Assembly (NCBI RefSeq): GCF_947492455.1 | Contig: NZ_CANLNB010000003.1 | Span: forward strand, 434,001-498,000 | Length of the DNA stretch: 64,000 bases | Source of the DNA: an uncultured Aliiroseovarius sp. | GTDB lineage: Bacteria > Pseudomonadota > Alphaproteobacteria > Rhodobacterales > Rhodobacteraceae | Reading direction: 5' to 3' | Shown here: in pieces, positions 1 through 64,000 of the stretch | Layout: each line of letters opens with the position of its first letter | Numbering within the stretch: the first letter of the stretch is position 1 | The notes under the pieces: model-generated | Databases searched by the model: none | What the model was told of the DNA's origin: nothing | The model's input: only the letters and a program-made list of their open reading frames with translations | Translations under genes and position numbers: made by a program

Positions 1-1
1 C

Positions 2-469
2 GTTCACTATCATACGTTTCGGGCCGAACTGGATCTTGCGGGTGGCGCAAAACAGGGCGTGTTGACCGTGATCCTACCGTGCGAAGCCCCGGCCAGCACC
101 AAGCAAAGCCCTGCGACCGACGGGGACGCGCCAGAGCACACAATCGCAGACGTAGCGATGAGCTGTCGGGCTGAACTTCGGGCAATCTTGCATCAGGTCC
201 ATCTGCCCGTCACGGACGTGGCAAATCTGGAAGTTGGAATGGTGATCCCCGTGCCGCTTCAGGCGCTTGGTCAAGTGGCGCTGCTGGATCCTGACGATGA
301 GGTTGTGACCACCTGCAGATTGGGGCGAATGCACGGCCAGCGCGCTTTGCGAATTGGCCCCGCGACCGATCCCCGCGTGGTGCCAATGATGCCTGAGCAG
401 TCGCTCGCGGGTGCGACCACAGCACCCGCGCCGTCGCCCCCTGCACAGGCAGATATGCCGACCCCCTAA
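2..469 (+). CDS. FliM/FliN-family flagellar motor switch protein, C-terminal part (partial)
   Basis: The reading frame is open from the window edge, so only the C-terminal 155 or so residues are present. The core, from about CRAELRAILHQVHLPV to the RLGRMHGQRALRIG segment, has the length and hydrophobic pattern of a SpoA (surface presentation of antigens) domain, which forms the cytoplasmic C-ring of the flagellar motor in FliM and FliN. The last 45 or so residues are rich in Ala, Pro and Thr and look like a disordered tail. The neighbouring genes inside the window are not flagellar, so any flagellar operon must lie to the left. I cannot tell FliM from a FliN-like protein without the N-terminal half. 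Confidence 0.6.
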   Translation, partial: VHYHTFRAELDLAGGAKQGVLTVILPCEAPASTKQSPATDGDAPEHTIADVAMSCRAELRAILHQVHLPVTDVANLEVGMVIPVPLQALGQVALLDPDDEVVTTCRLGRMHGQRALRIGPATDPRVVPMMPEQSLAGATTAPAPSPPAQADMPTP

Positions 470-543
470 AGCCTGAAATTGCTTGACCTGTATCAATGCA
501 ACGCGCCCTGTCTCGCTTCAAAGTCAGGGCAAAGGAGAACGCT

Positions 544-870
544 ATGGTAGATGTGAACAGGTACCGTGATATTCTGAACGCGCGGATGAAAGAATTGGAC
601 AAGCGCCTTCACGAGATTGAAGACGAGTTGGACAGCCACCAGTCGAAGGACTGGGAAGAACTGGCAGTTGAGCGCGAAGAAGATGAGGTTTTGGAAGGCC
701 TGGGGAATTCCGGCCAGAATGAAATCGCCATGATTCAGGCCGCTTTTGCCCGCATGGATGAGGGCGAGTTTGGCTATTGTGTAGAATGTGGCAACGAAAT
801 CTCGGCCGAGCGGCTGAACGTGCTGCCGCACACGCCTTTCTGCCGCGACTGCGCTGCAAAGCACGCATAA
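544..870 (+). CDS. DksA/TraR-type C4 zinc-finger transcriptional regulator
   Basis: This 108-residue protein has an acidic, helical N-terminal coiled-coil part (residues 5-70) followed by a C4 zinc finger with Cys79, Cys82, Cys100 and Cys103. That is the layout of the DksA/TraR family, whose members enter the RNA polymerase secondary channel and modulate initiation, often with ppGpp. It is shorter than E. coli DksA (151 residues), as is common for the extra DksA-like proteins of Alphaproteobacteria. The frame is open upstream to 496, but the start at 544 is chosen because AAAGGAGA lies directly before it. A strong hairpin follows at 873-904. The family assignment is firm; the target promoters are unknown. 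Confidence 0.85.
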   Translation: MVDVNRYRDILNARMKELDKRLHEIEDELDSHQSKDWEELAVEREEDEVLEGLGNSGQNEIAMIQAAFARMDEGEFGYCVECGNEISAERLNVLPHTPFCRDCAAKHA

Positions 871-872
871 GG

Positions 873-904
873 ACGATCGCCGCCAGTGGAGGGGCGGCGA
901 TCGT
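873..904 (+). terminator. 12-bp perfect hairpin after the DksA-like gene
   Basis: ACGATCGCCGCC (873-884) and its exact complement (893-904) enclose an 8-nt loop. Only three T residues follow, so it may terminate weakly or act as an RNA 3' end stabiliser before the next small gene. Confidence 0.6.
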
Positions 905-950
905 TTCCCAGATGGGATCGTCCATTTGATTGCATAAAGGAGAGGATGCA

Positions 951-1163
951 ATGGCATTTGAAGAGCTTAAAGCCTCGATCAGTTTGATCCTGGACGAAAT
1001 CGCAAAACGTCCCGAGGATCGTCACGTTCTGCAAGAACAGCTGCGCGAAAAGATCGCCGAGCTGGACAAGCTGGGCCTGCCGGTGCCCGAAGATATCCGC
1101 CGTTTTGAGAGCGAACTGGAAGAGGATGATTCCGACGACCTGTTCGACAACATGCCCGTTTAA
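951..1163 (+). CDS. Small conserved-type hypothetical protein, 70 residues
   Basis: A 70-residue acidic protein starting MAFEELKASISLIL. AAAGGAGAGG sits just upstream of the ATG at 951, which decides this start over an in-frame ATG at 930. The N-terminal half is predicted helical; the C-terminus is strongly acidic (ELEEDDSDDLFDNMPV). I recognise no domain. It lies between a DksA-like regulator and a beta-oxidation gene, all on the same strand, but a hairpin separates it from the first of these. Coding status is supported by the ribosome binding site and by the alphaproteobacterial style of codon use; function is unknown. Confidence 0.7.
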   Translation: MAFEELKASISLILDEIAKRPEDRHVLQEQLREKIAELDKLGLPVPEDIRRFESELEEDDSDDLFDNMPV

Positions 1164-1293
1164 GCGGGCGCCGCGGTCACTTTTTGTGACAAATCCGACC
1201 AAACGGTCGGGAAAGATGGCGTGACGGTGCCATCAGCCATTGACAAGGTTGCCCCTGTTCTGCCCCTAAAGGGCAACTGATTACGGAGGAACC

Positions 1294-3378
1294 ATGTCCG
1301 AGCCTGTCACCCTGCGCGTCGAAAACACTGTTGCGGTCATCACTATCGAAAACCCGCCAGTCAATGCCCTTAGCCACGCGGTACGTTCCGGCCTGTCCGA
1401 GACCATTCAGGCCGCGATCGCGGACGATACGGTGAAGGCCATCGTACTGACCGCCGCAGGGCGGACCTTCCCGGCAGGTGCGGATGTGCGCGAGTTCGGG
1501 CGACCACGCGAGACGCCGATCCTGTCGCAGGTGTGCGATTTGCTGGAAAACAGCCCAAAACCCACGATTGCGGCCGTACATGGCAACGCGCTTGGCGGCG
1601 GATTTGAGCTGGCGCTGGCGTGCCACTATCGCGTCGTGCTGAAGGGCGCAAAAATGGGTCTTCCCGAGGTGAAACTGGGCGTTCTTCCGGGCGGGGGCGG
1701 GACGCAGCGTGTGCCGCGCATCGTCGGTGCCGACGCCGCTTTGGACCTGATGCTGACGGGCAAGCCCATTCCGGCGCAAAAAGCGCTAACCCTTGGCCTT
1801 GTGGACCAGATCGCGAATGACGATGTAGCGGGCGCCGCTGTCACTATGGCTGAGCAGCTGATCGCAGATGGCAGCAAGACCCGGCCCACGCGTACACGCG
1901 CCGAGGGTCTGCAAGATCCGGTCGGATATGCGAACGCCATCGCCGCCCGACGTGAGAAGATGAAAAACGATCCGCAACCCTCGGTGGCCGAGATCATCAA
2001 CTGTGTCGAAGCCGCGCAGATCTTGCCGTTCGAAGCCGGCATCGCCAAAGAGCGCGCGGCCTTTGATGAATGCGAAACAGGCCCCGAGGCGACCGCTATG
2101 CGCCATGCGTTCTTCGCTGAACGTCGCGCTGCGAAAGTGCCCGAGTTGAAAGGCGCGACGTTGCGCCCGGTCACCTCCATCGGTGTGGTCGGGGCTGGCA
2201 CCATGGGGGCGGGCATTGCGATTGCCTGTCTGGATGCAGGGTTTCCGGTTGTTCTGGTCGAACGCGATCAAGAGGGCTTGGAGCGCGGCGTTCAGCGTAT
2301 CGTTGCGAACTATGACAAATCGGTCGCCAAGGGCCGCATTGATGCCGCCACAGGAGAAGAGCGTCTGTCGCGCCTGAACGGCACCACCAACATGCAGGAT
2401 CTGGCCCAAGTCGATCTGATTATCGAGGCTGTGTTTGAAGACGAGGACGTCAAACGCAACGTGTTCGCTCAACTGGATGCGGTTATGAAGCCGGGCGGGA
2501 TTCTTGCGACGAATACCTCGTATCTGGATATCGACGCGCTGGCGGCGACAATCTCGCGTCCGCAGGACGTGGTGGGCTATCACTTCTTCTCGCCTGCGCA
2601 CATTATGAAGCTGCTGGAAATTGTGGTCGGCGAGAAGACCGATCCCAACGTGGTCGCGACCGGATTTGAATTGGCCCGTAAGCTACGCAAAGTGCCGGTG
2701 CGGGCAGGGGTGGCCGACGGCTTTATCGGCAACCGCGTGTTGGCGGCTTATCGTTTGGCGGCAGATTTCATGCTGGAAGATGGTGCGACGCCGGCCCAGA
2801 TTGACGCGGCGATGCGCGCTTATGGCTTCCCGATCGGCCCATATCAGGTGCTGGACATGGCCGGGCTGGATATCTCGTGGGCGCGGCGCAAGCGTTTGGC
2901 CGCCACGCGGGCGCCGGAAGATCGCTATGTCTCGATTGGGGACAAGATCTGCGAGCAAGGCTGGTTCGGCCAGAAAACGGGCCGGGGGTACTACATCCAC
3001 GATCAAGAAGGCGGCCCGGTCGAAAACCCCGACGTCTTGGCGATCATTGAAGAAGAGCGCCGCATCCAAGGGATCACCCCGCGCAGCTTCACCCAGCAGG
3101 AAATCCAAGAGCGCTGCCTGTTTGCCATGGCGAACGAAGGCGCGCGTCTTGTGGCGGAAGGCGTCGCGCTGCGTCCGTCCGATGTGGATGTGGTGCTGCT
3201 TTATGGCTACGGCTTCCCGCGCCATCGCGGTGGCCCGATGATGGCGGCCGATCAGGCCGGTCTGCTGGCTGTGAAGAACGCGCTGACTGGCTGGCAGGCG
3301 GAAGAGCCGCGCTTTTGGGCGCCGTCGCCACTGTTTGACGAGCTGATCAAGAACGGCAAGAAATTCGGGGATCTGTGA
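1294..3378 (+). CDS. fadJ: Bifunctional enoyl-CoA hydratase / 3-hydroxyacyl-CoA dehydrogenase
   Basis: A 694-residue fused beta-oxidation enzyme that hydrates enoyl-CoA and oxidises the 3-hydroxyacyl-CoA with NAD. Residues 1-190 are an enoyl-CoA hydratase/isomerase fold: the oxyanion-hole stretch GNALGGGFELALAC carries Glu105, and GLPEVKLG carries Glu125, matching the two catalytic glutamates of FadB. From about residue 296 a Rossmann motif GAGTMGAGIA begins the dehydrogenase, with the catalytic His430 and Glu442 in HFFSPAHIMKLLEIV. The C-terminal dehydrogenase helices follow. GGAGGAA precedes the ATG. No thiolase partner (fadA/fadI) is adjacent, which is common in this order. Whether it is the FadB, FadJ or peroxisomal multifunctional type cannot be settled by eye. 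Confidence 0.9.
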   Translation: MSEPVTLRVENTVAVITIENPPVNALSHAVRSGLSETIQAAIADDTVKAIVLTAAGRTFPAGADVREFGRPRETPILSQVCDLLENSPKPTIAAVHGNALGGGFELALACHYRVVLKGAKMGLPEVKLGVLPGGGGTQRVPRIVGADAALDLMLTGKPIPAQKALTLGLVDQIANDDVAGAAVTMAEQLIADGSKTRPTRTRAEGLQDPVGYANAIAARREKMKNDPQPSVAEIINCVEAAQILPFEAGIAKERAAFDECETGPEATAMRHAFFAERRAAKVPELKGATLRPVTSIGVVGAGTMGAGIAIACLDAGFPVVLVERDQEGLERGVQRIVANYDKSVAKGRIDAATGEERLSRLNGTTNMQDLAQVDLIIEAVFEDEDVKRNVFAQLDAVMKPGGILATNTSYLDIDALAATISRPQDVVGYHFFSPAHIMKLLEIVVGEKTDPNVVATGFELARKLRKVPVRAGVADGFIGNRVLAAYRLAADFMLEDGATPAQIDAAMRAYGFPIGPYQVLDMAGLDISWARRKRLAATRAPEDRYVSIGDKICEQGWFGQKTGRGYYIHDQEGGPVENPDVLAIIEEERRIQGITPRSFTQQEIQERCLFAMANEGARLVAEGVALRPSDVDVVLLYGYGFPRHRGGPMMAADQAGLLAVKNALTGWQAEEPRFWAPSPLFDELIKNGKKFGDL

Positions 3379-3399
3379 CCCCGGTTACCTAAATCGAAT

Positions 3400-3422
3400 G
3401 ATGGGGCCAGCGCGGCCCCATC
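3400..3422. terminator. Bidirectional terminator between convergent genes
   Basis: GATGGGGCC (3400-3408), a 5-nt loop and GGCCCCATC (3414-3422) form a perfect 9-bp stem between the stop codons of the convergent genes ending at 3378 and 3429. There is little T-tract on either side. Confidence 0.55.
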
Positions 3423-3428
3423 GGTATG

Positions 3429-3644
3429 TCAGCCCAGCGACACGCCCAGGATGACGCACATCAGGCCGAGCACAGACAGACCCAGCGCGCCCATGTTCAG
3501 CGCCATCGCCTTTTGAATGCGCGCGCGCAGTTCGGCGTCTTCCAGCCCTTCACGTTTGGCCTTCATGACCTTCAACGCGCTGGCCACCAGCCCTGCAAGG
3601 CCGATAACCGACATGATTGCCCCTACGATGATCAGCCAGTCCAT
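3429..3644 (-). CDS. Small membrane protein with two transmembrane helices
   Basis: A 71-residue protein beginning MDWLIIVGAIMSVIG. Two hydrophobic helices (about residues 3-23 and 50-70) are joined by a basic/acidic cytoplasmic-type segment (KVMKAKREGLEDAELRARIQ). The frame extends 36 codons further upstream, but AAAAAGGAGACC sits just before the ATG at 3644, so the shorter form is chosen. I recognise no family. It is transcribed toward the beta-oxidation gene and away from gapR. Confidence 0.7.
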   Translation of the reverse strand: MDWLIIVGAIMSVIGLAGLVASALKVMKAKREGLEDAELRARIQKAMALNMGALGLSVLGLMCVILGVSLG

Positions 3645-3797
3645 GGCGGTCTCCTTTTTGGTTCCCATGCGCCTACCGCGCGGGATGCCGCTGTGCAAGC
3701 CCTGAGAGGTCTTGAAGGTGGTCCCCTGTCGGGCTAAATCGGTTCTCAACAACGCCTGTCACGTTTCACGGGCAATCATCACAGGTAAGAGGGCCCC

Positions 3798-4055
3798 ATG
3801 GACGATCATCAGACCCAAAGCAGCTATCGCGTCACTGCAGACGAGCTTCGCCAGTTCATTGAACGCATCGAGCGTTTGGACATGGAGAAGAAGGACATTG
3901 CGGATCAGCAAAAAGAGGTGATGGCCGAGGCCAAAGGTCGTGGCTATGACACCAAGGTCATGCGCAAGGTGATCGCGCTGCGCAAGCGCGACGCCAACGA
4001 TATCGCCGAGGAAGAAGCGGTTTTGGATATGTATAAAGAAGCGCTGGGCATGTAA
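3798..4055 (+). CDS. gapR: GapR-family nucleoid-associated protein (DUF2312)
   Basis: An 85-residue protein matching the GapR/DUF2312 family: an N-terminal helix with [20 protein letters not shown], a central basic stretch [20 protein letters not shown] and a conserved acidic helix ending near the C-terminus. In Caulobacter, GapR binds overtwisted AT-rich DNA ahead of replication forks and RNA polymerase and is needed for chromosome segregation. The length equals that of family members and the whole domain is present. A strong intrinsic terminator follows at 4077-4100, so the gene is probably monocistronic. Family assignment is from recall of the motif, not a search. Confidence 0.9.
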
Positions 4056-4076
4056 GCGCGCTACATATCGGATCGG

Positions 4077-4100
4077 AAGGGGCCTTTTGGCCCCTTTTTT
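4077..4100 (+). terminator. Intrinsic terminator of gapR
   Basis: AAGGGGCC (4077-4084), loop TTTT, GGCCCCTT (4089-4096) and a continuing T-run form a textbook intrinsic terminator immediately before the convergent gene ending at 4099. Confidence 0.9.
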
Positions 4101-4977
4101 ATGGGCTCAGGACGGTGACGCCGGGGATGTTCGCGATTTCCTTGATGTCGCTTTCGTAGTTTTTCGTCAGCTCATCGACCAGATCCTGCGTCCAGCCCGG
4201 CAGCTCGATCTCGTGCTCGACCGCGCCGTCCTTTGCAAACTTGTCCAAAAACGCGGCAAGAATCCTTCGGCGGTGCACCTCGTTCTGGAAGGGGTTTTCG
4301 TGCAAATACGTCCGCAGCCGCTTCATCCCTTCGGGCTTGGTAATCCGTTCCAGAATATCCAAGCTGCCGCGTTCAAGCTTGTCCTCACTGTCCATCCCCG
4401 AGATCACCTGCATGACATTGGGCCAGATCAGCGGTGTATCTTCGTTGCACCAGACGGTGATCGGCGTATCGGGGTTGGCCTCGCGAATATTTTCGATCAC
4501 GTCTGCCCAGAACAGATCGCGCGGATCTACCGAACCCAGCATCATCTCGCGTTTCTCGTCATCCAGACGGGCGGCAAGGTCGGGCACGAAGTTGGCCATG
4601 TTGCTGATCCCGATGAACAGGCTGACGTCATGGTCAGGGAACAGGTTACGCAGCCAAGACGTGTTGCGAGCGGCCAAATGATACAGACGCCCGCCTTCAA
4701 TTGCCCGGTGATGCGCGCCAAGTAAGTTTTCATGGCCAAGGATGATCCGCTCCACCTCTTTTGAATCAATCAGTTCGTCGATCAACATGTCTTGCGTGTC
4801 GGTGCTGGCCACGCTGCCCTTAAGCTTGACCATAATCTGCCCCAGAAGCCTCCGATAGCGCGTTGGACCGGGGACGGCGACGCCTTCTTGGAACAATTGA
4901 CCCGCGTTCTTCAGAAGCGATTTCGTCAAAAGGTCGTCATCTGTGCAATGTGCGCCGATATGGATTGCGATTTTCAT
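4099..4977 (-). CDS. Hypothetical protein resembling a sulfotransferase with a degenerate cofactor loop
   Basis: A 292-residue protein starting MKIAIHIGAHCTDDDLL. The opening strand-loop-helix resembles sulfotransferases, where a sequence like IHIGxHKTGTT forms the 5'-phosphosulfate loop that binds PAPS. Here the lysine is Cys and the TGTT is TDDD, so PAPS binding as in the family is unlikely. The rest includes a hydrophobic strand (HDVSLFIGISNMANFVP) and a charged C-terminal helical part. I recognise no other domain. The frame opens at 5016 but the ATG at 4977 gives the family-like N-terminus. It could be a catalytically dead relative, or the resemblance could be chance over a short stretch. 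Confidence 0.6.
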   Translation of the reverse strand: MKIAIHIGAHCTDDDLLTKSLLKNAGQLFQEGVAVPGPTRYRRLLGQIMVKLKGSVASTDTQDMLIDELIDSKEVERIILGHENLLGAHHRAIEGGRLYHLAARNTSWLRNLFPDHDVSLFIGISNMANFVPDLAARLDDEKREMMLGSVDPRDLFWADVIENIREANPDTPITVWCNEDTPLIWPNVMQVISGMDSEDKLERGSLDILERITKPEGMKRLRTYLHENPFQNEVHRRRILAAFLDKFAKDGAVEHEIELPGWTQDLVDELTKNYESDIKEIANIPGVTVLSP

Positions 4978-5064
4978 GTGTCGCCTGTGTTCTCTTGCCC
5001 TGCCGCAGTAAAACATACTGGGGATTTCTGGACAGTTAAACAGAATTCAGGTTAAAGCCGGTAC

Positions 5065-6726
5065 ATGGTTGAGCAAAAGACTCGGATAGAGGCGCCAAGA
5101 CGCGCTGGGTATCGGCTAAATATTTGGTCTCTCGGGGCAATTGCGATTGCCGCGCTGGTCCTGCTGCCGATCCTGTCGATCCTGTGGCTGGCGCTGACGC
5201 CCGAGGAAAACGCCTGGCCACATTTGATGTCAACGACCTTGCCGCGCTATGTGACCAACACGGTGATCATCTCGCTCTCCGTGGGTTTTCTGTCAGCCGC
5301 CGTTGGCACCGGGTCGGCATGGTTGATCACCATGTACCGCTTCCCCGGAGCGCGCTGGCTCGAGTGGCTTTTGCTGACGCCCTTGGCGATTCCCGCCTAT
5401 GTCGGTGCCTATGCGTTGGTCGACTTTCTGGAATATGCGGGGCCACTTCAAACTGGGCTGAGGGCCGTGTTTGGTTGGGAGAGTGCCCGCGACTACTGGT
5501 TCCCCGAGATCCGCTCGCGCTGGGCCGCCATCGTCGTGCTGGCGGCCGCACTGAACCCATATGTTTTCCTACTGGCCCGCGCCGCGTTTCGCGAGCAATC
5601 CGCTGATGCTTACGAGGTCGCCCGTGCCTTGGGGGCAGGGCCCTTTGCCCGGTTCTGGCGCGTTGGCCTTCCCTTGGCACGCCCTGCAATCGCAGCGGGT
5701 GTCGCCATCGTGATGATGGAGACGGTCTCGGATTTTGGTGTCGTCGACTACTTCGCCGTGCAAACCCTGACCACCGGAATTTTCACGGTCTGGCTGGAAA
5801 GCCATAATGCCGGGGGCGCGGCCCAAATCGCCTTGGTCATCCTCGGCTTCGTCTTCCTGCTGGCCGCGCTTGAAAAACTGGGTCGCTCGCGCAGCCGGTT
5901 CTATCGCATGTCTCGTCAAAGCCGCCCCGTAGAGCCGCGCCAGCTTGGGCGGTTGGGCGGTTTGGCAGCCCTGTTCCTGTGCGCTGTTCCCTTCGTGATC
6001 GGCTTCGTGTTGCCTGTCGCCGTGCTGTTCTCGCACGCGCTGGCCAAGCCGGAATACTGGCTGTCGAATGGACTGCTCTCGGCTTTGGTGCACACGCTGA
6101 CCGTTGGGTCCGTTGCCGCCCTTGTCACCGTCTTGGGAGCGCTGTTCCTCGTCTACGGGGTGCGACTGTCCGGCAGCGCCTTGGCCCGCAAACTGATGCC
6201 GTTGACCACCATCGGTTATGCCGCCCCCGGGGCGGTGCTGGGCATCGGCATCCTGATCCCTATGGCGGCTGCGGATAACGCGATGGCGGACGGGGTTCTA
6301 GCCGTCACGGGCTGGGATCCGGGTCTGGTCATGACCGGGACCGCCTTTGCCGTGATCTATGCCTATTGCGTGCGGTTCTTCGCGATTGCCCAAGGCGCCA
6401 CCGACGCCGCGATCGAGCGTGTTTCGCCCAATATACCAATGGCCGCCCGCTCGCTGGGTCGTTCGGCCCGCGGTGCTCTGGCCGAGGTCTATTTTCCATT
6501 GATACGCGGCTCGGTCGGTACCGCGCTTCTGCTGGTCTTTGTGGACAGCGTGAAAGAGCTACCCGCCACCCTGCTTTTGCGCCCCTTCAACTACGGCACG
6601 CTGGCCACGCGCGTTTATGAGCAAGCCTCGCTTGAGCAACTGGGACAAGCAGCCCCGCCAGCCTTGATGGTGATCGCCGTCGGCCTTTGCGCCGTCGCCC
6701 TGATGGCCCGCGCAAGCCGCCGCTGA
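5065..6726 (+). CDS. Iron(III)-type ABC transporter permease (FbpB-like, two permease domains)
   Basis: A 553-residue membrane protein made of two tandem MetI-type permease domains, the architecture of FbpB/SfuB iron(III) permeases. Each half ends with a cytoplasmic EAA-type loop that contacts the ATPase: ARALGAGPFARFWRVGLPLA near residue 190 and ARSLGRSARGALAEVYFPLI near residue 470. About twelve hydrophobic segments are visible. It is preceded by a poor ribosome binding site and starts at ATG 5065. No substrate-binding protein or ATPase gene is adjacent, so the partners must be encoded elsewhere. The substrate (iron, thiamine or another FbpB-type ligand) cannot be fixed from the permease alone. 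Confidence 0.85.
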   Translation: MVEQKTRIEAPRRAGYRLNIWSLGAIAIAALVLLPILSILWLALTPEENAWPHLMSTTLPRYVTNTVIISLSVGFLSAAVGTGSAWLITMYRFPGARWLEWLLLTPLAIPAYVGAYALVDFLEYAGPLQTGLRAVFGWESARDYWFPEIRSRWAAIVVLAAALNPYVFLLARAAFREQSADAYEVARALGAGPFARFWRVGLPLARPAIAAGVAIVMMETVSDFGVVDYFAVQTLTTGIFTVWLESHNAGGAAQIALVILGFVFLLAALEKLGRSRSRFYRMSRQSRPVEPRQLGRLGGLAALFLCAVPFVIGFVLPVAVLFSHALAKPEYWLSNGLLSALVHTLTVGSVAALVTVLGALFLVYGVRLSGSALARKLMPLTTIGYAAPGAVLGIGILIPMAAADNAMADGVLAVTGWDPGLVMTGTAFAVIYAYCVRFFAIAQGATDAAIERVSPNIPMAARSLGRSARGALAEVYFPLIRGSVGTALLLVFVDSVKELPATLLLRPFNYGTLATRVYEQASLEQLGQAAPPALMVIAVGLCAVALMARASRR

Positions 6727-6772
6727 ATTTTGCTTGCACCTTCCCAAAGAAGCACGTAGATCGTCCCCGAGT

Positions 6773-6848
6773 GCCCCTATAGCTCAGCTGGTAGAGCAAC
6801 TGATTTGTAATCAGTAGGTCCGCGGTTCGAGTCCGTGTGGGGGCACCA
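6773..6848 (+). tRNA. tRNA-Thr, anticodon TGT
   Basis: A complete 76-nt cloverleaf. The acceptor arms GCCCCTA and TGGGGGC pair with one G-T, the D-arm is GCTC/GAGC, the anticodon arm ACTGA/TCAGT holds the loop TTTGTAA (anticodon TGT, decoding ACA), and the T-arm is CGCGG/CCGTG with the loop TTCGAGT. The discriminator A73 and CCA at 6846-6848 are genomically encoded. It starts 46 bases after the permease stop. Confidence 0.97.
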
Positions 6849-7691
6849 CTCATTTCGCCAACATGTTGATACCCCTCTGTTTTATGTGGGGCTAGAGGCG
6901 GGTGTAGGGTGTGGCGTATGATGGTTTGGTCTCCTTTTCTCTTACGAAGAACGGAATCTATTGCGTCGAACGGCGTGTCCCTTAGGATTTGGTAGACCAC
7001 TACAACATCCGAAAGATCTCATATTCTCTAAGGGCGCGGTCTGCCTCTGTGGCTGCGTCTCGTGCGAGACGCGCCTCTGGTCAGCTGCACGAACGCTGAT
7101 GAAACATGGGCGCCCAGTAAGCGGACCTTCCGGGTAAGCATCGGCTCAGAATGTTTTCCAATGGTCACCCAGCGAAGCCACAATTCCCACAATTTGCGTC
7201 CGCAAAACTCTCAGAGGCCTTTGGGGTCTTTCTGCGCCTCAAGGGACAGGGTGAGGCGCTACTAGGTTCCTAGACACATGCCTAGTTTCTGATGTCTGGC
7301 TTCTAAATCAACGGGCAAAAGCATACTGCAGCATCGTGACAATCCCTTCCGATTTGTGACGCTTACATCCCATCTTTAATCCTTCGTTTCCCAACCTTTA
7401 GGGCAGGCCGATACACTGGGGGGATCAATTGGGCAAAGGGCGGGCCGTTTAGCCTGATTTGACCAAGATCATAGTGAGTGGTCGCGCCCTATGCCTAGCT
7501 TCAACCGAGGGGTAGGTCGTTTCGTCCACTCGACGTATTCAGTCGTGCTCAATAGGCTTTGCAACTTAGAGCCGTACACGACGCGCCGTTTGGGCGATCA
7601 CTTACTGGCGCAGATTATGCGTCGGGTGCAGCGAAGTTGCGCTGCTGAAGTGGCGCAAGGCTTGCGGATCTCATCAAGGGAAAGGACGCGT
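6849..7691. other. Gene-poor 843-bp stretch downstream of tRNA-Thr
   Basis: I find no convincing gene here. A 67-codon frame at 7062-7265 and an in-frame extension of the opgB frame back to 7491 have no ribosome binding site and no protein-like pattern. Short inverted repeats are present, notably ACTAGG (7261-7266) with CCTAGT (7281-7286) around a further CCTAG; CTAG is usually rare in bacterial DNA. The position next to a tRNA 3' end is a classic integration site, but I see no integrase and no repeat of the tRNA 3' end within the window. It may be a decayed insertion or a long leader. Confidence 0.5.
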
Positions 7692-10205
7692 ATGACAACG
7701 GCCATAAGTATTACATTGATCCTGTTGGCCCTTTTGCTGTTGCGCAAGGCGGTTACATCGCGCCGCGCGGCTCTCGGATTTTCCGCTAGTATTCTGGTTC
7801 TGCTGCTCTTTCTGGTCACATACTATGGGGTCAATGCCCTGACCGGATCGGGCATTGAAGAATCCGTCCTCTTCCATGTTGTCGCTGGGATGGAGGGCGC
7901 CACGGTGCAGGACTTCACCGCCGTCATCGTCGTTGTTGCGCTGTTGGTGGTCGCCGCACTGATCGTGACATATTTTGCCTTCCGCTTTATGCGCGCCCGT
8001 AAAAATGATGCGCCGCGCCGAGCCCCGGTTTTGGCCGGCATGGCGGCATTGCTGGCTGCGTTTGCGGTAAATCCGACCGTGCTGGACGTCAGCGATCTGG
8101 CTTGGAAATACGGGATCGGTGCGCTTGGCGGCGGGAACCGGATTGCGCCGCCGCCGGAATATGTTGCGATCGACAAACGTGACGCGAAAGGAACCGACAA
8201 GAACGTCGTCCTGCTGTATCTCGAGTCGATCGAGCGCACCTATATGGACGAAGACCTGTTTCCCGGGCTGACGCCGAACTTGCTGGAACTTGAGAAACAG
8301 GCGCTTAGCTTCACCGACATGACGCAGGTCACCTGGGCCAGTTGGACGATCGGCGCGATGGTGGCCAGCCAATGCGGCATCCCGCTGGCCGGGTCTGGCG
8401 CGGGTTCGGACGAGTTCCTGCCTGCCGCGACCTGTATGGGGGATCTGCTGCGCGACGCGGGCTATGACATGACGTATATGCACGGCTCGTCGCTGGAGTT
8501 CGCAGGCTGGGGGACGTTCTATGAAACCCACGGTTTTGACACGGTCGAGGGCGCAGACGATCTCTATAGCGCGCTGGATGACCCGTATTACAAGTCCATT
8601 TGGGGGATCTATGATGATGCCCTTTTGAAGATTGGGGCAGAGCGGTTCGACACGCTTGCCGCCCGCGACAGGCCCTTCGGACTGGTTCTTCTGACCGTCG
8701 ATACCCACCACCCGCAGGGCGGCACGGTCTCTAAAACCTGTGAAGGCATCACCTATAGGGACGGCGAAAACCCTTTCCTGAATGCGGTGCATTGTGCCGA
8801 CCACATGGCGGGCGAGTTTGTCCGCCACGTCCTTGCAAGCCCCGCGATGGAAGACACAGTCCTGTTGGTGATGTCGGATCATCTGGCCCGACCGAACTCG
8901 GTCTGGGATACGCTTGAGGCCGCGGATCGCACAAACCTTGTGATGGCCTTCGGGGCAGGGATCGAACCCGGAAAGATCGACAAACCCGGCACGACCTTCG
9001 ATCTTGCGCCGACCTTCCTTGGGCTACTGGGGGCCGAGGTCGACGCGATGGGCTATGGACGTGACCTTCAGGGGCCGACCCCGTCCTTGCGGACCACGAC
9101 GGCCGACCTGAACCTGCTTCTGGAAGACCATTGGACCTTCCTGTCATCCCTTGCAGTCTTTCCCCAGCTGAATGCGGGTATTCGGGTCGATGAGGCGGCT
9201 GAAAAGGCCTATATGGGCACACGCTATGTGCGGCTGCCCGCCATCTTCCAGTTAAATGACGATCTGCGTGTGCGGGACATTCTCTATGATCTCGACGACG
9301 GCAACAAACTACCACGGAAGCTGTTGGATACGTGGTATGGCGACCTGTTTGTCTGGGTGGATCGTTGCGCGCGGGTCAGTGTTTTTGAAGGGCGCAAGAC
9401 GAGCATGCCCGCAGAATACTGCGCGCTGGTCGGTAGCATTGGCAGCCCGGGCCTGACGTCATTTCCGTTGGCCGATGGGGTGACCTTGCCCTTTGGCAGC
9501 CTGAAGAACGTGTTCGCGCAGGTGCGACCGGACCAAGCCTATTTCGACAGCGTTGTTGGTGAGTTATACAACAACACATTGTTGATTGACGCGGACGAGG
9601 TGCGCGCGGTGTCGCCATCGGGTCTTGTCGGCGACTTCGTCATCCGTTCTACCGGCGGGGCAGATGCGTGGGAAAGTTATGTATCCAACCGGGCGCAGGG
9701 CGGTGAAATCGTCTATGTCTATCGTGGGATGACGCTTTTGGGTCTGAACCCGGATGCGGCCCCGGTGAAGATCGCCCACGAAGACACCTGTGCGTGGGGG
9801 GGCGAGCTGCCGGACCCCGAGGTGTTGCTCGACACCGGTTTTGGAACCGCCATGGACCGCACGTCCAAGGACTTCGGCGCGTTTGCTGTCGTCGTGCATT
9901 CCTCTGCCCTGTGCAGCGATCCCGACATTGATTTCGAAGGGATCTTCGCGGGCACCGGGTTTAGCAAGTGGCGCGATATCCAAGGCGCACAGCCCTATGT
10001 CGCCATCCGTGCAGGGAATGGCAACGTCACCGAATATCTGGGTGAGCCGAACACGGCCATGGTGTTGGAGTTACGCGATTTCTTGCGACAAGACGTGGCC
10101 GAACCCCGTCCCTTGGTCCTGCGCGACCTTGCTGGAGCTCAGGACGCGCCTTTCGTCGCTGAACTGCCTTTGCTTCCCCGTTTTGAAACCGACCGGTTGC
10201 ACTAA
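7692..10205 (+). CDS. opgB: OpgB/MdoB-type phosphoglycerol transferase, membrane-bound
   Basis: An 837-residue protein with four N-terminal membrane helices (about residues 1-20, 30-52, 75-100 and 112-135) and a large periplasmic alkaline-phosphatase-superfamily domain. It follows E. coli MdoB closely in blocks: LLYLESIERTYMDED, MVASQCGIPLAG, LTVDTHHPQG (Asp337, His339, His340), SDHLA (Asp396, His397), and the C-terminal FVWVDRCARV segment that other family members lack. Thr219 in SWTIGAM occupies the likely nucleophile position. In E. coli the enzyme moves phosphoglycerol from phosphatidylglycerol to osmoregulated periplasmic glucans. AAGGGAAAGGA before ATG 7692 fixes the start. No opgG/opgH lies nearby. 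The frame ends 7 bp from a convergent histidine kinase gene. Confidence 0.85.
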   Translation: MTTAISITLILLALLLLRKAVTSRRAALGFSASILVLLLFLVTYYGVNALTGSGIEESVLFHVVAGMEGATVQDFTAVIVVVALLVVAALIVTYFAFRFMRARKNDAPRRAPVLAGMAALLAAFAVNPTVLDVSDLAWKYGIGALGGGNRIAPPPEYVAIDKRDAKGTDKNVVLLYLESIERTYMDEDLFPGLTPNLLELEKQALSFTDMTQVTWASWTIGAMVASQCGIPLAGSGAGSDEFLPAATCMGDLLRDAGYDMTYMHGSSLEFAGWGTFYETHGFDTVEGADDLYSALDDPYYKSIWGIYDDALLKIGAERFDTLAARDRPFGLVLLTVDTHHPQGGTVSKTCEGITYRDGENPFLNAVHCADHMAGEFVRHVLASPAMEDTVLLVMSDHLARPNSVWDTLEAADRTNLVMAFGAGIEPGKIDKPGTTFDLAPTFLGLLGAEVDAMGYGRDLQGPTPSLRTTTADLNLLLEDHWTFLSSLAVFPQLNAGIRVDEAAEKAYMGTRYVRLPAIFQLNDDLRVRDILYDLDDGNKLPRKLLDTWYGDLFVWVDRCARVSVFEGRKTSMPAEYCALVGSIGSPGLTSFPLADGVTLPFGSLKNVFAQVRPDQAYFDSVVGELYNNTLLIDADEVRAVSPSGLVGDFVIRSTGGADAWESYVSNRAQGGEIVYVYRGMTLLGLNPDAAPVKIAHEDTCAWGGELPDPEVLLDTGFGTAMDRTSKDFGAFAVVVHSSALCSDPDIDFEGIFAGTGFSKWRDIQGAQPYVAIRAGNGNVTEYLGEPNTAMVLELRDFLRQDVAEPRPLVLRDLAGAQDAPFVAELPLLPRFETDRLH

Positions 10206-10212
10206 GAAGGCC

Positions 10213-11661
10213 TTAGTTTCTGCAAATCTCAAGACAGGCGCGCAACCCATGCGCGCCCGTTTCGAAGTAGAGGCGCCCACCATGTTGTTCAGCAACCGTT
10301 GCCACGATTGTCAGACCCAGCCCGAACCCATCCACGGCTTGCGTGTTTTCCCCCCGCTTGAACGGCGCCACCACGGCTTCGATATCGTCGGCGGACATAC
10401 CTGACCCTTCATCCTCAACCACGATGGTGGCGTGATCGGCGTTTGCCGTCAGCTCGACCGTGGCGCGGCGACCGTATTTCAACGCGTTCTCGATCAGGTT
10501 CGATATTGCGCGTTTCAGGGACACGGGGCGGGCGGTGATCAGGATGCGTTGGATGTCGGGCAGCGCCACATGGCCGGGTGTGGCGGCAAACACCGAGCGT
10601 CCCCCTTCGACCGAGGGCCGCTCGAGCGTGCGGATCGCGACGGGCTGGCCCAGATCCTCGTAATCCGCGACGAGCGCTTCGATCAGAGAGGTCAGGGACA
10701 CTTGCCGCGGGTTTTCTTCGTTCAGCTCGGCGCGGGTATAGGTCAGCACGCTTTCGATCATCTCGGTCATGCTGTCGATATCGGCCTCGAACTTGTCCCG
10801 TAGATCGGCGTCCTCGATCAGCGCGGTACGCAGGCGCAAGCGGGTGGCAGGGGTGCCAAGGTCATGGCTAACGCCGGATAGAACGGTCGCGCGCTTGGAC
10901 AGTTGGGCGCGCTCATCCTCCAGATAGCTGTTCACCGCCAGAACGATGTCGCGCAGCTCTTCCGGCCCTTGCACGGCATAGCTTTCCGGCCCGCCCAGAC
11001 GGCGCCGATTATGAAGCGCCCGCGCGAAGCGGTCGAAATAGGCAGAGGTGTCGCGCACCACCGTGGCAAGGATAGCTAAGGCCACCAGACACATCAGAAC
11101 GGCTAGCAGGCGCAAATCCGTAGGTGCCGCGCCGCAGCCCCAGACCGCGCGCCCGTCGATGCGCAACCACGGTTGTGTCCCCATGCGGGCAAAGAGGATT
11201 GGTTCGCTGCAATAGGTCGCGAGCAGGCGCGTGACATTGCCGAACTTCTGGGCGGCAGGCTGGCCTTCGTTCGAGACAAGTTCAGACACCGAATATTGCA
11301 GGTTCTCGGACACGATACCGAGGATCAGGGTCTCGCCGGATACCGGATCCCGGCCCGGACCCTTGATTGACACATTGGTGGTGAAGGCGGGCTTGGGGAT
11401 GTCGGGCAGGCGCGAAAACTCGCCACGGCTGGCCAGAATTTCATCCATCGCGTTCAGCGAAGTGATGTGGATGCCTTCAGGCGGCTCGGCACCCGTGCGC
11501 AGGGATTCATAAAGCGCGATGCCGGTGACATAGCTGCCGGTCAGGTGTTCCTGCCACGAGCGGTTCGACGCAAACCACATCCATGCCGAGATGAAGGCCA
11601 TCGCGAACGAGACCACGACCAGCGTGATCCCAAGGGTTTGCAGACGAAACCCCTTGCTCAT
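10213..11661 (-). CDS. Sensor histidine kinase of an OmpR-type two-component system
   Basis: A 482-residue EnvZ-like kinase. Transmembrane helices at about residues 8-30 and 183-202 bracket a 150-residue periplasmic sensor region. A HAMP-like linker is followed by the H-box VSHDLGTPATRLRLR with His266 (HDLGTP in place of the usual HELRTP), the N-box NLIENALKYG, the G1 box EDEGSGM, PFKRG and the G2 box GFGLGL. All catalytic boxes are present. Its start overlaps the response-regulator stop by 4 bases (ATGA), so the two are translationally coupled. The pair is divergent from a glucose-type ABC transporter. The signal is unknown; sugar or a sugar derivative is inferred from context, as for Pseudomonas GtrS. 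Confidence 0.9.
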   Translation of the reverse strand: MSKGFRLQTLGITLVVVSFAMAFISAWMWFASNRSWQEHLTGSYVTGIALYESLRTGAEPPEGIHITSLNAMDEILASRGEFSRLPDIPKPAFTTNVSIKGPGRDPVSGETLILGIVSENLQYSVSELVSNEGQPAAQKFGNVTRLLATYCSEPILFARMGTQPWLRIDGRAVWGCGAAPTDLRLLAVLMCLVALAILATVVRDTSAYFDRFARALHNRRRLGGPESYAVQGPEELRDIVLAVNSYLEDERAQLSKRATVLSGVSHDLGTPATRLRLRTALIEDADLRDKFEADIDSMTEMIESVLTYTRAELNEENPRQVSLTSLIEALVADYEDLGQPVAIRTLERPSVEGGRSVFAATPGHVALPDIQRILITARPVSLKRAISNLIENALKYGRRATVELTANADHATIVVEDEGSGMSADDIEAVVAPFKRGENTQAVDGFGLGLTIVATVAEQHGGRLYFETGAHGLRACLEICRN

Positions 11662-12401
11662 GCGCTGTCCTCGGTCGTGACATCGGCGGTGAAGACATAG
11701 CCGATGCCGCGTTCGGTGCGCAGAAGTTCGGGGGATTTCGGGTCGGTCTCGATCTTGCCGCGTAGACGTCCCACAAGGACGTCGATGGCCCGGCCAGAGC
11801 CTTCGGGCGGGGTTCCCTGTGCCTCTCCGGTGACATCAAGGGCATTTGCGATTTCGTCACGGGTCAGGGGGATGTGCGGGTTGGCCAGAAGGACCTTTAG
11901 CAGTGCGGTTTCCTTGCGCGACAGCGCAACCTGATAGCCTTGCGGCGAGGTCACCTCGTCCCGTTTGGCATCATAGTGCCAGCCGGCAAAGCGAAAGACA
12001 GACACGCTGCGGCGATAAACAAGCGAGGCGCTGCGATTGGCGCGGTGCAAGACGGCGCGCACGCGGGCCAGCAGCAGTTCGGGGTTGAAGGGCTTGGCGA
12101 TATAGTCGTCCGCGCCGACCTCATACCCTTTCATACGGTGGTGATCAGCTGACAGGGCGGACACCAGAATGACGGGCACGTCCTGTTCCTTACGCAGGCG
12201 TGCACAGATCTCTACGCCGTTCTCATCCGCCAGCATCACGTCCAACAGGATCAGGTCCACGCGGCCGCCTTTAAGGTGGTGACGGATCGTGTCCTCGGTC
12301 TCGCAGGGGAACGCCATGAACCCGTTCTGTTGTAGAAACTGGGTCATCATGCTGCGCGTTTCTGCGTCATCATCGACGACAAGCAGTCGTGGAATCGCCA
12401 T
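11658..12401 (-). CDS. OmpR-family response regulator
   Basis: A 247-residue regulator with an N-terminal receiver domain (acidic pocket DDD at residues 10-12, phosphoacceptor Asp54 in LLDVML, Lys103 in AKPFNP) and a C-terminal winged-helix DNA-binding domain ending RGIGYVFTADV. It is the first gene of the regulator-kinase pair. Upstream of its start, at 12452-12497, are four GYAACA half-sites at helical phasing, the pattern expected for an OmpR-type protein, so it may control itself and the divergent sugar transporter. Pseudomonas GltR offers a functional parallel; orthology is not established. Confidence 0.9.
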   Translation of the reverse strand: MAIPRLLVVDDDAETRSMMTQFLQQNGFMAFPCETEDTIRHHLKGGRVDLILLDVMLADENGVEICARLRKEQDVPVILVSALSADHHRMKGYEVGADDYIAKPFNPELLLARVRAVLHRANRSASLVYRRSVSVFRFAGWHYDAKRDEVTSPQGYQVALSRKETALLKVLLANPHIPLTRDEIANALDVTGEAQGTPPEGSGRAIDVLVGRLRGKIETDPKSPELLRTERGIGYVFTADVTTEDSA

Positions 12402-12451
12402 GCGATATGCCTCCCTTCGGCAAATATGCCGTCCTCACCATCTGTGTGTTT

Positions 12452-12500
12452 GTAACAGCGTGCAACAAAATCAAGGCTTGCGTAACATCATGTAACAAAA
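12452..12500 (+). promoter_or_regulatory. Phased direct repeats, likely response-regulator operator
   Basis: The half-sites GTAACA, GCAACA, GTAACA and GTAACA begin at 12452, 12462, 12482 and 12492. The spacings are 10, 20 and 10 bp, and the block GTAACA-N3-TG-N-AACAAAA is repeated with a 30-bp period. OmpR-family regulators bind tandem half-sites one helical turn apart. The array sits between the divergent response-regulator (start 12401) and gtsA (start 12623) genes. Confidence 0.65.
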
Positions 12501-12622
12501 GGCTCGAAAAACTAACTTCAGCTGCAATCTGGCCCTGTTTCTAGCATTGCGCAAAGAGGGGTTCAGTCGGCAAGCTTGGGTTAGCGCTACCTAATCGGGT
12601 GGCCAATGGGAGGAAAAATCTA

Positions 12623-13867
12623 ATGAAGACATCCGTATTCGCGGCCGTTTCGGCCATTGCACTCACCTGCGCCATGCCCGCAGTTGCCGAGCCTCAGGCC
12701 GAGGTTCTGCACTGGTGGACATCGGGCGGTGAAGCCAAATCCGTCGCCGTTCTGCAGCAAGAGTTTGCAGACAATGGCGGCACCTGGACCGACATGCCGG
12801 TTGCCGGTGGCGGTGGCGATGCAGCCATGACCGCCCTGCGCGCACGTGTTCTGTCGGGCAACGCACCGACCGCCGTTCAGCTGAAAGGCCCAGCCATTCA
12901 GGAATGGTATGAAGAAGGCGTTCTGGCCGACATCTCGTCGGTGGCAGAGGCTGAAGGTTGGGCGGACGTACTGCCTGCCTCGATCGCTGGTCACATGATG
13001 TGTGAAGGCACATGGTGTGCAGCCCCCGTCAACGTACACCGTGTTGACTGGATCTGGGCCAACGCTGACGTTCTGGAAGCCAACGGCATCGCCATGCCCA
13101 CCACGTGGGACGAGTTCAACGCCGCCGCTGACAAACTGGCAGCCGCTGGCATCACTCCGCTGGCCCATGGCGGTCAGGCGTGGCAGGACGCCACCGTGTT
13201 TGAAGCAGTCGCACTGGGCATCCTTGGCGCTGACGGCTTCAAGAAAGCCTTTGTTGACCTGGACATGGACACTCTGAAATCTGACGGCATGGTCGCTGTC
13301 TTTGACCAGATGCGCAAAATGCGTGGCTATGTCGACGACAACTTCTCGGGCCGTGACTGGAACCTTGCCACGGCTATGGTCATGAATGGCGAAGCCGCCT
13401 TCCAGATCATGGGCGACTGGGCCAAAGGCGAGTTCCTTGCTGCTGGCAAAGCACCGGGTGAGGACTTCCTGTGCGCTTCGGTTCCCGGTGACGGCTTCCT
13501 GTACAACGTGGACAGCTTTGCCATGTTCAACGTGGATGGCGACGACAAGAAAGCCGGTCAGGACCTTCTGTCCAAGCTGATCGTTGGTCAGAACTTCCAG
13601 AAAGTGTTCAACCTGAACAAAGGGTCGATCCCGGCACGCGTTGACGTGGCTCTGGACGACTTTGACAGCTGTGCACACCTGTCTGCCAAAGACATGAACG
13701 AAAGCTCGGACAATGGTTCGCTGCTGCCCAGCTATGCCCACGGCATGGCGCTGCGTGGCGCGCAGTCGGGTGCCATCACCGATGTGGTGACCGCGCACTT
13801 CAACTCGGACATGTCCTCGGCTGATGCTGTGAACATGCTGGCCGACGCTGTCGCCAACTCCATGTAA
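12623..13867 (+). CDS. gtsA: Glucose/mannose-type ABC transporter substrate-binding protein
   Basis: A 414-residue periplasmic binding protein with a signal peptide (MKTSVFAAVSAIALTCAMPAVA, cleavage likely near residue 22). It follows Pseudomonas GtsA block by block: HWWTSGGE, VAGGGGDAAMTALRARV, VNVHRVDWIW, LAHGGQAWQDATVFEAVAL and MGDWAKGEF. GtsA binds glucose or mannose for the GtsBCD transporter. GGGAGGAAAA precedes ATG 12623; an upstream in-frame GTG at 12599 has no such site. It is the first gene of a four-gene operon, and a long hairpin directly after its stop codon probably gives it higher expression than the membrane genes. Confidence 0.9.
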   Translation: MKTSVFAAVSAIALTCAMPAVAEPQAEVLHWWTSGGEAKSVAVLQQEFADNGGTWTDMPVAGGGGDAAMTALRARVLSGNAPTAVQLKGPAIQEWYEEGVLADISSVAEAEGWADVLPASIAGHMMCEGTWCAAPVNVHRVDWIWANADVLEANGIAMPTTWDEFNAAADKLAAAGITPLAHGGQAWQDATVFEAVALGILGADGFKKAFVDLDMDTLKSDGMVAVFDQMRKMRGYVDDNFSGRDWNLATAMVMNGEAAFQIMGDWAKGEFLAAGKAPGEDFLCASVPGDGFLYNVDSFAMFNVDGDDKKAGQDLLSKLIVGQNFQKVFNLNKGSIPARVDVALDDFDSCAHLSAKDMNESSDNGSLLPSYAHGMALRGAQSGAITDVVTAHFNSDMSSADAVNMLADAVANSM

Positions 13868-13875
13868 ATCTCCCT

Positions 13876-13905
13876 GGCCTCGCGCCTGATCACAGGTGCG
13901 GGGCC
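13876..13905 (+). terminator. Stable intercistronic hairpin after gtsA
   Basis: GGCCTCGCGCCTG (13876-13888), loop ATCA and CAGGTGCGGGGCC (13893-13905) pair over 13 bp with two G-U pairs in RNA. It lies between gtsA and gtsB. Such hairpins typically protect the binding-protein mRNA from 3' decay or partly terminate transcription. Confidence 0.65.
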
Positions 13906-13929
13906 TCCTATTATTCAGGGAACGTTACA

Positions 13930-14802
13930 ATGACCGAATGGCTTGAACGTCATATCCCCAAGATGGTGCTCGCACCCTCTTTCATCGCCATCCTCGTTTT
14001 CGTTTACGGCTTCATCGCTTGGACTGCTTGGGTATCGTTGACCCGTTCGCGGCTGCTGCCAAAATACGAGGTCGAGGGGCTTATCCAATATGAGCGCCTG
14101 TTTGCATCGCCCCGGTTTGATACCGCGATGATGAACCTTTTCATCTTCGGTACGTTGTTCATCATCATCTCGATGGTGTTGGGCCTGCTGATCGCGATCC
14201 TGCTGGATCAGAAGATCCGCACCGAAGGCGTGTTGCGCACGATCTATCTTTACCCCATGGCGCTGTCGATGATCGTCACCGGTACCGCGTGGAAGTGGAT
14301 CATGAACCCCGGATTGGGCATCGAGAAGATGGTCCGCGACTGGGGGTTTGAAAACTTCAGTTTCGACTGGGTCATTGATCCCGATATGGCCATCTACGCC
14401 GTCGTGATCGCCGGTGTCTGGCAAGCGTCTGGCTTTGTTATGGCACTTTTCTTGGCTGGTCTGCGCAGCGTGGACGGAGAGATCATCAAAGCCGCACAGG
14501 TCGATGGTATCCCCAACTGGCGCATCTATTCCGCCATCATCATCCCCTCGATGGCCCCGATTTTCCTGTCAGCCTTCATCGTGCTGGCCCACCTTGCGAT
14601 CAAGAGCTTCGACCTTGTCATCGCACTGACCGGAGGCGGTCCCGGCTATGCCACCGACCTGCCTGCAACCTACATGTACGCGATGGCGTTCTCGCGCGGC
14701 GATATCGGGCAAGCGGCAAGCTCTGCCATGGTCATGATGGCCGTCGTCTTCGCGATCATCGTTCCCTACCTCTACTCTGAACTGAGGACGAAACATGACT
14801 GA
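13930..14802 (+). CDS. gtsB: Sugar ABC transporter permease (GtsB-type)
   Basis: A 290-residue inner-membrane permease of the MalF/UgpA type with six hydrophobic segments, the first at about residues 17-37 (LAPSFIAILVFVYGFIAWTA). The ATPase-contact EAA loop is KAAQVDGIPNWRIYSAIIIP near residue 190. It pairs with the next gene to form the membrane channel of the glucose/mannose importer. AGGGAACGTTACA precedes the start. Its last 8 bases overlap the start of gtsC, showing coupled translation. Confidence 0.9.
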   Translation: MTEWLERHIPKMVLAPSFIAILVFVYGFIAWTAWVSLTRSRLLPKYEVEGLIQYERLFASPRFDTAMMNLFIFGTLFIIISMVLGLLIAILLDQKIRTEGVLRTIYLYPMALSMIVTGTAWKWIMNPGLGIEKMVRDWGFENFSFDWVIDPDMAIYAVVIAGVWQASGFVMALFLAGLRSVDGEIIKAAQVDGIPNWRIYSAIIIPSMAPIFLSAFIVLAHLAIKSFDLVIALTGGGPGYATDLPATYMYAMAFSRGDIGQAASSAMVMMAVVFAIIVPYLYSELRTKHD

Positions 14803-15691
14803 TATTGCGCTTACCACCGCTCACAGCCCATCGCGCAATTGGGGTCGTATCGCCCTGCGCTGGCTTCTGTTCACCTTGCTTGGCTTGTTTGCCCTGTTCT
14901 ATCTGATGCCGCTTTTCGTGATGGTCACGACCTCGTTGAAAAGTCTGGAAGAGATCCGCACCGGCAGCCTTGTGGCCTTCCCCCGGGAAGTCACGTTCGA
15001 GGCCTGGCGGACCGCTTGGTCCGGCGCCTGTACCGGCATCCAGTGTGAAGGCCTGCGTCCTTACTTCTGGAACTCGGTGATCCTTGCGATCCCGGCGGTC
15101 CTGATCTCGACCATCCTTGGGGCGCTGAATGGCTATGTCATCGCCCAGTGGAAGTTCAAAGGCGCAAACCTGATCTTCTCGCTGATGCTGTTTGGGTGCT
15201 TCATCCCCTTTCAGGTGGTGCTGCTGCCGATGGCGCGGACACTGGGCATCATGGGCATTGCGGGCACCATCCCCGGACTGATCTTCGTCCACGTGATCTA
15301 TGGTATTGGCTTCACCACGCTCTTTTTCCGCAACTACTATGTCACCATTCCGCAAGAACTGGTGAAGGCGGCAAAAGTGGATGGCGCGGGTTTCTTCCGG
15401 ATCTTCTGGTCGATCTTCCTGCCGCTTTCGCTGCCGATCATCGTTGTGACCGTCATCTGGCAGTTCACCCAGATATGGAACGACTTCCTGTTCGGGGTCA
15501 GCTTCAGTCAGGCTGGCACCCAACCCGTCACTGTGGCGCTGAACAACATCGTAAACTCGACCACCGGCGTGAAGGAATACAACGTGGATATGGCTGCTGC
15601 GATCATCGCCGCGCTTCCCACACTCCTCGTCTATGTCGTCGCCGGCAAATACTTCATCCGCGGACTGACCGCGGGCTCTGTGAAGGGGTGA
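14795..15691 (+). CDS. gtsC: Sugar ABC transporter permease (GtsC-type)
   Basis: A 298-residue MalG/UgpE-type permease with six membrane segments, the first at about residues 22-45. The conserved cytoplasmic loop KAAKVDGAGFFRIFWSIFLP lies near residue 195. The N-terminal 20 residues are polar and cytoplasmic. Its start ATG lies inside the 3' end of gtsB. Together they form the heterodimeric channel served by the binding protein and the ATPase on either side. Confidence 0.9.
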   Translation: MTDIALTTAHSPSRNWGRIALRWLLFTLLGLFALFYLMPLFVMVTTSLKSLEEIRTGSLVAFPREVTFEAWRTAWSGACTGIQCEGLRPYFWNSVILAIPAVLISTILGALNGYVIAQWKFKGANLIFSLMLFGCFIPFQVVLLPMARTLGIMGIAGTIPGLIFVHVIYGIGFTTLFFRNYYVTIPQELVKAAKVDGAGFFRIFWSIFLPLSLPIIVVTVIWQFTQIWNDFLFGVSFSQAGTQPVTVALNNIVNSTTGVKEYNVDMAAAIIAALPTLLVYVVAGKYFIRGLTAGSVKG

Positions 15692-15716
15692 GAGATGGTT
15701 TTTGGAACAAAAATGA

Positions 15717-15770
15717 AAAGTGCCGGTGGCACTTTGCAAATCTCGAACGCCGCGAGCCGCTGCGAGCGGC
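15717..15770 (+). promoter_or_regulatory. Two small hairpins between gtsC and gtsD
   Basis: AAAGTGCC-GGT-GGCACTTT (15717-15735) and GCCGCT-GCG-AGCGGC (15756-15770) are both perfect. The second ends just before the GGGAAAGGA ribosome binding site of gtsD, so these structures could tune decay or translation of the ATPase message. Confidence 0.45.
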
Positions 15771-15788
15771 AGGGAAAGGATAACTGAT

Positions 15789-16886
15789 ATGACCCCTATT
15801 CTGGATATCAAAAACCTCTACAAGAACTATGGGTCCGTCGAGATCCTGAAAGACATCAACGTCGCGATCGAACCGGGAGATTTCTTGGTCCTCGTTGGTC
15901 CCTCGGGCTGCGGCAAGTCCACGCTCTTGAACTGCATCGCGGGGCTTGAACCGATCACCGCTGGTACCATCGACATCGGTGGGCGTGACATGACCGAGGT
16001 CAGCCCAAAAGACCGTGACATCGCGATGGTGTTCCAGTCCTACGCGCTTTACCCGACTATGTCGGTGGCCAAGAACATCACCTTCGGCATGAAAGTGCGG
16101 GGGGTGGACCAGGCCACGCAAGAGAAAAAGCTGAACGAGGTGGCGCAGCAGCTACAGATCGAACCGCTTCTGCAGCGCCGCCCCGGCCAGCTTTCCGGCG
16201 GTCAGCGGCAGCGTGTCGCGATGGGTCGGGCACTGGTCCGCGACCCCAAGCTCTTCTTGTTTGACGAGCCTCTGTCGAACCTCGACGCCAAGCTGCGTGT
16301 CGAGATGCGGTCCGAGATCAAGAAGCTGCACCAGAACTTGAATGCCACCATGGTCTACGTGACCCATGACCAGATCGAGGCAATGACCCTGGCGACCAAG
16401 ATCGTGGTCCTGAAAGGCGGGATCGTGCAGCAGATCGGCAGCCCGGCTGAGATCTACAACAAACCGGCGAACCTTTTCGTGGCGGACTTCATGGGTAGCC
16501 CGGCGATGAACCTGATCCCAGCGCGCGCCAAGGCCAATGGTTCCGGCACGAAGATCGAGATCGAACGCGCAGGTGCTGCCCCGTTGGTCCTGACCGACAC
16601 CCACGCCAAAGACCTGCCCGAGGACGTCATTCTGGGCCTGCGCCCCGAAGACATCGCCGAAGCGGGCTTCCGCGCGGGCGAGGACGTGCAAGAGGCCGAT
16701 TGCCTGATCGACATGGTCGAACCGGCTGGCGCCGACACCTATGTCGTGTCCCAACTGGGGGGCAAACAGGTCACCGCGCGCCTGCACGCCGAAACCAACG
16801 CGCGCTCGGGCGAGACGTTGCCCTTGGCGTTCGATCTAAGCAAAGTGTCCTACTTTGCACCCGAAAGCGGAAAGCGTCTGAACTGA
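15789..16886 (+). CDS. gtsD: Sugar ABC transporter ATP-binding protein (MalK/UgpC type)
   Basis: A 365-residue ATPase. Walker A is GPSGCGKST (residues 37-45), the Q-loop lies in MVFQSYALYP, the signature is LSGGQRQRVAMGRAL, Walker B is LFLFDEPLSNLD and the switch His is in YVTHDQIEAMTL. After about residue 240 a C-terminal OB-fold domain, as in MalK, is present. This is a full-length family member. It closes the gts operon. The frame is open upstream to 15720 but GGGAAAGGATAACTGAT precedes ATG 15789. One ATPase of this type can serve several sugar permeases, so it may be shared. Confidence 0.92.
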   Translation: MTPILDIKNLYKNYGSVEILKDINVAIEPGDFLVLVGPSGCGKSTLLNCIAGLEPITAGTIDIGGRDMTEVSPKDRDIAMVFQSYALYPTMSVAKNITFGMKVRGVDQATQEKKLNEVAQQLQIEPLLQRRPGQLSGGQRQRVAMGRALVRDPKLFLFDEPLSNLDAKLRVEMRSEIKKLHQNLNATMVYVTHDQIEAMTLATKIVVLKGGIVQQIGSPAEIYNKPANLFVADFMGSPAMNLIPARAKANGSGTKIEIERAGAAPLVLTDTHAKDLPEDVILGLRPEDIAEAGFRAGEDVQEADCLIDMVEPAGADTYVVSQLGGKQVTARLHAETNARSGETLPLAFDLSKVSYFAPESGKRLN

Positions 16887-17197
16887 TCTGCGGCAGGCCG
16901 TTTACCAATACCATTGGGTCAATCCCGTTTGGGGTTGGCCCGCTCTGTGCAGTTGGCTGCCGCATCGGGCAAAATCAATCGCGATTGCGTCTGCACTGCC
17001 CCAAGACGAGGCCTCGGTCATAAACTTGGGGCGTAATGTGTTCCCACTGAAGAGAGCGGCAGGGTTCAACCGAATTTCTTGAAGCGCTCTCGCCTTTTTC
17101 AAATGTTTCCCTAAAGTGTTGTTGCCGGATTGAGGGTGGTGAGATGATGAAATCACACGCATATTTCTGGCATCTTGCACTCTGATTAGGAGCATCC
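16887..17197. other. 311-bp gene-free gap with two hairpins after the gts operon
   Basis: No gene is seen. GGGTCAATCCC (16916-16926) pairs with GGGGTTGGCCC (16931-16941) around a GTTT loop, with two G-U pairs in RNA. Further on, GAGAGCG (17052-17058) and CGCTCTC (17085-17091) enclose a 26-nt loop followed by GCCTTTTTC. The second is the likelier operon terminator because of its T-run. The promoter of the next gene must lie in the last 100 bases, but I cannot place it with confidence. Confidence 0.5.
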
Positions 17198-18031
17198 ATG
17201 AGCACACAATATTACGCACCGCACGGGGGACTTCCCGCTCAGACCCAGCTTCTGACCGATCGAGCCGTTTTTACGGATGCGTATGCCGTGATCCCTAAGG
17301 GGGTGATGCAGGATATTGTGACCAGCTTTTTGCCTTTCTGGACTGACACGCGGCTGTGGGTACTGTCGCGTCCGCTTAGTGGTTTTGCCGAGACGTTCTC
17401 GCAATACATCATGGAGGTTCAGCCGGGTGGTGGGTCTGAACGACCCGAGGACGATCCTGAGGCGCAAGCTGTGTTGTTCGTGGTCGAGGGGACCGCGACG
17501 TTGGAGGTTGCTGGTGAGGTTCACGAGCTGACGCCGGGCGGTTATGCGTATCTGCCGCCCTCAGAACGCTGGACGTTGCACAACAAAGGCGACGAGGTTC
17601 TGCGCTTTCACTGGATCCGCAAAGCCTATCAGCGTGTTGAAGGGCTGGACGCGCCTGATGTGTTGATCCTGAACGAAAAGGACATTGCGCCCACACCGAT
17701 GCCGGACACGGATGGTACATGGGCCACCACGCGGTTCGTCGACCCAAATGACCTGCGCCATGACATGCACGTGACCATCGTGACGTTCGAGCCGGGCGGG
17801 GTGATCCCATTTCTGGAAACCCATGTGATGGAGCACGGGCTGTATGTGCTGGAAGGTAAGGCGGCCTATCGCCTGAATCAAGATTGGGTCGAGGTTGAGG
17901 CCGGCGACTTCATGTGGCTGCGCGCCTTCTGCCCGCAGGCATGTTACGCAGGCGGGCCGGGGCGTTTCCGGTATCTTCTGTACAAAGATGTAAACCGCCA
18001 CATGCCGCTGCGGCTTGGTGGCGGGCGCTAA
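17198..18031 (+). CDS. allE: (S)-ureidoglycine aminohydrolase
   Basis: A 277-residue bicupin that converts (S)-ureidoglycine to (S)-ureidoglycolate and ammonia in the allantoin pathway. The C-terminal cupin holds the metal ligands Glu207, His209, His213 and Gln247, with the same spacing as the ligands I recall for E. coli AllE/YlbA (235, 237, 241, 275). The motif THVMEHGLYVLEGKAAYRLN is typical of the family, and the N-terminal cupin (about residues 60-140) is also intact. GATTAGGAG precedes the ATG. The gene sits alone between the glucose operon and bhcR, 16 kb from allA, whose enzyme acts next. Confidence 0.92.
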   Translation: MSTQYYAPHGGLPAQTQLLTDRAVFTDAYAVIPKGVMQDIVTSFLPFWTDTRLWVLSRPLSGFAETFSQYIMEVQPGGGSERPEDDPEAQAVLFVVEGTATLEVAGEVHELTPGGYAYLPPSERWTLHNKGDEVLRFHWIRKAYQRVEGLDAPDVLILNEKDIAPTPMPDTDGTWATTRFVDPNDLRHDMHVTIVTFEPGGVIPFLETHVMEHGLYVLEGKAAYRLNQDWVEVEAGDFMWLRAFCPQACYAGGPGRFRYLLYKDVNRHMPLRLGGGR

Positions 18032-18035
18032 GACG

Positions 18036-18881
18036 TCAATTCGGCTGGAATGCGATCCCGCCGATGGCTTCGGTCAGGCGGAGTGACGCGTCTATGACCG
18101 CGCGGCTTAGGCGTTCGGTTTCATTTTGACCGACGCGGCTGGTGGGGCCGGAGACCGAAATCCCAGCGACGACCTCGCCGTTCATGTCAAACACAGGCGC
18201 CGCGATGCACCGCATCCCGGCGTTTTTCTCTTCATTGTCGATGGCGTATCCACGCGTGCGGATCTGATCTAAGTCCGCACGAAGCTCTTCTGCTGTCGTG
18301 ATCGTGTGCTCGGTGAAGGCTTCAAACGTCGCGGCATCGAGCACTCGGTTCAACCGGTCCTCGTCCATATAGGCCAATACCGCCTTGCCAATTCCCGACG
18401 AGTGCATTGGCGACAGTGTGCCAGGGGGAAAGAAGGCGCGGATATTGGCGTGGGTCTCGACCTGGCTCAGGAATAGCACGGATCCTTCTTTTTCGATGCC
18501 AAGGTTCGCTGTTTCGCCGGTGGCTTCCATCAGTTTGCGTAGAATGGGGCGCGCCCGGTCGACAAGGCTGGTGCGCCGTAGGAAACGCGCGCCGATGACA
18601 AAGGCGCGGGCACCGATGAACCAGACCTGTTCGACAGTGTCGAACTCCACAAGTCCGCGCGTCTCAAGCGTTACCAGAACCCGATAGACGGTCGCCGGCG
18701 ACTGCCCCATTTCCTCGGCAATCACCGACAAGGGTTTGCCCTGCGCTTCGCTCAGATGCTCGAAAACCTCCATCGCCCGATCAAGTGATTTGATCGTGTT
18801 CTGCGCGGTTTTGTCATGCCAGTCGCGGGGGCGTCCGCGGGCCTTGCGGGTGGTTGATGTGCCGTCTTTTTGGAATTCCAT
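18036..18881 (-). CDS. bhcR: IclR-family regulator of the beta-hydroxyaspartate cycle
   Basis: A 281-residue IclR-type regulator. A basic N-terminus is followed by a winged helix (SLDRAMEVFEHLSEAQGK, then EEMGQSPATVYRVLVTLETR near residues 57-76) and a C-terminal effector domain containing GMRCIAAPVFDMNGEVVAGI. It is divergent from bhcABCD exactly as bhcR is in Paracoccus denitrificans, where BhcR binds the bhc promoter and glyoxylate lowers its affinity. Its stop lies 4 bp from the convergent allE stop. Gene identity is from context and family; ligand response is inferred from the Paracoccus protein. Confidence 0.88.
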   Translation of the reverse strand: MEFQKDGTSTTRKARGRPRDWHDKTAQNTIKSLDRAMEVFEHLSEAQGKPLSVIAEEMGQSPATVYRVLVTLETRGLVEFDTVEQVWFIGARAFVIGARFLRRTSLVDRARPILRKLMEATGETANLGIEKEGSVLFLSQVETHANIRAFFPPGTLSPMHSSGIGKAVLAYMDEDRLNRVLDAATFEAFTEHTITTAEELRADLDQIRTRGYAIDNEEKNAGMRCIAAPVFDMNGEVVAGISVSGPTSRVGQNETERLSRAVIDASLRLTEAIGGIAFQPN

Positions 18882-19047
18882 AAAAACCCTCGCATTTTAA
18901 GTGAAAAATAAATTCACAATATGAAAAAGTCAATAGATTGAAAAATAACATGAATATTCTGCTTTTCGAAAATGAAAAACGATTTCAAAAAAATATCCCT
19001 CGAAATGGACGCCCGATATTGTGGCTTCAATGACGAAGGAGAACCCC
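18882..19047 (+). promoter_or_regulatory. bhcR-bhcA divergent control region
   Basis: This 166-bp spacer is far richer in A and T than its surroundings. It holds GTGAA-N7-TTCAC (18901-18917), GAATATTC (18952-18959), TTTTCGAAAA (18963-18972), and four copies of TGAAAAA starting at 18902, 18922, 18939 and 18973. A dimeric IclR regulator would be expected to bind such repeats. I cannot say which is the BhcR operator or where the two promoters lie. Confidence 0.55.
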
Positions 19048-20241
19048 ATGAGTTTTCAAAACCCCGTTTTTATTCCGGGCCCGACCAACATCCCTGAAAG
19101 CCTGCGCAAGGCGTCTGACATGCCGACGATCGACCATCGCTCGCCGCTGTTCGGTCAGATCCTGCATCCGGCGCGCGCAGGCGTGAAGAAGATCCTGAAA
19201 AGCCAAACGGCCGAGGTCTTCATCTTCCCCTCCAGCGGCACGGGTGGCTGGGAAACGGCCCTGACCAATACGCTGTCCGCAGGCGACAAAATCCTTGCGG
19301 CGCGCAACGGTATGTTCTCGCATCGCTGGATCGACATGTGCCAGCGCCACGGTCTGGATGTGACCATCGTCGAGACCCCGTGGGGCGAAGGCATTCCGGC
19401 AGATCGCTATGAAGAAATCCTGACCGCCGACAAAGGTCACGAGATCAAAGCGGTTCTGGCCACCCACAACGAAACCGCCACGGGTGTGAAGTCTGACATT
19501 GCCGCGGTGCGCCGTGCGCTGGACGCCGCAGGCCACCCGGCGCTTCTGTTCGTTGATGGCGTCAGCTCGATCGCGTCGATGGAGTTCCGATTTGACGACT
19601 GGGGCGTTGATGTTGCGGTGACCGGTTCCCAGAAAGGGTTCATGCTGCCCGCCGGTCTGGCCATCGTGGGCTTCAGCCCCAAGGCGATGGACGCGACCAA
19701 GACAGGTACGCTGCCGCGCACCTTCTTTGACGTACACGACATGGCGAAGGGCTATGCCAACAATGCCTATCCCTACACGCCCGCAGTTGGGCTGATGAAC
19801 GGCCTGAACGAAGCCTGCAAAATGCTTCTGGATGAAGGGCTGGAAAACGTCTTTGCCCGTCACAACCGCATCGCTGAAGGTGTGCGTGCCGCCGTGGGTG
19901 CGTGGGGGCTGGAGCTGTGCGCCGCATCTCCGGACGTGTACTCGGACACGGTCAGCGCCATCCGCACGCCTGCACATTTCAACGCGACCGACATCGTAAC
20001 TTTGGCCGCCGAGAAATACGGCGTCGCCTTCGGTGTCGGGTTGGGCGAGGTCGCGGGCAAGGTGTTCCGTATTGGTCACTTGGGCAGCATGACCGACGTC
20101 ATGGCCCTGTCGGGCATCGCGACCGCCGAGATGTGCATGGTCGATCTTGGTCTGGACATCACGCTGGGTCTCGGGGTTGCCACGGCGCAGGAATACTATC
20201 GTGGAAGCGCTGCCATGAGCCATCAAGAGGCTGCGGAATGA
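19048..20241 (+). CDS. bhcA: Aspartate-glyoxylate aminotransferase (BhcA)
   Basis: A 397-residue fold-type I PLP aminotransferase of the serine-glyoxylate/alanine-glyoxylate group. The PLP lysine is Lys196 in VTGSQKGFMLPAG, and FVDGVSSIAS holds the cofactor-ring Asp170. In the beta-hydroxyaspartate cycle it transfers the amino group of aspartate to glyoxylate, giving glycine and oxaloacetate. GAAGGAGAACCCC before ATG 19048 fixes the start. It is the first of four genes in the order bhcA-B-C-D, which is what separates it from a plain serine-glyoxylate aminotransferase or PucG-like enzyme. Confidence 0.93.
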   Translation: MSFQNPVFIPGPTNIPESLRKASDMPTIDHRSPLFGQILHPARAGVKKILKSQTAEVFIFPSSGTGGWETALTNTLSAGDKILAARNGMFSHRWIDMCQRHGLDVTIVETPWGEGIPADRYEEILTADKGHEIKAVLATHNETATGVKSDIAAVRRALDAAGHPALLFVDGVSSIASMEFRFDDWGVDVAVTGSQKGFMLPAGLAIVGFSPKAMDATKTGTLPRTFFDVHDMAKGYANNAYPYTPAVGLMNGLNEACKMLLDEGLENVFARHNRIAEGVRAAVGAWGLELCAASPDVYSDTVSAIRTPAHFNATDIVTLAAEKYGVAFGVGLGEVAGKVFRIGHLGSMTDVMALSGIATAEMCMVDLGLDITLGLGVATAQEYYRGSAAMSHQEAAE

Positions 20242-20252
20242 AGGATACGTCG

Positions 20253-21203
20253 ATGTATATCCCGACCTATGACGACATGCTGGAGGCGCATGAGCGCATC
20301 CAGCCCCATATCCGCCGCACGCCGGTTCGGACCTCGGATTACCTGAACGAACTGACCGGGGCCGAGCTGTTCTTCAAGTGCGAGAACTTTCAAGAGCCGG
20401 GGGCCTTCAAGGTCCGCGGTGCCTCGAACGCGGTGTTCGGGCTGGACGAGGAACAGGCGGCCAAGGGCGTGGCCACACATTCGTCGGGCAACCATGCCTC
20501 GTGCCTGTCTTATGCCGCGATGAAGCGGGGAATTCCGTGCAACGTGGTCATGCCGCGCACTGCACCGCAGGCCAAGAAAGACACGGTGCGTCGCTATGGG
20601 GGCAAGATCACGGAATGTGAGCCGTCGACCTCGTCGCGGGAAGAAACCTTTGCGCGTGTGCAGGCCGAAACTGGCGGTGATTTCGTGCACCCCTATAACG
20701 ATCACCGCGTGATCGCGGGGCAGGGCACTTGCGCGCGCGAGTTCATCGAGCAGACCGACGGTCTGGACGCTGTTGTCGCACCCATCGGGGGCGGCGGCAT
20801 GATCTCGGGCACCTGCCTGACACTGTCGACCTTGGCCCCAGAAACGCAAGTGATCGCAGCCGAGCCTGAGCAGGCGGATGACGCCTATCGCAGCTTCAAG
20901 GCAGGCTACATCATCGCGGATGACGCACCCAAAACCATTGCGGATGGGCTGCTTGTGCCGCTGAAAGATCTGACCTGGCACTTCGTGTCAAACCATGTGA
21001 GCGAGATCTACACCGCCTCGGATCCTGAAATTATCGACGCGATGAAGCTGATCTGGAAGCACCTGCGCGTGGTCATGGAGCCGTCCAGCGCCGTACCGCT
21101 CGCCACCATCTTGAAAAATCCCGACGCGTTCAAAGGCAAGCGCGTGGGCCTGATTATCACCGGCGGCAATGTCGATCTCGACCGCCTGCCGTGGACTCTG
21201 TGA
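20253..21203 (+). CDS. bhcB: beta-Hydroxyaspartate dehydratase (BhcB)
   Basis: A 316-residue fold-type II PLP enzyme of the serine/threonine dehydratase family. Lys53 in GAFKVRGASN binds PLP, and the glycine loop PIGGGGMISG holds its phosphate. It dehydrates (2R,3S)-beta-hydroxyaspartate to iminosuccinate. Two starts are possible: ATG 20238, which overlaps the bhcA stop by 4 bases, and ATG 20253. I choose 20253 because GAAGGA lies 7 bases upstream of it and the protein then opens MYIPTYDDML, which is how I recall the Paracoccus protein opening. The gene order supports the assignment over threonine dehydratase. Confidence 0.92.
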   Translation: MYIPTYDDMLEAHERIQPHIRRTPVRTSDYLNELTGAELFFKCENFQEPGAFKVRGASNAVFGLDEEQAAKGVATHSSGNHASCLSYAAMKRGIPCNVVMPRTAPQAKKDTVRRYGGKITECEPSTSSREETFARVQAETGGDFVHPYNDHRVIAGQGTCAREFIEQTDGLDAVVAPIGGGGMISGTCLTLSTLAPETQVIAAEPEQADDAYRSFKAGYIIADDAPKTIADGLLVPLKDLTWHFVSNHVSEIYTASDPEIIDAMKLIWKHLRVVMEPSSAVPLATILKNPDAFKGKRVGLIITGGNVDLDRLPWTL

Positions 21204-21215
21204 AGGAGAATGACA

Positions 21216-22379
21216 ATGAACGCAGTGACCAATTTCGATAACCTTATCGTTGGCTTTGACGTTCCGGCCCTGCCGGGCATGGACGAGGCTGACATCCAGA
21301 CCCCCGCGCTTGTGCTGGATCTGGACGCGTTGGAGCGCAACATCAAGAAGATGGGCGACTATGCCAAGGCGCATGGGATGCGCCACAGGGTGCATGGCAA
21401 GATGCACAAATCGGTGGATGTGGCGAAGTTGCAGGAAGAACTGGGCGGCGCGGTGGGCGTCTGCTGTCAGAAAGTGTCTGAAGCCGAGGTGTTCGTGCGT
21501 GGCGGCATCAAAGACGTGCTGGTGTCGAACCAAGTGCGCGATCCGCTTAAGATTGACCGTCTGGCGCAACTGCCGAAGCTGGGCAGCCGGATCATCGTCT
21601 GTGTCGACGATCTGGATAATGTGGCCGATCTGTCGGCAGCCGCGCAGAAGCACGGTACCCAGCTGGAAATCTTCATCGAGATCGACTGTGGCGCGGGACG
21701 CTGCGGTGTGAATTCGACCGCGGATGTGATCGAGATTGCTAAGGCGATTAACGCCGCCGACAACCTGAAATTCACCGGCATTCAGGCCTATCAGGGCGCG
21801 ATGCAGCACCTTGATACCTATGAGGCACGTAAAGAGAAGCTGGACGTCGCCATCGGTATGGTGAAAGCCGCGGTGGACGGCCTGAAGGCTGAAGGTATCG
21901 AGTGCGAATTGGTCTCGGGCGGCGGCACCGGATCCTATTACTTCGAGTCCAATTCGGGCGTGTATAACGAGCTGCAGTGCGGGTCCTACGCGTTCATGGA
22001 TGCGGACTATGGCCGTATCCTCGACAAGGACGGCAAGCGGATCGACCAAGGCGAATGGGAGAATGCGTTCTTCATCCTGACCTCGGTGATGAGCCACACC
22101 AAAGCCGACAAAGCCATCGTAGACGCGGGCCTGAAGGCGCAGTCGATTGATAGCGGTCTGCCCGTGGTCTTTGGGCGCGATGATGTCGAATACATCAAAT
22201 GCTCGGACGAACATGGCGTGGTCTCGGACCCGAACGGTGCCCTGAAGGTCAACGACAAGATGCGTCTTGTGCCGGGCCACTGTGACCCGACCGCCAACGT
22301 CCATGATTGGTATGTCGGCGTACGAAACGGCAAGGTCGAAACCCTCTGGCCGGTCTCGGCACGCGGCAAGGCGTTTTAA
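21216..22379 (+). CDS. bhcC: beta-Hydroxyaspartate aldolase (BhcC)
   Basis: A 387-residue PLP enzyme of the fold-type III D-threonine aldolase-like family. The PLP lysine is probably Lys62 in RVHGKMHKS, aligned with the HAKTHK-type motif of D-threonine aldolases; a metal-binding C-terminal region (DDVEYIKCSDEHG) is also present. In the cycle it condenses glycine with a second glyoxylate to (2R,3S)-beta-hydroxyaspartate. GAAGGAG lies 7 bases before ATG 21216, whereas the in-frame ATG at 21210 is too close. It is 12 bases from the bhcB stop. Confidence 0.92.
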   Translation: MNAVTNFDNLIVGFDVPALPGMDEADIQTPALVLDLDALERNIKKMGDYAKAHGMRHRVHGKMHKSVDVAKLQEELGGAVGVCCQKVSEAEVFVRGGIKDVLVSNQVRDPLKIDRLAQLPKLGSRIIVCVDDLDNVADLSAAAQKHGTQLEIFIEIDCGAGRCGVNSTADVIEIAKAINAADNLKFTGIQAYQGAMQHLDTYEARKEKLDVAIGMVKAAVDGLKAEGIECELVSGGGTGSYYFESNSGVYNELQCGSYAFMDADYGRILDKDGKRIDQGEWENAFFILTSVMSHTKADKAIVDAGLKAQSIDSGLPVVFGRDDVEYIKCSDEHGVVSDPNGALKVNDKMRLVPGHCDPTANVHDWYVGVRNGKVETLWPVSARGKAF

Positions 22380-22426
22380 GGAACCTCTGAGGTTGGTCCG
22401 GCGACGGGCCTAACCCTCCTGAACTG

Positions 22427-22456
22427 GGTGGAGCGTCACGCTCCACCTGCTTTTTC
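22427..22456 (+). terminator. Terminator-like hairpin between bhcC and bhcD
   Basis: GGTGGAGCG (22427-22435), loop TCA, CGCTCCACC (22439-22447), then TGC and five T residues (22451-22455). It has the form of an intrinsic terminator but stands 14 bases before the bhcD start and overlaps its leader, so it would lower bhcD transcription or act as an mRNA processing point. Confidence 0.7.
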
Positions 22457-22469
22457 AAAGGACACAGAC

Positions 22470-23435
22470 ATGTATATCGTTCCAGAACGCGAGATTGCGG
22501 GCCTGATGACCCGGGAGGCCGCCTTTAGCGCGGTGGAGCAAGTTTTCGCAGCGATGGCGTCGGGCGACGCCTATAACTTCCCGGTGATCCGCGAGGCGAT
22601 TGGTCATGAAGATGCGCTTTATGGGTTCAAAGGCGGGTTTGATCAGGTTGGGCTGACATTGGGGCTAAAGGCGGGCGGCTATTGGCCCCACAATCTGGAA
22701 AAGCGCGGGCTTATCAATCACCAATCCACCGTGTTTCTGTTTGATCCGGACACCGGCAAGGCCAAGGCAATGGTGGGGGGCAACCTGTTGACCGCCCTCC
22801 GCACCGCGGCTGCGTCTTCGGTGTCGATCAAGCACCTTGCACGCGATGATGCGAAGGTGATCGGTATGATCGGCGCGGGTCATCAGGCGACGTTCCAACT
22901 GCGCGCCGCGCTTGAGCAGCGCTCGTTTGAAAAGGTGATTGGCTGGAACCTGCATCCCGAGATGCTGCCGAACCTCGAAAAGGTTGCCAGTGAGGCTGGC
23001 TTGCCCTTCGAGGCGGTTGAGCTTGATGGCATGACCGAGGCTGATGTGATCATCTCGATCACGTCCTCGTTCGACGCCATCCTTGGCGCAGGCCAAGTCA
23101 GCCCCGGCACGCATGTCGCCTGCATGGGCACGGACACCAAGGGTAAACAAGAGGTCGATCCGCAGCTTTTGGTCAAAGCAGACGTGTTCACAGATGAGGT
23201 CGCGCAGTCCATCACCATCGGTGAAGCGCAGCATGCCGTGGGGCAGGGCCTGATCCGGGACAGCGACGTGGCGCAGATCGGCGCGGTGATCAACGGGACG
23301 AACCCGGGGCGGAGCTCGGACGATCAGATCACGCTGTTTGATGGTACGGGTGTTGGGTTGCAGGACCTAGCGGTGGCCGCATCGGTCGTGGAGCTTGCCA
23401 TCGAAAAAGGTATCGCCATCGAAGTCGATTTCTGA
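22470..23435 (+). CDS. bhcD: Iminosuccinate reductase (BhcD)
   Basis: A 321-residue protein of the ornithine cyclodeaminase/mu-crystallin family. The Rossmann nucleotide-binding motif GMIGAGHQATFQ starts at about residue 132. In the cycle it reduces iminosuccinate to aspartate, regenerating the amino donor used by BhcA and so closing the loop with no net loss of nitrogen. AAAGGA precedes ATG 22470. Unlike the tightly spaced bhcA-B-C genes, 90 bases with a terminator-like hairpin separate it from bhcC. The family alone would suggest an amino-acid dehydrogenase; the gene order gives the specific role. Confidence 0.92.
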   Translation: MYIVPEREIAGLMTREAAFSAVEQVFAAMASGDAYNFPVIREAIGHEDALYGFKGGFDQVGLTLGLKAGGYWPHNLEKRGLINHQSTVFLFDPDTGKAKAMVGGNLLTALRTAAASSVSIKHLARDDAKVIGMIGAGHQATFQLRAALEQRSFEKVIGWNLHPEMLPNLEKVASEAGLPFEAVELDGMTEADVIISITSSFDAILGAGQVSPGTHVACMGTDTKGKQEVDPQLLVKADVFTDEVAQSITIGEAQHAVGQGLIRDSDVAQIGAVINGTNPGRSSDDQITLFDGTGVGLQDLAVAASVVELAIEKGIAIEVDF

Positions 23436-23456
23436 TCAGACGCACATCACAATCAG

Positions 23457-23487
23457 CGCCCGCCCGGTTCTCAGTGGCGGGCGTTTT
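23457..23487 (+). terminator. Terminator of the bhc operon
   Basis: CGCCCGCC (23457-23464), an 11-nt loop and GGCGGGCG (23476-23483) followed by TTTT. It lies between the convergent bhcD and LysR genes and touches the LysR stop codon. Confidence 0.8.
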
Positions 23488-24406
23488 ACGTTACTTGCGC
23501 GGTGTTTGCCTTCAGCATCTCCAATCCGCGGCGCGCCACGAAGTCGACCAACAGGCGGATCTTCGGATCCTGCAGCTTCTTATGCGGGTACAGGCACCCG
23601 AACATCGACGGCATGGGGCGGGCATCGGGCAAGATTTCCACCAATTGGCCGGATTGAAGATGCTCTGCCACTTCAAAAAGCGGCTTGTTGACGATCCCAC
23701 GCCCATCCAGCGCCCAGTTCAACAGAACATCACTGTCATCCGCGTCATATTTCCCCGAGACCTCAAACTTGCGATACCCAGCCTCGGTGTGAAGCGTCCA
23801 GAAATACTCGGGAGAGCGGGGATAGCGCAGCAACAAGCAGTTGTGACCCTGTAGCAGGTCATCGGGATGCTGCGGCGTGCCCGCTTGGTCTAAATATCCG
23901 GGGGTCGCGCAGAGCACCCGCATGCAGTCGGCGATTTTGCGCAGCTTCAGGCTGCTGTCATGTGGTGTGCCGACGAAGAAGGCCACGTCCAGACCGTCTG
24001 CAAGAATATCGACCTTGCGATCCGACATCCGCATCCGCACGTCGATATTCGGATTTCGATCCACAAACTCGGGCACCAACGGGGCAATGATCCGGCGCCC
24101 TGCCGCCATGGGCGCGGTCACCCGCACCGTGCCGCGCGGCGCGTCCGAGAAGCGCGCCACAACGCTTTCGGCCTCGTCCACCGTCTCCAGAATGCGCAGG
24201 GCCTCGGAATAGAACTGTTGGCCAACCTCGGTCGGGGTCAGCGACCGAGTCGTGCGATTGAACAGCCGGACCCCCAGATGCTTCTCAAGCTCTTTTATCC
24301 GTTTGCTGGCCACAGCTGGCGTCAGACGCAGGTCGCGCCCGCCCGAGGTGATGCTGCCCAGCTCGACCACGCGGCAGAAGACACGCAGGCTTTCCATATA
24401 GGCCAT
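23486..24406 (-). CDS. LysR-family regulator, divergent from xdhABC
   Basis: A 306-residue LysR-type regulator. The N-terminal winged helix (ESLRVFCRVVELGSITSGG, then TPAVASKRIKELEKHLG) is followed by a periplasmic-binding-protein-like effector domain from about residue 90. It belongs to the CrgA-type subgroup, which has NRTTRSLTPTE after the recognition helix. It is divergent from xdhA by 168 bp and so is the likely regulator of purine oxidation. A close paralogue at 36284-37201 is divergent from puuD, sharing the blocks RTTRSL-PTE, GRR-IAPLVP and DRKVD-GLD-AFF. The effector is unknown; a purine or urate is inferred. Confidence 0.88.
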   Translation of the reverse strand: MAYMESLRVFCRVVELGSITSGGRDLRLTPAVASKRIKELEKHLGVRLFNRTTRSLTPTEVGQQFYSEALRILETVDEAESVVARFSDAPRGTVRVTAPMAAGRRIIAPLVPEFVDRNPNIDVRMRMSDRKVDILADGLDVAFFVGTPHDSSLKLRKIADCMRVLCATPGYLDQAGTPQHPDDLLQGHNCLLLRYPRSPEYFWTLHTEAGYRKFEVSGKYDADDSDVLLNWALDGRGIVNKPLFEVAEHLQSGQLVEILPDARPMPSMFGCLYPHKKLQDPKIRLLVDFVARRGLEMLKANTAQVT

Positions 24407-24574
24407 TGGGGTTCCTAACTTTTCTCAAGGCACCATAGTGCCGCTGGCGCCCAGTATAGCAATTTTCAATGATCTGTTGAAAGTATTTCCCAAAACCTAT
24501 CATTTTTCCGTGCAGTCATTCGCCGTAGTCTCACCTTCATACCCGCCCGCGCGGGACAGGTTTTGGGAGGCCAT

Positions 24575-26038
24575 ATGACGTATCAAAGCACCATTCGCTT
24601 TCTTCTGAACGGACAGGAAAAGACCGTCTCCAGCGTGAATGCTACGCTGACGCTTCTGGACTATCTGCGGCTTGAGGAACGTCTGACCGGCACCAAGGAA
24701 GGGTGTGCCGAAGGTGATTGCGGGGCTTGTACGGTCATGGTCGGGCGGCTCCAAAACGGCGTGCTGCACTATGAGACAGTGAATGCCTGCATCCGTTTTC
24801 TGGCGTCACTGAACGGCTGTCACATCGTTACGATCGAACATCTCGCTGGCCCCAAGGGGCGGCTGCATCCGGTGCAGCAAGCGATGGTTGACTTCCACGG
24901 CAGTCAATGTGGTTTCTGTACCCCGGGCTTCGTCATGTCGCTTTACGCCCTGTGGATGGAGACCCCGCAGCCAACAGCCCATGAGGTCGAAACTGCCATT
25001 CAAGGGAACCTGTGCCGCTGCACGGGGTATGAGCCCATCGTGAAGGCGGCGCTGGCCGTCAACCAATATGGCACTCCTGCACATGACCATCTGAACACCG
25101 AGCGCGCGACGGTGACCGCACAGCTGACCGAGCTGGCCCAAACCGCACGCATCGAGGCTGGCCCGGAAGATGACCGTGCTCTCCTGCCGCTTGATGTCGC
25201 CGACTTCGCAGACATTCTGGCCAAGAACCCGAAAGCGACCATCGTTGCAGGGTCGACGGATGTGGGGCTGTGGGTAACGAAGTTCATGCGGCCGATCTCT
25301 CCGGTTGTGTTCATCACCCATCTGGACGAGTTGAAATCCATCGAGATCTCCGACGACGCGCTGATCCTCGGCGCGGGCGTGACCTACAGCGAAAGCCAAT
25401 CTGCGATCCGTCAGGCCTTCCCCCATCTGGGGGAATACTGGGACCGGATTGCGGGCTGGCAAGTGCGCAATATGGGGACCATCGGGGGTAATATTGCCAA
25501 TGGATCACCCATCGGGGACACCCCGCCGGTTCTGATCGCGCTGGGCGCCGAAGTGACGCTGCAAAGCACCAAGGGCACGCGCGTTCTGCCGCTCGAGGAC
25601 TTCTTCATCGACTACGGCAAACAGGACCGCAACGAGGGTGAGTTTGTCGCCAGCATCCGCATCCCCCGTGCCACGGCGACGCAGATTGATGCAGCCTATA
25701 AGATTTCGAAGCGTCGGGACGAGGATATCTCTTCCGTTGCCGCAGGGCTAAGCGTGTCGGTCGAGGATGGCATCATCACGAACGCCCGCATTGCATTTGG
25801 CGGTATGGCGGCCACGCCGAAACGTGCGGCCGCGGCCGAGGCTGTGCTGGTCGGCCAGCCATGGAGCGCAGAAGTTTTCGAGGCGGCGGCCAAGGCGCTG
25901 GCGCAAGACTTCACACCCCTCACGGACTGGCGCGCGTCGGCAGAGTACCGACTGCTTGTAGCCGGAAACCTGCTGCGCCGCTTCCACCTAGAACATGACA
26001 CGGCCAATGACGTGCCCGCACGTTTGGCGATTGCGTAA
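24575..26038 (+). CDS. xdhA: Xanthine dehydrogenase small subunit (2Fe-2S and FAD)
   Basis: A 487-residue subunit. The plant-type ferredoxin cluster is bound by Cys44, Cys49, Cys52 and Cys72; the second 2Fe-2S cluster by Cys112, Cys115, Cys147 and Cys149 (QCGFCTPGF and NLCRCTGYEP). From about residue 195 an FAD-binding domain begins (VAGSTDVGL, then the NMGTIGGNIANGSPIGD block), with the CO-dehydrogenase flavoprotein C-terminal domain at the end. It passes electrons from the molybdenum subunit to NAD. GGGAGG before ATG 24575 sets the start. It is the first gene of an operon xdhABC-permease-guaD. Confidence 0.95.
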   Translation: MTYQSTIRFLLNGQEKTVSSVNATLTLLDYLRLEERLTGTKEGCAEGDCGACTVMVGRLQNGVLHYETVNACIRFLASLNGCHIVTIEHLAGPKGRLHPVQQAMVDFHGSQCGFCTPGFVMSLYALWMETPQPTAHEVETAIQGNLCRCTGYEPIVKAALAVNQYGTPAHDHLNTERATVTAQLTELAQTARIEAGPEDDRALLPLDVADFADILAKNPKATIVAGSTDVGLWVTKFMRPISPVVFITHLDELKSIEISDDALILGAGVTYSESQSAIRQAFPHLGEYWDRIAGWQVRNMGTIGGNIANGSPIGDTPPVLIALGAEVTLQSTKGTRVLPLEDFFIDYGKQDRNEGEFVASIRIPRATATQIDAAYKISKRRDEDISSVAAGLSVSVEDGIITNARIAFGGMAATPKRAAAAEAVLVGQPWSAEVFEAAAKALAQDFTPLTDWRASAEYRLLVAGNLLRRFHLEHDTANDVPARLAIA

Positions 26039-26050
26039 GGGGGCGACAAG

Positions 26051-28375
26051 ATGAAAGATCTTCAGACCGTAAAGGGTGCCGCGCATCAGAACCTGAAACA
26101 TGACAGTGCCGTCAAGCAGGTTCAGGGCCGCGCCGACTATACCGATGACATCGCCGAGCCGATTGGCACGCTGCATGCCTATCTGGGCGTCTCGACCGTG
26201 ACCCACGGTAAGATCCTGTCGATGGACCTGTCACGTGTGCGTCAAGCGCCGGGCGTGGTCACGGTGCTAACTGCCGAAGACGTGCCGGGTGTGAATGATG
26301 TCAGCCCCACGGGCCGCCATGACGAACCGGTGTTTCCGACCGAAAAGGTGGAATTCCATGGCCAGCCCATGTTTGCCGTTATTGCCGAAACACGTGATGC
26401 AGCACGTCGGGCCGCCGAGCTCGCAGATGTGGAGTATGAGGTTCTGCCGCATGCGCTGGACCCGGTCGCTGCTGAACAGGCAGGAATGCCGCTTGTCACT
26501 GATCCTCTGAAGCTCGAGCGCGGTGATGTGGGGGCTGGGTTTGCTGAAGCCACGCACCGTATCACGGGTCAGATGATCGTCGGCGGGCAGGATCACATGT
26601 ATCTGGAAGGACATATCGCCTTTGCCATCCCCGGCGAAGATGACGACGTGATCGTCCATTGTTCCACCCAGCACCCAAGCGAAGCCCAGCATATGGTGGC
26701 TCATGTTCTGGGCGTTCCGAACAATGCGGTCGTGGTTAATGTGCGTCGCATGGGCGGCGGGTTCGGCGGCAAGGAAAGCCAGATGAATCTTTTCTGTGCG
26801 GTCGCCGCGCTGGGTGCCAAGAAGCTGAACCGCCCGGTCAAGATCCGCCCGGATCGCGATCAGGACATGACCGCCACCGGCAAGCGCCATGACTTCGTGA
26901 TCGATTATGATCTGGGCTTTGACGATGCGGGCCGTATTCAAGTAGTGGAAAGTCAGTTCGCCGCGCGCTGTGGTTATTCCTCAGACCTGTCGGGTCCTGT
27001 CACGGACCGTGCGCTGTTTCACGCGGACAACGCCTATTATTATCCCAATGTGCGCCTGACCTCGCGCCCGCAAAAGACCAACACGGTCTCGAACACCGCG
27101 TTTCGTGGGTTCGGTGGGCCGCAGGGGGCGGTGGCCGCTGAACGGATGATCGAAGAGATCGCATTCGCGCTGGGCAAAGACCCGTTGGAGATCCGCAAGG
27201 CCAACTTCTATGGCGATGAAACGGACGGGCGCAATGTGACGCCCTATCATCAGACGGTCGAAGACAATGTCATTGGCAGGATTGTGGACGAACTGGAAGA
27301 TAGCGCCGACTATCAAGCGCGCCGCAATGCAATCCTTGAACACAATGCCAAGGGCGGCGTGATCCGTCGCGGCATCGCATTGACGCCGGTGAAATTCGGC
27401 ATCTCGTTCACAGCCACTTGGTTCAATCAGGCCGGCGCTCTGGTCCATGTCTACAATGATGGCTCGATCCACCTGAACCACGGAGGGACCGAGATGGGGC
27501 AGGGGCTGAACACCAAGATCGCCCAAGTAGTGGCCGAGGCCTTTCAGGTCGATTTCGACCGGATCAAGATCACCAAAACCACGACCGAGAAGGTGCCGAA
27601 CACCTCAGCGACGGCTGCATCCTCTGGGGCGGACCTGAACGGTTTGGCAGCGCTGGACGCGGTCGAGCAGATCAAGGCGCGGTTGGTGGCCTTTGCAGTG
27701 GAAAGCCGTGGCGTTTCGGAGGATGCGGTCGAGTTCCGTCCCAACCATCTGCGCATCGGGGACGAAACCATCGCCTTCGATACCTTCATCAAAGAAGCCT
27801 ATATGGCGCGTGTGCAGTTGTCTGCGGCCGGGTTCTATAAGACGCCGAAAATCCACTGGGATCGTGCCTCGGGCACCGGGCGGCCGTTTTATTACTACGC
27901 TTATGGCGCTTCGTGTTCCGAGGTCGCCATCGACACGCTGACCGGAGAATACCGGATCGAGCGGACGGACATTTTGCATGATGTGGGCCGGTCGCTAAAC
28001 CCGATCTTGGACAAGGGGCAGGTGGAAGGTGCCTTCATTCAGGGCATGGGCTGGCTGACCACAGAAGAGCTGTGGTGGGACGACGCCGGTCGCCTGCGTA
28101 CCCATGCGCCCTCGACCTACAAAATCCCGCTGGCCAGCGACCGCCCGCGTGAGTTCAACGTGAACCTTGTCGACTGGTCCGAGAACCGCGAGATGACGAT
28201 CAAGCGGTCGAAAGCGGTCGGCGAACCTCCGTTTGTGCTGGGCGTGTCGGTTTTGGAGGCGCTGTCCATGGCGGTCGCCTCGGTGAATGACTATCGCACC
28301 TGCCCACGTCTTGAAGCTCCGGCCACACCCGAACGTGTCTTGATGGCGGTCGAACGCCTACGCGCTCAGGGGTGA
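26051..28375 (+). CDS. xdhB: Xanthine dehydrogenase large subunit (molybdopterin)
   Basis: A 774-residue molybdenum-binding subunit that hydroxylates hypoxanthine to xanthine and xanthine to urate. Conserved molybdopterin-binding blocks are visible: GQDHMYLEGH, STQHPSEAQ, RRMGGGFGGKES, NTAFRGFGGPQG and, near the end, SKAVGEPPFVLGVSV, whose Glu725 matches the catalytic base Glu730 of Rhodobacter capsulatus XdhB. Length matches the bacterial two-subunit enzymes. It starts 12 bases after xdhA. A broad aldehyde-oxidase role is excluded by the xdhC and purine context. Confidence 0.95.
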   Translation: MKDLQTVKGAAHQNLKHDSAVKQVQGRADYTDDIAEPIGTLHAYLGVSTVTHGKILSMDLSRVRQAPGVVTVLTAEDVPGVNDVSPTGRHDEPVFPTEKVEFHGQPMFAVIAETRDAARRAAELADVEYEVLPHALDPVAAEQAGMPLVTDPLKLERGDVGAGFAEATHRITGQMIVGGQDHMYLEGHIAFAIPGEDDDVIVHCSTQHPSEAQHMVAHVLGVPNNAVVVNVRRMGGGFGGKESQMNLFCAVAALGAKKLNRPVKIRPDRDQDMTATGKRHDFVIDYDLGFDDAGRIQVVESQFAARCGYSSDLSGPVTDRALFHADNAYYYPNVRLTSRPQKTNTVSNTAFRGFGGPQGAVAAERMIEEIAFALGKDPLEIRKANFYGDETDGRNVTPYHQTVEDNVIGRIVDELEDSADYQARRNAILEHNAKGGVIRRGIALTPVKFGISFTATWFNQAGALVHVYNDGSIHLNHGGTEMGQGLNTKIAQVVAEAFQVDFDRIKITKTTTEKVPNTSATAASSGADLNGLAALDAVEQIKARLVAFAVESRGVSEDAVEFRPNHLRIGDETIAFDTFIKEAYMARVQLSAAGFYKTPKIHWDRASGTGRPFYYYAYGASCSEVAIDTLTGEYRIERTDILHDVGRSLNPILDKGQVEGAFIQGMGWLTTEELWWDDAGRLRTHAPSTYKIPLASDRPREFNVNLVDWSENREMTIKRSKAVGEPPFVLGVSVLEALSMAVASVNDYRTCPRLEAPATPERVLMAVERLRAQG

Positions 28376-28379
28376 ACTG

Positions 28380-29231
28380 ATGTATTCCGCTCAATCCCTT
28401 CAACAGTTCCTCAATGGTCCCGGCCCGGTCGCCAGCGTGCGACTGACCAAAGTGCGTGGTTCCTCCCCCCGCACGGCCGGGACCGAAATGTATGTCCGGG
28501 CAGACAGTTTGTGGGGCACAATCGGTGGTGGGCAGTTAGAGCATCTGGCAATTAAGGCCGCGCGAAACCTGCTGACGAATGGCGATCTGTCGCAACATTT
28601 AGATGTCCCGCTTGGACCCGAGATCGGCCAATGCTGTGGCGGACGGGTTGAACTTTCGCTCGCGCGGATGAGCGTGACGGACAAAGATATCGCCTTGAAT
28701 GTTGTGCACATGGAAGAAGCCGCGCAGCCTGCGGTCTATGTGCTGGGGGCTGGCCATGTCGGGCGGGCGCTGGCGGATCTGTTCCAGCACCTTCCGGTGC
28801 GCTGCGTGCTGGTAGACCAACGCGAAGACGAGTTGGCCCTATCACACGCTTCTGTCGAAAAGCGACTGAGTGTCGTGCCCGAGTTTGACGTAATGAACGC
28901 GCCGAAAGGCAGCGCCTTCATCGTGTTGACCCATGACCACGGGTTGGATTTTCTGCTGACCTCGGCCGCGCTTGAACGCGGCGATGCAGCCTATGTAGGA
29001 ATGATTGGGTCCGCCACAAAGCGCGCGAAATTCGCCAGCTGGACCCGTAAGAATTGCGACGACCTGTCTGTCGCACCCTTGATCTGCCCCATCGGGGCAG
29101 GCGGTAGCCGCGACAAGCGGCCCGCCGTGATCGCCGCCCTCGTGGCGGCAGAAGTGATCACGGCATTGACCTCTGAAACTGCCGCAAAATCCCCTGACTG
29201 GGGCGCTGTCTCGCATATCGCGGCGCAGTGA
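28380..29231 (+). CDS. xdhC: Xanthine dehydrogenase accessory factor XdhC
   Basis: A 283-residue protein of the XdhC/CoxI family. The N-terminal part (about residues 1-80) has the motif RGSSPRTAGTEM followed by IGGGQLEH, and a Rossmann-type domain follows with VYVLGAGHVGRAL near residue 120. XdhC binds molybdenum cofactor, promotes its sulfuration and inserts it into XdhB. It starts 4 bases after the xdhB stop, so the three xdh genes are one translational unit. Function is by family; nothing is missing from the domain pattern. Confidence 0.92.
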   Translation: MYSAQSLQQFLNGPGPVASVRLTKVRGSSPRTAGTEMYVRADSLWGTIGGGQLEHLAIKAARNLLTNGDLSQHLDVPLGPEIGQCCGGRVELSLARMSVTDKDIALNVVHMEEAAQPAVYVLGAGHVGRALADLFQHLPVRCVLVDQREDELALSHASVEKRLSVVPEFDVMNAPKGSAFIVLTHDHGLDFLLTSAALERGDAAYVGMIGSATKRAKFASWTRKNCDDLSVAPLICPIGAGGSRDKRPAVIAALVAAEVITALTSETAAKSPDWGAVSHIAAQ

Positions 29232-29296
29232 AACAACGCGGGTTGGGGTGTGTCGAGGAGAACGCCCCCGACCCGGTTTGATTGAAGGAGGTCCCC

Positions 29297-30880
29297 ATGA
29301 GGGATGGGAGTTACACTTACAAGCTGTTTCACCGCAGCGATTTCAGCGCGTTCTGGGCGCTGTTCACAGACAACCTGATCAACTTGATGGTTTTGGCGGG
29401 CATCTGTCAGTTCGTCTTCCAAATGCCAGCGGACATCGTCTATGGCCGCATCGTACCCGGGGCTGCTATCGCGATCCTTGCGGGTATTGCGGTCTATGTA
29501 GGCCTTGCCAAACGCGCGGCGGCTCAGCATGGGCGGGATGTGACGGCGATGCCTTACGGCATCTCGACCCCGGTGATGTTCGTCTATCTGTTTGGCGTCA
29601 TCGGACCGATCTATTGGTCGACCAATGACCCGGTTCTGGCCTGGCAGGTCGGGATTGGCGCGGGCTTCATGGGGGGCATTGTCGCCGCTATGGGCGCGAT
29701 TATTGGTCCGTGGCTGAAGCGCGTGACGCCGCGTGCGGGTATGCTGGGCACACTGTGCGGCATCGCGCTTGTGTTCATCGGCACCGTGCCGCTGGCCACC
29801 GTGTTCGAGAACCCGTTCATCGGTTTTGCCTCGATGATCATCATCCTGTGGGGACTGGTTGGGCGTTTCCGCCTGCCGTTTAACATCCCAGCCGGTTTGC
29901 TCGCGCTGATCGTCGGGACGATTGTGGCCTTTGCCATTGGCGAAGCCAAAATCAGCACGGATGGCGTCGGTTTCTATCCGCCCATGCCCTATATCGGTGA
30001 CCTGATTGCAGGGATCCAACACCTGTTCGCCAACCCGGAGCTGTTCCTGGTTCTGGTGCCAGTGCAGATCTACAACTTCATCGAAACGATGAACAACGTG
30101 GAAAGCGCCGAGGCTGCAGGTGACCACTACCCTGTCGCCACCTGCCAGATCACCGATGGTGTCGGCACGATGGTTGGCGCCGTTTTCGGTTCACCTTTCC
30201 CGACCACCGCCTATATCGGCCACCCGGCATATAAGCGGATGGGGGCGCATGCTGGATACATCATCGGCGTGGGCATCGTGATCCCTCTGGCCGCGTTCCT
30301 TGGCCTGTTGGCGTTCCTGAACAACCTGATCCCCGTGGCCGCCGCCGCCCCGGTTCTGGTGTTTGTTGCGCTGAGCCTGATCACCAACACGGCCCATTCG
30401 GTGAAGACGGACCACATGGCCGCCGTGACCTTCGCGATGATGCCGCACGTATCGTCGTTCCTGATGGTCAAATGGGGGTCGCTCATCGGGGCACTTGGCG
30501 CCGTTGGTGTCGCTGGCCTGCCGCAGCTAGGGGACGAGGCGCTGACCGCTGCCCTTCTGCAGCAAGGCGCCCATTTCGAAGGTCACTTGGCCCTGTCGCA
30601 AGGTGCGATCCTGACCGGTCTGATCTGGGGCGCCATTGTGGCCAGCGTCATCGACGGCAACTTCAAGAACGCGGGCGGCTTTGCCTTTGCAGCGGCCATC
30701 ATGTCGGCCTTCGGCATCATCCACGGTGCCAGCCTGCATTGGCCGGAACTTAGCGGCGTCTCTGCCGGCTATCTGATCTCGGCTGCGTTCCTCTACATCT
30801 ATCCGCTTTTCCACAAGGAAGACGAGCTGGTGAACGAGAATGTCGTGGTCGAGGAAGCCCCAACTACGCCTGCGGAATAA
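29297..30880 (+). CDS. NCS2/AzgA-like purine permease
   Basis: A 527-residue membrane protein with at least twelve hydrophobic segments. It resembles the AzgA-like branch of nucleobase-cation symporters, which take up adenine, guanine or hypoxanthine. TAMPYGISTP and AVFGSPFPTTAYIGHPAYK are the most family-like blocks. It lacks the QN-x-G motif of the xanthine/urate transporters, and a different purine permease with that motif lies at 32391-33815, so the two probably divide the substrates. GAAGGAGG before ATG 29297 gives the start. The position between xdhC and guaD argues for guanine or hypoxanthine; the exact substrate is inferred. Confidence 0.75.
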   Translation: MRDGSYTYKLFHRSDFSAFWALFTDNLINLMVLAGICQFVFQMPADIVYGRIVPGAAIAILAGIAVYVGLAKRAAAQHGRDVTAMPYGISTPVMFVYLFGVIGPIYWSTNDPVLAWQVGIGAGFMGGIVAAMGAIIGPWLKRVTPRAGMLGTLCGIALVFIGTVPLATVFENPFIGFASMIIILWGLVGRFRLPFNIPAGLLALIVGTIVAFAIGEAKISTDGVGFYPPMPYIGDLIAGIQHLFANPELFLVLVPVQIYNFIETMNNVESAEAAGDHYPVATCQITDGVGTMVGAVFGSPFPTTAYIGHPAYKRMGAHAGYIIGVGIVIPLAAFLGLLAFLNNLIPVAAAAPVLVFVALSLITNTAHSVKTDHMAAVTFAMMPHVSSFLMVKWGSLIGALGAVGVAGLPQLGDEALTAALLQQGAHFEGHLALSQGAILTGLIWGAIVASVIDGNFKNAGGFAFAAAIMSAFGIIHGASLHWPELSGVSAGYLISAAFLYIYPLFHKEDELVNENVVVEEAPTTPAE

Positions 30881-30895
30881 CACCCTGAACCTTGG

Positions 30896-30926
30896 AGTGG
30901 GCCGCGGTGCGATCCGTCGGCCCACT
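30896..30926 (+). terminator. Hairpin between the purine permease and guaD
   Basis: AGTGGGCCG (30896-30904) and CGGCCCACT (30918-30926) form a perfect 9-bp stem around a 13-nt loop. The T-tract after it is poor, so it may mark partial termination before guaD rather than the operon end. Confidence 0.5.
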
Positions 30927-30967
30927 TCGCTTTCCGCTCACTCAAAGCAAATGAACCGGATTTCAAA

Positions 30968-32320
30968 ATGACCAACACACAGCCACGGACGCTTCTGCGC
31001 GGGCGGACGCTCGACTTCAACCGCAAGCCATTGGATGAGGCCGACACCGAGGCCTATAACTATCTGGAAGATGGCGCGATCCTGATCGTGAATGGCAAGA
31101 TCGAAGCATCCGGTCCCTATGATCAGCTGTCTGCCTGCGCGCCAGACGCGACGGTGATCGACCACCGCCCGCATCTGTTGATGCCCGGCTTTATCGACAT
31201 GCATGTCCACTTTCCTCAGGTGCAGGTGATTGCCTCGTGGGGCGCGCAGCTTCTGGATTGGCTGAACACCTATACTTTCCCAGAAGAAACCCGCTTTGCA
31301 GACGATGCGCATGCCGCTGCGATGGCCGCGCATTTCTGTGATCTGCTGACCGGTCACGGCACCACCACGGCGGTTGCCTTTGGATCCGTGCACGCGGGAT
31401 CGGTCGACGCGCTGTTCACAGAAGCCGCCAAGCGCAACATGTGCATGATCAGCGGCAAGGTCATGATGGATCGAAACGCCCCAGACGGGCTGCGGGACAC
31501 GCCACAGACGGGCTATGATGACACGAAGGCGCTGATCGAGAAGTGGCATGGCACAGGCCGCGCGCACTACGCAATCACGCCACGCTTTGCGATTACCTCG
31601 ACACCCGAACAGATGGAAATGGCGGGCGCGTTGGTGGCCGAGCATCCTGATTGTTTTGTCCAAACGCATCTGAGCGAAAACCACGACGAGATCGCCTTCA
31701 CGGCTGAACTGTATCCCGATGCGCCAGACTATCTGGGCGTTTATGAGCACTATGGATTGCTGGGTGAAAAGACCCTGCTGGGGCACGCCATTCACCTAAC
31801 CCCGCGCGAGATTGATGTGCTGGCAGACACAGGTTCGAAGCCAGTCTTCTGCCCGACCTCGAACCTGTTCTTAGGGAGCGGCTTGTTTGACGATGCAGGC
31901 CTTGCCGCGCGCGGTATTCAGAACGGGATCGCCACGGATATCGGGGCAGGGACCAGCTATTCAATGCTGCAGACCCTGAATGAAGGCTACAAGGTCCTGC
32001 AACTTCAAAACCAGAAACTGCACCCGCTTGCGGCGTTCGATTGGATCACCCGTGGCAATGCCGAGGTGCTGGGACTGTCGGATAAGATCGGATCGCTGGC
32101 CGAGGGATCGGATGCTGATATCGTGGTTTTGAACGCCCGCTCGACCCATGCGATGGACCTGCGGATGCAACGGGCCGAGACCCTATCCGAAGAGTTGTTC
32201 ATCCTGCAGATGTTGGGGGATGATCGCGCAGTTGAGCAGGTCTATGTGGCAGGGAGCGCGTCCAAATCTGTGCCAACGAGCGCTGATCCCGAGAAGCTGA
32301 CCCAACCGGTTGCGGCGTAA
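30968..32320 (+). CDS. guaD: Guanine deaminase
   Basis: A 450-residue amidohydrolase that converts guanine to xanthine and ammonia. The zinc-binding motif is DMHVHFPQ (His79, His81). The guanine-deaminase block IASWGAQLLDWLNTYTFPEE is diagnostic for this branch, and the later zinc ligands lie in FVQTHLSENHDE, LGHAIHL and IATDIGAGTS. It feeds xanthine to XdhAB encoded upstream. The ribosome binding site is weak, which with the preceding hairpin suggests lower expression than xdh. A strong bidirectional terminator follows. Confidence 0.94.
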   Translation: MTNTQPRTLLRGRTLDFNRKPLDEADTEAYNYLEDGAILIVNGKIEASGPYDQLSACAPDATVIDHRPHLLMPGFIDMHVHFPQVQVIASWGAQLLDWLNTYTFPEETRFADDAHAAAMAAHFCDLLTGHGTTTAVAFGSVHAGSVDALFTEAAKRNMCMISGKVMMDRNAPDGLRDTPQTGYDDTKALIEKWHGTGRAHYAITPRFAITSTPEQMEMAGALVAEHPDCFVQTHLSENHDEIAFTAELYPDAPDYLGVYEHYGLLGEKTLLGHAIHLTPREIDVLADTGSKPVFCPTSNLFLGSGLFDDAGLAARGIQNGIATDIGAGTSYSMLQTLNEGYKVLQLQNQKLHPLAAFDWITRGNAEVLGLSDKIGSLAEGSDADIVVLNARSTHAMDLRMQRAETLSEELFILQMLGDDRAVEQVYVAGSASKSVPTSADPEKLTQPVAA

Positions 32321-32340
32321 TCCCCGCGCGCTTCCAACAA

Positions 32341-32369
32341 AAAAGCGGCGTGAACCTCACGCCGCTTTT
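32341..32369. terminator. Bidirectional terminator between guaD and the xanthine/urate permease
   Basis: AAAAGCGGCGTGA (32341-32353), loop ACC and TCACGCCGCTTTT (32357-32369) are exactly complementary over 13 bp. A-runs and T-runs on the two sides serve both converging transcripts. Confidence 0.9.
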
Positions 32370-32390
32370 CACTTTGCTTAAGTGCCGCTC

Positions 32391-33815
32391 TTAGCCGTTG
32401 TCGCTTTTCGGCAGGGATCCCTGACCGTGTCCAGATAACCCGCCCGAGACTTCCTCGGTCGATTCATTCGACAGTTCCTCGGGAAGCACCAGGTTCAGCA
32501 CAATCGCGATCAGTGCGGCAGGCAGGATGCCCGACGTGGCCAAAACCTTGATCGTCGAGGGCAGGTGCTGCAGGGCGCCCGGCTCCAACTGAAGGCCAAG
32601 TCCCAGCGACAGCGAAATGGCGAAGATCACCATGTTGCGGCGGTTCCAGTCGACATCCGACAGCATCGAAATACCGGCCGAGGCCACCATGCCGAACATC
32701 ACGATTACACCGCCGCCCAGAACTTCGATCGGGATCGACGAGATGATCGCCCCGATCTTGGGGATAAGCCCGGCAAGGATCAGGAAGATCGCACCGATGG
32801 TCACCACGTGGCGGCTCATCACGCCGGTCATGGCAATCAGGCCCACGTTCTGGCTGAACGAGGTGTTGGGCAGGGCGCCAAACAGGCCCGAGACCGCCGT
32901 GCCAAGACCGTCAGCATAGGTTGCGCCTTGGATCTCTTTGTCAGTCGCCTCGCGTCCGGCACCACCTTTGGTAATCCCCGAGACGTCGCCAACGGTTTCC
33001 ACCGCGGAGACGAAGGACATCAGACAGAAGCCGATAATCGCCGCGACCGAGAACTCGACACCGAAGTGGAAGGGGTTCGGAAGCGCGAAGGGCGCTGCGC
33101 GGCCAACATTGCCTAGGTTCACCTCGCCGATGACGAAGGCAAAGACGTAGCCCACGATCAGGCCGATCAGAACCGCGGATACCGACAGCATGCCACGGGT
33201 ATAGAACTTAAGGCCAAGCGTGACGAAGATCACAACCAGCGCCATGGTCCAGTTGATCAGCGATCCATATTCGGGCTTGCCGATGGCCGGAACACCGCCC
33301 GCTGCATACTGAATACCAACTTTCACCAGTGCGAGACCGATCATGGTTACCACAAGGCCTGTCACCAAAGGCGGCAAGGCAAAGCGGATCCTGCCGATAA
33401 ACAGGCCAAGGAATGCGTGGAATAAGCCCCCTACGATGACCCCGCCCATCAGGACCGCGATCGCATCAACCCCTTTGCCCGCAACCAACGGGATCATGAT
33501 TGGGATGAAGGCAAAAGATGTACCCTGTACGATGGGAAGGCGTGCGCCTGCCGGGCCCAGACCGATGGTCTGGATCAAGGTGGCGACGCCTGCAAAGAAC
33601 ATCGACATCTGGATCATATAGATCATCTGTGGAAAGTCCGGGCTGTTCGAGCCGAACCCGAACCCAGCAGCCCCGCAGATGATGATGGCTGGCGTGACGT
33701 TCGAGACGAACATCGCCAGCACGTGTTGGATGCCCAAGGGCACAGCCTTGGCAAGTGGTGGTGTATAGTTGGGATCGCGCAGCTGCTCTGGCGTCCCGAT
33801 GGATGTGTTAGCCAT
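32391..33815 (-). CDS. NCS2/NAT-family xanthine or urate permease
   Basis: A 474-residue transporter with about fourteen membrane segments. It carries the nucleobase-ascorbate transporter signature QNVGLIAMTG, the form seen in xanthine and uric acid carriers such as UapA and UacT, preceded by FGALPNTSFS. Another conserved stretch, GLVVTMIGLALVKVGIQYAAGG, is typical of this branch. The C-terminus is polar. It is transcribed in the same direction as allA and the puuE-uraD fusion, 50 bases after allA, so it belongs to the urate/allantoin operon. GGGAGGAAG precedes the start. Xanthine and urate cannot be separated by eye. Confidence 0.85.
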   Translation of the reverse strand: MANTSIGTPEQLRDPNYTPPLAKAVPLGIQHVLAMFVSNVTPAIIICGAAGFGFGSNSPDFPQMIYMIQMSMFFAGVATLIQTIGLGPAGARLPIVQGTSFAFIPIMIPLVAGKGVDAIAVLMGGVIVGGLFHAFLGLFIGRIRFALPPLVTGLVVTMIGLALVKVGIQYAAGGVPAIGKPEYGSLINWTMALVVIFVTLGLKFYTRGMLSVSAVLIGLIVGYVFAFVIGEVNLGNVGRAAPFALPNPFHFGVEFSVAAIIGFCLMSFVSAVETVGDVSGITKGGAGREATDKEIQGATYADGLGTAVSGLFGALPNTSFSQNVGLIAMTGVMSRHVVTIGAIFLILAGLIPKIGAIISSIPIEVLGGGVIVMFGMVASAGISMLSDVDWNRRNMVIFAISLSLGLGLQLEPGALQHLPSTIKVLATSGILPAALIAIVLNLVLPEELSNESTEEVSGGLSGHGQGSLPKSDNG

Positions 33816-33865
33816 TTTTCTTCCTCCCTATGATGCCCGTGACGGCTCCTCTTCCGACTTCGGGC

Positions 33866-34354
33866 TTATGGCTTCTCGATTCTGATTTCCTCCTTGAACC
33901 AGTGTTCCTGCAGGTTCGGCCCCGTGCCGATCCTGTCGATCACCGCAAACTGTCCCTGATCAGAAAGGGGGGCACAGACCCCGTGCCAGGTATTGCGGTG
34001 GTAATTCACGCCCTGTCCGGGCTGTGCGATGAAGGCCACGGGTGTCCCCGGTTGGCCGCCCGCGTCCGGGGCGACGACCACCAGATAGGGTTCGCGGCTG
34101 ATCGGGATGAACGCCTGACTTCCGTCGGGGTGGCGTTCGACCATGTCCAGTGTCAGCGGCAGGCTGCGGGCCTCGGCGTCAAAGATGCTGATCCCGGCCT
34201 GTCCATCCGAAAAATCCAGCGTCGCCCGGTCATGATACCGCCCGCAAAGCCCTTGATTGATCATCTTGTCCGGCGCACCCGTGGTATCGAGCACATCGCC
34301 AAAGGGCGCAAACGCCTCGGGCGTCAGGGGCAGGGGGGTGATCGACAGGGTCAT
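33866..34354 (-). CDS. allA: Ureidoglycolate lyase
   Basis: A 162-residue AllA-family lyase that splits (S)-ureidoglycolate to glyoxylate and urea, the last step of purine-ring breakdown here. Typical family blocks are PLTPEAFAPFGDVLD at the N-terminus, VERHPDGSQAFIP with the conserved His and PLSDQGQFAVIDR near the end, and the pocket block YHRNTWHGVCAPL. The full usual length is present. Its ATG overlaps the stop of the puuE-uraD gene by 4 bases, so the two are coupled. Its product glyoxylate is the substrate of the bhc enzymes encoded 11-16 kb away. Confidence 0.93.
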   Translation of the reverse strand: MTLSITPLPLTPEAFAPFGDVLDTTGAPDKMINQGLCGRYHDRATLDFSDGQAGISIFDAEARSLPLTLDMVERHPDGSQAFIPISREPYLVVVAPDAGGQPGTPVAFIAQPGQGVNYHRNTWHGVCAPLSDQGQFAVIDRIGTGPNLQEHWFKEEIRIEKP

Positions 34355-35763
34355 GCGGCGAACTTCTCTTCCAGACGAAGCTCGGCGATGCGTTCGACCT
34401 GACGACAGGCCTCGGCAAACTCGGTGTCGCGGTCGTTGTCGATCCGGCGATGGAACGCTTCAAGGATCGTCGGCTTGGTGTTGTCCTTCACCGCGATGAT
34501 GAAGGGGAAGCCATGCTTGGTGGTGTAGCGGTCGTTTAGCTCGGTGAAGGTCGCGCGTTCCTCGTCCGTCAACATATCCAGACCGGCGCCCGCCTGTTCA
34601 GCGGTGCTTTCCGCGGTCAACCGTCCAGCCGCAGCCAGTTTCCCGGCCAAGTCGGGGTGCGCCACCAAAACGCCCAAGCGCGCCTCTTCACTGGCGCTGC
34701 GGAAGACGCGGGCGAGGGCGTTGTGGACGCCCGCAGCCGTGTCGTGGGTGGGGCCAAGCTCAAGCCCAAAGGCGCCTTCGGCAATCCAAGGGCTGTGTTC
34801 GAACACGCCGCCGAACTCGGCCACGAATGTCTGTTGGTCCATCTTGGACGGTTTCAATCTTTGCATTGGGGGGTGCTCCTTGGCCCAGTGATCGGCAATC
34901 TGTTCGCGGGTGGCGAACCAGACCCCATCGTGCGATTTGAAGTAGTCGATGACGCGTTTCAGCGCGACAGCTCGGCCCGGACGTCCGATCAGGCGGCAAT
35001 GCAGGCCGATAGAAAGGATCTTGGGCGCGCCGGAATTCCCTTCGGCATAGAGCATGTCGAAGCTGTCCTTCAGATAGCTCTCGAACTGGTCGCCATTGGT
35101 GTAGCCCGCCTGAATCGCAAAACGCATATCGTTGCAGTCCATCGTGTAGGGCACCACCAGTTGGTCCTTGCCACCGGCGGTGATCCAATAAGGAAGGTCA
35201 TCGGCGTAACTGTCTGCGATATAGGCGAAATCGCCTTCTTCTGCAGCCAGCTCCACCGTGTTCATCGAACAGCGACCGGTGTACCAGCCACGCGGGGCCG
35301 TGCCGGTGACTTCGGTGTGCAGGCGGATCGCATCGCGGATCTGTTCCCGCTCCTCATCTGGCGACATATCCTTGTGCTCGACCCATTTCAGGCCGTGGCT
35401 GGCGATCTCCCAGTTCGCAGCCTTCATCGCCTTCACTTGCTCTGGCGCACGCGCCAAAGCTGTGGCCACGCCGTAAACCGTGACGGGCAGGTCCCCAAGC
35501 AGTCGGTGCACACGCCAGAACCCGGCCCGCGAACCGTATTCATAGATGGACTCCATGTTCCAATGGCGCTGCCCCGGCCAAGGTTGCGCCCCGGTGATTT
35601 CGGACAGGAAGGCTTCGGATGCTGCGTCTCCGTGCAGGACGCAGTTCTCGCCGCCCTCTTCATAGTTCAGGACGATCTGAACGGCGATCTTTGCGTCGCC
35701 CGGCCATTTGACGACCGGTGGCTTGGCGCCGTATCCGGTCATGTCTCGTGGGTATCGTGTCAC
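34351..35763 (-). CDS. puuE: Fused allantoinase (PuuE) and OHCU decarboxylase (UraD)
   Basis: A 470-residue fusion. Residues 1 to about 300 are the PuuE-type, metal-independent allantoinase with a polysaccharide-deacetylase fold (VQIVLNYEEGGEN, GSRAGFWRVHRLL, ASHGLKWVEH). From about residue 304 the UraD domain begins; catalytic His369 is in VAHPDLAG and the C-terminal block is NDRYTTKHGFPFIIAVK. UraD decarboxylates 2-oxo-4-hydroxy-4-carboxy-5-ureidoimidazoline to S-allantoin, and PuuE opens allantoin to allantoate, so one protein does two successive steps. The start is a GTG at 35763 with AAAGGGA before it. Such fusions are known in Proteobacteria. Confidence 0.93.
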   Translation of the reverse strand: MTRYPRDMTGYGAKPPVVKWPGDAKIAVQIVLNYEEGGENCVLHGDAASEAFLSEITGAQPWPGQRHWNMESIYEYGSRAGFWRVHRLLGDLPVTVYGVATALARAPEQVKAMKAANWEIASHGLKWVEHKDMSPDEEREQIRDAIRLHTEVTGTAPRGWYTGRCSMNTVELAAEEGDFAYIADSYADDLPYWITAGGKDQLVVPYTMDCNDMRFAIQAGYTNGDQFESYLKDSFDMLYAEGNSGAPKILSIGLHCRLIGRPGRAVALKRVIDYFKSHDGVWFATREQIADHWAKEHPPMQRLKPSKMDQQTFVAEFGGVFEHSPWIAEGAFGLELGPTHDTAAGVHNALARVFRSASEEARLGVLVAHPDLAGKLAAAGRLTAESTAEQAGAGLDMLTDEERATFTELNDRYTTKHGFPFIIAVKDNTKPTILEAFHRRIDNDRDTEFAEACRQVERIAELRLEEKFAA

Positions 35764-35927
35764 GTGGTTTCCCTTTGCTAGTCTTGAATGTCATTCTAGG
35801 TCAGAAAATCTGCGCACACTTTCAAAATAAATAAGAAGGATTGTTTGGCAGTCGGGCTCTGTGTGCGTCTGCGCATCCAGACTAAGAAGAGGGTGCCAAG
35901 CAAAAGCCCATATAGGAGACACCGAAG

Positions 35928-36281
35928 ATGACAGGCTACCTGACCACGCATGTGCTTGATACCGCCCGCGGGTGTCCCGCTGAGGGCTTGAAGATCGAGC
36001 TGTTTCGGCTGGATGGCGCTGAGCGCACCCTGCTTAAGACGCTGGTGACCAACGACGATGGCCGGACCGATGAACAGATCCTGCCTGCCGAGACATTTGA
36101 GACCGGCGAGTATGAGCTTGTGTTTTACGCGGGGGATTACCTAGACAGCATCGGTGTTCCGCCTGAAGCGCCCCGATTTCTGGATGTGATCCCGCTGCGC
36201 TTTGGCATGTCCGAGGCATCGCACTATCACGTGCCACTGCTTCTATCGCCCTTCGGGTATTCGACCTATCGGGGCAGCTGA
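35928..36281 (+). CDS. uraH: 5-Hydroxyisourate hydrolase
   Basis: A 117-residue transthyretin-like enzyme. The N-terminal motif [11 protein letters not shown] and the C-terminal [18 protein letters not shown], ending in the diagnostic YRGS, are both present; a conserved Arg-Thr pair lies in DGRTDEQIL. It hydrolyses 5-hydroxyisourate, the product of urate hydroxylase, to the OHCU substrate of UraD. No signal peptide is seen, so it is cytoplasmic. It is divergent from puuE-uraD over a 164-bp spacer and convergent with the LysR gene, whose stop is only 2 bases away. Confidence 0.95.
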
Positions 36282-36283
36282 GC

Positions 36284-37201
36284 CTAGCCCTGATCCGAGC
36301 TGCGGATGCTGGTGGCGATCCGGTCGATCACGAACTCCATGAACAATCGTGACTTAGGGTCCTGACCGCGCCGGTGCGTGAACAAACACGCCATCTGGAT
36401 CGGTTCGGGCGGGGTTTCGGTGGCGACGGGCACCAGCCGCCCTGATTTCAGGTGTTCAGAAATTTCGAAAACCGGCTTCATCGCGATGCCATTTCCACCC
36501 AGCGCCCAATCGGTCAGTACATCCCCGTCATCCGATTCATAGCGCCCCGTCACGCGAAAGCGTTTCGGGCCGTCTTTCGTGGTCAGCAGCCACTGAAATT
36601 CGGTCGCGCCGGGGAAGCGCAGGTTCAGGCATTCATGCCCATCGTTGATAAGGTCATCGCCGTTTTGCGGCATGCCGCGTTGCTTAATATACTCAGGCGT
36701 CGCGCAGAGGACGCGTTCGACATCCGCGATCTTGCGGATCTTGAGGTTGCTGTCCTCCGGCTGCCCAAGGAAGAACGCCAGATCCAGCCCCTCGGTCGTC
36801 AGGTCCACTTTGCGGTCGGTCAGGCGCAGGCGCACGCTGACTTCCGGGTACTTCTTCAGAAAGTCCGGCACCAAGGGGGCGATCAGACGCCGTCCGACTC
36901 CCAACGGGGCAGCAACATAGAGCGGTCCACGCGGATTGTCCGTAATATCAACAATTTGCGCCTCGGCGTTTTCGACCGCTTCAAGGATTTCCGTTGCGCC
37001 GCGATAGAACCTTTCGCCCTGTTCCGTGGGGGCCAGACTGCGTGTGGTGCGTTGAAATAATCGGACGCCCAGATAATCCTCGAGCTGTGAAATGCGCGAG
37101 GAAGTCACCGCAGGCGACACCCGAAGGTCGCGTCCCGCAGCGGACATGCTGCCCAATTCATAGACGCGGACAAAGGTTCGGATGTTGGCGAGATAGGACA
37201 T
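36284..37201 (-). CDS. LysR-family regulator, divergent from puuD
   Basis: A 305-residue LysR-type regulator with an N-terminal winged helix (ANIRTFVRVYELGSMSAAG, then SPAVTSSRISQLEDYLG) and an effector domain from about residue 90. It is a paralogue of the regulator at 23486-24406, with the same CrgA-type layout and many shared blocks (RTTRSL-PTE, RKVD, SGRLVP versus SGQLVE). It faces puuD over 98 bp that contain a near-ideal LysR box at 37226-37246. The natural reading is that it controls urate oxidation, and the paralogue controls xanthine oxidation. The inducer is not known. Confidence 0.88.
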   Translation of the reverse strand: MSYLANIRTFVRVYELGSMSAAGRDLRVSPAVTSSRISQLEDYLGVRLFQRTTRSLAPTEQGERFYRGATEILEAVENAEAQIVDITDNPRGPLYVAAPLGVGRRLIAPLVPDFLKKYPEVSVRLRLTDRKVDLTTEGLDLAFFLGQPEDSNLKIRKIADVERVLCATPEYIKQRGMPQNGDDLINDGHECLNLRFPGATEFQWLLTTKDGPKRFRVTGRYESDDGDVLTDWALGGNGIAMKPVFEISEHLKSGRLVPVATETPPEPIQMACLFTHRRGQDPKSRLFMEFVIDRIATSIRSSDQG

Positions 37202-37266
37202 TATTCTGTTTTTTTTGATGCTGCTTGGTATTTAGCAGCAATACCAGAATAAATATGCTTAGCATA
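37202..37266 (+). promoter_or_regulatory. Nested inverted repeats in the LysR-puuD spacer
   Basis: TGGTATT (37226-37232) and AATACCA (37240-37246) form a perfect 7-bp inverted repeat with a 7-bp spacer, fitting the T-N11-A LysR box. Outside it TTATTCTG (37201-37208) pairs with CAGAATAA (37245-37252). A third palindrome, TATGCT-T-AGCATA, lies at 37254-37266, close to the expected puuD promoter. Confidence 0.65.
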
Positions 37267-37299
37267 GAGTGTCGCTAAGACGAAAACTGGAGGTATGCC

Positions 37300-38532
37300 A
37301 TGTACGACTTGGCAATTATGTGGGACTGGATCGCGTTTTCTGTGCGGTGGCTGCACGTCATCACCGCGATGGCGTGGATCGGGGCGTCATTCTATTTCAT
37401 CGCGCTTGATCTGATGCTGAAACCCAATCCCAATCTGCCCGACGGCGCCTATGGCGAAGAATGGGAAGTGCACGGCGGCGGGTTCTATCACACGGTCAAA
37501 TACCTTGTTGCCCCGTCAGAAATGCCCGAGCATCTGACATGGCACAAATGGCAAAGCTACACGACATGGCTGTCAGGCGCGGCGCTGTTGATGATCATCT
37601 ATTGGGTGGGAGGCGAGCTGTTCTTGCTGGACCCAACCAAAGCGGATCTGTCTCTATGGCAGGGCATTCTGATCTCGGGCGGGTCGCTGACAATTGGGTG
37701 GTTGCTCTATGACCAGATGTGCAAATCGAAGCTGAGTGAAAACCCGACGCTTCTGATGCTGCTGTTGTTTGTCATTCTTGTGGCGATGTCCTGGGGCTAT
37801 AACCAGATATTCACCGGTCGCGCGGCCCTGCTGCATTTGGGTGCGTTCACTGCGACCATCATGACCGCCAATGTGTTTTTCCAGATCATGCCCAACCAAC
37901 GCATTGTTGTGGATGACCTGAAGAATGGCCGCACGCCGGATGCGAAATACGGCAAGATCGCCAAGGTGCGCTCGACCCACAACAACTATCTGACCCTGCC
38001 GGTCGTGTTCCTGATGCTGGCGAACCACTATCCGTTGGCGTTCGGTACCCAGTATTCTTGGATCATTGCCAGCCTGATCTTCCTGACGGGTGTGACCATC
38101 CGCCACTACTTCAACACCATGCACAAAACGGGCAAGGGGCCGAACTGGACGTGGTTGGTGACGGTTCTTCTGATGATCGTGATCGCGTGGCTGTCGACAG
38201 TACGAACCGGCGAGACATACGAAGATGCCGAGGCGCGTGAGATGACCGATTTTGAACAGAAGTATGCCGCGGCCGATGGGTTTGAGGATGCGTTCTACGC
38301 CGTTGTCGGCAACTGTGCGATGTGCCACGCCCGCGAGCCGTCATGGGATGGCATGTACTGGGCACCGAAAGGCGTGGTTCTAGAGACCGAAGCAGACGTG
38401 GCGCGTCATGCCAAGCAGGTCTACCTGCAGGCGGGCGCATCCCACGCCATGCCGCCACCCAATGCGATCGAGATGGATCAGGAAAGCCGCGACTACATCG
38501 TGGCGTGGTATCAGGGGGCTACGTCCAACTAA
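37300..38532 (+). CDS. puuD: Urate hydroxylase PuuD, membrane-bound with cytochrome c domain
   Basis: A 410-residue PuuD-type urate oxidase. The first 300 or so residues hold about eight membrane helices and the N-terminal motif VRWLHVITAMAWIGASFYFI; after residue 325 a soluble cytochrome c domain follows with the heme motif CAMCH (Cys339, Cys342, His343) and a downstream SHAMPPPNA with the likely axial Met. The protein oxidises urate to 5-hydroxyisourate and should pass electrons to the respiratory chain rather than to oxygen directly. CTGGAGG precedes the ATG. No UOX/uricase or HpxO gene is nearby, so this is the urate-oxidising enzyme of the cluster. Confidence 0.93.
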   Translation: MYDLAIMWDWIAFSVRWLHVITAMAWIGASFYFIALDLMLKPNPNLPDGAYGEEWEVHGGGFYHTVKYLVAPSEMPEHLTWHKWQSYTTWLSGAALLMIIYWVGGELFLLDPTKADLSLWQGILISGGSLTIGWLLYDQMCKSKLSENPTLLMLLLFVILVAMSWGYNQIFTGRAALLHLGAFTATIMTANVFFQIMPNQRIVVDDLKNGRTPDAKYGKIAKVRSTHNNYLTLPVVFLMLANHYPLAFGTQYSWIIASLIFLTGVTIRHYFNTMHKTGKGPNWTWLVTVLLMIVIAWLSTVRTGETYEDAEAREMTDFEQKYAAADGFEDAFYAVVGNCAMCHAREPSWDGMYWAPKGVVLETEADVARHAKQVYLQAGASHAMPPPNAIEMDQESRDYIVAWYQGATSN

Positions 38533-38684
38533 GGTCGCGGCACGCCGGGTTTCGACACATTGAGCAGACCGTTTCGGTTCCTCCCACAGTCGTGTGTTCT
38601 GATGTCAATCACACAAGCGAGTTTTCGGTAGCTACCTGATCCGGATCAAAGCCCGGAAGATTCGAGAATGCTGGAATAGCTAGA

Positions 38685-39842
38685 ATGGAACTATCTGGAA
38701 TCTTGGTAACGTTGGGTGCGCTCTTTCTTGTGGGGCTTGCCGCTGACGAACTGGGTCGCGTCACGCGATTGCCTCGGGTTACTCTGCTTTTGCTCCTCGG
38801 CGTTGCGATCGGCAGCGAGGGTTTCGATCTGGTGCCAGATGATGTTGCCCAGTGGTTTGACGAACTTTCAATCGTCGCCCTGACCATGGTGGCCTTCCTG
38901 TTGGGGGGATCGCTGACACGCAAGAACTTTGCGCGTCACGGAATTGCAATCTTTACGATTTCTTTGTCCGTCGCCTTCGCCACCCTTGTCATTGTCGCGC
39001 TTGGATTGTGGGCTCTTGGGATAGCTCCCCAGCTTGCTTTGGTCCTTGCGGCGATTGCGACAGCGACGGCGCCGGCAGCGATGGCGGATGTCATTCACCA
39101 ATCCGGGATTGAAAACGGGTTCACGGACACACTGAAGGGTATTGTGGCCGTTGACGATGTCTGGGGACTGATCGTGTTTAGTGTTGTGTTGGTCATGATC
39201 GGCCAAGCAAGCGGTTGGGGTGGTGTCCTCAGCGGGGCGGCTTGGGATTTAGGCGGCGCGATTGTTCTTGGATGCGTTCTGGGCGCCCCCGCTGCGTATT
39301 TGACCGGGCGGCTGAAACCGGGCGAGCCCCAACAGGCCGAAGCCATCGGGATCGTTTTTTTGACCGCTGGATTTGCCCTGTGGCTGGAAGTTTCCTTCCT
39401 GATCGCCGGCATGACCGTCGGCGCCATCATCGCGAATTTCGCAAAGCACCATGATCGCGCCTTTCACGAGATTGAGCACATTCAGTGGCCGTTCATGATC
39501 CTGTTTTTCCTGCTGGCAGGTGCGTTGCTTGAAGTGGATGCACTGGTGCTTATGGGTTGGACGGGGGTTGGATTTCTTTTTTTACGAATTGCCGGGCGGT
39601 TGGTCGGAGGTGTCGTTGGTGCGCTGCTTGGCCGGGTGCGGGGCAACGAAGTGGGCTGGTACGGTCCCGCGCTTTTGCCACAGGCTGGTGTTGCCGTCGG
39701 AATGGCGCTGGTCGCGAGCGAGCAATTTCCGGAATGGTCTTCCGGCATCATGGCTTTCACCATCGCCAGCACAGTGGTGTTCGAAATCATCGGACCACCA
39801 CTGACGCTCATGGCTATTCGCAGGGTGTCGAAGGCGCGCTGA
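38685..39842 (+). CDS. Cation:proton antiporter (CPA-type)
   Basis: A 385-residue integral membrane protein with about twelve helices and the sodium/hydrogen exchanger fold. The ion-binding double Asp is in IVAVDDVWGLIVF, and the crossing helix ATATAPAAMADVIHQSG is typical of Kef/NapA-like CPA2 members. The length fits a carrier without the C-terminal TrkA/RCK domain of KefB/C, so gating by NAD or glutathione is unlikely. It follows puuD by 152 bases and has its own terminator. Na+/H+ and K+/H+ exchange cannot be told apart by eye. Confidence 0.85.
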   Translation: MELSGILVTLGALFLVGLAADELGRVTRLPRVTLLLLLGVAIGSEGFDLVPDDVAQWFDELSIVALTMVAFLLGGSLTRKNFARHGIAIFTISLSVAFATLVIVALGLWALGIAPQLALVLAAIATATAPAAMADVIHQSGIENGFTDTLKGIVAVDDVWGLIVFSVVLVMIGQASGWGGVLSGAAWDLGGAIVLGCVLGAPAAYLTGRLKPGEPQQAEAIGIVFLTAGFALWLEVSFLIAGMTVGAIIANFAKHHDRAFHEIEHIQWPFMILFFLLAGALLEVDALVLMGWTGVGFLFLRIAGRLVGGVVGALLGRVRGNEVGWYGPALLPQAGVAVGMALVASEQFPEWSSGIMAFTIASTVVFEIIGPPLTLMAIRRVSKAR

Positions 39843-39848
39843 AACAAG

Positions 39849-39877
39849 AAAAGGGCCGCGTCATGCGGCCCTTTTTT
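39849..39877. terminator. Terminator after the antiporter gene
   Basis: AAAAGGGCCGC (39849-39859), loop GTCAT and GCGGCCCTTTT (39865-39875) with two more T residues. The A-run lets it work for the convergent gene ending at 39895 as well. Confidence 0.9.
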
Positions 39878-39894
39878 GTGGATCTAGGTGGCTT

Positions 39895-40257
39895 TTACTC
39901 GGACTGCTTGCCTGGTTTCTGCAAGAACAGCGCATCGAACGTATAGACCAGAATGGCTGCACCGACCGCGCCCATCACCGCGATGCCCAAGAGGATGATC
40001 AGGTCAATCGGTCCACCGATATCCGAGAAGTTCGAGTGGGTCATTTTCTGCACAAAGATCACCGCGATCACCGCCCCGAAGGGCATCGACAGCTGGGCGC
40101 GCAGGAACTTGCGCCAGCTGACCGCACGATCGCGGATCAGCACATAGAAATAGGCCAGTGTAATCACCGCCGCGACAATCACCATGACCCAGAACAGGGT
40201 CGGGCCAAAGATCTCTTCAAAGACGGCGATCAGGGTGCCAAAGGTAAGTTCTTTCAT
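39895..40257 (-). CDS. Small membrane protein paired with sulfide:quinone oxidoreductase
   Basis: A 120-residue protein with three hydrophobic segments (about residues 20-42, 55-75 and 82-108) and a short polar C-terminus. I think it may belong to DUF5368, a family recalled as found in Rhodobacterales, but this is not verified. It lies 14 bases downstream of the SQR-like gene on the same strand, so the two form an operon. A role as a membrane anchor or quinone-side partner for the exported flavoprotein is inference from position only. GGAGGA precedes the start. Confidence 0.7.
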   Translation of the reverse strand: MKELTFGTLIAVFEEIFGPTLFWVMVIVAAVITLAYFYVLIRDRAVSWRKFLRAQLSMPFGAVIAVIFVQKMTHSNFSDIGGPIDLIILLGIAVMGAVGAAILVYTFDALFLQKPGKQSE

Positions 40258-40271
40258 CGGTCAAATCCTCC

Positions 40272-41585
40272 TTACGCGTCGCCACGGATCATGGCGTTAT
40301 AGGTGGCTTTCAGGGCGACCTCTTTCATCAACCAGCTGATCCAGAGCTCTTCCAGCGGGGCAATTACGCCCGGGAAGCTGGGGGTCAGATCGTTGTTATA
40401 GTCGAACTCGATCAGCATCGCGCGGCCGACACGGGTGATCAGCGGGCAGGACGTATAGCCGTTATAGCTGGCGTCGCTTTTGGTGCCGGCGATCTGCGCG
40501 ATCAGGTGTTCTTCGACCACCGGGACCTGCCATTTGGCACTGGCCGCGGTCTTGCCTTTCGGAACGCCCGCGATGTCGCCCACGGCGAAGACGTTGTCGA
40601 AGAAGTTGTGACGCAGCGTGTGCTTGTCGACCGTCGCCCAACCGCGACCGCCCCAGCTGCCGGGATCGGTCAGGGCCGAGTTGCGGACCACGTCCGGGGC
40701 CTGCTGCGGCGGCACGATGTGCAGATAGTCATAGGGCATTTCCGCATCGCCGTTTTCGGTCGCGAAGGTGGCCATCTTCTTGCCTGCATCCACCGATTTC
40801 AGCACGTGGCTGTAATGCGGCGTGATCTCGCGCTGGCCAAACAGCATCCGCAGTTTTTCCGAGATGATCGGAACCCCGAACAGACCCTTGTTGTGGGCCA
40901 TATAATTGATGTCGAGCTTCGTGGTGCCCGATTTGCGGGCGATGTCGTCGATCAGGAAAGTGTGCTTAAGCGGCGCGCCTGCGCATTTCATTTCGGTCGC
41001 GGGGCGGGTGAAGATGCCGACGCCGCCGTCTTCGGTATAGCGGCCCGCGGCCTCCCACGTCTTGGCGGCGTAATCCGGCCCGGCATAGAGCGACCCAATG
41101 CCGTTCTTACCGATCATGTCCATCTCGAAGCCTTCGATGGCGCCATAGTTCAGCACTAGGCCGGTGGCCAGCACCAGAAAGTCATAAGGAACAGTCTTGC
41201 CGCTTTCGGTCATCACCTTGTTGCCGTCCGGGTCGATCTCGGCCGCGCGTTCCGCAATCCAGGTGATGTCCTTCGGCAGCCAGTCGCCGGTTTGCGAGAC
41301 CGAGTACTTGGCCGGTTTCAAACCCGCCGCGATCAGCGAGAAACCGGGCTGGTACCAATGTTCCTTGCGCGGGTCGATGATGGTGATCGTGGCGCCGTTC
41401 AGGCGGCGCGACAGGCGGTTCGCCAGCGCGGTGCCAGCAGCACCCGCGCCAAGGACGACAATTCGGGCCTTGGTGTCGATGGGGGCGGGGGCGGCTGTTG
41501 CACCGGGGCCTGCGGCCATAAGGGCACCTGCGCCTGCGGCAAATCCAAGAAATCCGCGGCGTGTTGCGTTGAAGCTTTGTGACAT
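40272..41585 (-). CDS. sqr: Tat-exported sulfide:quinone oxidoreductase-like flavoprotein
   Basis: A 437-residue FAD enzyme. A twin-arginine signal TRRGFLGFA (residues 8-16) indicates export to the periplasm. The FAD-binding motif VVLGAGAAGTALA follows at about residue 43. The two redox cysteines are Cys201 in MKCAGAPLK and Cys380 in YTSCPLI, the form found in mitochondrial-type (type II) SQR, and the third Cys of type I enzymes is missing. It should oxidise sulfide to sulfane sulfur and reduce quinone. GGAG lies 7 bases before ATG 41585, so the frame beginning at 41606 is not used. A flavocytochrome c (FccB/SoxF) role is the alternative. Confidence 0.82.
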   Translation of the reverse strand: MSQSFNATRRGFLGFAAGAGALMAAGPGATAAPAPIDTKARIVVLGAGAAGTALANRLSRRLNGATITIIDPRKEHWYQPGFSLIAAGLKPAKYSVSQTGDWLPKDITWIAERAAEIDPDGNKVMTESGKTVPYDFLVLATGLVLNYGAIEGFEMDMIGKNGIGSLYAGPDYAAKTWEAAGRYTEDGGVGIFTRPATEMKCAGAPLKHTFLIDDIARKSGTTKLDINYMAHNKGLFGVPIISEKLRMLFGQREITPHYSHVLKSVDAGKKMATFATENGDAEMPYDYLHIVPPQQAPDVVRNSALTDPGSWGGRGWATVDKHTLRHNFFDNVFAVGDIAGVPKGKTAASAKWQVPVVEEHLIAQIAGTKSDASYNGYTSCPLITRVGRAMLIEFDYNNDLTPSFPGVIAPLEELWISWLMKEVALKATYNAMIRGDA

Positions 41586-41883
41586 GAGCGATCTCCAAAT
41601 AGGCAATGCTTCGTTTTGCTTGCCTCTCTACGCCTGTTAAGTATTCACGTCTATGAATGTGTTAAGCGGTTGGGGGTGGCCTAATGACGCAGTTAAATTG
41701 CGGTGGGATCAGATCGCAAATCTGTGTATGAAGCAGCGAGGCGGGTTTCTACCGCCTTTGTAGATATTGCAGCGCCCGCGATAGTTTGGTATACAGCGGC
41801 ATACCGCAGACAAATCCGGCCACAGAAGATTCTGTTTTGCCGGGTGAACGGGCTGCATCAAACTCGAAATCGTAGGGATCGTC
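41586..41883. promoter_or_regulatory. sqr-acnB divergent spacer with an imperfect palindrome
   Basis: This 298-bp spacer holds no gene. GGTATACAGCGGCATACC (41788-41805) has 5-bp complementary ends (GGTAT/ATACC) and resembles an operator, perhaps for a GntR-type regulator, about 80 bases before acnB. I find no clear -35/-10 pair for either gene. Confidence 0.4.
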
Positions 41884-44673
41884 ATGAGCTTGTACACCGA
41901 CTACCTAAATGAGATTGAAGCGCGCAAAGGCGAGGGTCTGAACCCCAAGCCGATCGACGACGGCGCACTGGTGGCTGAACTGATCGAACAGATCAAAGAC
42001 ACCGGAAACGCTGATCGCGAAGCATCGCTGAACTTCTTTATTTACAACACTCTGCCGGGCACCACGAGTGCTGCTGGCGTCAAGGCGGCCTTCCTGAAAG
42101 AGATCATTCTGGGCGAGGCTTCGGTCGCTGAGATCTCGGCCGAGTTCGCTTTTGAACTGCTGTCGCACATGAAGGGCGGCCCTTCGGTCAAGGTTCTGCT
42201 GGACCTTGCACTGGGCGATGACGCTGCAATCGCAGCGCAGGCTGCGGAAGTCCTGAAGACTCAGGTGTTCCTCTATGAAGCCGACACCGACCGTCTGGAA
42301 GCCGCATACAAAGCTGGCAACGCTGTTGCCGCCGATATTCTTGAAAGCTATGCCAAGGCTGAGTTCTTCACCAAGCTGCCGGATGTCGAAGAAGAAATCA
42401 AAGTCGTGACCTACATTGCCGGCGTGGGCGACATCTCGACCGACCTTCTATCGCCGGGTGCCGAAGCGCACTCGCGCGCTGACCGTGAACTGCACGGCAA
42501 ATGCATGATCACGCCCGAAGCGCAGGTCGAAATTCAAGAGCTGCAGAAACAGCATCCGGACGCACGCGTCATGCTGATCGCTGAAAAAGGCACCATGGGT
42601 GTTGGCTCGTCGCGTATGTCGGGAGTGAACAACGTGGCGCTGTGGACTGGTAAAAAAGCCAGCCCCTATGTGCCCTTCATCAACATCGCCCCGGTTGTGG
42701 CAGGCACCAACGGCATTTCGCCGATCTTCCTGACCACCGTTGGCGTGACCGGCGGCATCGGCATCGATCTGGACAACTGGGTCAAGAAGTTGGACGCCGA
42801 CGGCAACGTCGTTCTGGATGAAGATGGTGAAGCCGTTCTGGAAGAGGCCTATTCGGTCGCGACCGGCACTGTCCTGACCATCAACTCGAAAACCAAAACC
42901 CTACATGACGCAGATGGCAAAGAGCTGAAAAGCGTCGCCGCTGCATTCACCCCGCAGAAGGTCGAGTTCATGAAGGCTGGCGGGTCTTACGCTGTTGTCT
43001 TCGGTAAGAAGCTGCAGACATTCGCTGCCGCCGCTCTGGGGCAGGAATTGAAATCGGCTTACGCACCTTCAAAAGAGATCACCGCAGAAGACCAAGGATT
43101 GACCGCCGTTGAAAAGATCTTCAACCGCAACGCTTTGGGTACCACCCCCGGCGCGATCCTGCACGCAGGCTCGGACGTGCGCGTTCAGGTGAACGTGGTT
43201 GGCTCGCAGGACACCACCGGTCCGATGACCGCGCAGGAACTGGAAGCCATGGCTGCGACCGTAATCTCTCCGTCGGTGGACGTGGGCTATCAGTCGGGCT
43301 GTCACACCGCGTCGGTGTGGGACAAGAAGGCGCAGGCCAACATTCCCAAGCTGATGAAGTTCATGAACGATTTCGGCCTGATCACCGCGCGTGACCCGAA
43401 GGGTGAATACCACGCGATGACCGACGTTATTCACAAGGTGCTGAACGACATCACCGTGGATGACTGGGATGTCATCATCGGCGGCGACAGCCACACCCGT
43501 ATGTCCAAAGGCGTAGCCTTCGGCGCAGACTCGGGCACCGTGGCGCTGGCGCTGGCAACCGGTGAAGCTTCGATGCCGATCCCGGAATCGGTGAAAGTGA
43601 CCTTCAAGGGCAAAATGGCCGAGCATCTGGACTTCCGTGATGTGGTGCACGCCACTCAGGCACAGATGCTGGACCAGCATGGCGACAACGTCTTCCAAGG
43701 CCGTGTGATCGAAGTGCACATCGGGACGCTGCTGGCTGACCAAGCCTTCACGTTCACCGACTGGACGGCCGAGATGAAGGCGAAAGCCTCGATCTGTATC
43801 TCGAACGACGAGACGCTGATCGGATCGCTGGAACTGGCTAAATCGCGCATCCAGATCATGATCGACAAAGGCATGGACAACAAAGCCCAGCTGCTGCAAG
43901 GCCTGATCAACAAGGCGGATGCTCGTATTGCGGACATCAAGTCGGGAACCAACCCGGCCCTGACCCCGGATGAGAACGCCAAGTACTTCGCAGAAGTGGT
44001 TGTCGATCTGAACGCCATTGATGAACCGATGATCGCCGACCCGGACGTGAACAACGAAGACGTGTCCAAGCGCTATACCCACGACACGATCCGTCCGATC
44101 TCGTTCTACAACGCTGAAAAGCATGTTGATCTGGGCTTTGTCGGCTCGTGCATGGTGCACAAGGGCGATATCAAGATCGTGGCGCAGATGCTGAAGAACC
44201 TGGAAAAGGCAACTGGCAAAGTCGAGTTTAAGGCTCCGCTGGTTGTGGCAGCCCCGACCTACAACATCATCGACGAGTTGAAGGAAGAGGGCGACTGGGA
44301 AGTGCTCGAGAAATACTCGGGCTTTGAATTTGACGACCTGTTCCCGAAACAGAATGCACGCACCGAGTACGAAAACATCCTGTATCTTGAGCGTCCCGGT
44401 TGTAACCTTTGCATGGGTAACCAGGAAAAGGCTGCCAAGGGTGACACCGTTCTGGCCACCTCGACCCGTCTGTTCCAAGGCCGCGTCGTAGGCGACCTGC
44501 CCGAGAAGAAGGGTGAATCGTTGCTGGCATCGACCCCGGTTGTTGTTCTGTCCGCCATTCTGGGCCGCACGCCCACGATGGAGGAATACAAGGCCGCCGT
44601 CGAAGGCATCGACCTGACCAAGTTCGCTCCGCCGCTGGCTGTTCCGTCGACCACGAAATCGGCACACTTCTAA
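41884..44673 (+). CDS. acnB: Aconitate hydratase B
   Basis: A 929-residue AcnB-type aconitase that isomerises citrate and isocitrate in the TCA cycle and can hydrate 2-methyl-cis-aconitate. The N-terminal HEAT-like domain (about residues 1-160) is followed by the swivel domain, placed before the catalytic domains as in AcnB and opposite to AcnA. Cluster ligands are Cys756 in GSCMVHKG, and Cys840 and Cys843 in PGCNLCMGNQ. It is some 60 residues longer than E. coli AcnB (865). It is monocistronic, with its own terminator. AcnB is less widespread than AcnA in Alphaproteobacteria. Confidence 0.95.
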   Translation: MSLYTDYLNEIEARKGEGLNPKPIDDGALVAELIEQIKDTGNADREASLNFFIYNTLPGTTSAAGVKAAFLKEIILGEASVAEISAEFAFELLSHMKGGPSVKVLLDLALGDDAAIAAQAAEVLKTQVFLYEADTDRLEAAYKAGNAVAADILESYAKAEFFTKLPDVEEEIKVVTYIAGVGDISTDLLSPGAEAHSRADRELHGKCMITPEAQVEIQELQKQHPDARVMLIAEKGTMGVGSSRMSGVNNVALWTGKKASPYVPFINIAPVVAGTNGISPIFLTTVGVTGGIGIDLDNWVKKLDADGNVVLDEDGEAVLEEAYSVATGTVLTINSKTKTLHDADGKELKSVAAAFTPQKVEFMKAGGSYAVVFGKKLQTFAAAALGQELKSAYAPSKEITAEDQGLTAVEKIFNRNALGTTPGAILHAGSDVRVQVNVVGSQDTTGPMTAQELEAMAATVISPSVDVGYQSGCHTASVWDKKAQANIPKLMKFMNDFGLITARDPKGEYHAMTDVIHKVLNDITVDDWDVIIGGDSHTRMSKGVAFGADSGTVALALATGEASMPIPESVKVTFKGKMAEHLDFRDVVHATQAQMLDQHGDNVFQGRVIEVHIGTLLADQAFTFTDWTAEMKAKASICISNDETLIGSLELAKSRIQIMIDKGMDNKAQLLQGLINKADARIADIKSGTNPALTPDENAKYFAEVVVDLNAIDEPMIADPDVNNEDVSKRYTHDTIRPISFYNAEKHVDLGFVGSCMVHKGDIKIVAQMLKNLEKATGKVEFKAPLVVAAPTYNIIDELKEEGDWEVLEKYSGFEFDDLFPKQNARTEYENILYLERPGCNLCMGNQEKAAKGDTVLATSTRLFQGRVVGDLPEKKGESLLASTPVVVLSAILGRTPTMEEYKAAVEGIDLTKFAPPLAVPSTTKSAHF

Positions 44674-44695
44674 AGCCGGCACCAGTGAGATACAG

Positions 44696-44724
44696 AAAGG
44701 GCGGGGAAATTCCCCGCCCTTTTT
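44696..44724. terminator. Terminator between acnB and the glutamine-synthetase-like gene
   Basis: AAAGGGCGGGGA (44696-44707), loop AAT and TCCCCGCCCTTT (44711-44722) followed by TT. The stem is perfect and the flanking A and T runs allow use from both sides. Confidence 0.9.
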
Positions 44725-44749
44725 GCTTTAAGCCTCTGTCGTATGTCGC

Positions 44750-46126
44750 TTAGGCATTCAACAGCAAATGCTGCCGCTCCCACGGCGAGATTTCACGTTG
44801 GTATTCCTCGTTCTCGGCCCACTTGATGTCGGAATAGAGCTTGCAGAATTCTTCGCCCAGAACGGCACGCATCTCTTTCGCCTCGTCGAACAGTTCCAAC
44901 GCAGCACGCAGAGAAGCGGGCAGGGGATCTTGCACTTCCCAGACCTCTTTCACGGCCTCGGCGCGCGGCTCTACCTTGTTCATCATGCCCAGATAACCAC
45001 AGGCCAGCGAGGCTGCGATCGAGATATAGGGGTTCGCGTCCATCCCGATCACGCGGTTTTCCAGACGGCGCGCGGCCGGGCTGGAATGCGGGACGCGCAG
45101 GCCTGTCGTGCGGTTGTCGCTGGCCCATTCAAGGTTCGCGGGCGCCGATTGTCCGTCGACAGTGATCCGTCGGAACGAGTTCACGTAGGGTGCAAACAGC
45201 GGCACCACATCCATGATGTATTTCTGCGAGCCTCCAATGAACCAGCGGAACAAGTCCGAGGCTGATCCGTCTTCGTTTGAGAAGATGTTCTTGCCCGTCT
45301 CTGCGTCCACGATCGATTGGTGCACATGCATCGCGCTGCCCGGCTCGTCGCGGATCGGCTTGGCCATGAAGGTGGCGAAGACGCCGTTTTTCAAGGCGGC
45401 CTCACGGATGGTGCGTTTGAACAGGAAGACCTGATCGGCCAGATTGATCGGGTCGCCGTGGTTCAGGTTGATCTCGATCTGACCCGCGCCGCCTTCTTGA
45501 ATGACCGTGTCGATCTCAAGCCCCTGTGCTTCGGCAAAGTCATAGATCGTGTCGATCACCGGGCCGTATTCATCTACGGCGGACATTGAGTACACCTGAC
45601 GACTGGCGCCTTTACGTCCGGTGCGGCCGATGGGCGGCTCAATCGGCTCATTGGGGTCGTGGTTGGGTTTGGTTAGATAGAACTCGAGCTCGGGCGCGAT
45701 GACGGGTTTCCATCCTTTCGCAGCGTAAAGATCCACAACGCGTTTCAGAAGCCCACGCGGTGAAATCGCCAGCGCCGAGCCGTCGCGGTTATACATGTCG
45801 CAGATCACCTGCAGCGTGACATCCTCTGACCACGGCACAGCACAGGCCGTCGACATATCAGCGCGCAGCACGACATCCCGCTCGACCCACTGGTTTTCAA
45901 TGTCCATATCGACATATTCGCCAGAAATCGTCTGATAAAACAGAGAGATAGGCAGGGCCAGATCGGTTGCGGGATCAAACTTCGCGGCAGGCATCGCCTT
46001 CCCGCGCGAGGTTCCGACAATGTCGGGGATGATGCACTCCACTTCTTCAATGCGACGCCCATCTGCGTAGGCGACAAAATCAGCGGACAAATCCTGGGCC
46101 CAATCCAAGGGGCGCTTTGGTGACAT
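44750..46126 (-). CDS. Glutamine synthetase family enzyme (GlnT/PuuA-like ligase)
   Basis: A 458-residue member of the glutamine synthetase superfamily. Metal-binding motifs are VIAPELEFYL and IQEGGAGQIEINLNHGDP, ATP and ammonia/amine sites include SAMHVHQSI and the C-terminal RLENRVIGMDANPY. It is of the type that ligates glutamate to amines (gamma-glutamylpolyamine or related synthetases) rather than GlnA, since the adenylylation Tyr loop is missing. AAGGAGG lies 5 bases before ATG 46126. It is divergent from an amino-acid ABC transporter over 182 bp with a perfect palindrome, so the two likely serve uptake and use of the same nitrogen compound. Confidence 0.85.
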   Translation of the reverse strand: MSPKRPLDWAQDLSADFVAYADGRRIEEVECIIPDIVGTSRGKAMPAAKFDPATDLALPISLFYQTISGEYVDMDIENQWVERDVVLRADMSTACAVPWSEDVTLQVICDMYNRDGSALAISPRGLLKRVVDLYAAKGWKPVIAPELEFYLTKPNHDPNEPIEPPIGRTGRKGASRQVYSMSAVDEYGPVIDTIYDFAEAQGLEIDTVIQEGGAGQIEINLNHGDPINLADQVFLFKRTIREAALKNGVFATFMAKPIRDEPGSAMHVHQSIVDAETGKNIFSNEDGSASDLFRWFIGGSQKYIMDVVPLFAPYVNSFRRITVDGQSAPANLEWASDNRTTGLRVPHSSPAARRLENRVIGMDANPYISIAASLACGYLGMMNKVEPRAEAVKEVWEVQDPLPASLRAALELFDEAKEMRAVLGEEFCKLYSDIKWAENEEYQREISPWERQHLLLNA

Positions 46127-46191
46127 CAAAACCTCCTTCGGCGTCGTGTGTCATTCGACGCCGGTTTTCATAAAATGAGTTGGTGTCGGAT

Positions 46192-46203
46192 ATTTGATCA
46201 AAT
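46192..46203. promoter_or_regulatory. Perfect 12-bp palindrome ATTTGATCAAAT
   Basis: The palindrome lies in the spacer between the divergent glutamine-synthetase-like gene (start 46126) and the ABC binding-protein gene (start 46309). Its position suggests an operator shared by both, for a regulator I cannot name. Confidence 0.5.
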
Positions 46204-46308
46204 TATGGAGAAGGTCAATGGCCCGTTTTCGATTGCTCTTTTCGCTCGAACACGCGAACGCTTCGCGCTAGGCTCCGATAAAATATCCAATCTGGGGAGA
46301 TTTGAGAC

Positions 46309-47124
46309 ATGAAGACATTGATGACGATCCTCTGCGCATCGCTGGCGGGCAGCGCAGCATTTGCGGCTGACCATTGTGCCGCTGGCAAGACTTTGACCGA
46401 CGGCATTCTGACCATCGCCACTGGCAACCCGGCATATTATCCGTGGGTTATGGACGATGCCCCTGAAAGCAAACAGGGATTCGAGGCCGCCGTCGCCTAT
46501 GCTGTCGCAAATGAGATGGGCTTTTCTGATGACGCCGTCACCTGGGTCCGCACCTCGTTTGACGAGGCGATCCAGCCTGGCGCCAAGAATTTCGACTTCA
46601 ACCTGCAGCAATACTCGATCACGCCCGAGCGGGAAGAGACCGTCGATTTCTCACTGCCGTATTACAGTTCAGCGATGGCAATTCTAACCACCCAATCGGT
46701 GACAGAGAAAGTGGGCGAGCCGACAATGGAAGTCCTCAAGGGGCTGCTTTGGGGGGCAGGTGCCTCGCATACGGGCGCAACCATGGTGGGCGAGGTAATC
46801 GCTCCGGAGCAGGATGTGCTGCTGTATAACGACAACACCGACGTGACCGCGGCCCTGCAAGCCAACCAGATCGATGCGGCGCTGTTTGATCTGCCAACCG
46901 CGCTTTACCTGTCGGCTGTTGTGGTCGAGAACGGTGCGCTTTTGGGGCAGTTCCCGGCTGAGCGTTCGGAAAACCCGGATCAGTTTGGCATGTTAATGGC
47001 TGATGGCAGCCCCTTGAAACCCTGTGTGGATGAAGCCATCCAAGCGCTTACGGACAGCGGCAAACTGGCCGAGATTGAAGCCGAGTGGCTGCAAGGCGCC
47101 ACTGGCGTACCGGTTATCCAGTAA
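46309..47124 (+). CDS. Amino-acid-type ABC transporter substrate-binding protein
   Basis: A 271-residue periplasmic binding protein of the polar amino acid (SBP_bac_3) family. The signal peptide is MKTLMTILCASLAGSAAFA, cleavage likely before ADHC. Family blocks include GFEAAVAYAVANEMGF, TSFDEAIQ and QQYSITPEREETVDFSLPYY. GGGGAG precedes the ATG. It is the first of three genes with a permease and an ATPase. The substrate is an amino acid or a related amine by family and by the neighbouring glutamate ligase, not by any residue I can read. Confidence 0.88.
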   Translation: MKTLMTILCASLAGSAAFAADHCAAGKTLTDGILTIATGNPAYYPWVMDDAPESKQGFEAAVAYAVANEMGFSDDAVTWVRTSFDEAIQPGAKNFDFNLQQYSITPEREETVDFSLPYYSSAMAILTTQSVTEKVGEPTMEVLKGLLWGAGASHTGATMVGEVIAPEQDVLLYNDNTDVTAALQANQIDAALFDLPTALYLSAVVVENGALLGQFPAERSENPDQFGMLMADGSPLKPCVDEAIQALTDSGKLAEIEAEWLQGATGVPVIQ

Positions 47125-47141
47125 GGCGGACGTCGCGCAGA

Positions 47142-47981
47142 ATGACTAAGGCAGACGAAAACCCGGCCATGCCGGGGCGGCGCGCGCAGTATGAAGCTGC
47201 GTTGCGCCGCCGTTCTATGTGGGTCGCGGGTGTCTCGACCAGTTTGGTCTTTCTGGCCATTCTGGTGCTGGTGCCACTGGCGCCGGGCTGGGAAGCGGTC
47301 AAAAAAAGCTTCTTCAACTGGGGCGTCTTTTCCAAGACCTTTCCGGGGTTGCTGGACGCTTTCCTTTTGGACATTGCGATCTTTGCGTGGTGCGCGCCGC
47401 TGATCGCGCTTTTGGGTCTGTTCGTGGCGATCTGCCGCGACATCCAGAAGCCTGCGCTGTATCCGCTGCGTCTGTTTGCGACGGTCTATACCGACGTTTT
47501 TCGCGGGCTTCCGGTCATTTTGGTCATCTATCTGGTGGGCTTCGGCATTCCCGGTCTGGGTCTGCCGCGCCCGTGGAATTCGCCTTATATCTGGGGCTCT
47601 TTGGCTCTGATCCTTGTTTATGCTGCCTATGTGGCCGAGGTCATTCGGTCTGGTATCGGGTCGATCCACAAAAGCCAAAGCTCCGCGGCGCTGTCGCTGG
47701 GGCTTTCGAACGCCGACACCATGCGTTACGTGATCCTGCCGCAAGCTCTGCGCAACGTGCTCCCCGCCAATATGAACCTTGTGGTCGCGCTGCAAAAAGA
47801 CGTGGCGCTTTTGTCCTTCGTTGGCCCGGTCGAGATTTTCCGGCAGGCGGGTGTCTACAAATCGCTCTATGCCAATTTCACGCCCTATGTAGGCGCGGCG
47901 CTTATCTTTCTGGCGATCACCATCCCGATGACGCGGTTTGCTGATCACTTGATGAACAAACGCCGCAAGCAGGAGCAGTAA
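47142..47981 (+). CDS. Amino-acid-type ABC transporter permease
   Basis: A 279-residue HisM/GltK-type permease. After a polar N-terminus of about 25 residues there are five to six membrane helices; the ATPase-contact loop is [20 protein letters not shown] (about residues 184-203), followed by QALRNVLP. It has a single permease subunit, so it probably works as a homodimer. The frame opens further upstream at 47085, inside the binding-protein gene, but the ATG at 47142 gives the expected N-terminus. It lies 17 bases after the binding-protein gene. Confidence 0.88.
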
Positions 47982-47985
47982 GCCC

Positions 47986-48708
47986 ATGCTGTCGCTACGA
48001 AATATCCAGAAGAGCTTCGGCGATCACCACGTGCTGCGCGGCATTGATCTTGAGGTTGCGAAGGGCGAGATGGTCTGCCTGATTGGAGCCTCTGGTTCGG
48101 GCAAGTCGACGCTTTTGCGGGCGGTGAACCTGTTGGACCCTGTCGATGATGGAGAGATTTGGTTTGACGGTGTCGACATCGCTGAACCGGGGCTGGATCC
48201 GCAGCCGATCCGTCAGCGCATCGGGCTGGTCTTCCAGTCCTTCAACCTCTTCCCACATATGTCCGCGGCGGAGAATGTCATGCTGGCCCCACGTCGGGTG
48301 AAGGGCCTGTCCCGTGCTGCACAACGGGGCCGTGTCGAGGAATTGTTCGACCGTTTCGGCCTCGGCCATCGGATCGACCACTATCCTGACCAGCTGTCCG
48401 GCGGACAACAACAGCGGGTGGCGATCATCCGTGCGCTCGCCATGCAGCCCGATATCCTGCTGTTTGACGAGATCACGTCGGCGCTCGACCCAGAGCTGGT
48501 GGCCGAGGTTCTGGACGTTTTGCGCAGCTTGCGCGCAGAAGGTATGACGATGATCCTCGCCACCCATGAAATGGGATTTGCACGCGAACTGGCGGACAAG
48601 GTGTGTTTCTTGGAAAGCGGTCGTATTCTAGAAGAGGGCACACCGGCCCAAATCTTCGACGCCCCGCGCGAAGAGCGGACGCGGCAGTTCTTGTCTCAGG
48701 TGCTCTAG
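47986..48708 (+). CDS. Amino-acid-type ABC transporter ATP-binding protein
   Basis: A 240-residue GlnQ/HisP-type ATPase. Walker A is GASGSGKST, the Q-loop is in [12 protein letters not shown], the signature is [15 protein letters not shown], Walker B is [14 protein letters not shown] and the switch His is in ILATHEMGF. The length is that of the family with no extra regulatory domain. It follows the permease gene by 4 bases and completes the importer. Downstream a small gene is transcribed toward it, with stops 12 bases apart. Confidence 0.92.
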
Positions 48709-48720
48709 GGGCGCGCAGGC

Positions 48721-48864
48721 TTAGCGCCAGAAGGCCACCCACTCGGTCAGTTCAAGGAATTTCTTGGCGAGAAACAGAAGGTTCTCGGCACCCCATAGGA
48801 CAACATCCAGCCCGACCAGCAGCAGGATTACTGCGCCCAGAATGATGGCCAACTGATTTGTCAC
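48721..48864 (-). CDS. 47-residue single-helix membrane protein
   Basis: A short frame starting at GTG 48864 with AGGAG seven bases upstream. The protein opens MTNQLAIILGAVILLLVGLD, has one transmembrane helix (about residues 5-24) and ends in an amphipathic helix with aromatic residues (KKFLELTEWVAFWR). It lies downstream of gap on the same strand but beyond gap's terminator. Good ribosome binding site, helix and charge pattern support it as real; it is too short for most automatic callers. I recall similar small proteins in Roseobacter genomes but cannot name a family. Confidence 0.7.
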   Translation of the reverse strand: MTNQLAIILGAVILLLVGLDVVLWGAENLLFLAKKFLELTEWVAFWR

Positions 48865-48936
48865 AAAGAAGCTCCTGCCTGTTGTGAGCGATTATGCAAG
48901 CCGCACCGGTGGGGGCAAGGTAAAACACGCAGGTTA

Positions 48937-48970
48937 AAGAAAACCCCCAAGGGCAGGGCCATTGGGGGTT
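48937..48970 (-). terminator. Terminator of gap
   Basis: Read on the minus strand, AACCCCCAA and TTGGGGGTT (48962-48970 and 48942-48950) enclose an 11-nt loop and are followed by TTCTTT. It lies 26 bases after the gap stop codon. Confidence 0.85.
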
Positions 48971-48996
48971 CTCAGAGTTGCATTTTCAGGGGGGGC

Positions 48997-49995
48997 TTAC
49001 AGCGAGCCCATCTTCACGGCCAGATCGCCCATGCGGGTCGAGAAGCCCCATTCGTTGTCGTACCAGGCCAGAACGCGCACCAGACGACCGCCGATGACCT
49101 TGGTCTGGTCAGCTGCAAAGATCGAGCTTTCTTCGGTGTGGTTGAAGTCGGTCGAGACCAGTTTCTCTTCCGTGTAGCCCAGAACGCCTTTCATGGCGCC
49201 CAGCGACTGCTCTTTCATCACGGCGTTCACGTCTTCGACGGTCACGTCCTTTTCGACCACAACGGTCAGGTCCACAGCCGAGACATTCGGGGTCGGAACG
49301 CGAACAGCCGAGCCGTCCAGCTTGCCCTTCAGAGCAGGCAGAACCTCACCCAGAGCCTTGGCTGCGCCGGTCGAGGTCGGGATCATCGACATGGCGGCGG
49401 CGCGGGCGCGGTACAGGTCTTTGTGGCGACGGTCCAGCGTCGGCTGGTCGCCGGTGTAAGCGTGGATCGTGGTCATGATGCCGCTTTCGATGCCGAAGGC
49501 GTTCAGCAGAACCTTGGCGACCGGAGCCAGACAGTTGGTGGTGCACGAGCCGTTCGAGACCATTACGTCTTCTGCGGTCAACATCTCTTCGTTCACGCCG
49601 CAGACGATGGTTTTGTCCACGTTCGTGCCGGGGGCCGACAGCAGAACTTTCTTGGCGCCCCGTTCGAGGTGCGGCTTGGCTTTGATGCCGTCGTTGAAGT
49701 TGCCGGTGCATTCCAGAACAACGTCACAGCCATCCCAGTCCAGTTCGTTCATGTCATAGGTCGACATCATCTGCATCGGGCCTTGGCCCACATCCATGGT
49801 GCCTTCGCCCAGAACGACGTCGTTCGGGAAGCGGCCATGTACGCTGTCATATTTCAGAAGATGCGCTGCGGTTTCCAGCGGGCCGGTCGCGTTGACCTTC
49901 ACCACCTGGATGTCTTCGCGTCCTGACGCGGCGATCTGCGCCAGGGTGCAGCGGCCGATACGACCAAATCCGTTGATACCGACTTTGACGGTCAT
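48997..49995 (-). CDS. gap: Type I glyceraldehyde-3-phosphate dehydrogenase
   Basis: A 332-residue GAPDH that oxidises glyceraldehyde-3-phosphate to 1,3-bisphosphoglycerate. The Rossmann motif is INGFGRIGR; catalytic Cys151 is in SNGSCTTNCLAP and the partner His in TTIHAYTGDQ. The strand-2 end, where NAD-dependent enzymes have Asn-Asp, reads VKVNATGPLET, with Ala in place of Asp, so cofactor use may differ. AGAGGAAA precedes the ATG. tkt lies upstream on the same strand, separated by two genes. An erythrose-4-phosphate dehydrogenase role is less likely because of the HLLKYDSVHG and TPNVSAVDLT blocks. Confidence 0.92.
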   Translation of the reverse strand: MTVKVGINGFGRIGRCTLAQIAASGREDIQVVKVNATGPLETAAHLLKYDSVHGRFPNDVVLGEGTMDVGQGPMQMMSTYDMNELDWDGCDVVLECTGNFNDGIKAKPHLERGAKKVLLSAPGTNVDKTIVCGVNEEMLTAEDVMVSNGSCTTNCLAPVAKVLLNAFGIESGIMTTIHAYTGDQPTLDRRHKDLYRARAAAMSMIPTSTGAAKALGEVLPALKGKLDGSAVRVPTPNVSAVDLTVVVEKDVTVEDVNAVMKEQSLGAMKGVLGYTEEKLVSTDFNHTEESSIFAADQTKVIGGRLVRVLAWYDNEWGFSTRMGDLAVKMGSL

Positions 49996-50275
49996 GGGTG
50001 TTTCCTCTTTCTCATGGCGGCATACGTGAGCCGCGAGGGGTGTTCAGACTTGCACGCGGTATACCTTTCAGGGCGAGGCCACCCAACCCAGAAAACACCA
50101 TTCGTAACCGCATGATAGCGAAAACATTTGCGATCTGGTGAAGCAGCTGAGCAGGTTAGCGCAAACCTTCGCAGCGGCGAATTATTCCAAGGGTCAGCCG
50201 GTCCTGCCCTTGCCCTTCTAAGCGGTTTCGCTAGATTCGCCCCAAGTTGAGTACAATGAGAGTGAAGGCGGTACG

Positions 50276-51238
50276 ATGAGCGGTTTGATTGCACTTCTGG
50301 ACGACGTGGCGGGCATTGCGAAAGTCGCAGCAGCGTCAATTGACGATGTCGCGGGGCAGGCGGCGAAGGCCAGTGCCAAAGCGGCGGGTGCCGTTATTGA
50401 TGATGCGGCGGTGACGCCGAAATATGTGCAGGGTTTTGAGGCCAAGCGCGAGCTGCCGATCATCGGGCGCATCGCGTGGGGCTCGATCAAAAACAAGCTG
50501 ATCATTCTTCTTCCTATCGCGCTGCTTCTTTCCGCCTTTGCGTCCTGGGCGATTGCACCACTTCTGATGCTGGGCGGGGCCTATCTGTGTTTTGAAGGGG
50601 CCGAAAAAGTCTGGCATACGCTTTTCCCGCACGACCACACGTGGGATCACGCCGAACATGACGAGGGCGACCCGGCCCACTTGGAAGAAGCTAAGATTGC
50701 TGGCGCGATCAAGACCGATTTCATCCTATCGGCCGAGATCATGACCATCATCCTGTCAGGGATCCCGAACAGCAATTTCTGGATGGAGGCCGCCACGCTG
50801 GCGGTCGCGGCTGTGGGCATCACTGTGGCGGTCTATGGCTCGGTCGCGCTGATCGTGAAGGCGGATGACTTCGGCCTCTATCTTGCCAATAACGCGCGGC
50901 TTTCGGTGACGCAGGCGCTGGGGCGTGGGATCGTGAAGGCGATGCCGTACGTTATGAAACTGCTGACCATCGTGGGCACGGCGGCAATGATCTGGGTCGG
51001 CGGCTCGATCATCGTACACGGGCTGCACGAGCTGGGCTGGCATCTGCCCTATGACACCATTCATCACATGGCCGTGGCTGCCGCCCATGCGGTGCCGCAA
51101 TTCGCAGGCGCGGTGGAATGGGCCGTCACGGCGGCGCTGGATGGCGTGCTGGGCCTTGCGCTTGGCGTGCTGATCATTCCCTTGGCAACATGGGTGATCG
51201 GCCCGATCTGGGGCGCGATCTTCAAGGGAAAAGCTTAA
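50276..51238 (+). CDS. DUF808 (YedI-like) membrane protein
   Basis: A 320-residue protein of the DUF808 family. The N-terminus SGLIALLDDVAGIAKVAAAS and the following VTPKYVQGFEAKRELPII are the family's hallmark, and about six membrane helices follow, with a His-rich loop HTLFPHDHTWDHAEHDE between the second and third. The family's function is unknown. The length is that of E. coli YedI (about 305). It is transcribed alone; its TAA stop shares the TTAA tetramer with the stop of the convergent EamA gene. Confidence 0.85.
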   Translation: MSGLIALLDDVAGIAKVAAASIDDVAGQAAKASAKAAGAVIDDAAVTPKYVQGFEAKRELPIIGRIAWGSIKNKLIILLPIALLLSAFASWAIAPLLMLGGAYLCFEGAEKVWHTLFPHDHTWDHAEHDEGDPAHLEEAKIAGAIKTDFILSAEIMTIILSGIPNSNFWMEAATLAVAAVGITVAVYGSVALIVKADDFGLYLANNARLSVTQALGRGIVKAMPYVMKLLTIVGTAAMIWVGGSIIVHGLHELGWHLPYDTIHHMAVAAAHAVPQFAGAVEWAVTAALDGVLGLALGVLIIPLATWVIGPIWGAIFKGKA

Positions 51239-52107
51239 GCTGTTGGCTTTGACCGGCTGAGCAAAAACAGCCCGCTGAGGACAATGACAGCACTGCCCGC
51301 CAGCGTCATCATGTCGGGACGCTCGTGGAACACTACGACGCCTAGAACGAGCGCGAAGAGCAGGCGCGAGTAGCGGAAGGGCGTGACGATCGAGACCTCT
51401 CCGGTCCGCATCGCCAGCGTCAGTGCGCCATAAGCAAGAACGCCGCAAACAATGGTCAGCATGATGTATCCGCTGGCCGCCGGAGTCATTGGGCCGACCT
51501 CTCCAGAAACAGCCATCAAGACGAGCCCAGAGACAGTCAAAACCGCGAACCCGGCTACACCCAACTGCGCCGCGTTCAATGTTGCTGGGCTGGCGCGGGT
51601 GGCCAGATCGCGCCCAGCAAACCCGAGCATCCCAAGCACCGCGAAGATCGACAGAGGGTCAAACGCGTCCAGTCCTGGGCGCAGAATCATCAGAACTCCG
51701 ATGAAGCCCACGAATATGGCCAGCCAGCGGCGTATCCCAACTTGCTCTTTGAAGAAAACGACCGCCCCCAATGCGACGACCAGAGGCGTTGCCTGCAAGA
51801 TGGCCGAGGCGCTGGACAGCGGGGTCAGAGCAATCGCCAGCGCGTAGAACATGCGTCCTGCGATCTCGGACAGCGACCGCCAGATCAGAACGGGCGAGCG
51901 TAGATCCGTGTGGAAGATCCGCGTCCCCTGTGCGCGGGCGACCATCGCAAAGACAACCAAACCACCCAACCCAAACAGCGCAACCGCCTGTCCGATTGGG
52001 ATATCGCGCGCCGCGGCTTTCAGCGCCATATCCTCGAGCGCAAAAGCGGCCATGGCGAAGACCATGAACAGCGCGCCACGATGGTTTTCGCTAAGAGCTG
52101 ACAGCAC
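51235..52107 (-). CDS. EamA-family (DMT) transporter
   Basis: A 290-residue membrane protein with two EamA repeats, ten helices in all (repeats at about residues 12-140 and 150-285). The Pro/Arg-containing ends such as GRMFYALAIALTPLSSASAI are typical of drug/metabolite exporters. The frame is open up to 52239, but the upstream part runs into a terminator and palindromes; I choose GTG 52107, where AAAGGA lies 7 bases before and the protein has the normal family length. Substrates of this family vary and none can be assigned. It lies downstream of tkt but beyond the tkt terminator. Confidence 0.8.
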   Translation of the reverse strand: MLSALSENHRGALFMVFAMAAFALEDMALKAAARDIPIGQAVALFGLGGLVVFAMVARAQGTRIFHTDLRSPVLIWRSLSEIAGRMFYALAIALTPLSSASAILQATPLVVALGAVVFFKEQVGIRRWLAIFVGFIGVLMILRPGLDAFDPLSIFAVLGMLGFAGRDLATRASPATLNAAQLGVAGFAVLTVSGLVLMAVSGEVGPMTPAASGYIMLTIVCGVLAYGALTLAMRTGEVSIVTPFRYSRLLFALVLGVVVFHERPDMMTLAGSAVIVLSGLFLLSRSKPTA

Positions 52108-52174
52108 GTTGGCATCCTTTGACAAAACAGGCGCAGACTGTCCGATCTGGGGCAGGTTTAAAAGGCATAAAGAA

Positions 52175-52200
52175 AACGCCCCACCAATTGGCGGGGCGTT
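52175..52200 (-). terminator. Terminator of tkt
   Basis: AACGCCCC (52175-52182) and GGGGCGTT (52193-52200) flank the palindrome CCAATTGG; one A-C mismatch interrupts the long stem. On the minus strand it is followed by TTCTTT, as expected for the tkt transcript. Confidence 0.8.
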
Positions 52201-52216
52201 CATTTCAGTGAGGCCG

Positions 52217-52259
52217 AAAAATCTTCGAAGATTTTTCATCGGAATTTTGCAAAATTCCG
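52217..52259. repeat. Two adjacent perfect 20-bp palindromes
   Basis: AAAAATCTTCGAAGATTTTT (52217-52236) and CGGAATTTTGCAAAATTCCG (52240-52259) are both exactly self-complementary and only 3 bases apart, between the tkt stop (52264) and the tkt terminator. Both are palindromes that I associate with recurring intergenic repeats in Roseobacter genomes, though I cannot verify this here. Confidence 0.75.
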
Positions 52260-52263
52260 CTGC

Positions 52264-54288
52264 TTAGCCCAGAAGCTCTTTTGCTTTTGCCACGACATTG
52301 TCGGTGGTGATGCCGAACTTCTCGAACAGCACGCCAGCCGGAGCCGAGGCGCCAAAGCCGGTCATGCCGACAAAGGCTTGCTTGGCTTCGCGGCCGCGCT
52401 CACCCAGTAGCAGTTTGTCCCAACCACCATCGCGGACGGCGGCTTCGACACCAACACGTACGGGACCAGCGGGCAGAACCTTGCGGCGATAGGCTTCGTC
52501 CTGCTGGGCAAACAGCTCCATACAGGGCATGGACACGACGCGGGTGCCAATGCCTTGGGCTTCCAGCTGTGCACGGGCTTCCATCGCCAGCGACACTTCC
52601 GAACCGGTGGCGATCAGGATCACCTGACGCTTGCCAGCTTCCGCATCGGCCAGAACGTACCCACCCTGAGCGGTCAGGTTTTTCTGTTTGTAGTCGGTGC
52701 GGACGGTCGGCAGGTTCTGACGGGTCAGAACCAGGGTCGAGGGCGTCTCTTTCTCGGTCAGTGCGATTTCCCAAGCTTCCGCCGTTTCCACCGTGTCCGC
52801 CGGGCGGAAGGTGTAGCTGTTCGGGGTCGCGCGGCAGATCGACAGATGCTCGACCGGCTGGTGGGTCGGGCCATCTTCGCCAACGCCGATCGAATCGTGG
52901 GTCATCACGAACACGGTCGGAATGCCCATCAGTGCAGCCAAACGCATCGAGGGGCGGGCATAGTCGGTGAAGACGAAGAAGGTGCCGCCGTAGGGGCGGA
53001 TGCCGCCATGCAGAGCCATGCCGTTCATTGCAGCAGCCATGCCGTGCTCGCGGATGCCCCAATAGACGTAGCGGCCACCACGGTTATCGGTGTCAAAGAT
53101 GCCCAGATCACCAGTTTTGGTGTTGTTCGAACCGGTCAGGTCAGCCGAGCCGCCCACGGTTTCCGGCATCACCGGGTTGATCACCGACAGCGCCATTTCC
53201 GACGACTTGCGGGTCGCAACGGCGGGTTTGCTCTCGGCAATCTCTTTCTTCAGTTTGCGCACTACCGAGGCCAGCTTCTTCGGGGCGTCCAGCGCGTAGG
53301 CGCGTTTGAACTCGCCCTGCTTGCGGTCAGAAATGCTGGCGAAACGTGCGTCCCATTCAGCGCGGGCTTCTGCGCCGCGTGCGCCCATGGCTTCCCACTG
53401 TGCTTTCACGTCGGCAGGCACTTCGAACGCCCCCTGCGGCGCGCCATAGACTTCTTTGGCGGCGGCCAGCTGCTCGGCATCCGTCAGGGCGCCGTGACCT
53501 TTCGAGGTGTCCTGTGCCGCGTGGCCCAGAGCGATATGCGTTTTGCACGCGATCATCGACGGCTTGCCCGTCGATTTCGCTTTGGTGATGGCAGCGTCAA
53601 TCTGCTCGGGATCGTGACCGTCGATTTCCTGCACGTGCCAGCCCGAGGCCTTGAAACGCTGAACCTGATCGGTGCGATCGGACAGCGACACTTTACCGTC
53701 GATGGTGATGTCGTTGTTGTCCCACAGAACGATCAGCTTCGACAGCTCGTGACGCCCGGCAAGGCCGATGGCCTCTTGGCTGATACCTTCCATCAGGCAG
53801 CCATCGCCCGCGATGACATAGGTGTAGTGGTCAACGATCTTCTTGCCGAAATGCGCGCGCTGGATCTCTTCCGCCATTGCGAAACCAACAGCGTTGGCAA
53901 TGCCCTGACCCAGCGGGCCGGTGGTGGTCTCGACACCCGATACATGGCCGTATTCCGGGTGGCCCGCAGTGATTGCGCCCCACTGACGGAAGTTCTTGAT
54001 CTGGTCCAGCGTGACGTCTTTGTAGCCCGTCAGATAGAGCAGCGAATAGATCAGCATCGAGCCGTGACCCGCGGACAGGATGAACCGGTCGCGGTCTTCC
54101 CAGCGCGGCGCAGCGGGGTCAAACTTCAGGTGGTTTTCGAACAGCACGGTTGCCACATCGGCCATGCCCATCGGCATGCCGGAGTGGCCGGAATTGGCGG
54201 CAGCAACTGCATCCAGCGTCAAGGCGCGGATCGCAGCGGCTTTTTTCCAGTGATCGGGGTGTGCTTTGGCAAGAGCAGCGATATCCAA
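52264..54288 (-). CDS. tkt: Transketolase
   Basis: A 674-residue thiamine diphosphate enzyme of the pentose phosphate pathway. The N-terminal domain has [17 protein letters not shown] and the cofactor motif beginning GDGCLMEG; the middle domain has the [20 protein letters not shown] block; the C-terminal domain is complete. The frame is open to 54486, but the start is placed at TTG 54288, giving [20 protein letters not shown] lies 8 bases upstream and the upstream residues look non-coding. It is separated from the coiled-coil/zapA genes by a 262-bp divergent spacer. The normal family length supports this start. Confidence 0.93.
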
Positions 54289-54550
54289 GGTCCGAGTCCT
54301 TTGGCTAAGTAAAGATTGGCCCCTGATAGCAGGCCTGCCGGTTGGGTCAAGCAAAGCAAGGCTTTGGGGCGGTTTGGTGGGGCTATGTGTCTGTAATTGC
54401 GTCCATGAGCGGGACGTTAAAGCCCGATTTGCACCAATTGCGCAGGATATGGCGACGAATCGCGATTGACTGCGCCGAAGTGCCACTGGGCGTTGAGTGT
54501 TTGGCAGGCTTGTGACAAGATCGAAGCGAGCGAATTAAACAGGGCATATT

Positions 54551-55054
54551 ATGAGTGATATCTCCGAACTCGAGACGCGCATTACAACGGCGCTGGAGCG
54601 GATTAACGCGGGGCTTGATAAATGGGCAGACCTTCCGGCCGGAAACGCCGATGAGGTCGACGCGCTGAACCGGCAGTTGGACGAGGAACGCACGGCAAAC
54701 GCGCAACTGAACGAACGTCTGTCGACGCTGAAGGACCAGATGAGCGAGAAGCTGGTTGTTGTTGAGAACGCGCTGTCTCAACTACAGGCACAGCTTGCGC
54801 AGGCCGAAGCGTCAGCAGATGCGCTGCGCCAAACCAATCAAGAGCTGCGCAACTCGAGCGACGCGTTGCGGGCCGCTGCCGCCACCGGCGTGGTGGAGCC
54901 TGCGCTGATCAACGAGGCGATGGGCGACGAACTGTCCGCCTTGCGCGCGACGCAGCAGGCAGATCGGGCCGAACTGGACGCCGTCCTCAGCGAGTTGACC
55001 GCCATGACCGCAGCCGATGCCACCCCTGTAACCGAGGAGGAGCCTCATGCCTGA
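54551..55054 (+). CDS. Coiled-coil protein encoded upstream of zapA
   Basis: A 167-residue, acidic, Ala/Leu/Gln-rich protein. Residues about 5-110 form a long predicted coiled coil (heptad-like stretches such as LNRQLDEERTANAQLNERLS). The C-terminal 60 residues are Ala-rich with acidic ends. I recognise no named family. Its stop overlaps the zapA start by 8 bases, so the two are translationally coupled, and a role alongside ZapA at the division site is a reasonable inference. The ribosome binding site (AGGGC) is weak. Confidence 0.7.
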   Translation: MSDISELETRITTALERINAGLDKWADLPAGNADEVDALNRQLDEERTANAQLNERLSTLKDQMSEKLVVVENALSQLQAQLAQAEASADALRQTNQELRNSSDALRAAAATGVVEPALINEAMGDELSALRATQQADRAELDAVLSELTAMTAADATPVTEEEPHA

Positions 55055-55436
55055 CGTCATGATCACGATCGGCAGCCGCAGCTTTGAAGTTGCTTGTCAG
55101 GAAGGCGAAGAACACTTCCTGAAAGCCGCAGCGGCGATGCTGGATACCGAGGCCTCGGTTTTGGTTAGCCAGATTACGAACCTGACCGAAAGCCGGATGT
55201 TGCTGATGTCCGGCCTGATGCTGGCTGATAAGACCGCCGGGATGGAAGACAAGGTCAAGCTGACCGAACGCCGTGTGGCCGAGCTGGAGCGCGAGATTGA
55301 AGCGCTGAAAAACGCTGGGCCTCAGAAGGTCGAGGTGCCGGTGGTCCCTGCGTCGGTCACGGATACATTGGCTGAAATCGCGGCACGGACCGAAGCCATG
55401 GCCGCCTCGGTCGAGGAACGCCTTAAGGCAGACTGA
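55047..55436 (+). CDS. zapA: Cell division protein ZapA
   Basis: A 129-residue ZapA-family protein that bundles FtsZ filaments at midcell. The N-terminal beta-hairpin domain begins MPDVMITIGSRSFEVAC, followed by EGEEHFLKAAAAMLD, the block found in ZapA proteins, and then a C-terminal coiled coil (about residues 70-95). It has an additional C-terminal helix compared with E. coli ZapA (109). GAGGAGG precedes the ATG, inside the end of the upstream coiled-coil gene. The tkt/gap neighbourhood is usual for this gene in Rhodobacterales, as I recall it. Confidence 0.85.
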   Translation: MPDVMITIGSRSFEVACQEGEEHFLKAAAAMLDTEASVLVSQITNLTESRMLLMSGLMLADKTAGMEDKVKLTERRVAELEREIEALKNAGPQKVEVPVVPASVTDTLAEIAARTEAMAASVEERLKAD

Positions 55437-55459
55437 CACCTGACAGCCAAACAAAATAC

Positions 55460-55491
55460 AAAGGCGCGCCGAAAACTCGACGCGCCTTTTT
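55460..55491 (+). terminator. Terminator of zapA
   Basis: AAAGGCGCG (55460-55468), a 12-nt loop and CGCGCCTTT (55481-55489) followed by TT. It ends the coiled-coil/zapA transcript. Confidence 0.85.
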
Positions 55492-55501
55492 CTTGTCTAA
55501 A

Positions 55502-55555
55502 ATATCCCGGGGGAGCATGAATTTCCAAAGGAAAATCATGCGGGGGCAGCGCCCC
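55502..55555. repeat. Mosaic palindromic repeat element between zapA and grxD
   Basis: After ATATCCCGGGGGA come GCATGAATTTCC (55515-55526) and GGAAAATCATGC (55530-55541), a 12-bp stem with one mismatch and an AAA loop, then GGGGC-AGC-GCCCC (55543-55555). The compact order of CCCGGG, hairpin and GC hairpin looks like a dispersed intergenic repeat of the Roseobacter group, which I recall but cannot check. It lies between convergent genes. Confidence 0.6.
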
Positions 55556-55562
55556 AGATCCC

Positions 55563-55925
55563 TTATGCGTTGGCTTCGCGGATCTTGTCAGCGGCGTCTT
55601 TGTCAAACGCCACACCGTTGTCAGCAAACAACGTGTCCAGCTCGCCCGACAGGGTCATCTCGGTCACGATGTCACAACCGCCCACGAACTCGCCTTTGAC
55701 GTAAAGCTGCGGGATGGTCGGCCAGTCGGAATACTCCTTGATGCCCGAACGGATTTCTTCATCCGCCAGTACGTTCACACCGGCATAGTCCACGCCCATG
55801 TAATTCAGAACGCCAGCCACGCGGGACGAGAACCCGCATTGCGGCATCTCTTTCGTGCCCTTCATATAAAGCACCACGTCATTGGCTTTGACGGTTTCGT
55901 CGATGCGTGTTTTTGCGTCGGTCAT
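55563..55925 (-). CDS. grxD: Monothiol glutaredoxin GrxD (CGFS type)
   Basis: A 120-residue Grx4-type glutaredoxin. The CGFS active site is MPQCGFSS with Cys30; the glutathione-binding [19 protein letters not shown] block follows at about residues 68-86. Such proteins carry a glutathione-ligated 2Fe-2S cluster and pair with BolA in iron-sulfur handling. The bolA gene lies 70 bases upstream on the same strand, which supports a functional pair. It is the last gene of the purL-hypothetical-bolA-grxD run. Confidence 0.95.
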
Positions 55926-55995
55926 TTTGTATCCTTAGGCGCCGGGGCGCATTCGTTTGTCGGTTGTGTCAGGCCGCTCATTGAGCGGAGAGTGA

Positions 55996-56232
55996 TTATT
56001 CTGGAACCTTGGTCGTCAGCGCCAGAGCGTGCAGTTCGCCGCTGTCGATCTGCTCGCGCACGGTGGCGTTCACGGCGCGTTGTTGCTGTACGCGGTTCAT
56101 GTCGCGGAAGCTTTCATCCACGACCTCGGCCGCCCAATGGTTCCCGTCCCCCGCCAGATCGGTAATGGTGATCTGGGCGTTGGGAAAACCTGCGCGGATC
56201 AGGTCTTCGATTTTGGATGCTTCCATGACCAT
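55996..56232 (-). CDS. bolA: BolA-family protein (IbaG/BolA-like)
   Basis: A 78-residue protein with the BolA fold: the N-terminal helix ASKIEDLIRAGFPNAQITI, the strand-turn motif GDGNHWAAEVVDESF with the conserved His, and the C-terminal helix-strand RVQQQRAVNATVREQI...LHALALTT. The conserved His is the ligand that BolA uses in the mixed Grx-BolA 2Fe-2S cluster. It stands just upstream of grxD. GAGG lies 8 bases before the ATG at 56232, so this start is favoured over the ATG two codons later. The small size fits the IbaG/BolA2 type. Confidence 0.92.
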   Translation of the reverse strand: MVMEASKIEDLIRAGFPNAQITITDLAGDGNHWAAEVVDESFRDMNRVQQQRAVNATVREQIDSGELHALALTTKVPE

Positions 56233-56291
56233 GGGCGAAACCTCGTATCTGTTTTGTTTAACTTATGTGTGGGGCAGGGGGGCTGCAAGGC

Positions 56292-56831
56292 CTAGCGGCG
56301 CAATGCGGCATCACGAAAACTGGTCAGAACGGCGCGGGCGTCAGACAGAAGCCCGGTTTCCTCGGCTTGGGCCAAGTCGTCGGCGGTCCATGCAGGGTCC
56401 GGTAGTAGGCGATCCAGCATGTCACGGCGGGCGGCCTCTTGCGTGGCAGAGAGCGGCAAGCGCGCGGCCAGATGCAGAAGCTCGGCCATGTCACAGACGG
56501 CACGCATCCGGCGATAGGCCTCGGAAATGGCTTCCAGCGTCTCGCGATCCTTGCGCCAGCGTTTGCGCGGGAAGATTTGCTGAGTCACATATTGCCCTGC
56601 GCCCTTGCAGTCGAACTTGGCACAGCCCGGAAAGCCCTGATCGGACAGGGTTTCATGGATGCGGCATAGGTTGTCCGGGCCAAGGTGGCGGCAGGGCGCA
56701 AGCGCACGTTTGTCGAAAGCGAAGTCATCGCCTGCGTCAAAGCCCGGAGACACGCAGCACAGCCCCATACAGCCCGCACAATCAGCGGTCAGCGTCGAAG
56801 GATCCTGCGCCAGTGGCACCGGGCCTGTCAT
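56292..56831 (-). CDS. Cysteine-rich protein of unknown function
   Basis: A 179-residue protein with eight cysteines in the first 75 residues: Cys18, Cys21, Cys25 and Cys26 in CAGCMGLCC, then Cys47, Cys56, Cys70 and Cys75. The CxxCxxxCC pattern with later single cysteines resembles YkgJ-type proteins thought to bind zinc or an iron-sulfur cluster, but the match is partial. The rest is helical. It starts on the base next to the purL stop and precedes bolA-grxD, so iron-sulfur metabolism is a fair guess from position. No function is claimed. Confidence 0.75.
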   Translation of the reverse strand: MTGPVPLAQDPSTLTADCAGCMGLCCVSPGFDAGDDFAFDKRALAPCRHLGPDNLCRIHETLSDQGFPGCAKFDCKGAGQYVTQQIFPRKRWRKDRETLEAISEAYRRMRAVCDMAELLHLAARLPLSATQEAARRDMLDRLLPDPAWTADDLAQAEETGLLSDARAVLTSFRDAALRR

Positions 56832-58991
56832 TTACGAATGCGCCTGATCGAAACCGGTGCGGAAGATCTGGGCCAGTTCCGCCAGAGGGGCTTCCGAACC
56901 GCCCATCTTCACGCTGTCACCGGTGAAACGGCCAACCGTGGTGATCGGAACGCCAGCGCGGCCGGCTTCGATCATCAGCGCCTCGGCCTGATCAAAGTTA
57001 CAGGCCACCAGATAGCGCGCCTGATCTTCACCAAACAGGGTGGGCGTATCCGAGGCGTCCAGTTGGACACCAACTTCGCCAGCTTCCGCCATCTCGAACG
57101 CAGCCAAGGCCAGACCACCGTCCGACAGGTCCGAACAGGCTTTGATCAGCGCGCGGTTGGCGCGGATGAAGTCGCCATTGCGCTTCTCGGCGTCCAGATC
57201 GACATGGGGCGCGTCGCCGTCTTCGCGGTTGAAGACTTCGGCCAGCAGGGCGGATTGGCCCAGATGTCCGTTGGTTTCGCCGACGACCAGTGCCACGTGA
57301 CCTTCGCGAGCAACACCGCCAATCATGTCATCAAGGCTGTCCAGCAGGCCCACGGCACCGATGGTCGGGGTCGGCAGGATCGCCTGGCCGTCAGTCTCGT
57401 TATAAAGCGAGACGTTGCCCGAGACGATCGGCACGTCCAGCGCGGCCACAGCCTCGCCGATGCCTTTGATGGCGCCGACGAACTGGCCCATGATTTCGGG
57501 CTTTTCGGGATTGCCGAAGTTCAGGTTGTCGGTGGTGGCCAGCGGCTTGGCGCCAACAGCGGTCAGGTTGCGGTAAGCTTCGGCCACGGCCTGACGGCCA
57601 CCTTCCAGCGGGTTGGCTTTCACATAGCGCGGCGTCACGTCCGAGGTGAAGGCCACGGCCTTGTCGGTGCCATGCACGCGTACGATGCCTGCACCCAGAC
57701 CGGGGGCACGCACGGTGTCTGCCATAACCATGTGGTCATATTGTTCATAGACCCACTGCTTGGCGGCGTGGTTGGCCGAGCCAATCAGCGCTTTCAGGCC
57801 GTCGATCGCGTCGATCTCCGGCACATCAGCCAGTTCTTCTGCCGCAGGAGTCTCGACCCACGGACGGTCATATTCAGGGGCGCGGCCCGACAGGGGCGAC
57901 AGCGGCAGGTCGGCTTTGACCTCGCCGTGATGCATGATCAGGAAGCGGTCTTCGGCGATGGTTTCACCGACGATGGCGAAGTCCAGATCCCACTTTTCGA
58001 ACACAGCGCGGGCTTCTGCTTCCAGTTCCGGCTTCAGAACCATCAACATTCGCTCTTGGCTTTCGGACAGCATCATCTCGTAGGCGGTCATATTGTCTTC
58101 GCGCTGCGGAACGTCTTCGAGGTTCAGCTTGACGCCCAGACCACCCTTGTCGCCCATCTCGACAGCCGAGCAGGTCAGACCAGCCGCGCCCATGTCTTGG
58201 ATCGAGATCACGGCGCCGGTTTGCATCAGCTCCAGCGTAGCTTCCATCAGACGTTTTTCAGTGAAGGGGTCGCCGACCTGAACGGTGGGACGCTTGTCTT
58301 CGATGGTATCGTCGAATTCGGCCGAGGCCATAGTTGCACCGCCAACGCCGTCGCGGCCGGTTTTTGCGCCAAGATACACGACGGGCATACCGACGCCCGA
58401 TGCGGCCGAATAGAAAATCTTGTCTGCGTCCGCCAGACCGGCAGCGAAAGCGTTCACAAGGCAGTTGCCGTTATAGGCCGGGTGGAAGCGGACTTCACCG
58501 CCCACATTCGGAACACCAAAGCAGTTGCCGTATCCGCCGATGCCTTCAACCACGCCGTTGACCAGACGCTTGGTCTTGGGGTGATCCACCTCGCCAAAGC
58601 TGAGCGCGTTCATCGCGGCAATCGGGCGGGCGCCCATGGTGAAGACGTCACGCAGAATGCCGCCCACGCCGGTGGCCGCACCTTGGTAGGGCTCGATGTA
58701 CGAGGGGTGGTTGTGGCTTTCCATCTTGAACACGATGGCCTGACCGTCGCCGATATCCACGATGCCCGCGTTTTCGCCCGGACCACAGATCACCTGAGGG
58801 CCTTCGGTCGGCAGGGTGCGCAGCCATTTTTTCGACGACTTATAGGAACAGTGCTCGTTCCACATGGCCGAGAAAATTCCAAGCTCGGTGAAGGTCGGTT
58901 CGCGTCCGATGATTTCGAGGATCAACTCGTACTCATCCGGCTTCAGGCCATGTGCTTCAATCAGATCAGTGGTGATTTTCGGCTCGCTCAT
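56832..58991 (-). CDS. purL: Phosphoribosylformylglycinamidine synthase II
   Basis: A 719-residue small-form PurL, the synthase subunit of the FGAM step of purine synthesis, using ATP and glutamine-derived ammonia from PurQ with PurS. The AIRS-type repeats are seen at about residues 60-230 and 420-600; key blocks are [36 protein letters not shown] and [16 protein letters not shown]. The frame opens at 59045 but ATG 58991 gives MSEPKIT with AAGGGG upstream. Large-form PurL would be near 1,300 residues. purQ and purS are not in the window. Confidence 0.95.
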
Positions 58992-59132
58992 GCGGGGTCC
59001 CCTTCGGCGTTGCAGCGACATCGACTCGCGCACGCACGATATCAAAGTCAGTTGCTGCGCCTTTTAGGGGAAGGGGGGCGATTGGGAAAGGGTCTGGATG
59101 CCTTGTTTTGCAGGAACATGGGGCGTTCGGGC

Positions 59133-59159
59133 AAAAAAAAGGCCGGGCAAAGCCCGGCC
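59133..59159 (-). terminator. Strong intrinsic terminator upstream of purL
   Basis: On the minus strand GGCCGGGC, loop TTT and GCCCGGCC (59159-59141) are followed by eight T residues (59140-59133). It does not belong to purL, which starts at 58991; it must end a transcript from further right, either the LysR gene (stop 59457) or the candidate small RNA. Confidence 0.9.
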
Positions 59160-59343
59160 AAGTCCAACAGGGAGGTAAAAACCGACTAGAGCGATGCTCA
59201 ACCATCGGCTTTGAACCTGATTTAGGAGGGGGAATGAGTCGCTTCAAGGTAAAATGCTGCATTGCAGCTATGCATTTTGCGCATGCCTAGGGCGTGTTTT
59301 GCCGGCGAATGCCTGCCCTAGGGTCAACTCCCCTTCAGATAGT
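59133..59343 (-). ncRNA. Candidate small RNA of about 210 nt
   Basis: On the minus strand a TATAAT box at 59355-59350 could start transcription near 59343, and a strong terminator stands at 59159-59133. Between them are CCTAGGGC (59286-59293) with GCCCTAGG (59315-59322), and AAAATGC (59251-59257) with GCATTTT (59272-59278) enclosing CTGC-ATT-GCAG. No protein of plausible length fits. A -35 element is weak. It does not look like tmRNA, 4.5S RNA or RNase P RNA. The alternative is a long 3' region of the LysR gene. Confidence 0.4.
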
Positions 59344-59456
59344 TCAATGATTATATAAACTTAACGCGGTAAAGGAACGGCAAGGCGAGCAAAATAAGGC
59401 CAAAATGCGTGTCAGTGAGTGTTGCGTGTTCGCATCACTATTCGCGAATGTATTTC

Positions 59457-60350
59457 TTAGCTTGCCATGCTGCGGCGCTGCGCAGCCAGTTCTGAAGTGA
59501 CAAAATCTCGGAAGGCCTCGATCCGTTTCGAGGCGCGCAACTCCTCGGGATAGGCCAGATAAACAGGGATGTCCTTGCTTTCGATATCCGGCAGAACGCG
59601 CGTCAATTGCGGGAAATCATGCGTGATATAGTCCGGTAGGACGCCGATCCCTAGATCGTTCAGGACGGATTGCAGCACACCAAAATAGTTATTCACCGTC
59701 AAAAGCGATCCGACATCATAGGTCAGAAGCTCGCGTACCAAGGCAGCCCCTGCGCTGACCTGCGCGGCCGAGGTGTTCTGGCAGATCAGGCGAAACTTCG
59801 ACAGGTCCTCGAGCGTTTCAGGCGTGCCGTTGGCCTCTAGATAGCTGGGTGTCGCGTAGAGACGCATATGCACGTCCATCAATCGTTTGCGGATCAGGTC
59901 TGCCTGACTGGGTTCTTTCATGCGGATGGCCACATCCGCCTCGCGCATGGGCAGGTCCAGAACGCGTTCCTCCAGCATCAGGTCAATGCGCAGATCGGGA
60001 TAGGCTTCATAGAGCTTGGGCAGGCGCGGGGCCAGCCACATCGAACCAAAGGCGGTTGTGGTCGTAACCCGCAGTTCGCCAAAAACCTCTTCCTTGCTGT
60101 CCCGAATGCGAGCGACAGCGGCTTCGAGGCGGTGGTTCATCGCTTTGGTTGCGTCAAACAGAAGCTCGCCCTGTTCGGTCAAAATCAACCCACGTGCGTG
60201 GCGGTGAAACAGCGTGGCATTCAGCCCTTCCTCGAGCGCGCGGATCTGGCGCGATACGGCAGATTGGGACAAATGAAGCGCGTCGCCCGCATGGGTCAGC
60301 GATCCGGCGTCTGCCACGGCGTGAAATATTCTGAGTTTATCCCAGTCCAT
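59457..60350 (-). CDS. LysR-family regulator, divergent from the indolepyruvate oxidoreductase
   Basis: A 297-residue LysR-type regulator. The N-terminal winged helix is WDKLRIFHAVADAGSLTHAG followed by LSQSAVSRQIRALEEGLN; the effector domain begins near residue 88. The frame opens further upstream at 60401, but ATG 60350 gives the usual LysR N-terminus. It belongs to a different subgroup from the two purine-cluster LysR proteins. The divergent spacer to the iorA-type gene contains a 28-bp tandem repeat that may be its operator. The inducer is unknown; an aromatic keto acid is possible. Confidence 0.88.
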   Translation of the reverse strand: MDWDKLRIFHAVADAGSLTHAGDALHLSQSAVSRQIRALEEGLNATLFHRHARGLILTEQGELLFDATKAMNHRLEAAVARIRDSKEEVFGELRVTTTTAFGSMWLAPRLPKLYEAYPDLRIDLMLEERVLDLPMREADVAIRMKEPSQADLIRKRLMDVHMRLYATPSYLEANGTPETLEDLSKFRLICQNTSAAQVSAGAALVRELLTYDVGSLLTVNNYFGVLQSVLNDLGIGVLPDYITHDFPQLTRVLPDIESKDIPVYLAYPEELRASKRIEAFRDFVTSELAAQRRSMAS

Positions 60351-60451
60351 GACGAACGAACCAATCCCTGTTAGCGTGTAACCTGTACATACTGCTACCA
60401 TCAGAATCGTGATGAATGCCAGAACGGATTGTGATTGGACCCTTTTTGATG

Positions 60452-60507
60452 GGTCATATATGTTGACCTATAAATAATAGGTCGTATATTGTGACCTAAA
60501 TTGGAGG
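60452..60507 (+). promoter_or_regulatory. 28-bp tandem repeat overlapping a sigma-70-type promoter
   Basis: Two copies of a core GGTC-R-TATAT-KK-TGACCTA start at 60452 and 60480. Each core is itself an inverted repeat (GGTCA/TGACC in the first). A likely promoter, TTGACC (60463-60468), 16-bp spacer and TATATT (60485-60490), lies inside the array, 55 bases before the start of the oxidoreductase gene at 60546. Confidence 0.7.
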
Positions 60508-60545
60508 TCCGTCTCCAGCTAGCTTTTCGTATTGGGAGGTACGTT

Positions 60546-63500
60546 ATGGGTAAGCCAGAAATCACGCTGAACGACCGGTTTGACCTGACGAAGGATCAGG
60601 TGCTGCTGAATGGCACGCAGGCGCTGGTGCGTTTGATGCTGACGCAGCGTGAGCGGGACCGGCGCGCAGGGCTGAACACATCTGGCTATGTGACCGGGTA
60701 TCGCGGATCCCCCTTGGGGGCGGTGGACCTGTGGATGTCGCGCGCCCAAGGCGTGCTGGGTGAAAATGACATCCTGTTCCAACCGGGCCTGAACGAAGAT
60801 CTGGCCGCCACCGCTTTGTGGGGGAGCCAACAAGCAGAAGTGCGCGGTGAAGGTGCGCGTGATGGCGTGTTCGGGCTGTGGTACGGCAAAGGGCCGGGCG
60901 TGGACCGCACCGGCGATGTGATGCGTCACGCCAATATGGCGGGTTCGTCGCCGAAAGGTGGCGTGCTGATGGCGATGGGGGATGACCATACGGGCGAAAG
61001 CTCGACCGTGCTGCATCAGTCCGACTGGGCGATGGTGGATGCCTATATCCCGGTGCTCAGCCCTGCAGGCGTGCAGGAGATCATCGACTTTGGTGTTTAC
61101 GGCTATGGCCTGAGTCGCTTTTCGGGCCTGTGGGCCGGGTTGAAAGTGATGAAAGACACGGTCGAGGCAACCTCGGTCGTAGATGGCCGTCCCGATCGGA
61201 TGCAGCTGGTCACGCCCGAGTTCGATATGCCCGAAGGCGGGCTGAACATCCGTCTGATCGACGACCGCATCCCGCAAGAAGCGCGGATGATCGACTATAA
61301 ACGTTTCGCGGCCGAGGCATACGCCCGCGCCAACCGCATCGACAAGCGCGTCTGGGGCAAGCCGGGTGCCAAGATCGGATTTGTCGCAGCTGGCAAGAAC
61401 TGGCTGGATTTGGTCCATGCGATGAGCCTGCTGGGCATTGACGAGGCCGAGGCCGAGCGTCTGGGCATCACCACTTACAAGGTCGGACAAACCTGGCCGC
61501 TGGACATGCAGTCCTTCCACGAATGGGCCGAGGGGCTCGATCTGATCGTTGTCGTCGAAGAGAAGCGTAAGCTGATCGAGGTGCAGATCAAGGAAGCCAT
61601 CTTTGATGATCGCCGGGGGCGCCGCGTCTACGGCTGGCACAAAGGCGACACCTGGGAAAACGGACGCCAATTAGAGCTGTTCCCGACGCGCTATGCCCTG
61701 GACCCGATCATGATCGCCGAAAAGCTGGGCGATATTCTGGTCGAAGAGGGTCGCGGCACCGAGGCCGTTAAAGCCGGGCTGGACGCGCTGGCACAGGCGC
61801 GCGGGGCAGATAACGCTCCCAATATCGCGGCGCGTTTGCCCTATTTCTGCTCGGGCTGCCCGCATAATACATCGACCAAGCTGCCGGATGGCAGCCGCGG
61901 ATATGCGGGGATCGGGTGTCACTATATGGTGCAGTGGATGGATCGCTCGACGCTGGGATCGACCCAGATGGGCGGCGAGGGCGTGAACTGGATCGGCGAG
62001 GCGCCGTTCTCGAACACCAAACACGTGTTCCAGAACCTTGGCGACGGGACCTACAATCACTCGGGCATTCTGGCGATCCGTGCGGCTTTGGCGGCGGATG
62101 TGAACATCACGTACAAAATCCTCTACAACGACGCGGTTGCGATGACCGGCGGACAGACCAACGAAGGCGACCTGGACGCGCCCCGCATTGCCCGCGAAGT
62201 GCTGGCGATGGGCGTGAAGAATATCTTCGTTGTCTATGACGACAAAGAGGATGTCGACCGAGGTGCGTTCCCCAGCGGGGTGAGCATGCATTCGCGCGAC
62301 GAACTGCTACCCATTGAAGAAAAATGCAGGGATTTGAAGGGGGTGTCGATCATCCTCTATATCCAGACCTGCGCGGCCGAAAAGCGTCGCCGCCGCAAGC
62401 GGGGACTGTTCCCGGATCCAGACAAGCGGGTCTTCATCAATACGGATATTTGCGAGGGCTGCGGAGATTGTGGCGTGCAGTCGAACTGTGTGTCTATCGT
62501 TCCCGTCGAGACCGAGCTGGGCCGTAAACGCGCCATCGACCAGTCCAGCTGCAACAAGGATTTCAGCTGCGTGAACGGCTTCTGCCCCAGCTTCGTGACT
62601 GTGGAAGGCGCGACGCTGAAAAAGGCTGCGACTGCCGAGATTGACCTGCCGGACCTACCCATGCCCGAACTGCCGAAGATTGATGGTACGTTCAACACGG
62701 TAATCACCGGCGTCGGCGGCACCGGCGTTGTGACCATCGGGGCCGTGATGGCACAGGCGGCGCATATCGACGGCAAGGGTGCTGGCATGATGGAGATGGC
62801 CGGCCTTGCTCAGAAGGGTGGAGCGGTCACAGTTCATCTGCGGTTGGCAGAGAAGCCTGAAGATATCTCGGCTATTCGTGTGGCAACCGGAGAATGCGAC
62901 GCGCTGATCGGGTGTGAACTGGTGGTCTCGGCGGCGTCAACGACATTGGGCCTGACCAAAACCGGGCGCACAGGCGCCGTGGTGGACAGCCACGAAACCG
63001 TGACCGGCGAATTCACCCAGAACACGGATTTCACCATTCCGGGCGACCAGCTTCAACTGTCCTTGCAAGCGCGTCTGCGCGATCGCTTGTCGATGTTCGA
63101 CGCAAGCGAGTTGGCGCGGGTGTTGATGGGCGACAGCATCTTTTCCAACATGATGGTGCTGGGCGCGTCGTGGCAGGCTGGCTACGTTCCGTTGACGCAT
63201 GAGGCCTTGATGCATGCAATTGACCTGAACGGCCAAGCTCCAGACCGCAACAAGCGCGCGTTTGAACTGGGACGTTGGGCGGTTGCTTTCCCGGAAGAGG
63301 CCGCGAAGTTCACACAGGAAGACGTAGTTGAACTGCCGAAATCTCTGGCTGATATCATCGACTTCCGCGCGGATCATCTGGTGAAGTATCAGAATGAAGC
63401 GCTGGCGCAGAAGTATCGCGATTTCGTGGGTGCGATGCCGGAAGAACTGCAGGAAACCGTGGCGAAGGGCTATCATAAGTTGTTGGCCTACAAGGACGAA

Positions 63501-63962
63501 TACGAGGTCGCGCGCCTGTTGTGCGAAACCCGCGCCAAAGCCGAGGCCGAGTTCGATGGTGACCTGAAGCTAACCTATCACCTTGCACCGCCAATGCTGA
63601 GCGGCACGGATCCCGTCGGTCGCCCGAAGAAGCGCGCCTTTGGGGCGTGGTTCGAACGTGCGGCACCGCTTCTGGCCAAGATGAAAGGGCTGCGCGGCAC
63701 CGCGCTTGATCCCTTTGGCCGGTCCGAAGAACGTGTGACTGAACGCAAACTGATTGCCGACTACGAGGCCGACATGCAGCGTTTGGCGGCAGGCTTGACC
63801 GACGCCAACGCCGAAGTCGCGCTGGAGATCGCCGCGCTGCCTCTGTCGATCCGTGGTTTCGGCCCGGTGAAAGAGGCGAGCGTCGTCGCGGCAGACACCA
63901 AGCGCCGCGCGCTATGGGCAAAATTCGATGGGACTGGTCCGGTCCAAGAGGCTGCGGAATAA
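60546..63962 (+). CDS. Indolepyruvate ferredoxin oxidoreductase, fused alpha-beta form
   Basis: A 1138-residue fusion. The first 700 or so residues carry the thiamine diphosphate parts of IorA, including SGYVTGYRGSPLGAVD and the cofactor block around GIGCHYMVQWMDRST; a ferredoxin-like cysteine group follows at CEGCGDCGVQSNC and SSCNKDFSCVNGFCP. From about residue 720 an IorB-like part begins (TGVGGTGVVTIGAVMAQA), with a C-terminal DUF6537-type tail. It oxidatively decarboxylates aryl pyruvates from aromatic amino-acid transamination, giving aryl-acetyl-CoA. GGGAGG before ATG 60546 fixes the start. The stop lies 38 bases from the window end. Confidence 0.93.
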   Translation: MGKPEITLNDRFDLTKDQVLLNGTQALVRLMLTQRERDRRAGLNTSGYVTGYRGSPLGAVDLWMSRAQGVLGENDILFQPGLNEDLAATALWGSQQAEVRGEGARDGVFGLWYGKGPGVDRTGDVMRHANMAGSSPKGGVLMAMGDDHTGESSTVLHQSDWAMVDAYIPVLSPAGVQEIIDFGVYGYGLSRFSGLWAGLKVMKDTVEATSVVDGRPDRMQLVTPEFDMPEGGLNIRLIDDRIPQEARMIDYKRFAAEAYARANRIDKRVWGKPGAKIGFVAAGKNWLDLVHAMSLLGIDEAEAERLGITTYKVGQTWPLDMQSFHEWAEGLDLIVVVEEKRKLIEVQIKEAIFDDRRGRRVYGWHKGDTWENGRQLELFPTRYALDPIMIAEKLGDILVEEGRGTEAVKAGLDALAQARGADNAPNIAARLPYFCSGCPHNTSTKLPDGSRGYAGIGCHYMVQWMDRSTLGSTQMGGEGVNWIGEAPFSNTKHVFQNLGDGTYNHSGILAIRAALAADVNITYKILYNDAVAMTGGQTNEGDLDAPRIAREVLAMGVKNIFVVYDDKEDVDRGAFPSGVSMHSRDELLPIEEKCRDLKGVSIILYIQTCAAEKRRRRKRGLFPDPDKRVFINTDICEGCGDCGVQSNCVSIVPVETELGRKRAIDQSSCNKDFSCVNGFCPSFVTVEGATLKKAATAEIDLPDLPMPELPKIDGTFNTVITGVGGTGVVTIGAVMAQAAHIDGKGAGMMEMAGLAQKGGAVTVHLRLAEKPEDISAIRVATGECDALIGCELVVSAASTTLGLTKTGRTGAVVDSHETVTGEFTQNTDFTIPGDQLQLSLQARLRDRLSMFDASELARVLMGDSIFSNMMVLGASWQAGYVPLTHEALMHAIDLNGQAPDRNKRAFELGRWAVAFPEEAAKFTQEDVVELPKSLADIIDFRADHLVKYQNEALAQKYRDFVGAMPEELQETVAKGYHKLLAYKDEYEVARLLCETRAKAEAEFDGDLKLTYHLAPPMLSGTDPVGRPKKRAFGAWFERAAPLLAKMKGLRGTALDPFGRSEERVTERKLIADYEADMQRLAAGLTDANAEVALEIAALPLSIRGFGPVKEASVVAADTKRRALWAKFDGTGPVQEAAE

Positions 63963-64000
63963 GGGTTCAGTGGGCGACATAATGCTGTTACATCGCGCTG

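Follow-up and report, generated by a model that had tools for sequence, protein, structure and literature searches.

Genes of the beta-hydroxyaspartate cycle lie within a purine-degradation block in an Aliiroseovarius genome and recur beside purine genes across Rhodobacterales

Marine bacteria are known to assimilate algal glycolate through the beta-hydroxyaspartate cycle (BHAC). Why, then, do the genes of this cycle stand amid those of purine breakdown in the genome of an uncultured Aliiroseovarius species? Within the 64,000-nucleotide stretch of DNA that was analysed (the window), positions 17198-38532 encode AllE, BhcR, BhcA, BhcB, BhcC, BhcD, XdhABC, a permease, guanine deaminase, a xanthine permease, AllA, PuuE-UraD, UraH, PuuD and two LysR-type regulators. 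The initial annotation had proposed that the cycle assimilates purine-derived carbon here, and every gene it named was recovered in an open frame at its position by profile searches with curated cut-offs. BhcR and the two LysR genes are indeed the sole genes between those for enzymes, accessory protein and transporters, while the gaps between genes run from 164 bases at most down to -13, a minimum that hinges on a bhcB start set by hand. NCBIfam curated equivalog cut-offs are the basis for naming BhcR, BhcA, BhcB, BhcC, BhcD, AllE, XdhA, XdhB, XdhC, GuaD, PbuX, PuuE, UraD and UraH. AllA was scanned with Pfam only and PuuD had no NCBIfam match; both were named by Pfam cut-offs (PF04115 and PF06181).

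The gene set of the cycle is complete and contiguous on the forward strand, with all four enzymes above their cut-offs (given after each score). L-aspartate--glyoxylate aminotransferase BhcA (19021..20241; NF045640, 746.9 bits, 650) matches from residue 10, and judged by this profile match the true start probably lies at about 19048. It is followed by the beta-hydroxyaspartate dehydratase BhcB (20241..21203; NF045641, 585.5 bits, 550), whose start codon is not fixed, the 3-hydroxy-D-aspartate aldolase BhcC (21210..22379; NF045642, 764 bits, 690) and the iminosuccinate reductase BhcD (22428..23435; NF045643, 587.9 bits, 500). BhcD matches from residue 15, and its true start is probably the ATG at 22470. 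A stem-loop was seen between bhcC and bhcD. Since the structural relatives of BhcA in the PDB include PucG (3isl) and a ureidoglycine-glyoxylate aminotransferase (3nnk), one might suspect a PucG-like enzyme of purine breakdown rather than a BHAC enzyme. This can hardly be so: the protein exceeds the BhcA equivalog cut-off, its match to 6pk1, a structure deposited under the name serine--glyoxylate aminotransferase, reaches 382 bits compared with 117 and 93 for the two PucG-type entries, and bhcA is followed by bhcB, bhcC and bhcD here as well as in five of six plasmid regions, the sixth having no bhcA.

The purine genes surround this set. On the forward strand lie xdhA (small subunit of xanthine dehydrogenase, 24563..26038; TIGR02963, 676.2 bits, cut-off 467), xdhB (molybdopterin subunit, 26051..28375; TIGR02965, 1321.7 bits, 849.5), xdhC (accessory protein, 28380..29231; TIGR02964, 272.5 bits, 161.6), guaD for guanine deaminase (30968..32320; TIGR02967, 562 bits, 375.4), uraH for hydroxyisourate hydrolase (35928..36281; TIGR02962, 123.7 bits, 87.45) and puuD for an integral-membrane urate oxidase (37300..38532; PF06181, 434.8 bits, 26.9). 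The reverse strand carries a pbuX-like xanthine permease of the NCS2 type (32391..33815; TIGR03173, 436.7 bits, 414.15), allA for ureidoglycolate lyase, the glyoxylate-releasing step (33866..34354; PF04115, 200.8 bits, 23), and a puuE-uraD fusion that joins allantoinase to OHCU decarboxylase (34351..35763; TIGR03212, 501.4 bits, 424.6; TIGR03164, 204.7 bits, 96.25). The product of 29297..30880 (forward strand) is a membrane permease and probably a nucleobase transporter, and its homologue adjoins guaD in other loci. Its earlier label as a purine permease is based on a gene of 82% identity annotated 'xanthine/uracil/vitamin C permease'; no Pfam family and, by sequence, no solved structure in the PDB matched, and its structure model is of low confidence (mean pLDDT 38.5).

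Together with AllE, the (S)-ureidoglycine aminohydrolase (17198..18031, forward strand; NF008373, 536.7 bits, cut-off 445; 478 bits to PDB 1sq4, 'Glyoxylate-induced Protein'), xanthine dehydrogenase, urate oxidase, UraH, UraD, allantoinase and ureidoglycolate lyase make up the purine-ureide pathway to glyoxylate. For these enzymes the gene set agrees with the proposed route from guanine or xanthine to oxaloacetate in one region. No dedicated gene for the hydrolysis of allantoate (allC or alc) was recognized in the block. In this genome allantoicase gave no match at E 1e-10 (2 of 80 genomes and 0 of 14 control genomes match), and the one AllC-like M20 match (E 1e-5) is sited in a pyrimidine-degradation cluster. 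However, AllE also exceeds the cut-off of NF040771, 'bifunctional allantoicase/(S)-ureidoglycine aminohydrolase' (512.3 bits versus 350). It may therefore act on allantoate as well and fill this gap.

We consider it likely that the block is one functional module in which the cycle serves as carbon sink for purine-derived glyoxylate. Guanine, xanthine or urate would be converted through allantoin to ureidoglycolate by the enzymes of the block, AllA would split the latter into urea and glyoxylate, and BhcA-BhcD would turn two glyoxylate into one oxaloacetate without loss of CO2. If purine glyoxylate enters the cycle in this way, purines would yield carbon as well as nitrogen. No alternative sink of the glyoxylate carboligase type was found: gcl had no match at E 1e-150 in any of 80 genomes, this one included, while the E. 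coli control was positive.

Is the proximity of both pathways more than a local coincidence? The initial annotation had called for a survey of the distance between bhc and allA or puuD in Rhodobacterales. AllA was matched in 285 of 292 genomes and bhcC exceeded its cut-off in 167, of which the 148 with bhcC positions were surveyed. In 60 of these, allA lies within 20 kb of bhcC, while about 1.4 would be expected under uniform placement in 4.1-Mb genomes. A search for puuD in 80 of the remaining 88 genomes added 12, so that bhcC is purine-linked in 72 of these 148 genomes of the order and, at the level of genera, in 36 of 65. The other 76 showed no linkage by either test, eight of them being outside the puuD search. 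Among 17 further genomes above the cut-off, for which allA positions are incomplete, at least five have allA within 4 kb of bhcC. Linkage was also found in Stappia and Oricola, both as named genomes, and in a Nitratireductor metagenome-assembled genome; the named loci, taken as the best 80 of 587 candidates by similarity to the BhcC of the window, are not an unbiased sample. Hence the association is not confined to close relatives, a limit that the initial annotation had listed among the findings that would speak against its proposal; it extends to plasmids as well.

In four of six plasmid regions examined, bhcRABCD is accompanied by purine genes, and in one of these four the route runs without a break over 21 kb. 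A 108 kb plasmid of Pseudosulfitobacter carries allA, puuE, uraH, puuD, xdhABC, permease, guaD, allE and bhcRABCD in a single run, and one of Leisingera, likewise 108 kb, carries modABC, allE, bhcRABCD, an AmiS/UreI-type transporter, NCS2, allA, puuE, uraH, puuD and xdhABC. Counted separately, 138 plasmid records contain BhcC and 308 contain AllE.

One could still argue that the adjacency is incidental, with purine genes serving for nitrogen, and bhc serving for algal glycolate and owing its position to an inherited genomic island. The cycle was described for glycolate in Paracoccus denitrificans (in passages of PMC11323563), and the genome studied here has a glcDEF set about 158 kb from the block, in which GlcE and GlcF, both above their cut-offs, lie on either side of the glcD-like match. 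Moreover, linkage clusters on a tree of the bhc loci as expected from common descent, with 10 changes of the link label versus 30.2 when shuffled; this tree covers 90 of 101 loci, the other 11 having no usable copy of one of the four proteins. Against this, glycolate oxidase had to be rejected as gene partner of bhc: in none of the 148 genomes does the best glcD-like gene come within 20 kb of bhcC, versus 60 for allA, and in one it comes within 30 kb. The McNemar p of the survey takes genomes as independent, although they are not. Genes were placed as glcD-like only if they matched TIGR00387 with an E value of at most 1e-115, and none of them (0 of 80, 0 of 68) passes the curated cut-off of that model. 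Furthermore, the gene layouts of linked loci differ between genomes, so that the proximity of bhc and purine genes has survived rearrangement, and the joint set occurs on plasmids and in the Stappia, Oricola and Nitratireductor loci. We therefore judge an incidental adjacency to be improbable.

Glycolate nevertheless has its place in a reading of bhc as sink for purine glyoxylate. The earlier proposal left open whether purine carbon is taken up by the cycle 'rather than (or as well as)' glycolate carbon, and 'as well as' is the better supported half, because 76 of 148 genomes are unlinked, a purine-free bhc group exists and glcDEF is present in this genome. The unlinked glcDEF would turn glycolate into glyoxylate that feeds the same cycle, and the bhc enzymes here probably take this glyoxylate too. 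The purine-free group comprises 29 rows of the tree without any purine-linked member, on a weakly supported branch. Among 48 unlinked bhc loci, up to 15, mostly of Ruegeria, share a context of LysR and inositol-monophosphatase-like genes (recognized by sight only), and an ABC-transporter ATPase recurs in seven. Within a set of 20 regions whose bhcC is far from allA, only purine genes and likely antisense frames recur as neighbours in three or more.

A milder form of the carbon-sink reading, and compatible with it, is that the main task of bhc is to detoxify glyoxylate, with purines used for their nitrogen and contributing little net carbon. Purines are rich in nitrogen and give a single glyoxylate per ring, and close to bhc the plasmids of Leisingera and Defluviimonas carry genes annotated as AmiS/UreI family transporters, which may move urea. 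However, a four-enzyme cycle that yields oxaloacetate is more than detoxification requires, and in 20 of 20 sampled genomes without bhcC above the cut-off puuE still adjoins allA. Thus bhc is not required for purine breakdown as such, and we regard a role mainly in detoxification as rather unlikely. Around allA in these 20 genomes, no new family that might replace bhc was found in three or more except likely antisense frames, by a longest-frame gene picker that could miss partners. Two of the 20 have weak BhcC matches, and in one a BhcR-like gene (47%) adjoins allA.

The regulator gene bhcR (18036..18881, reverse strand; NF045644, 398.4 bits, cut-off 350; IclR_C and HTH_IclR domains) is divergent from bhcA across a gap of 139 bases. 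This gap holds the only exact TGAAA-N5-TTTCA of the window, a candidate operator at 18973..18987 (forward strand) about 60 bases upstream of the likely bhcA start. A second candidate near bhcR, with one mismatch (18902..18916, forward strand), overlaps a promoter-like match on the reverse strand (consensus match only). The palindrome is conserved: it occurs in 60 of 89 bhcR-bhcA gaps versus a mean of 0.16 by Markov resampling, the other 29 having no exact site, and a scan of 100 loci (1.93 Mb) gave 71 exact sites, of which 68 fall in this gap and the remaining three are each over 1.4 kb away from any gene tested. TGAAA-N5-TTTCA is a likely BhcR site. No exact site precedes allE, allA or xdhA in the window. 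In P. denitrificans, BhcR is needed for bhc expression and responds to glyoxylate (passages of PMC11323563); here, too, glyoxylate is the likely inducer, with the palindrome upstream of bhcA as predicted target of BhcR. Control of the purine genes would fall to the two LysR-type regulators, both on the reverse strand and with LysR domains. One (23486..24406) is divergent from xdhA, and its homologue adjoins xdhA in other layouts; the other (36284..37201) is divergent from puuD, and its homologue sits between uraH and puuD in other genera.

How does this arrangement compare to known systems? As described in passages of PMC11323563, P. denitrificans has the same four enzymes, an IclR-type BhcR divergent from bhcA and glcDEF elsewhere in the genome, whereas bhc here adjoins a purine route; the contrast concerns the substrate described, glycolate, and not the gene surroundings in P. 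denitrificans. The E. coli allantoin-glyoxylate regulon (allA, gcl, AllR) likewise puts a glyoxylate sink under an IclR-family regulator, and binding of AllR to gcl and allS-allA DNA drops with glyoxylate (same passages). In contrast to the glyoxylate carboligase/glycerate pathway of E. coli, which loses CO2, the BHAC does not, and gcl was not found here. The marine bacterium Ruegeria pomeroyi DSS-3, of the same order, differs from the block as well: bhcRABCD stands alone on its megaplasmid, with no purine gene within 16 kb. This strain reportedly grows on xanthine with glyoxylate as intermediate. A literature search, mostly at the level of the beginnings of abstracts and including passages of PMC11323563, PMC11166783, PMC4562309, PMC9870897 and PMC10499878, returned no earlier report of bhc-purine linkage; the BHAC paper in Nature (Schada von Borzyskowski 2019) or Cunliffe 2016 may mention it.

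The individual pathways are known, and their pairing is a variant of them. The recurrence of this pairing in many related genera and on plasmids suggests that purines supply these bacteria with carbon in addition to nitrogen. From the genes we infer growth on purine carbon via bhc and induction of bhc by purines. More tentatively, and with some doubt, one might envision purine-derived glyoxylate as a principal, perhaps original BHAC substrate in one lineage, and the two pathways as a 'purine carbon' module that passes, often on plasmids, between marine Rhodobacterales, some of them associated with diatoms. Owing to the linkage, the use of purine carbon can be tested directly in culturable strains, some of which have the set on a 108-kb plasmid. 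If purines feed the BHAC, gene surveys in which bhc stands for glycolate use would be misinterpreted, and dissolved purines would be a source of cell carbon for marine bacteria, beyond their role as nitrogen source.

The purine-degradation genes and the genes of the beta-hydroxyaspartate cycle (BHAC) lie together in a single block at 17198-38532 of the window (G000:C3:434001-498000; genome of 3.09 Mb in 12 contigs), as the initial annotation had claimed. The gene order is allE, bhcR, bhcABCD, a LysR gene, xdhABC, a permease gene, guaD, pbuX, allA, puuE-uraD, uraH, a second LysR gene and puuD, with intergenic gaps of at most 164 bases. The identities hold as well: BhcR, PbuX and the enzymes of the block other than AllA and PuuD pass NCBIfam cut-offs, AllA passes its Pfam cut-off in a scan of Pfam only, and PuuD passes its Pfam cut-off with no NCBIfam match. 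The permease (29297-30880, 527 residues) is conserved (72-100% in 11 relatives); it matched no Pfam family and, by sequence, no PDB entry. Among the best 80 of 587 candidates, the named genomes whose BhcC comes closest to that of the window belong to Aliiroseovarius sp. S1123 (98%) and A. marinus (97%). Elsewhere in the window, 60501-63962 encodes a large protein with POR and DUF6537 Pfam domains, presumably an indolepyruvate:ferredoxin oxidoreductase.

XdhABC, PuuD, UraH and the UraD domain cover the steps from xanthine to allantoin, and PuuE covers that from allantoin to allantoate. For the allantoate step, no allantoicase was found in the window's own genome; matches occurred in 2 of 80 genomes and in none of 14 control genomes. 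The sole AllC-like M20 protein of the genome scores as 'allantoate amidohydrolase'. We set it aside as the allantoate enzyme and took it for a pyrimidine enzyme, because its gene neighbours encode dihydropyrimidinase, PreA and ABC-transporter components. AllE scores above the cut-off of a bifunctional allantoicase/(S)-ureidoglycine aminohydrolase model, and its homologues in four plasmid regions carry the same annotation, so it is plausible that this step takes place within the block through AllE. AllA would then yield glyoxylate.

The pairing of bhc and purine genes is real and recurs across genera. In the order Rhodobacterales, bhcC (model NF045642) exceeded its cut-off in 167 of 292 genomes and allA was matched (E 1e-10) in 285. 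Distances were computed for the 148 genomes with a bhcC place among the matches listed; allA lay on the bhcC contig within 5 kb in 39, within 10 kb in 53 and within 20 kb in 60 of them. Of the 88 genomes lacking a near allA, 80 were searched for PuuD, which was present in 76 and within 20 kb in 12. Thus the survey of bhc to allA or puuD distances that had been proposed for this order gave linkage in 72 of 148 genomes and 36 of 65 genera, counts that are lower bounds because of draft contigs. Linkage to glycolate oxidase does not explain the pairing: 147 of the 148 genomes have a glcD-like gene at E 1e-115 or better, though never above the curated cut-off, and in none does it lie within 20 kb of bhcC. 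In the window's genome, GlcD-, GlcE- and GlcF-like genes are grouped at about C3:297 kb, GlcE and GlcF over their cut-offs and GlcD below its own. Glyoxylate carboligase, searched at E 1e-150 with E. coli as positive control, was found in none of 80 genomes (40 with bhcC over cut-off, 40 without any BhcC match).

Layouts were read for 100 loci, namely 80 named ones (the best 80 of 587 candidates) and 20 picked for a far allA, some rows being short where contigs end. At least one purine gene (≥45% identity) stands beside bhc in 47 of them. Four of the 20 'far' loci (L109, L113, L115, L124) nonetheless carry other purine genes there. The arrangement varies: allE-bhc-lysR-xdh in the window and Aliiroseovarius, allE-bhc-pbuX-allA-puuE in Ruegeria and Leisingera, bhc with allE-puuE ahead of it and uraH-puuD behind it in Paracoccus, bhc-perm-guaD-uraH in Shimia, bhc-pbuX-allA-allE in Defluviimonas, xdh-perm-guaD-allE-bhc-pbuX-allA in Halovulum and Roseovarius albus, and one arm inverted in Cribrihabitans. 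In genomes without bhcC over cut-off, puuE was retained in 20 of 20 allA regions, and bhc enzymes at clear identity were absent. Three loci (L023, L052 and L054, from Thalassovita, Salipiger and strain KLH11) have bhcB-bhcC-bhcD without an adjoining bhcA/bhcR pair.

Plasmids carry such genes too; 138 plasmid records matched BhcC (E 1e-60) and 308 matched AllE (E 1e-80), and gene order was read in six regions. On Pseudosulfitobacter P2, a 108.6-kb plasmid obtained from a culture of Skeletonema, allA, puuE, uraH, LysR, puuD, LysR, xdhABC, permease, guaD, allE, a hypothetical gene and bhcRABCD form a single run of ~21 kb. A Leisingera aquaemixtae plasmid (108.7 kb) reads modABC, allE, bhcRABCD, an AmiS/UreI-type transporter, NCS2, allA, puuE, uraH, puuD, xdhABC, and a 428-kb Pseudosulfitobacter plasmid puuD, xdhABC, permease, guaD, allE, bhcRABCD. 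The Defluviimonas region L138 has allE-bhcRABCD, nucleobase transporters and, about 13 kb on, allA; malic enzyme and pyruvate dehydrogenase genes placed between bhcD and allA offer a possible onward route from oxaloacetate. In R. pomeroyi, bhcRABCD stands alone within 16 kb. The Phaeobacter gallaeciensis plasmid pP75_g (L135; 31.9 kb, typed conjugative) has bhcB and bhcC only, without bhcA and bhcD, preceded by genes for LysR, a TRAP transporter, RidA and an FAD oxidoreductase; this resembles an operon that would take up free 3-hydroxyaspartate and use it. BhcC matches at 84.8% identity, as for L135, occur on 30-kb and 39-kb Roseovarius and Yoonia plasmids.

On a quick tree with 90 rows, built from concatenated BhcABCD segments, 10 changes account for purine linkage, versus 30.2 in shuffles. 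One group of 29 rows comprises no linked, 26 unlinked and 3 unjudged rows, the remaining 61 comprise 43, 15 and 3, and the branch between them has a support of 17, which is weak. Ruegeria strains occur on both sides of this split, which suggests replacement or transfer. Two loci from the gammaproteobacterial genus Marinobacterium (L027, L039) have bhcABCD of the unlinked group.

The motif TGAAA-N5-TTTCA, a candidate BhcR site, is present in 60 of the 89 gaps between bhcR and bhcA, where Markov resampling gave a mean of 0.16 and at most 2 in 200 draws, and its exact form is absent from the other 29, L057, L064 and L073 included; of 71 exact sites across 1.93 Mb, 68 lie inside this gap. The window has one exact site ahead of bhcA and a one-mismatch site ahead of bhcR. 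These two candidate sites fit a two-site model put forward for P. denitrificans; in that species, too, a potential palindrome was noted before bhcA (PMC11323563). Taken as a whole, the scan of the window at up to two mismatches was close to chance, with 26 sites against a mean of 18.5 and 5 of 100 shuffles reaching that number. In L101, an allA region, a gene 47% like BhcR adjoins allA in a genome without a BhcC match. A strong stem-loop (22425-22449; fold z -2.8) with a T-rich stretch after it lies downstream of bhcC and ahead of the likely start of bhcD. Of 96 other bhcC-bhcD gaps, 16 show terminator-like signals, versus 40 of 1940 simple shuffles (the 1940 include 20 made from an empty window row).

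No report of bhc-purine linkage was found in the open literature, where coverage was mostly shallow and excluded the 2019 Nature paper on the BHAC. Within that literature, an introductory sentence of PMC11323563 is the one place found to mention, alongside the BHAC, that purines and allantoin give rise to glyoxylate. Judged from genome context alone, the pairing would be a new combination of known parts, through which purine-derived carbon is most likely assimilated via the BHAC, glycolate being its second input.
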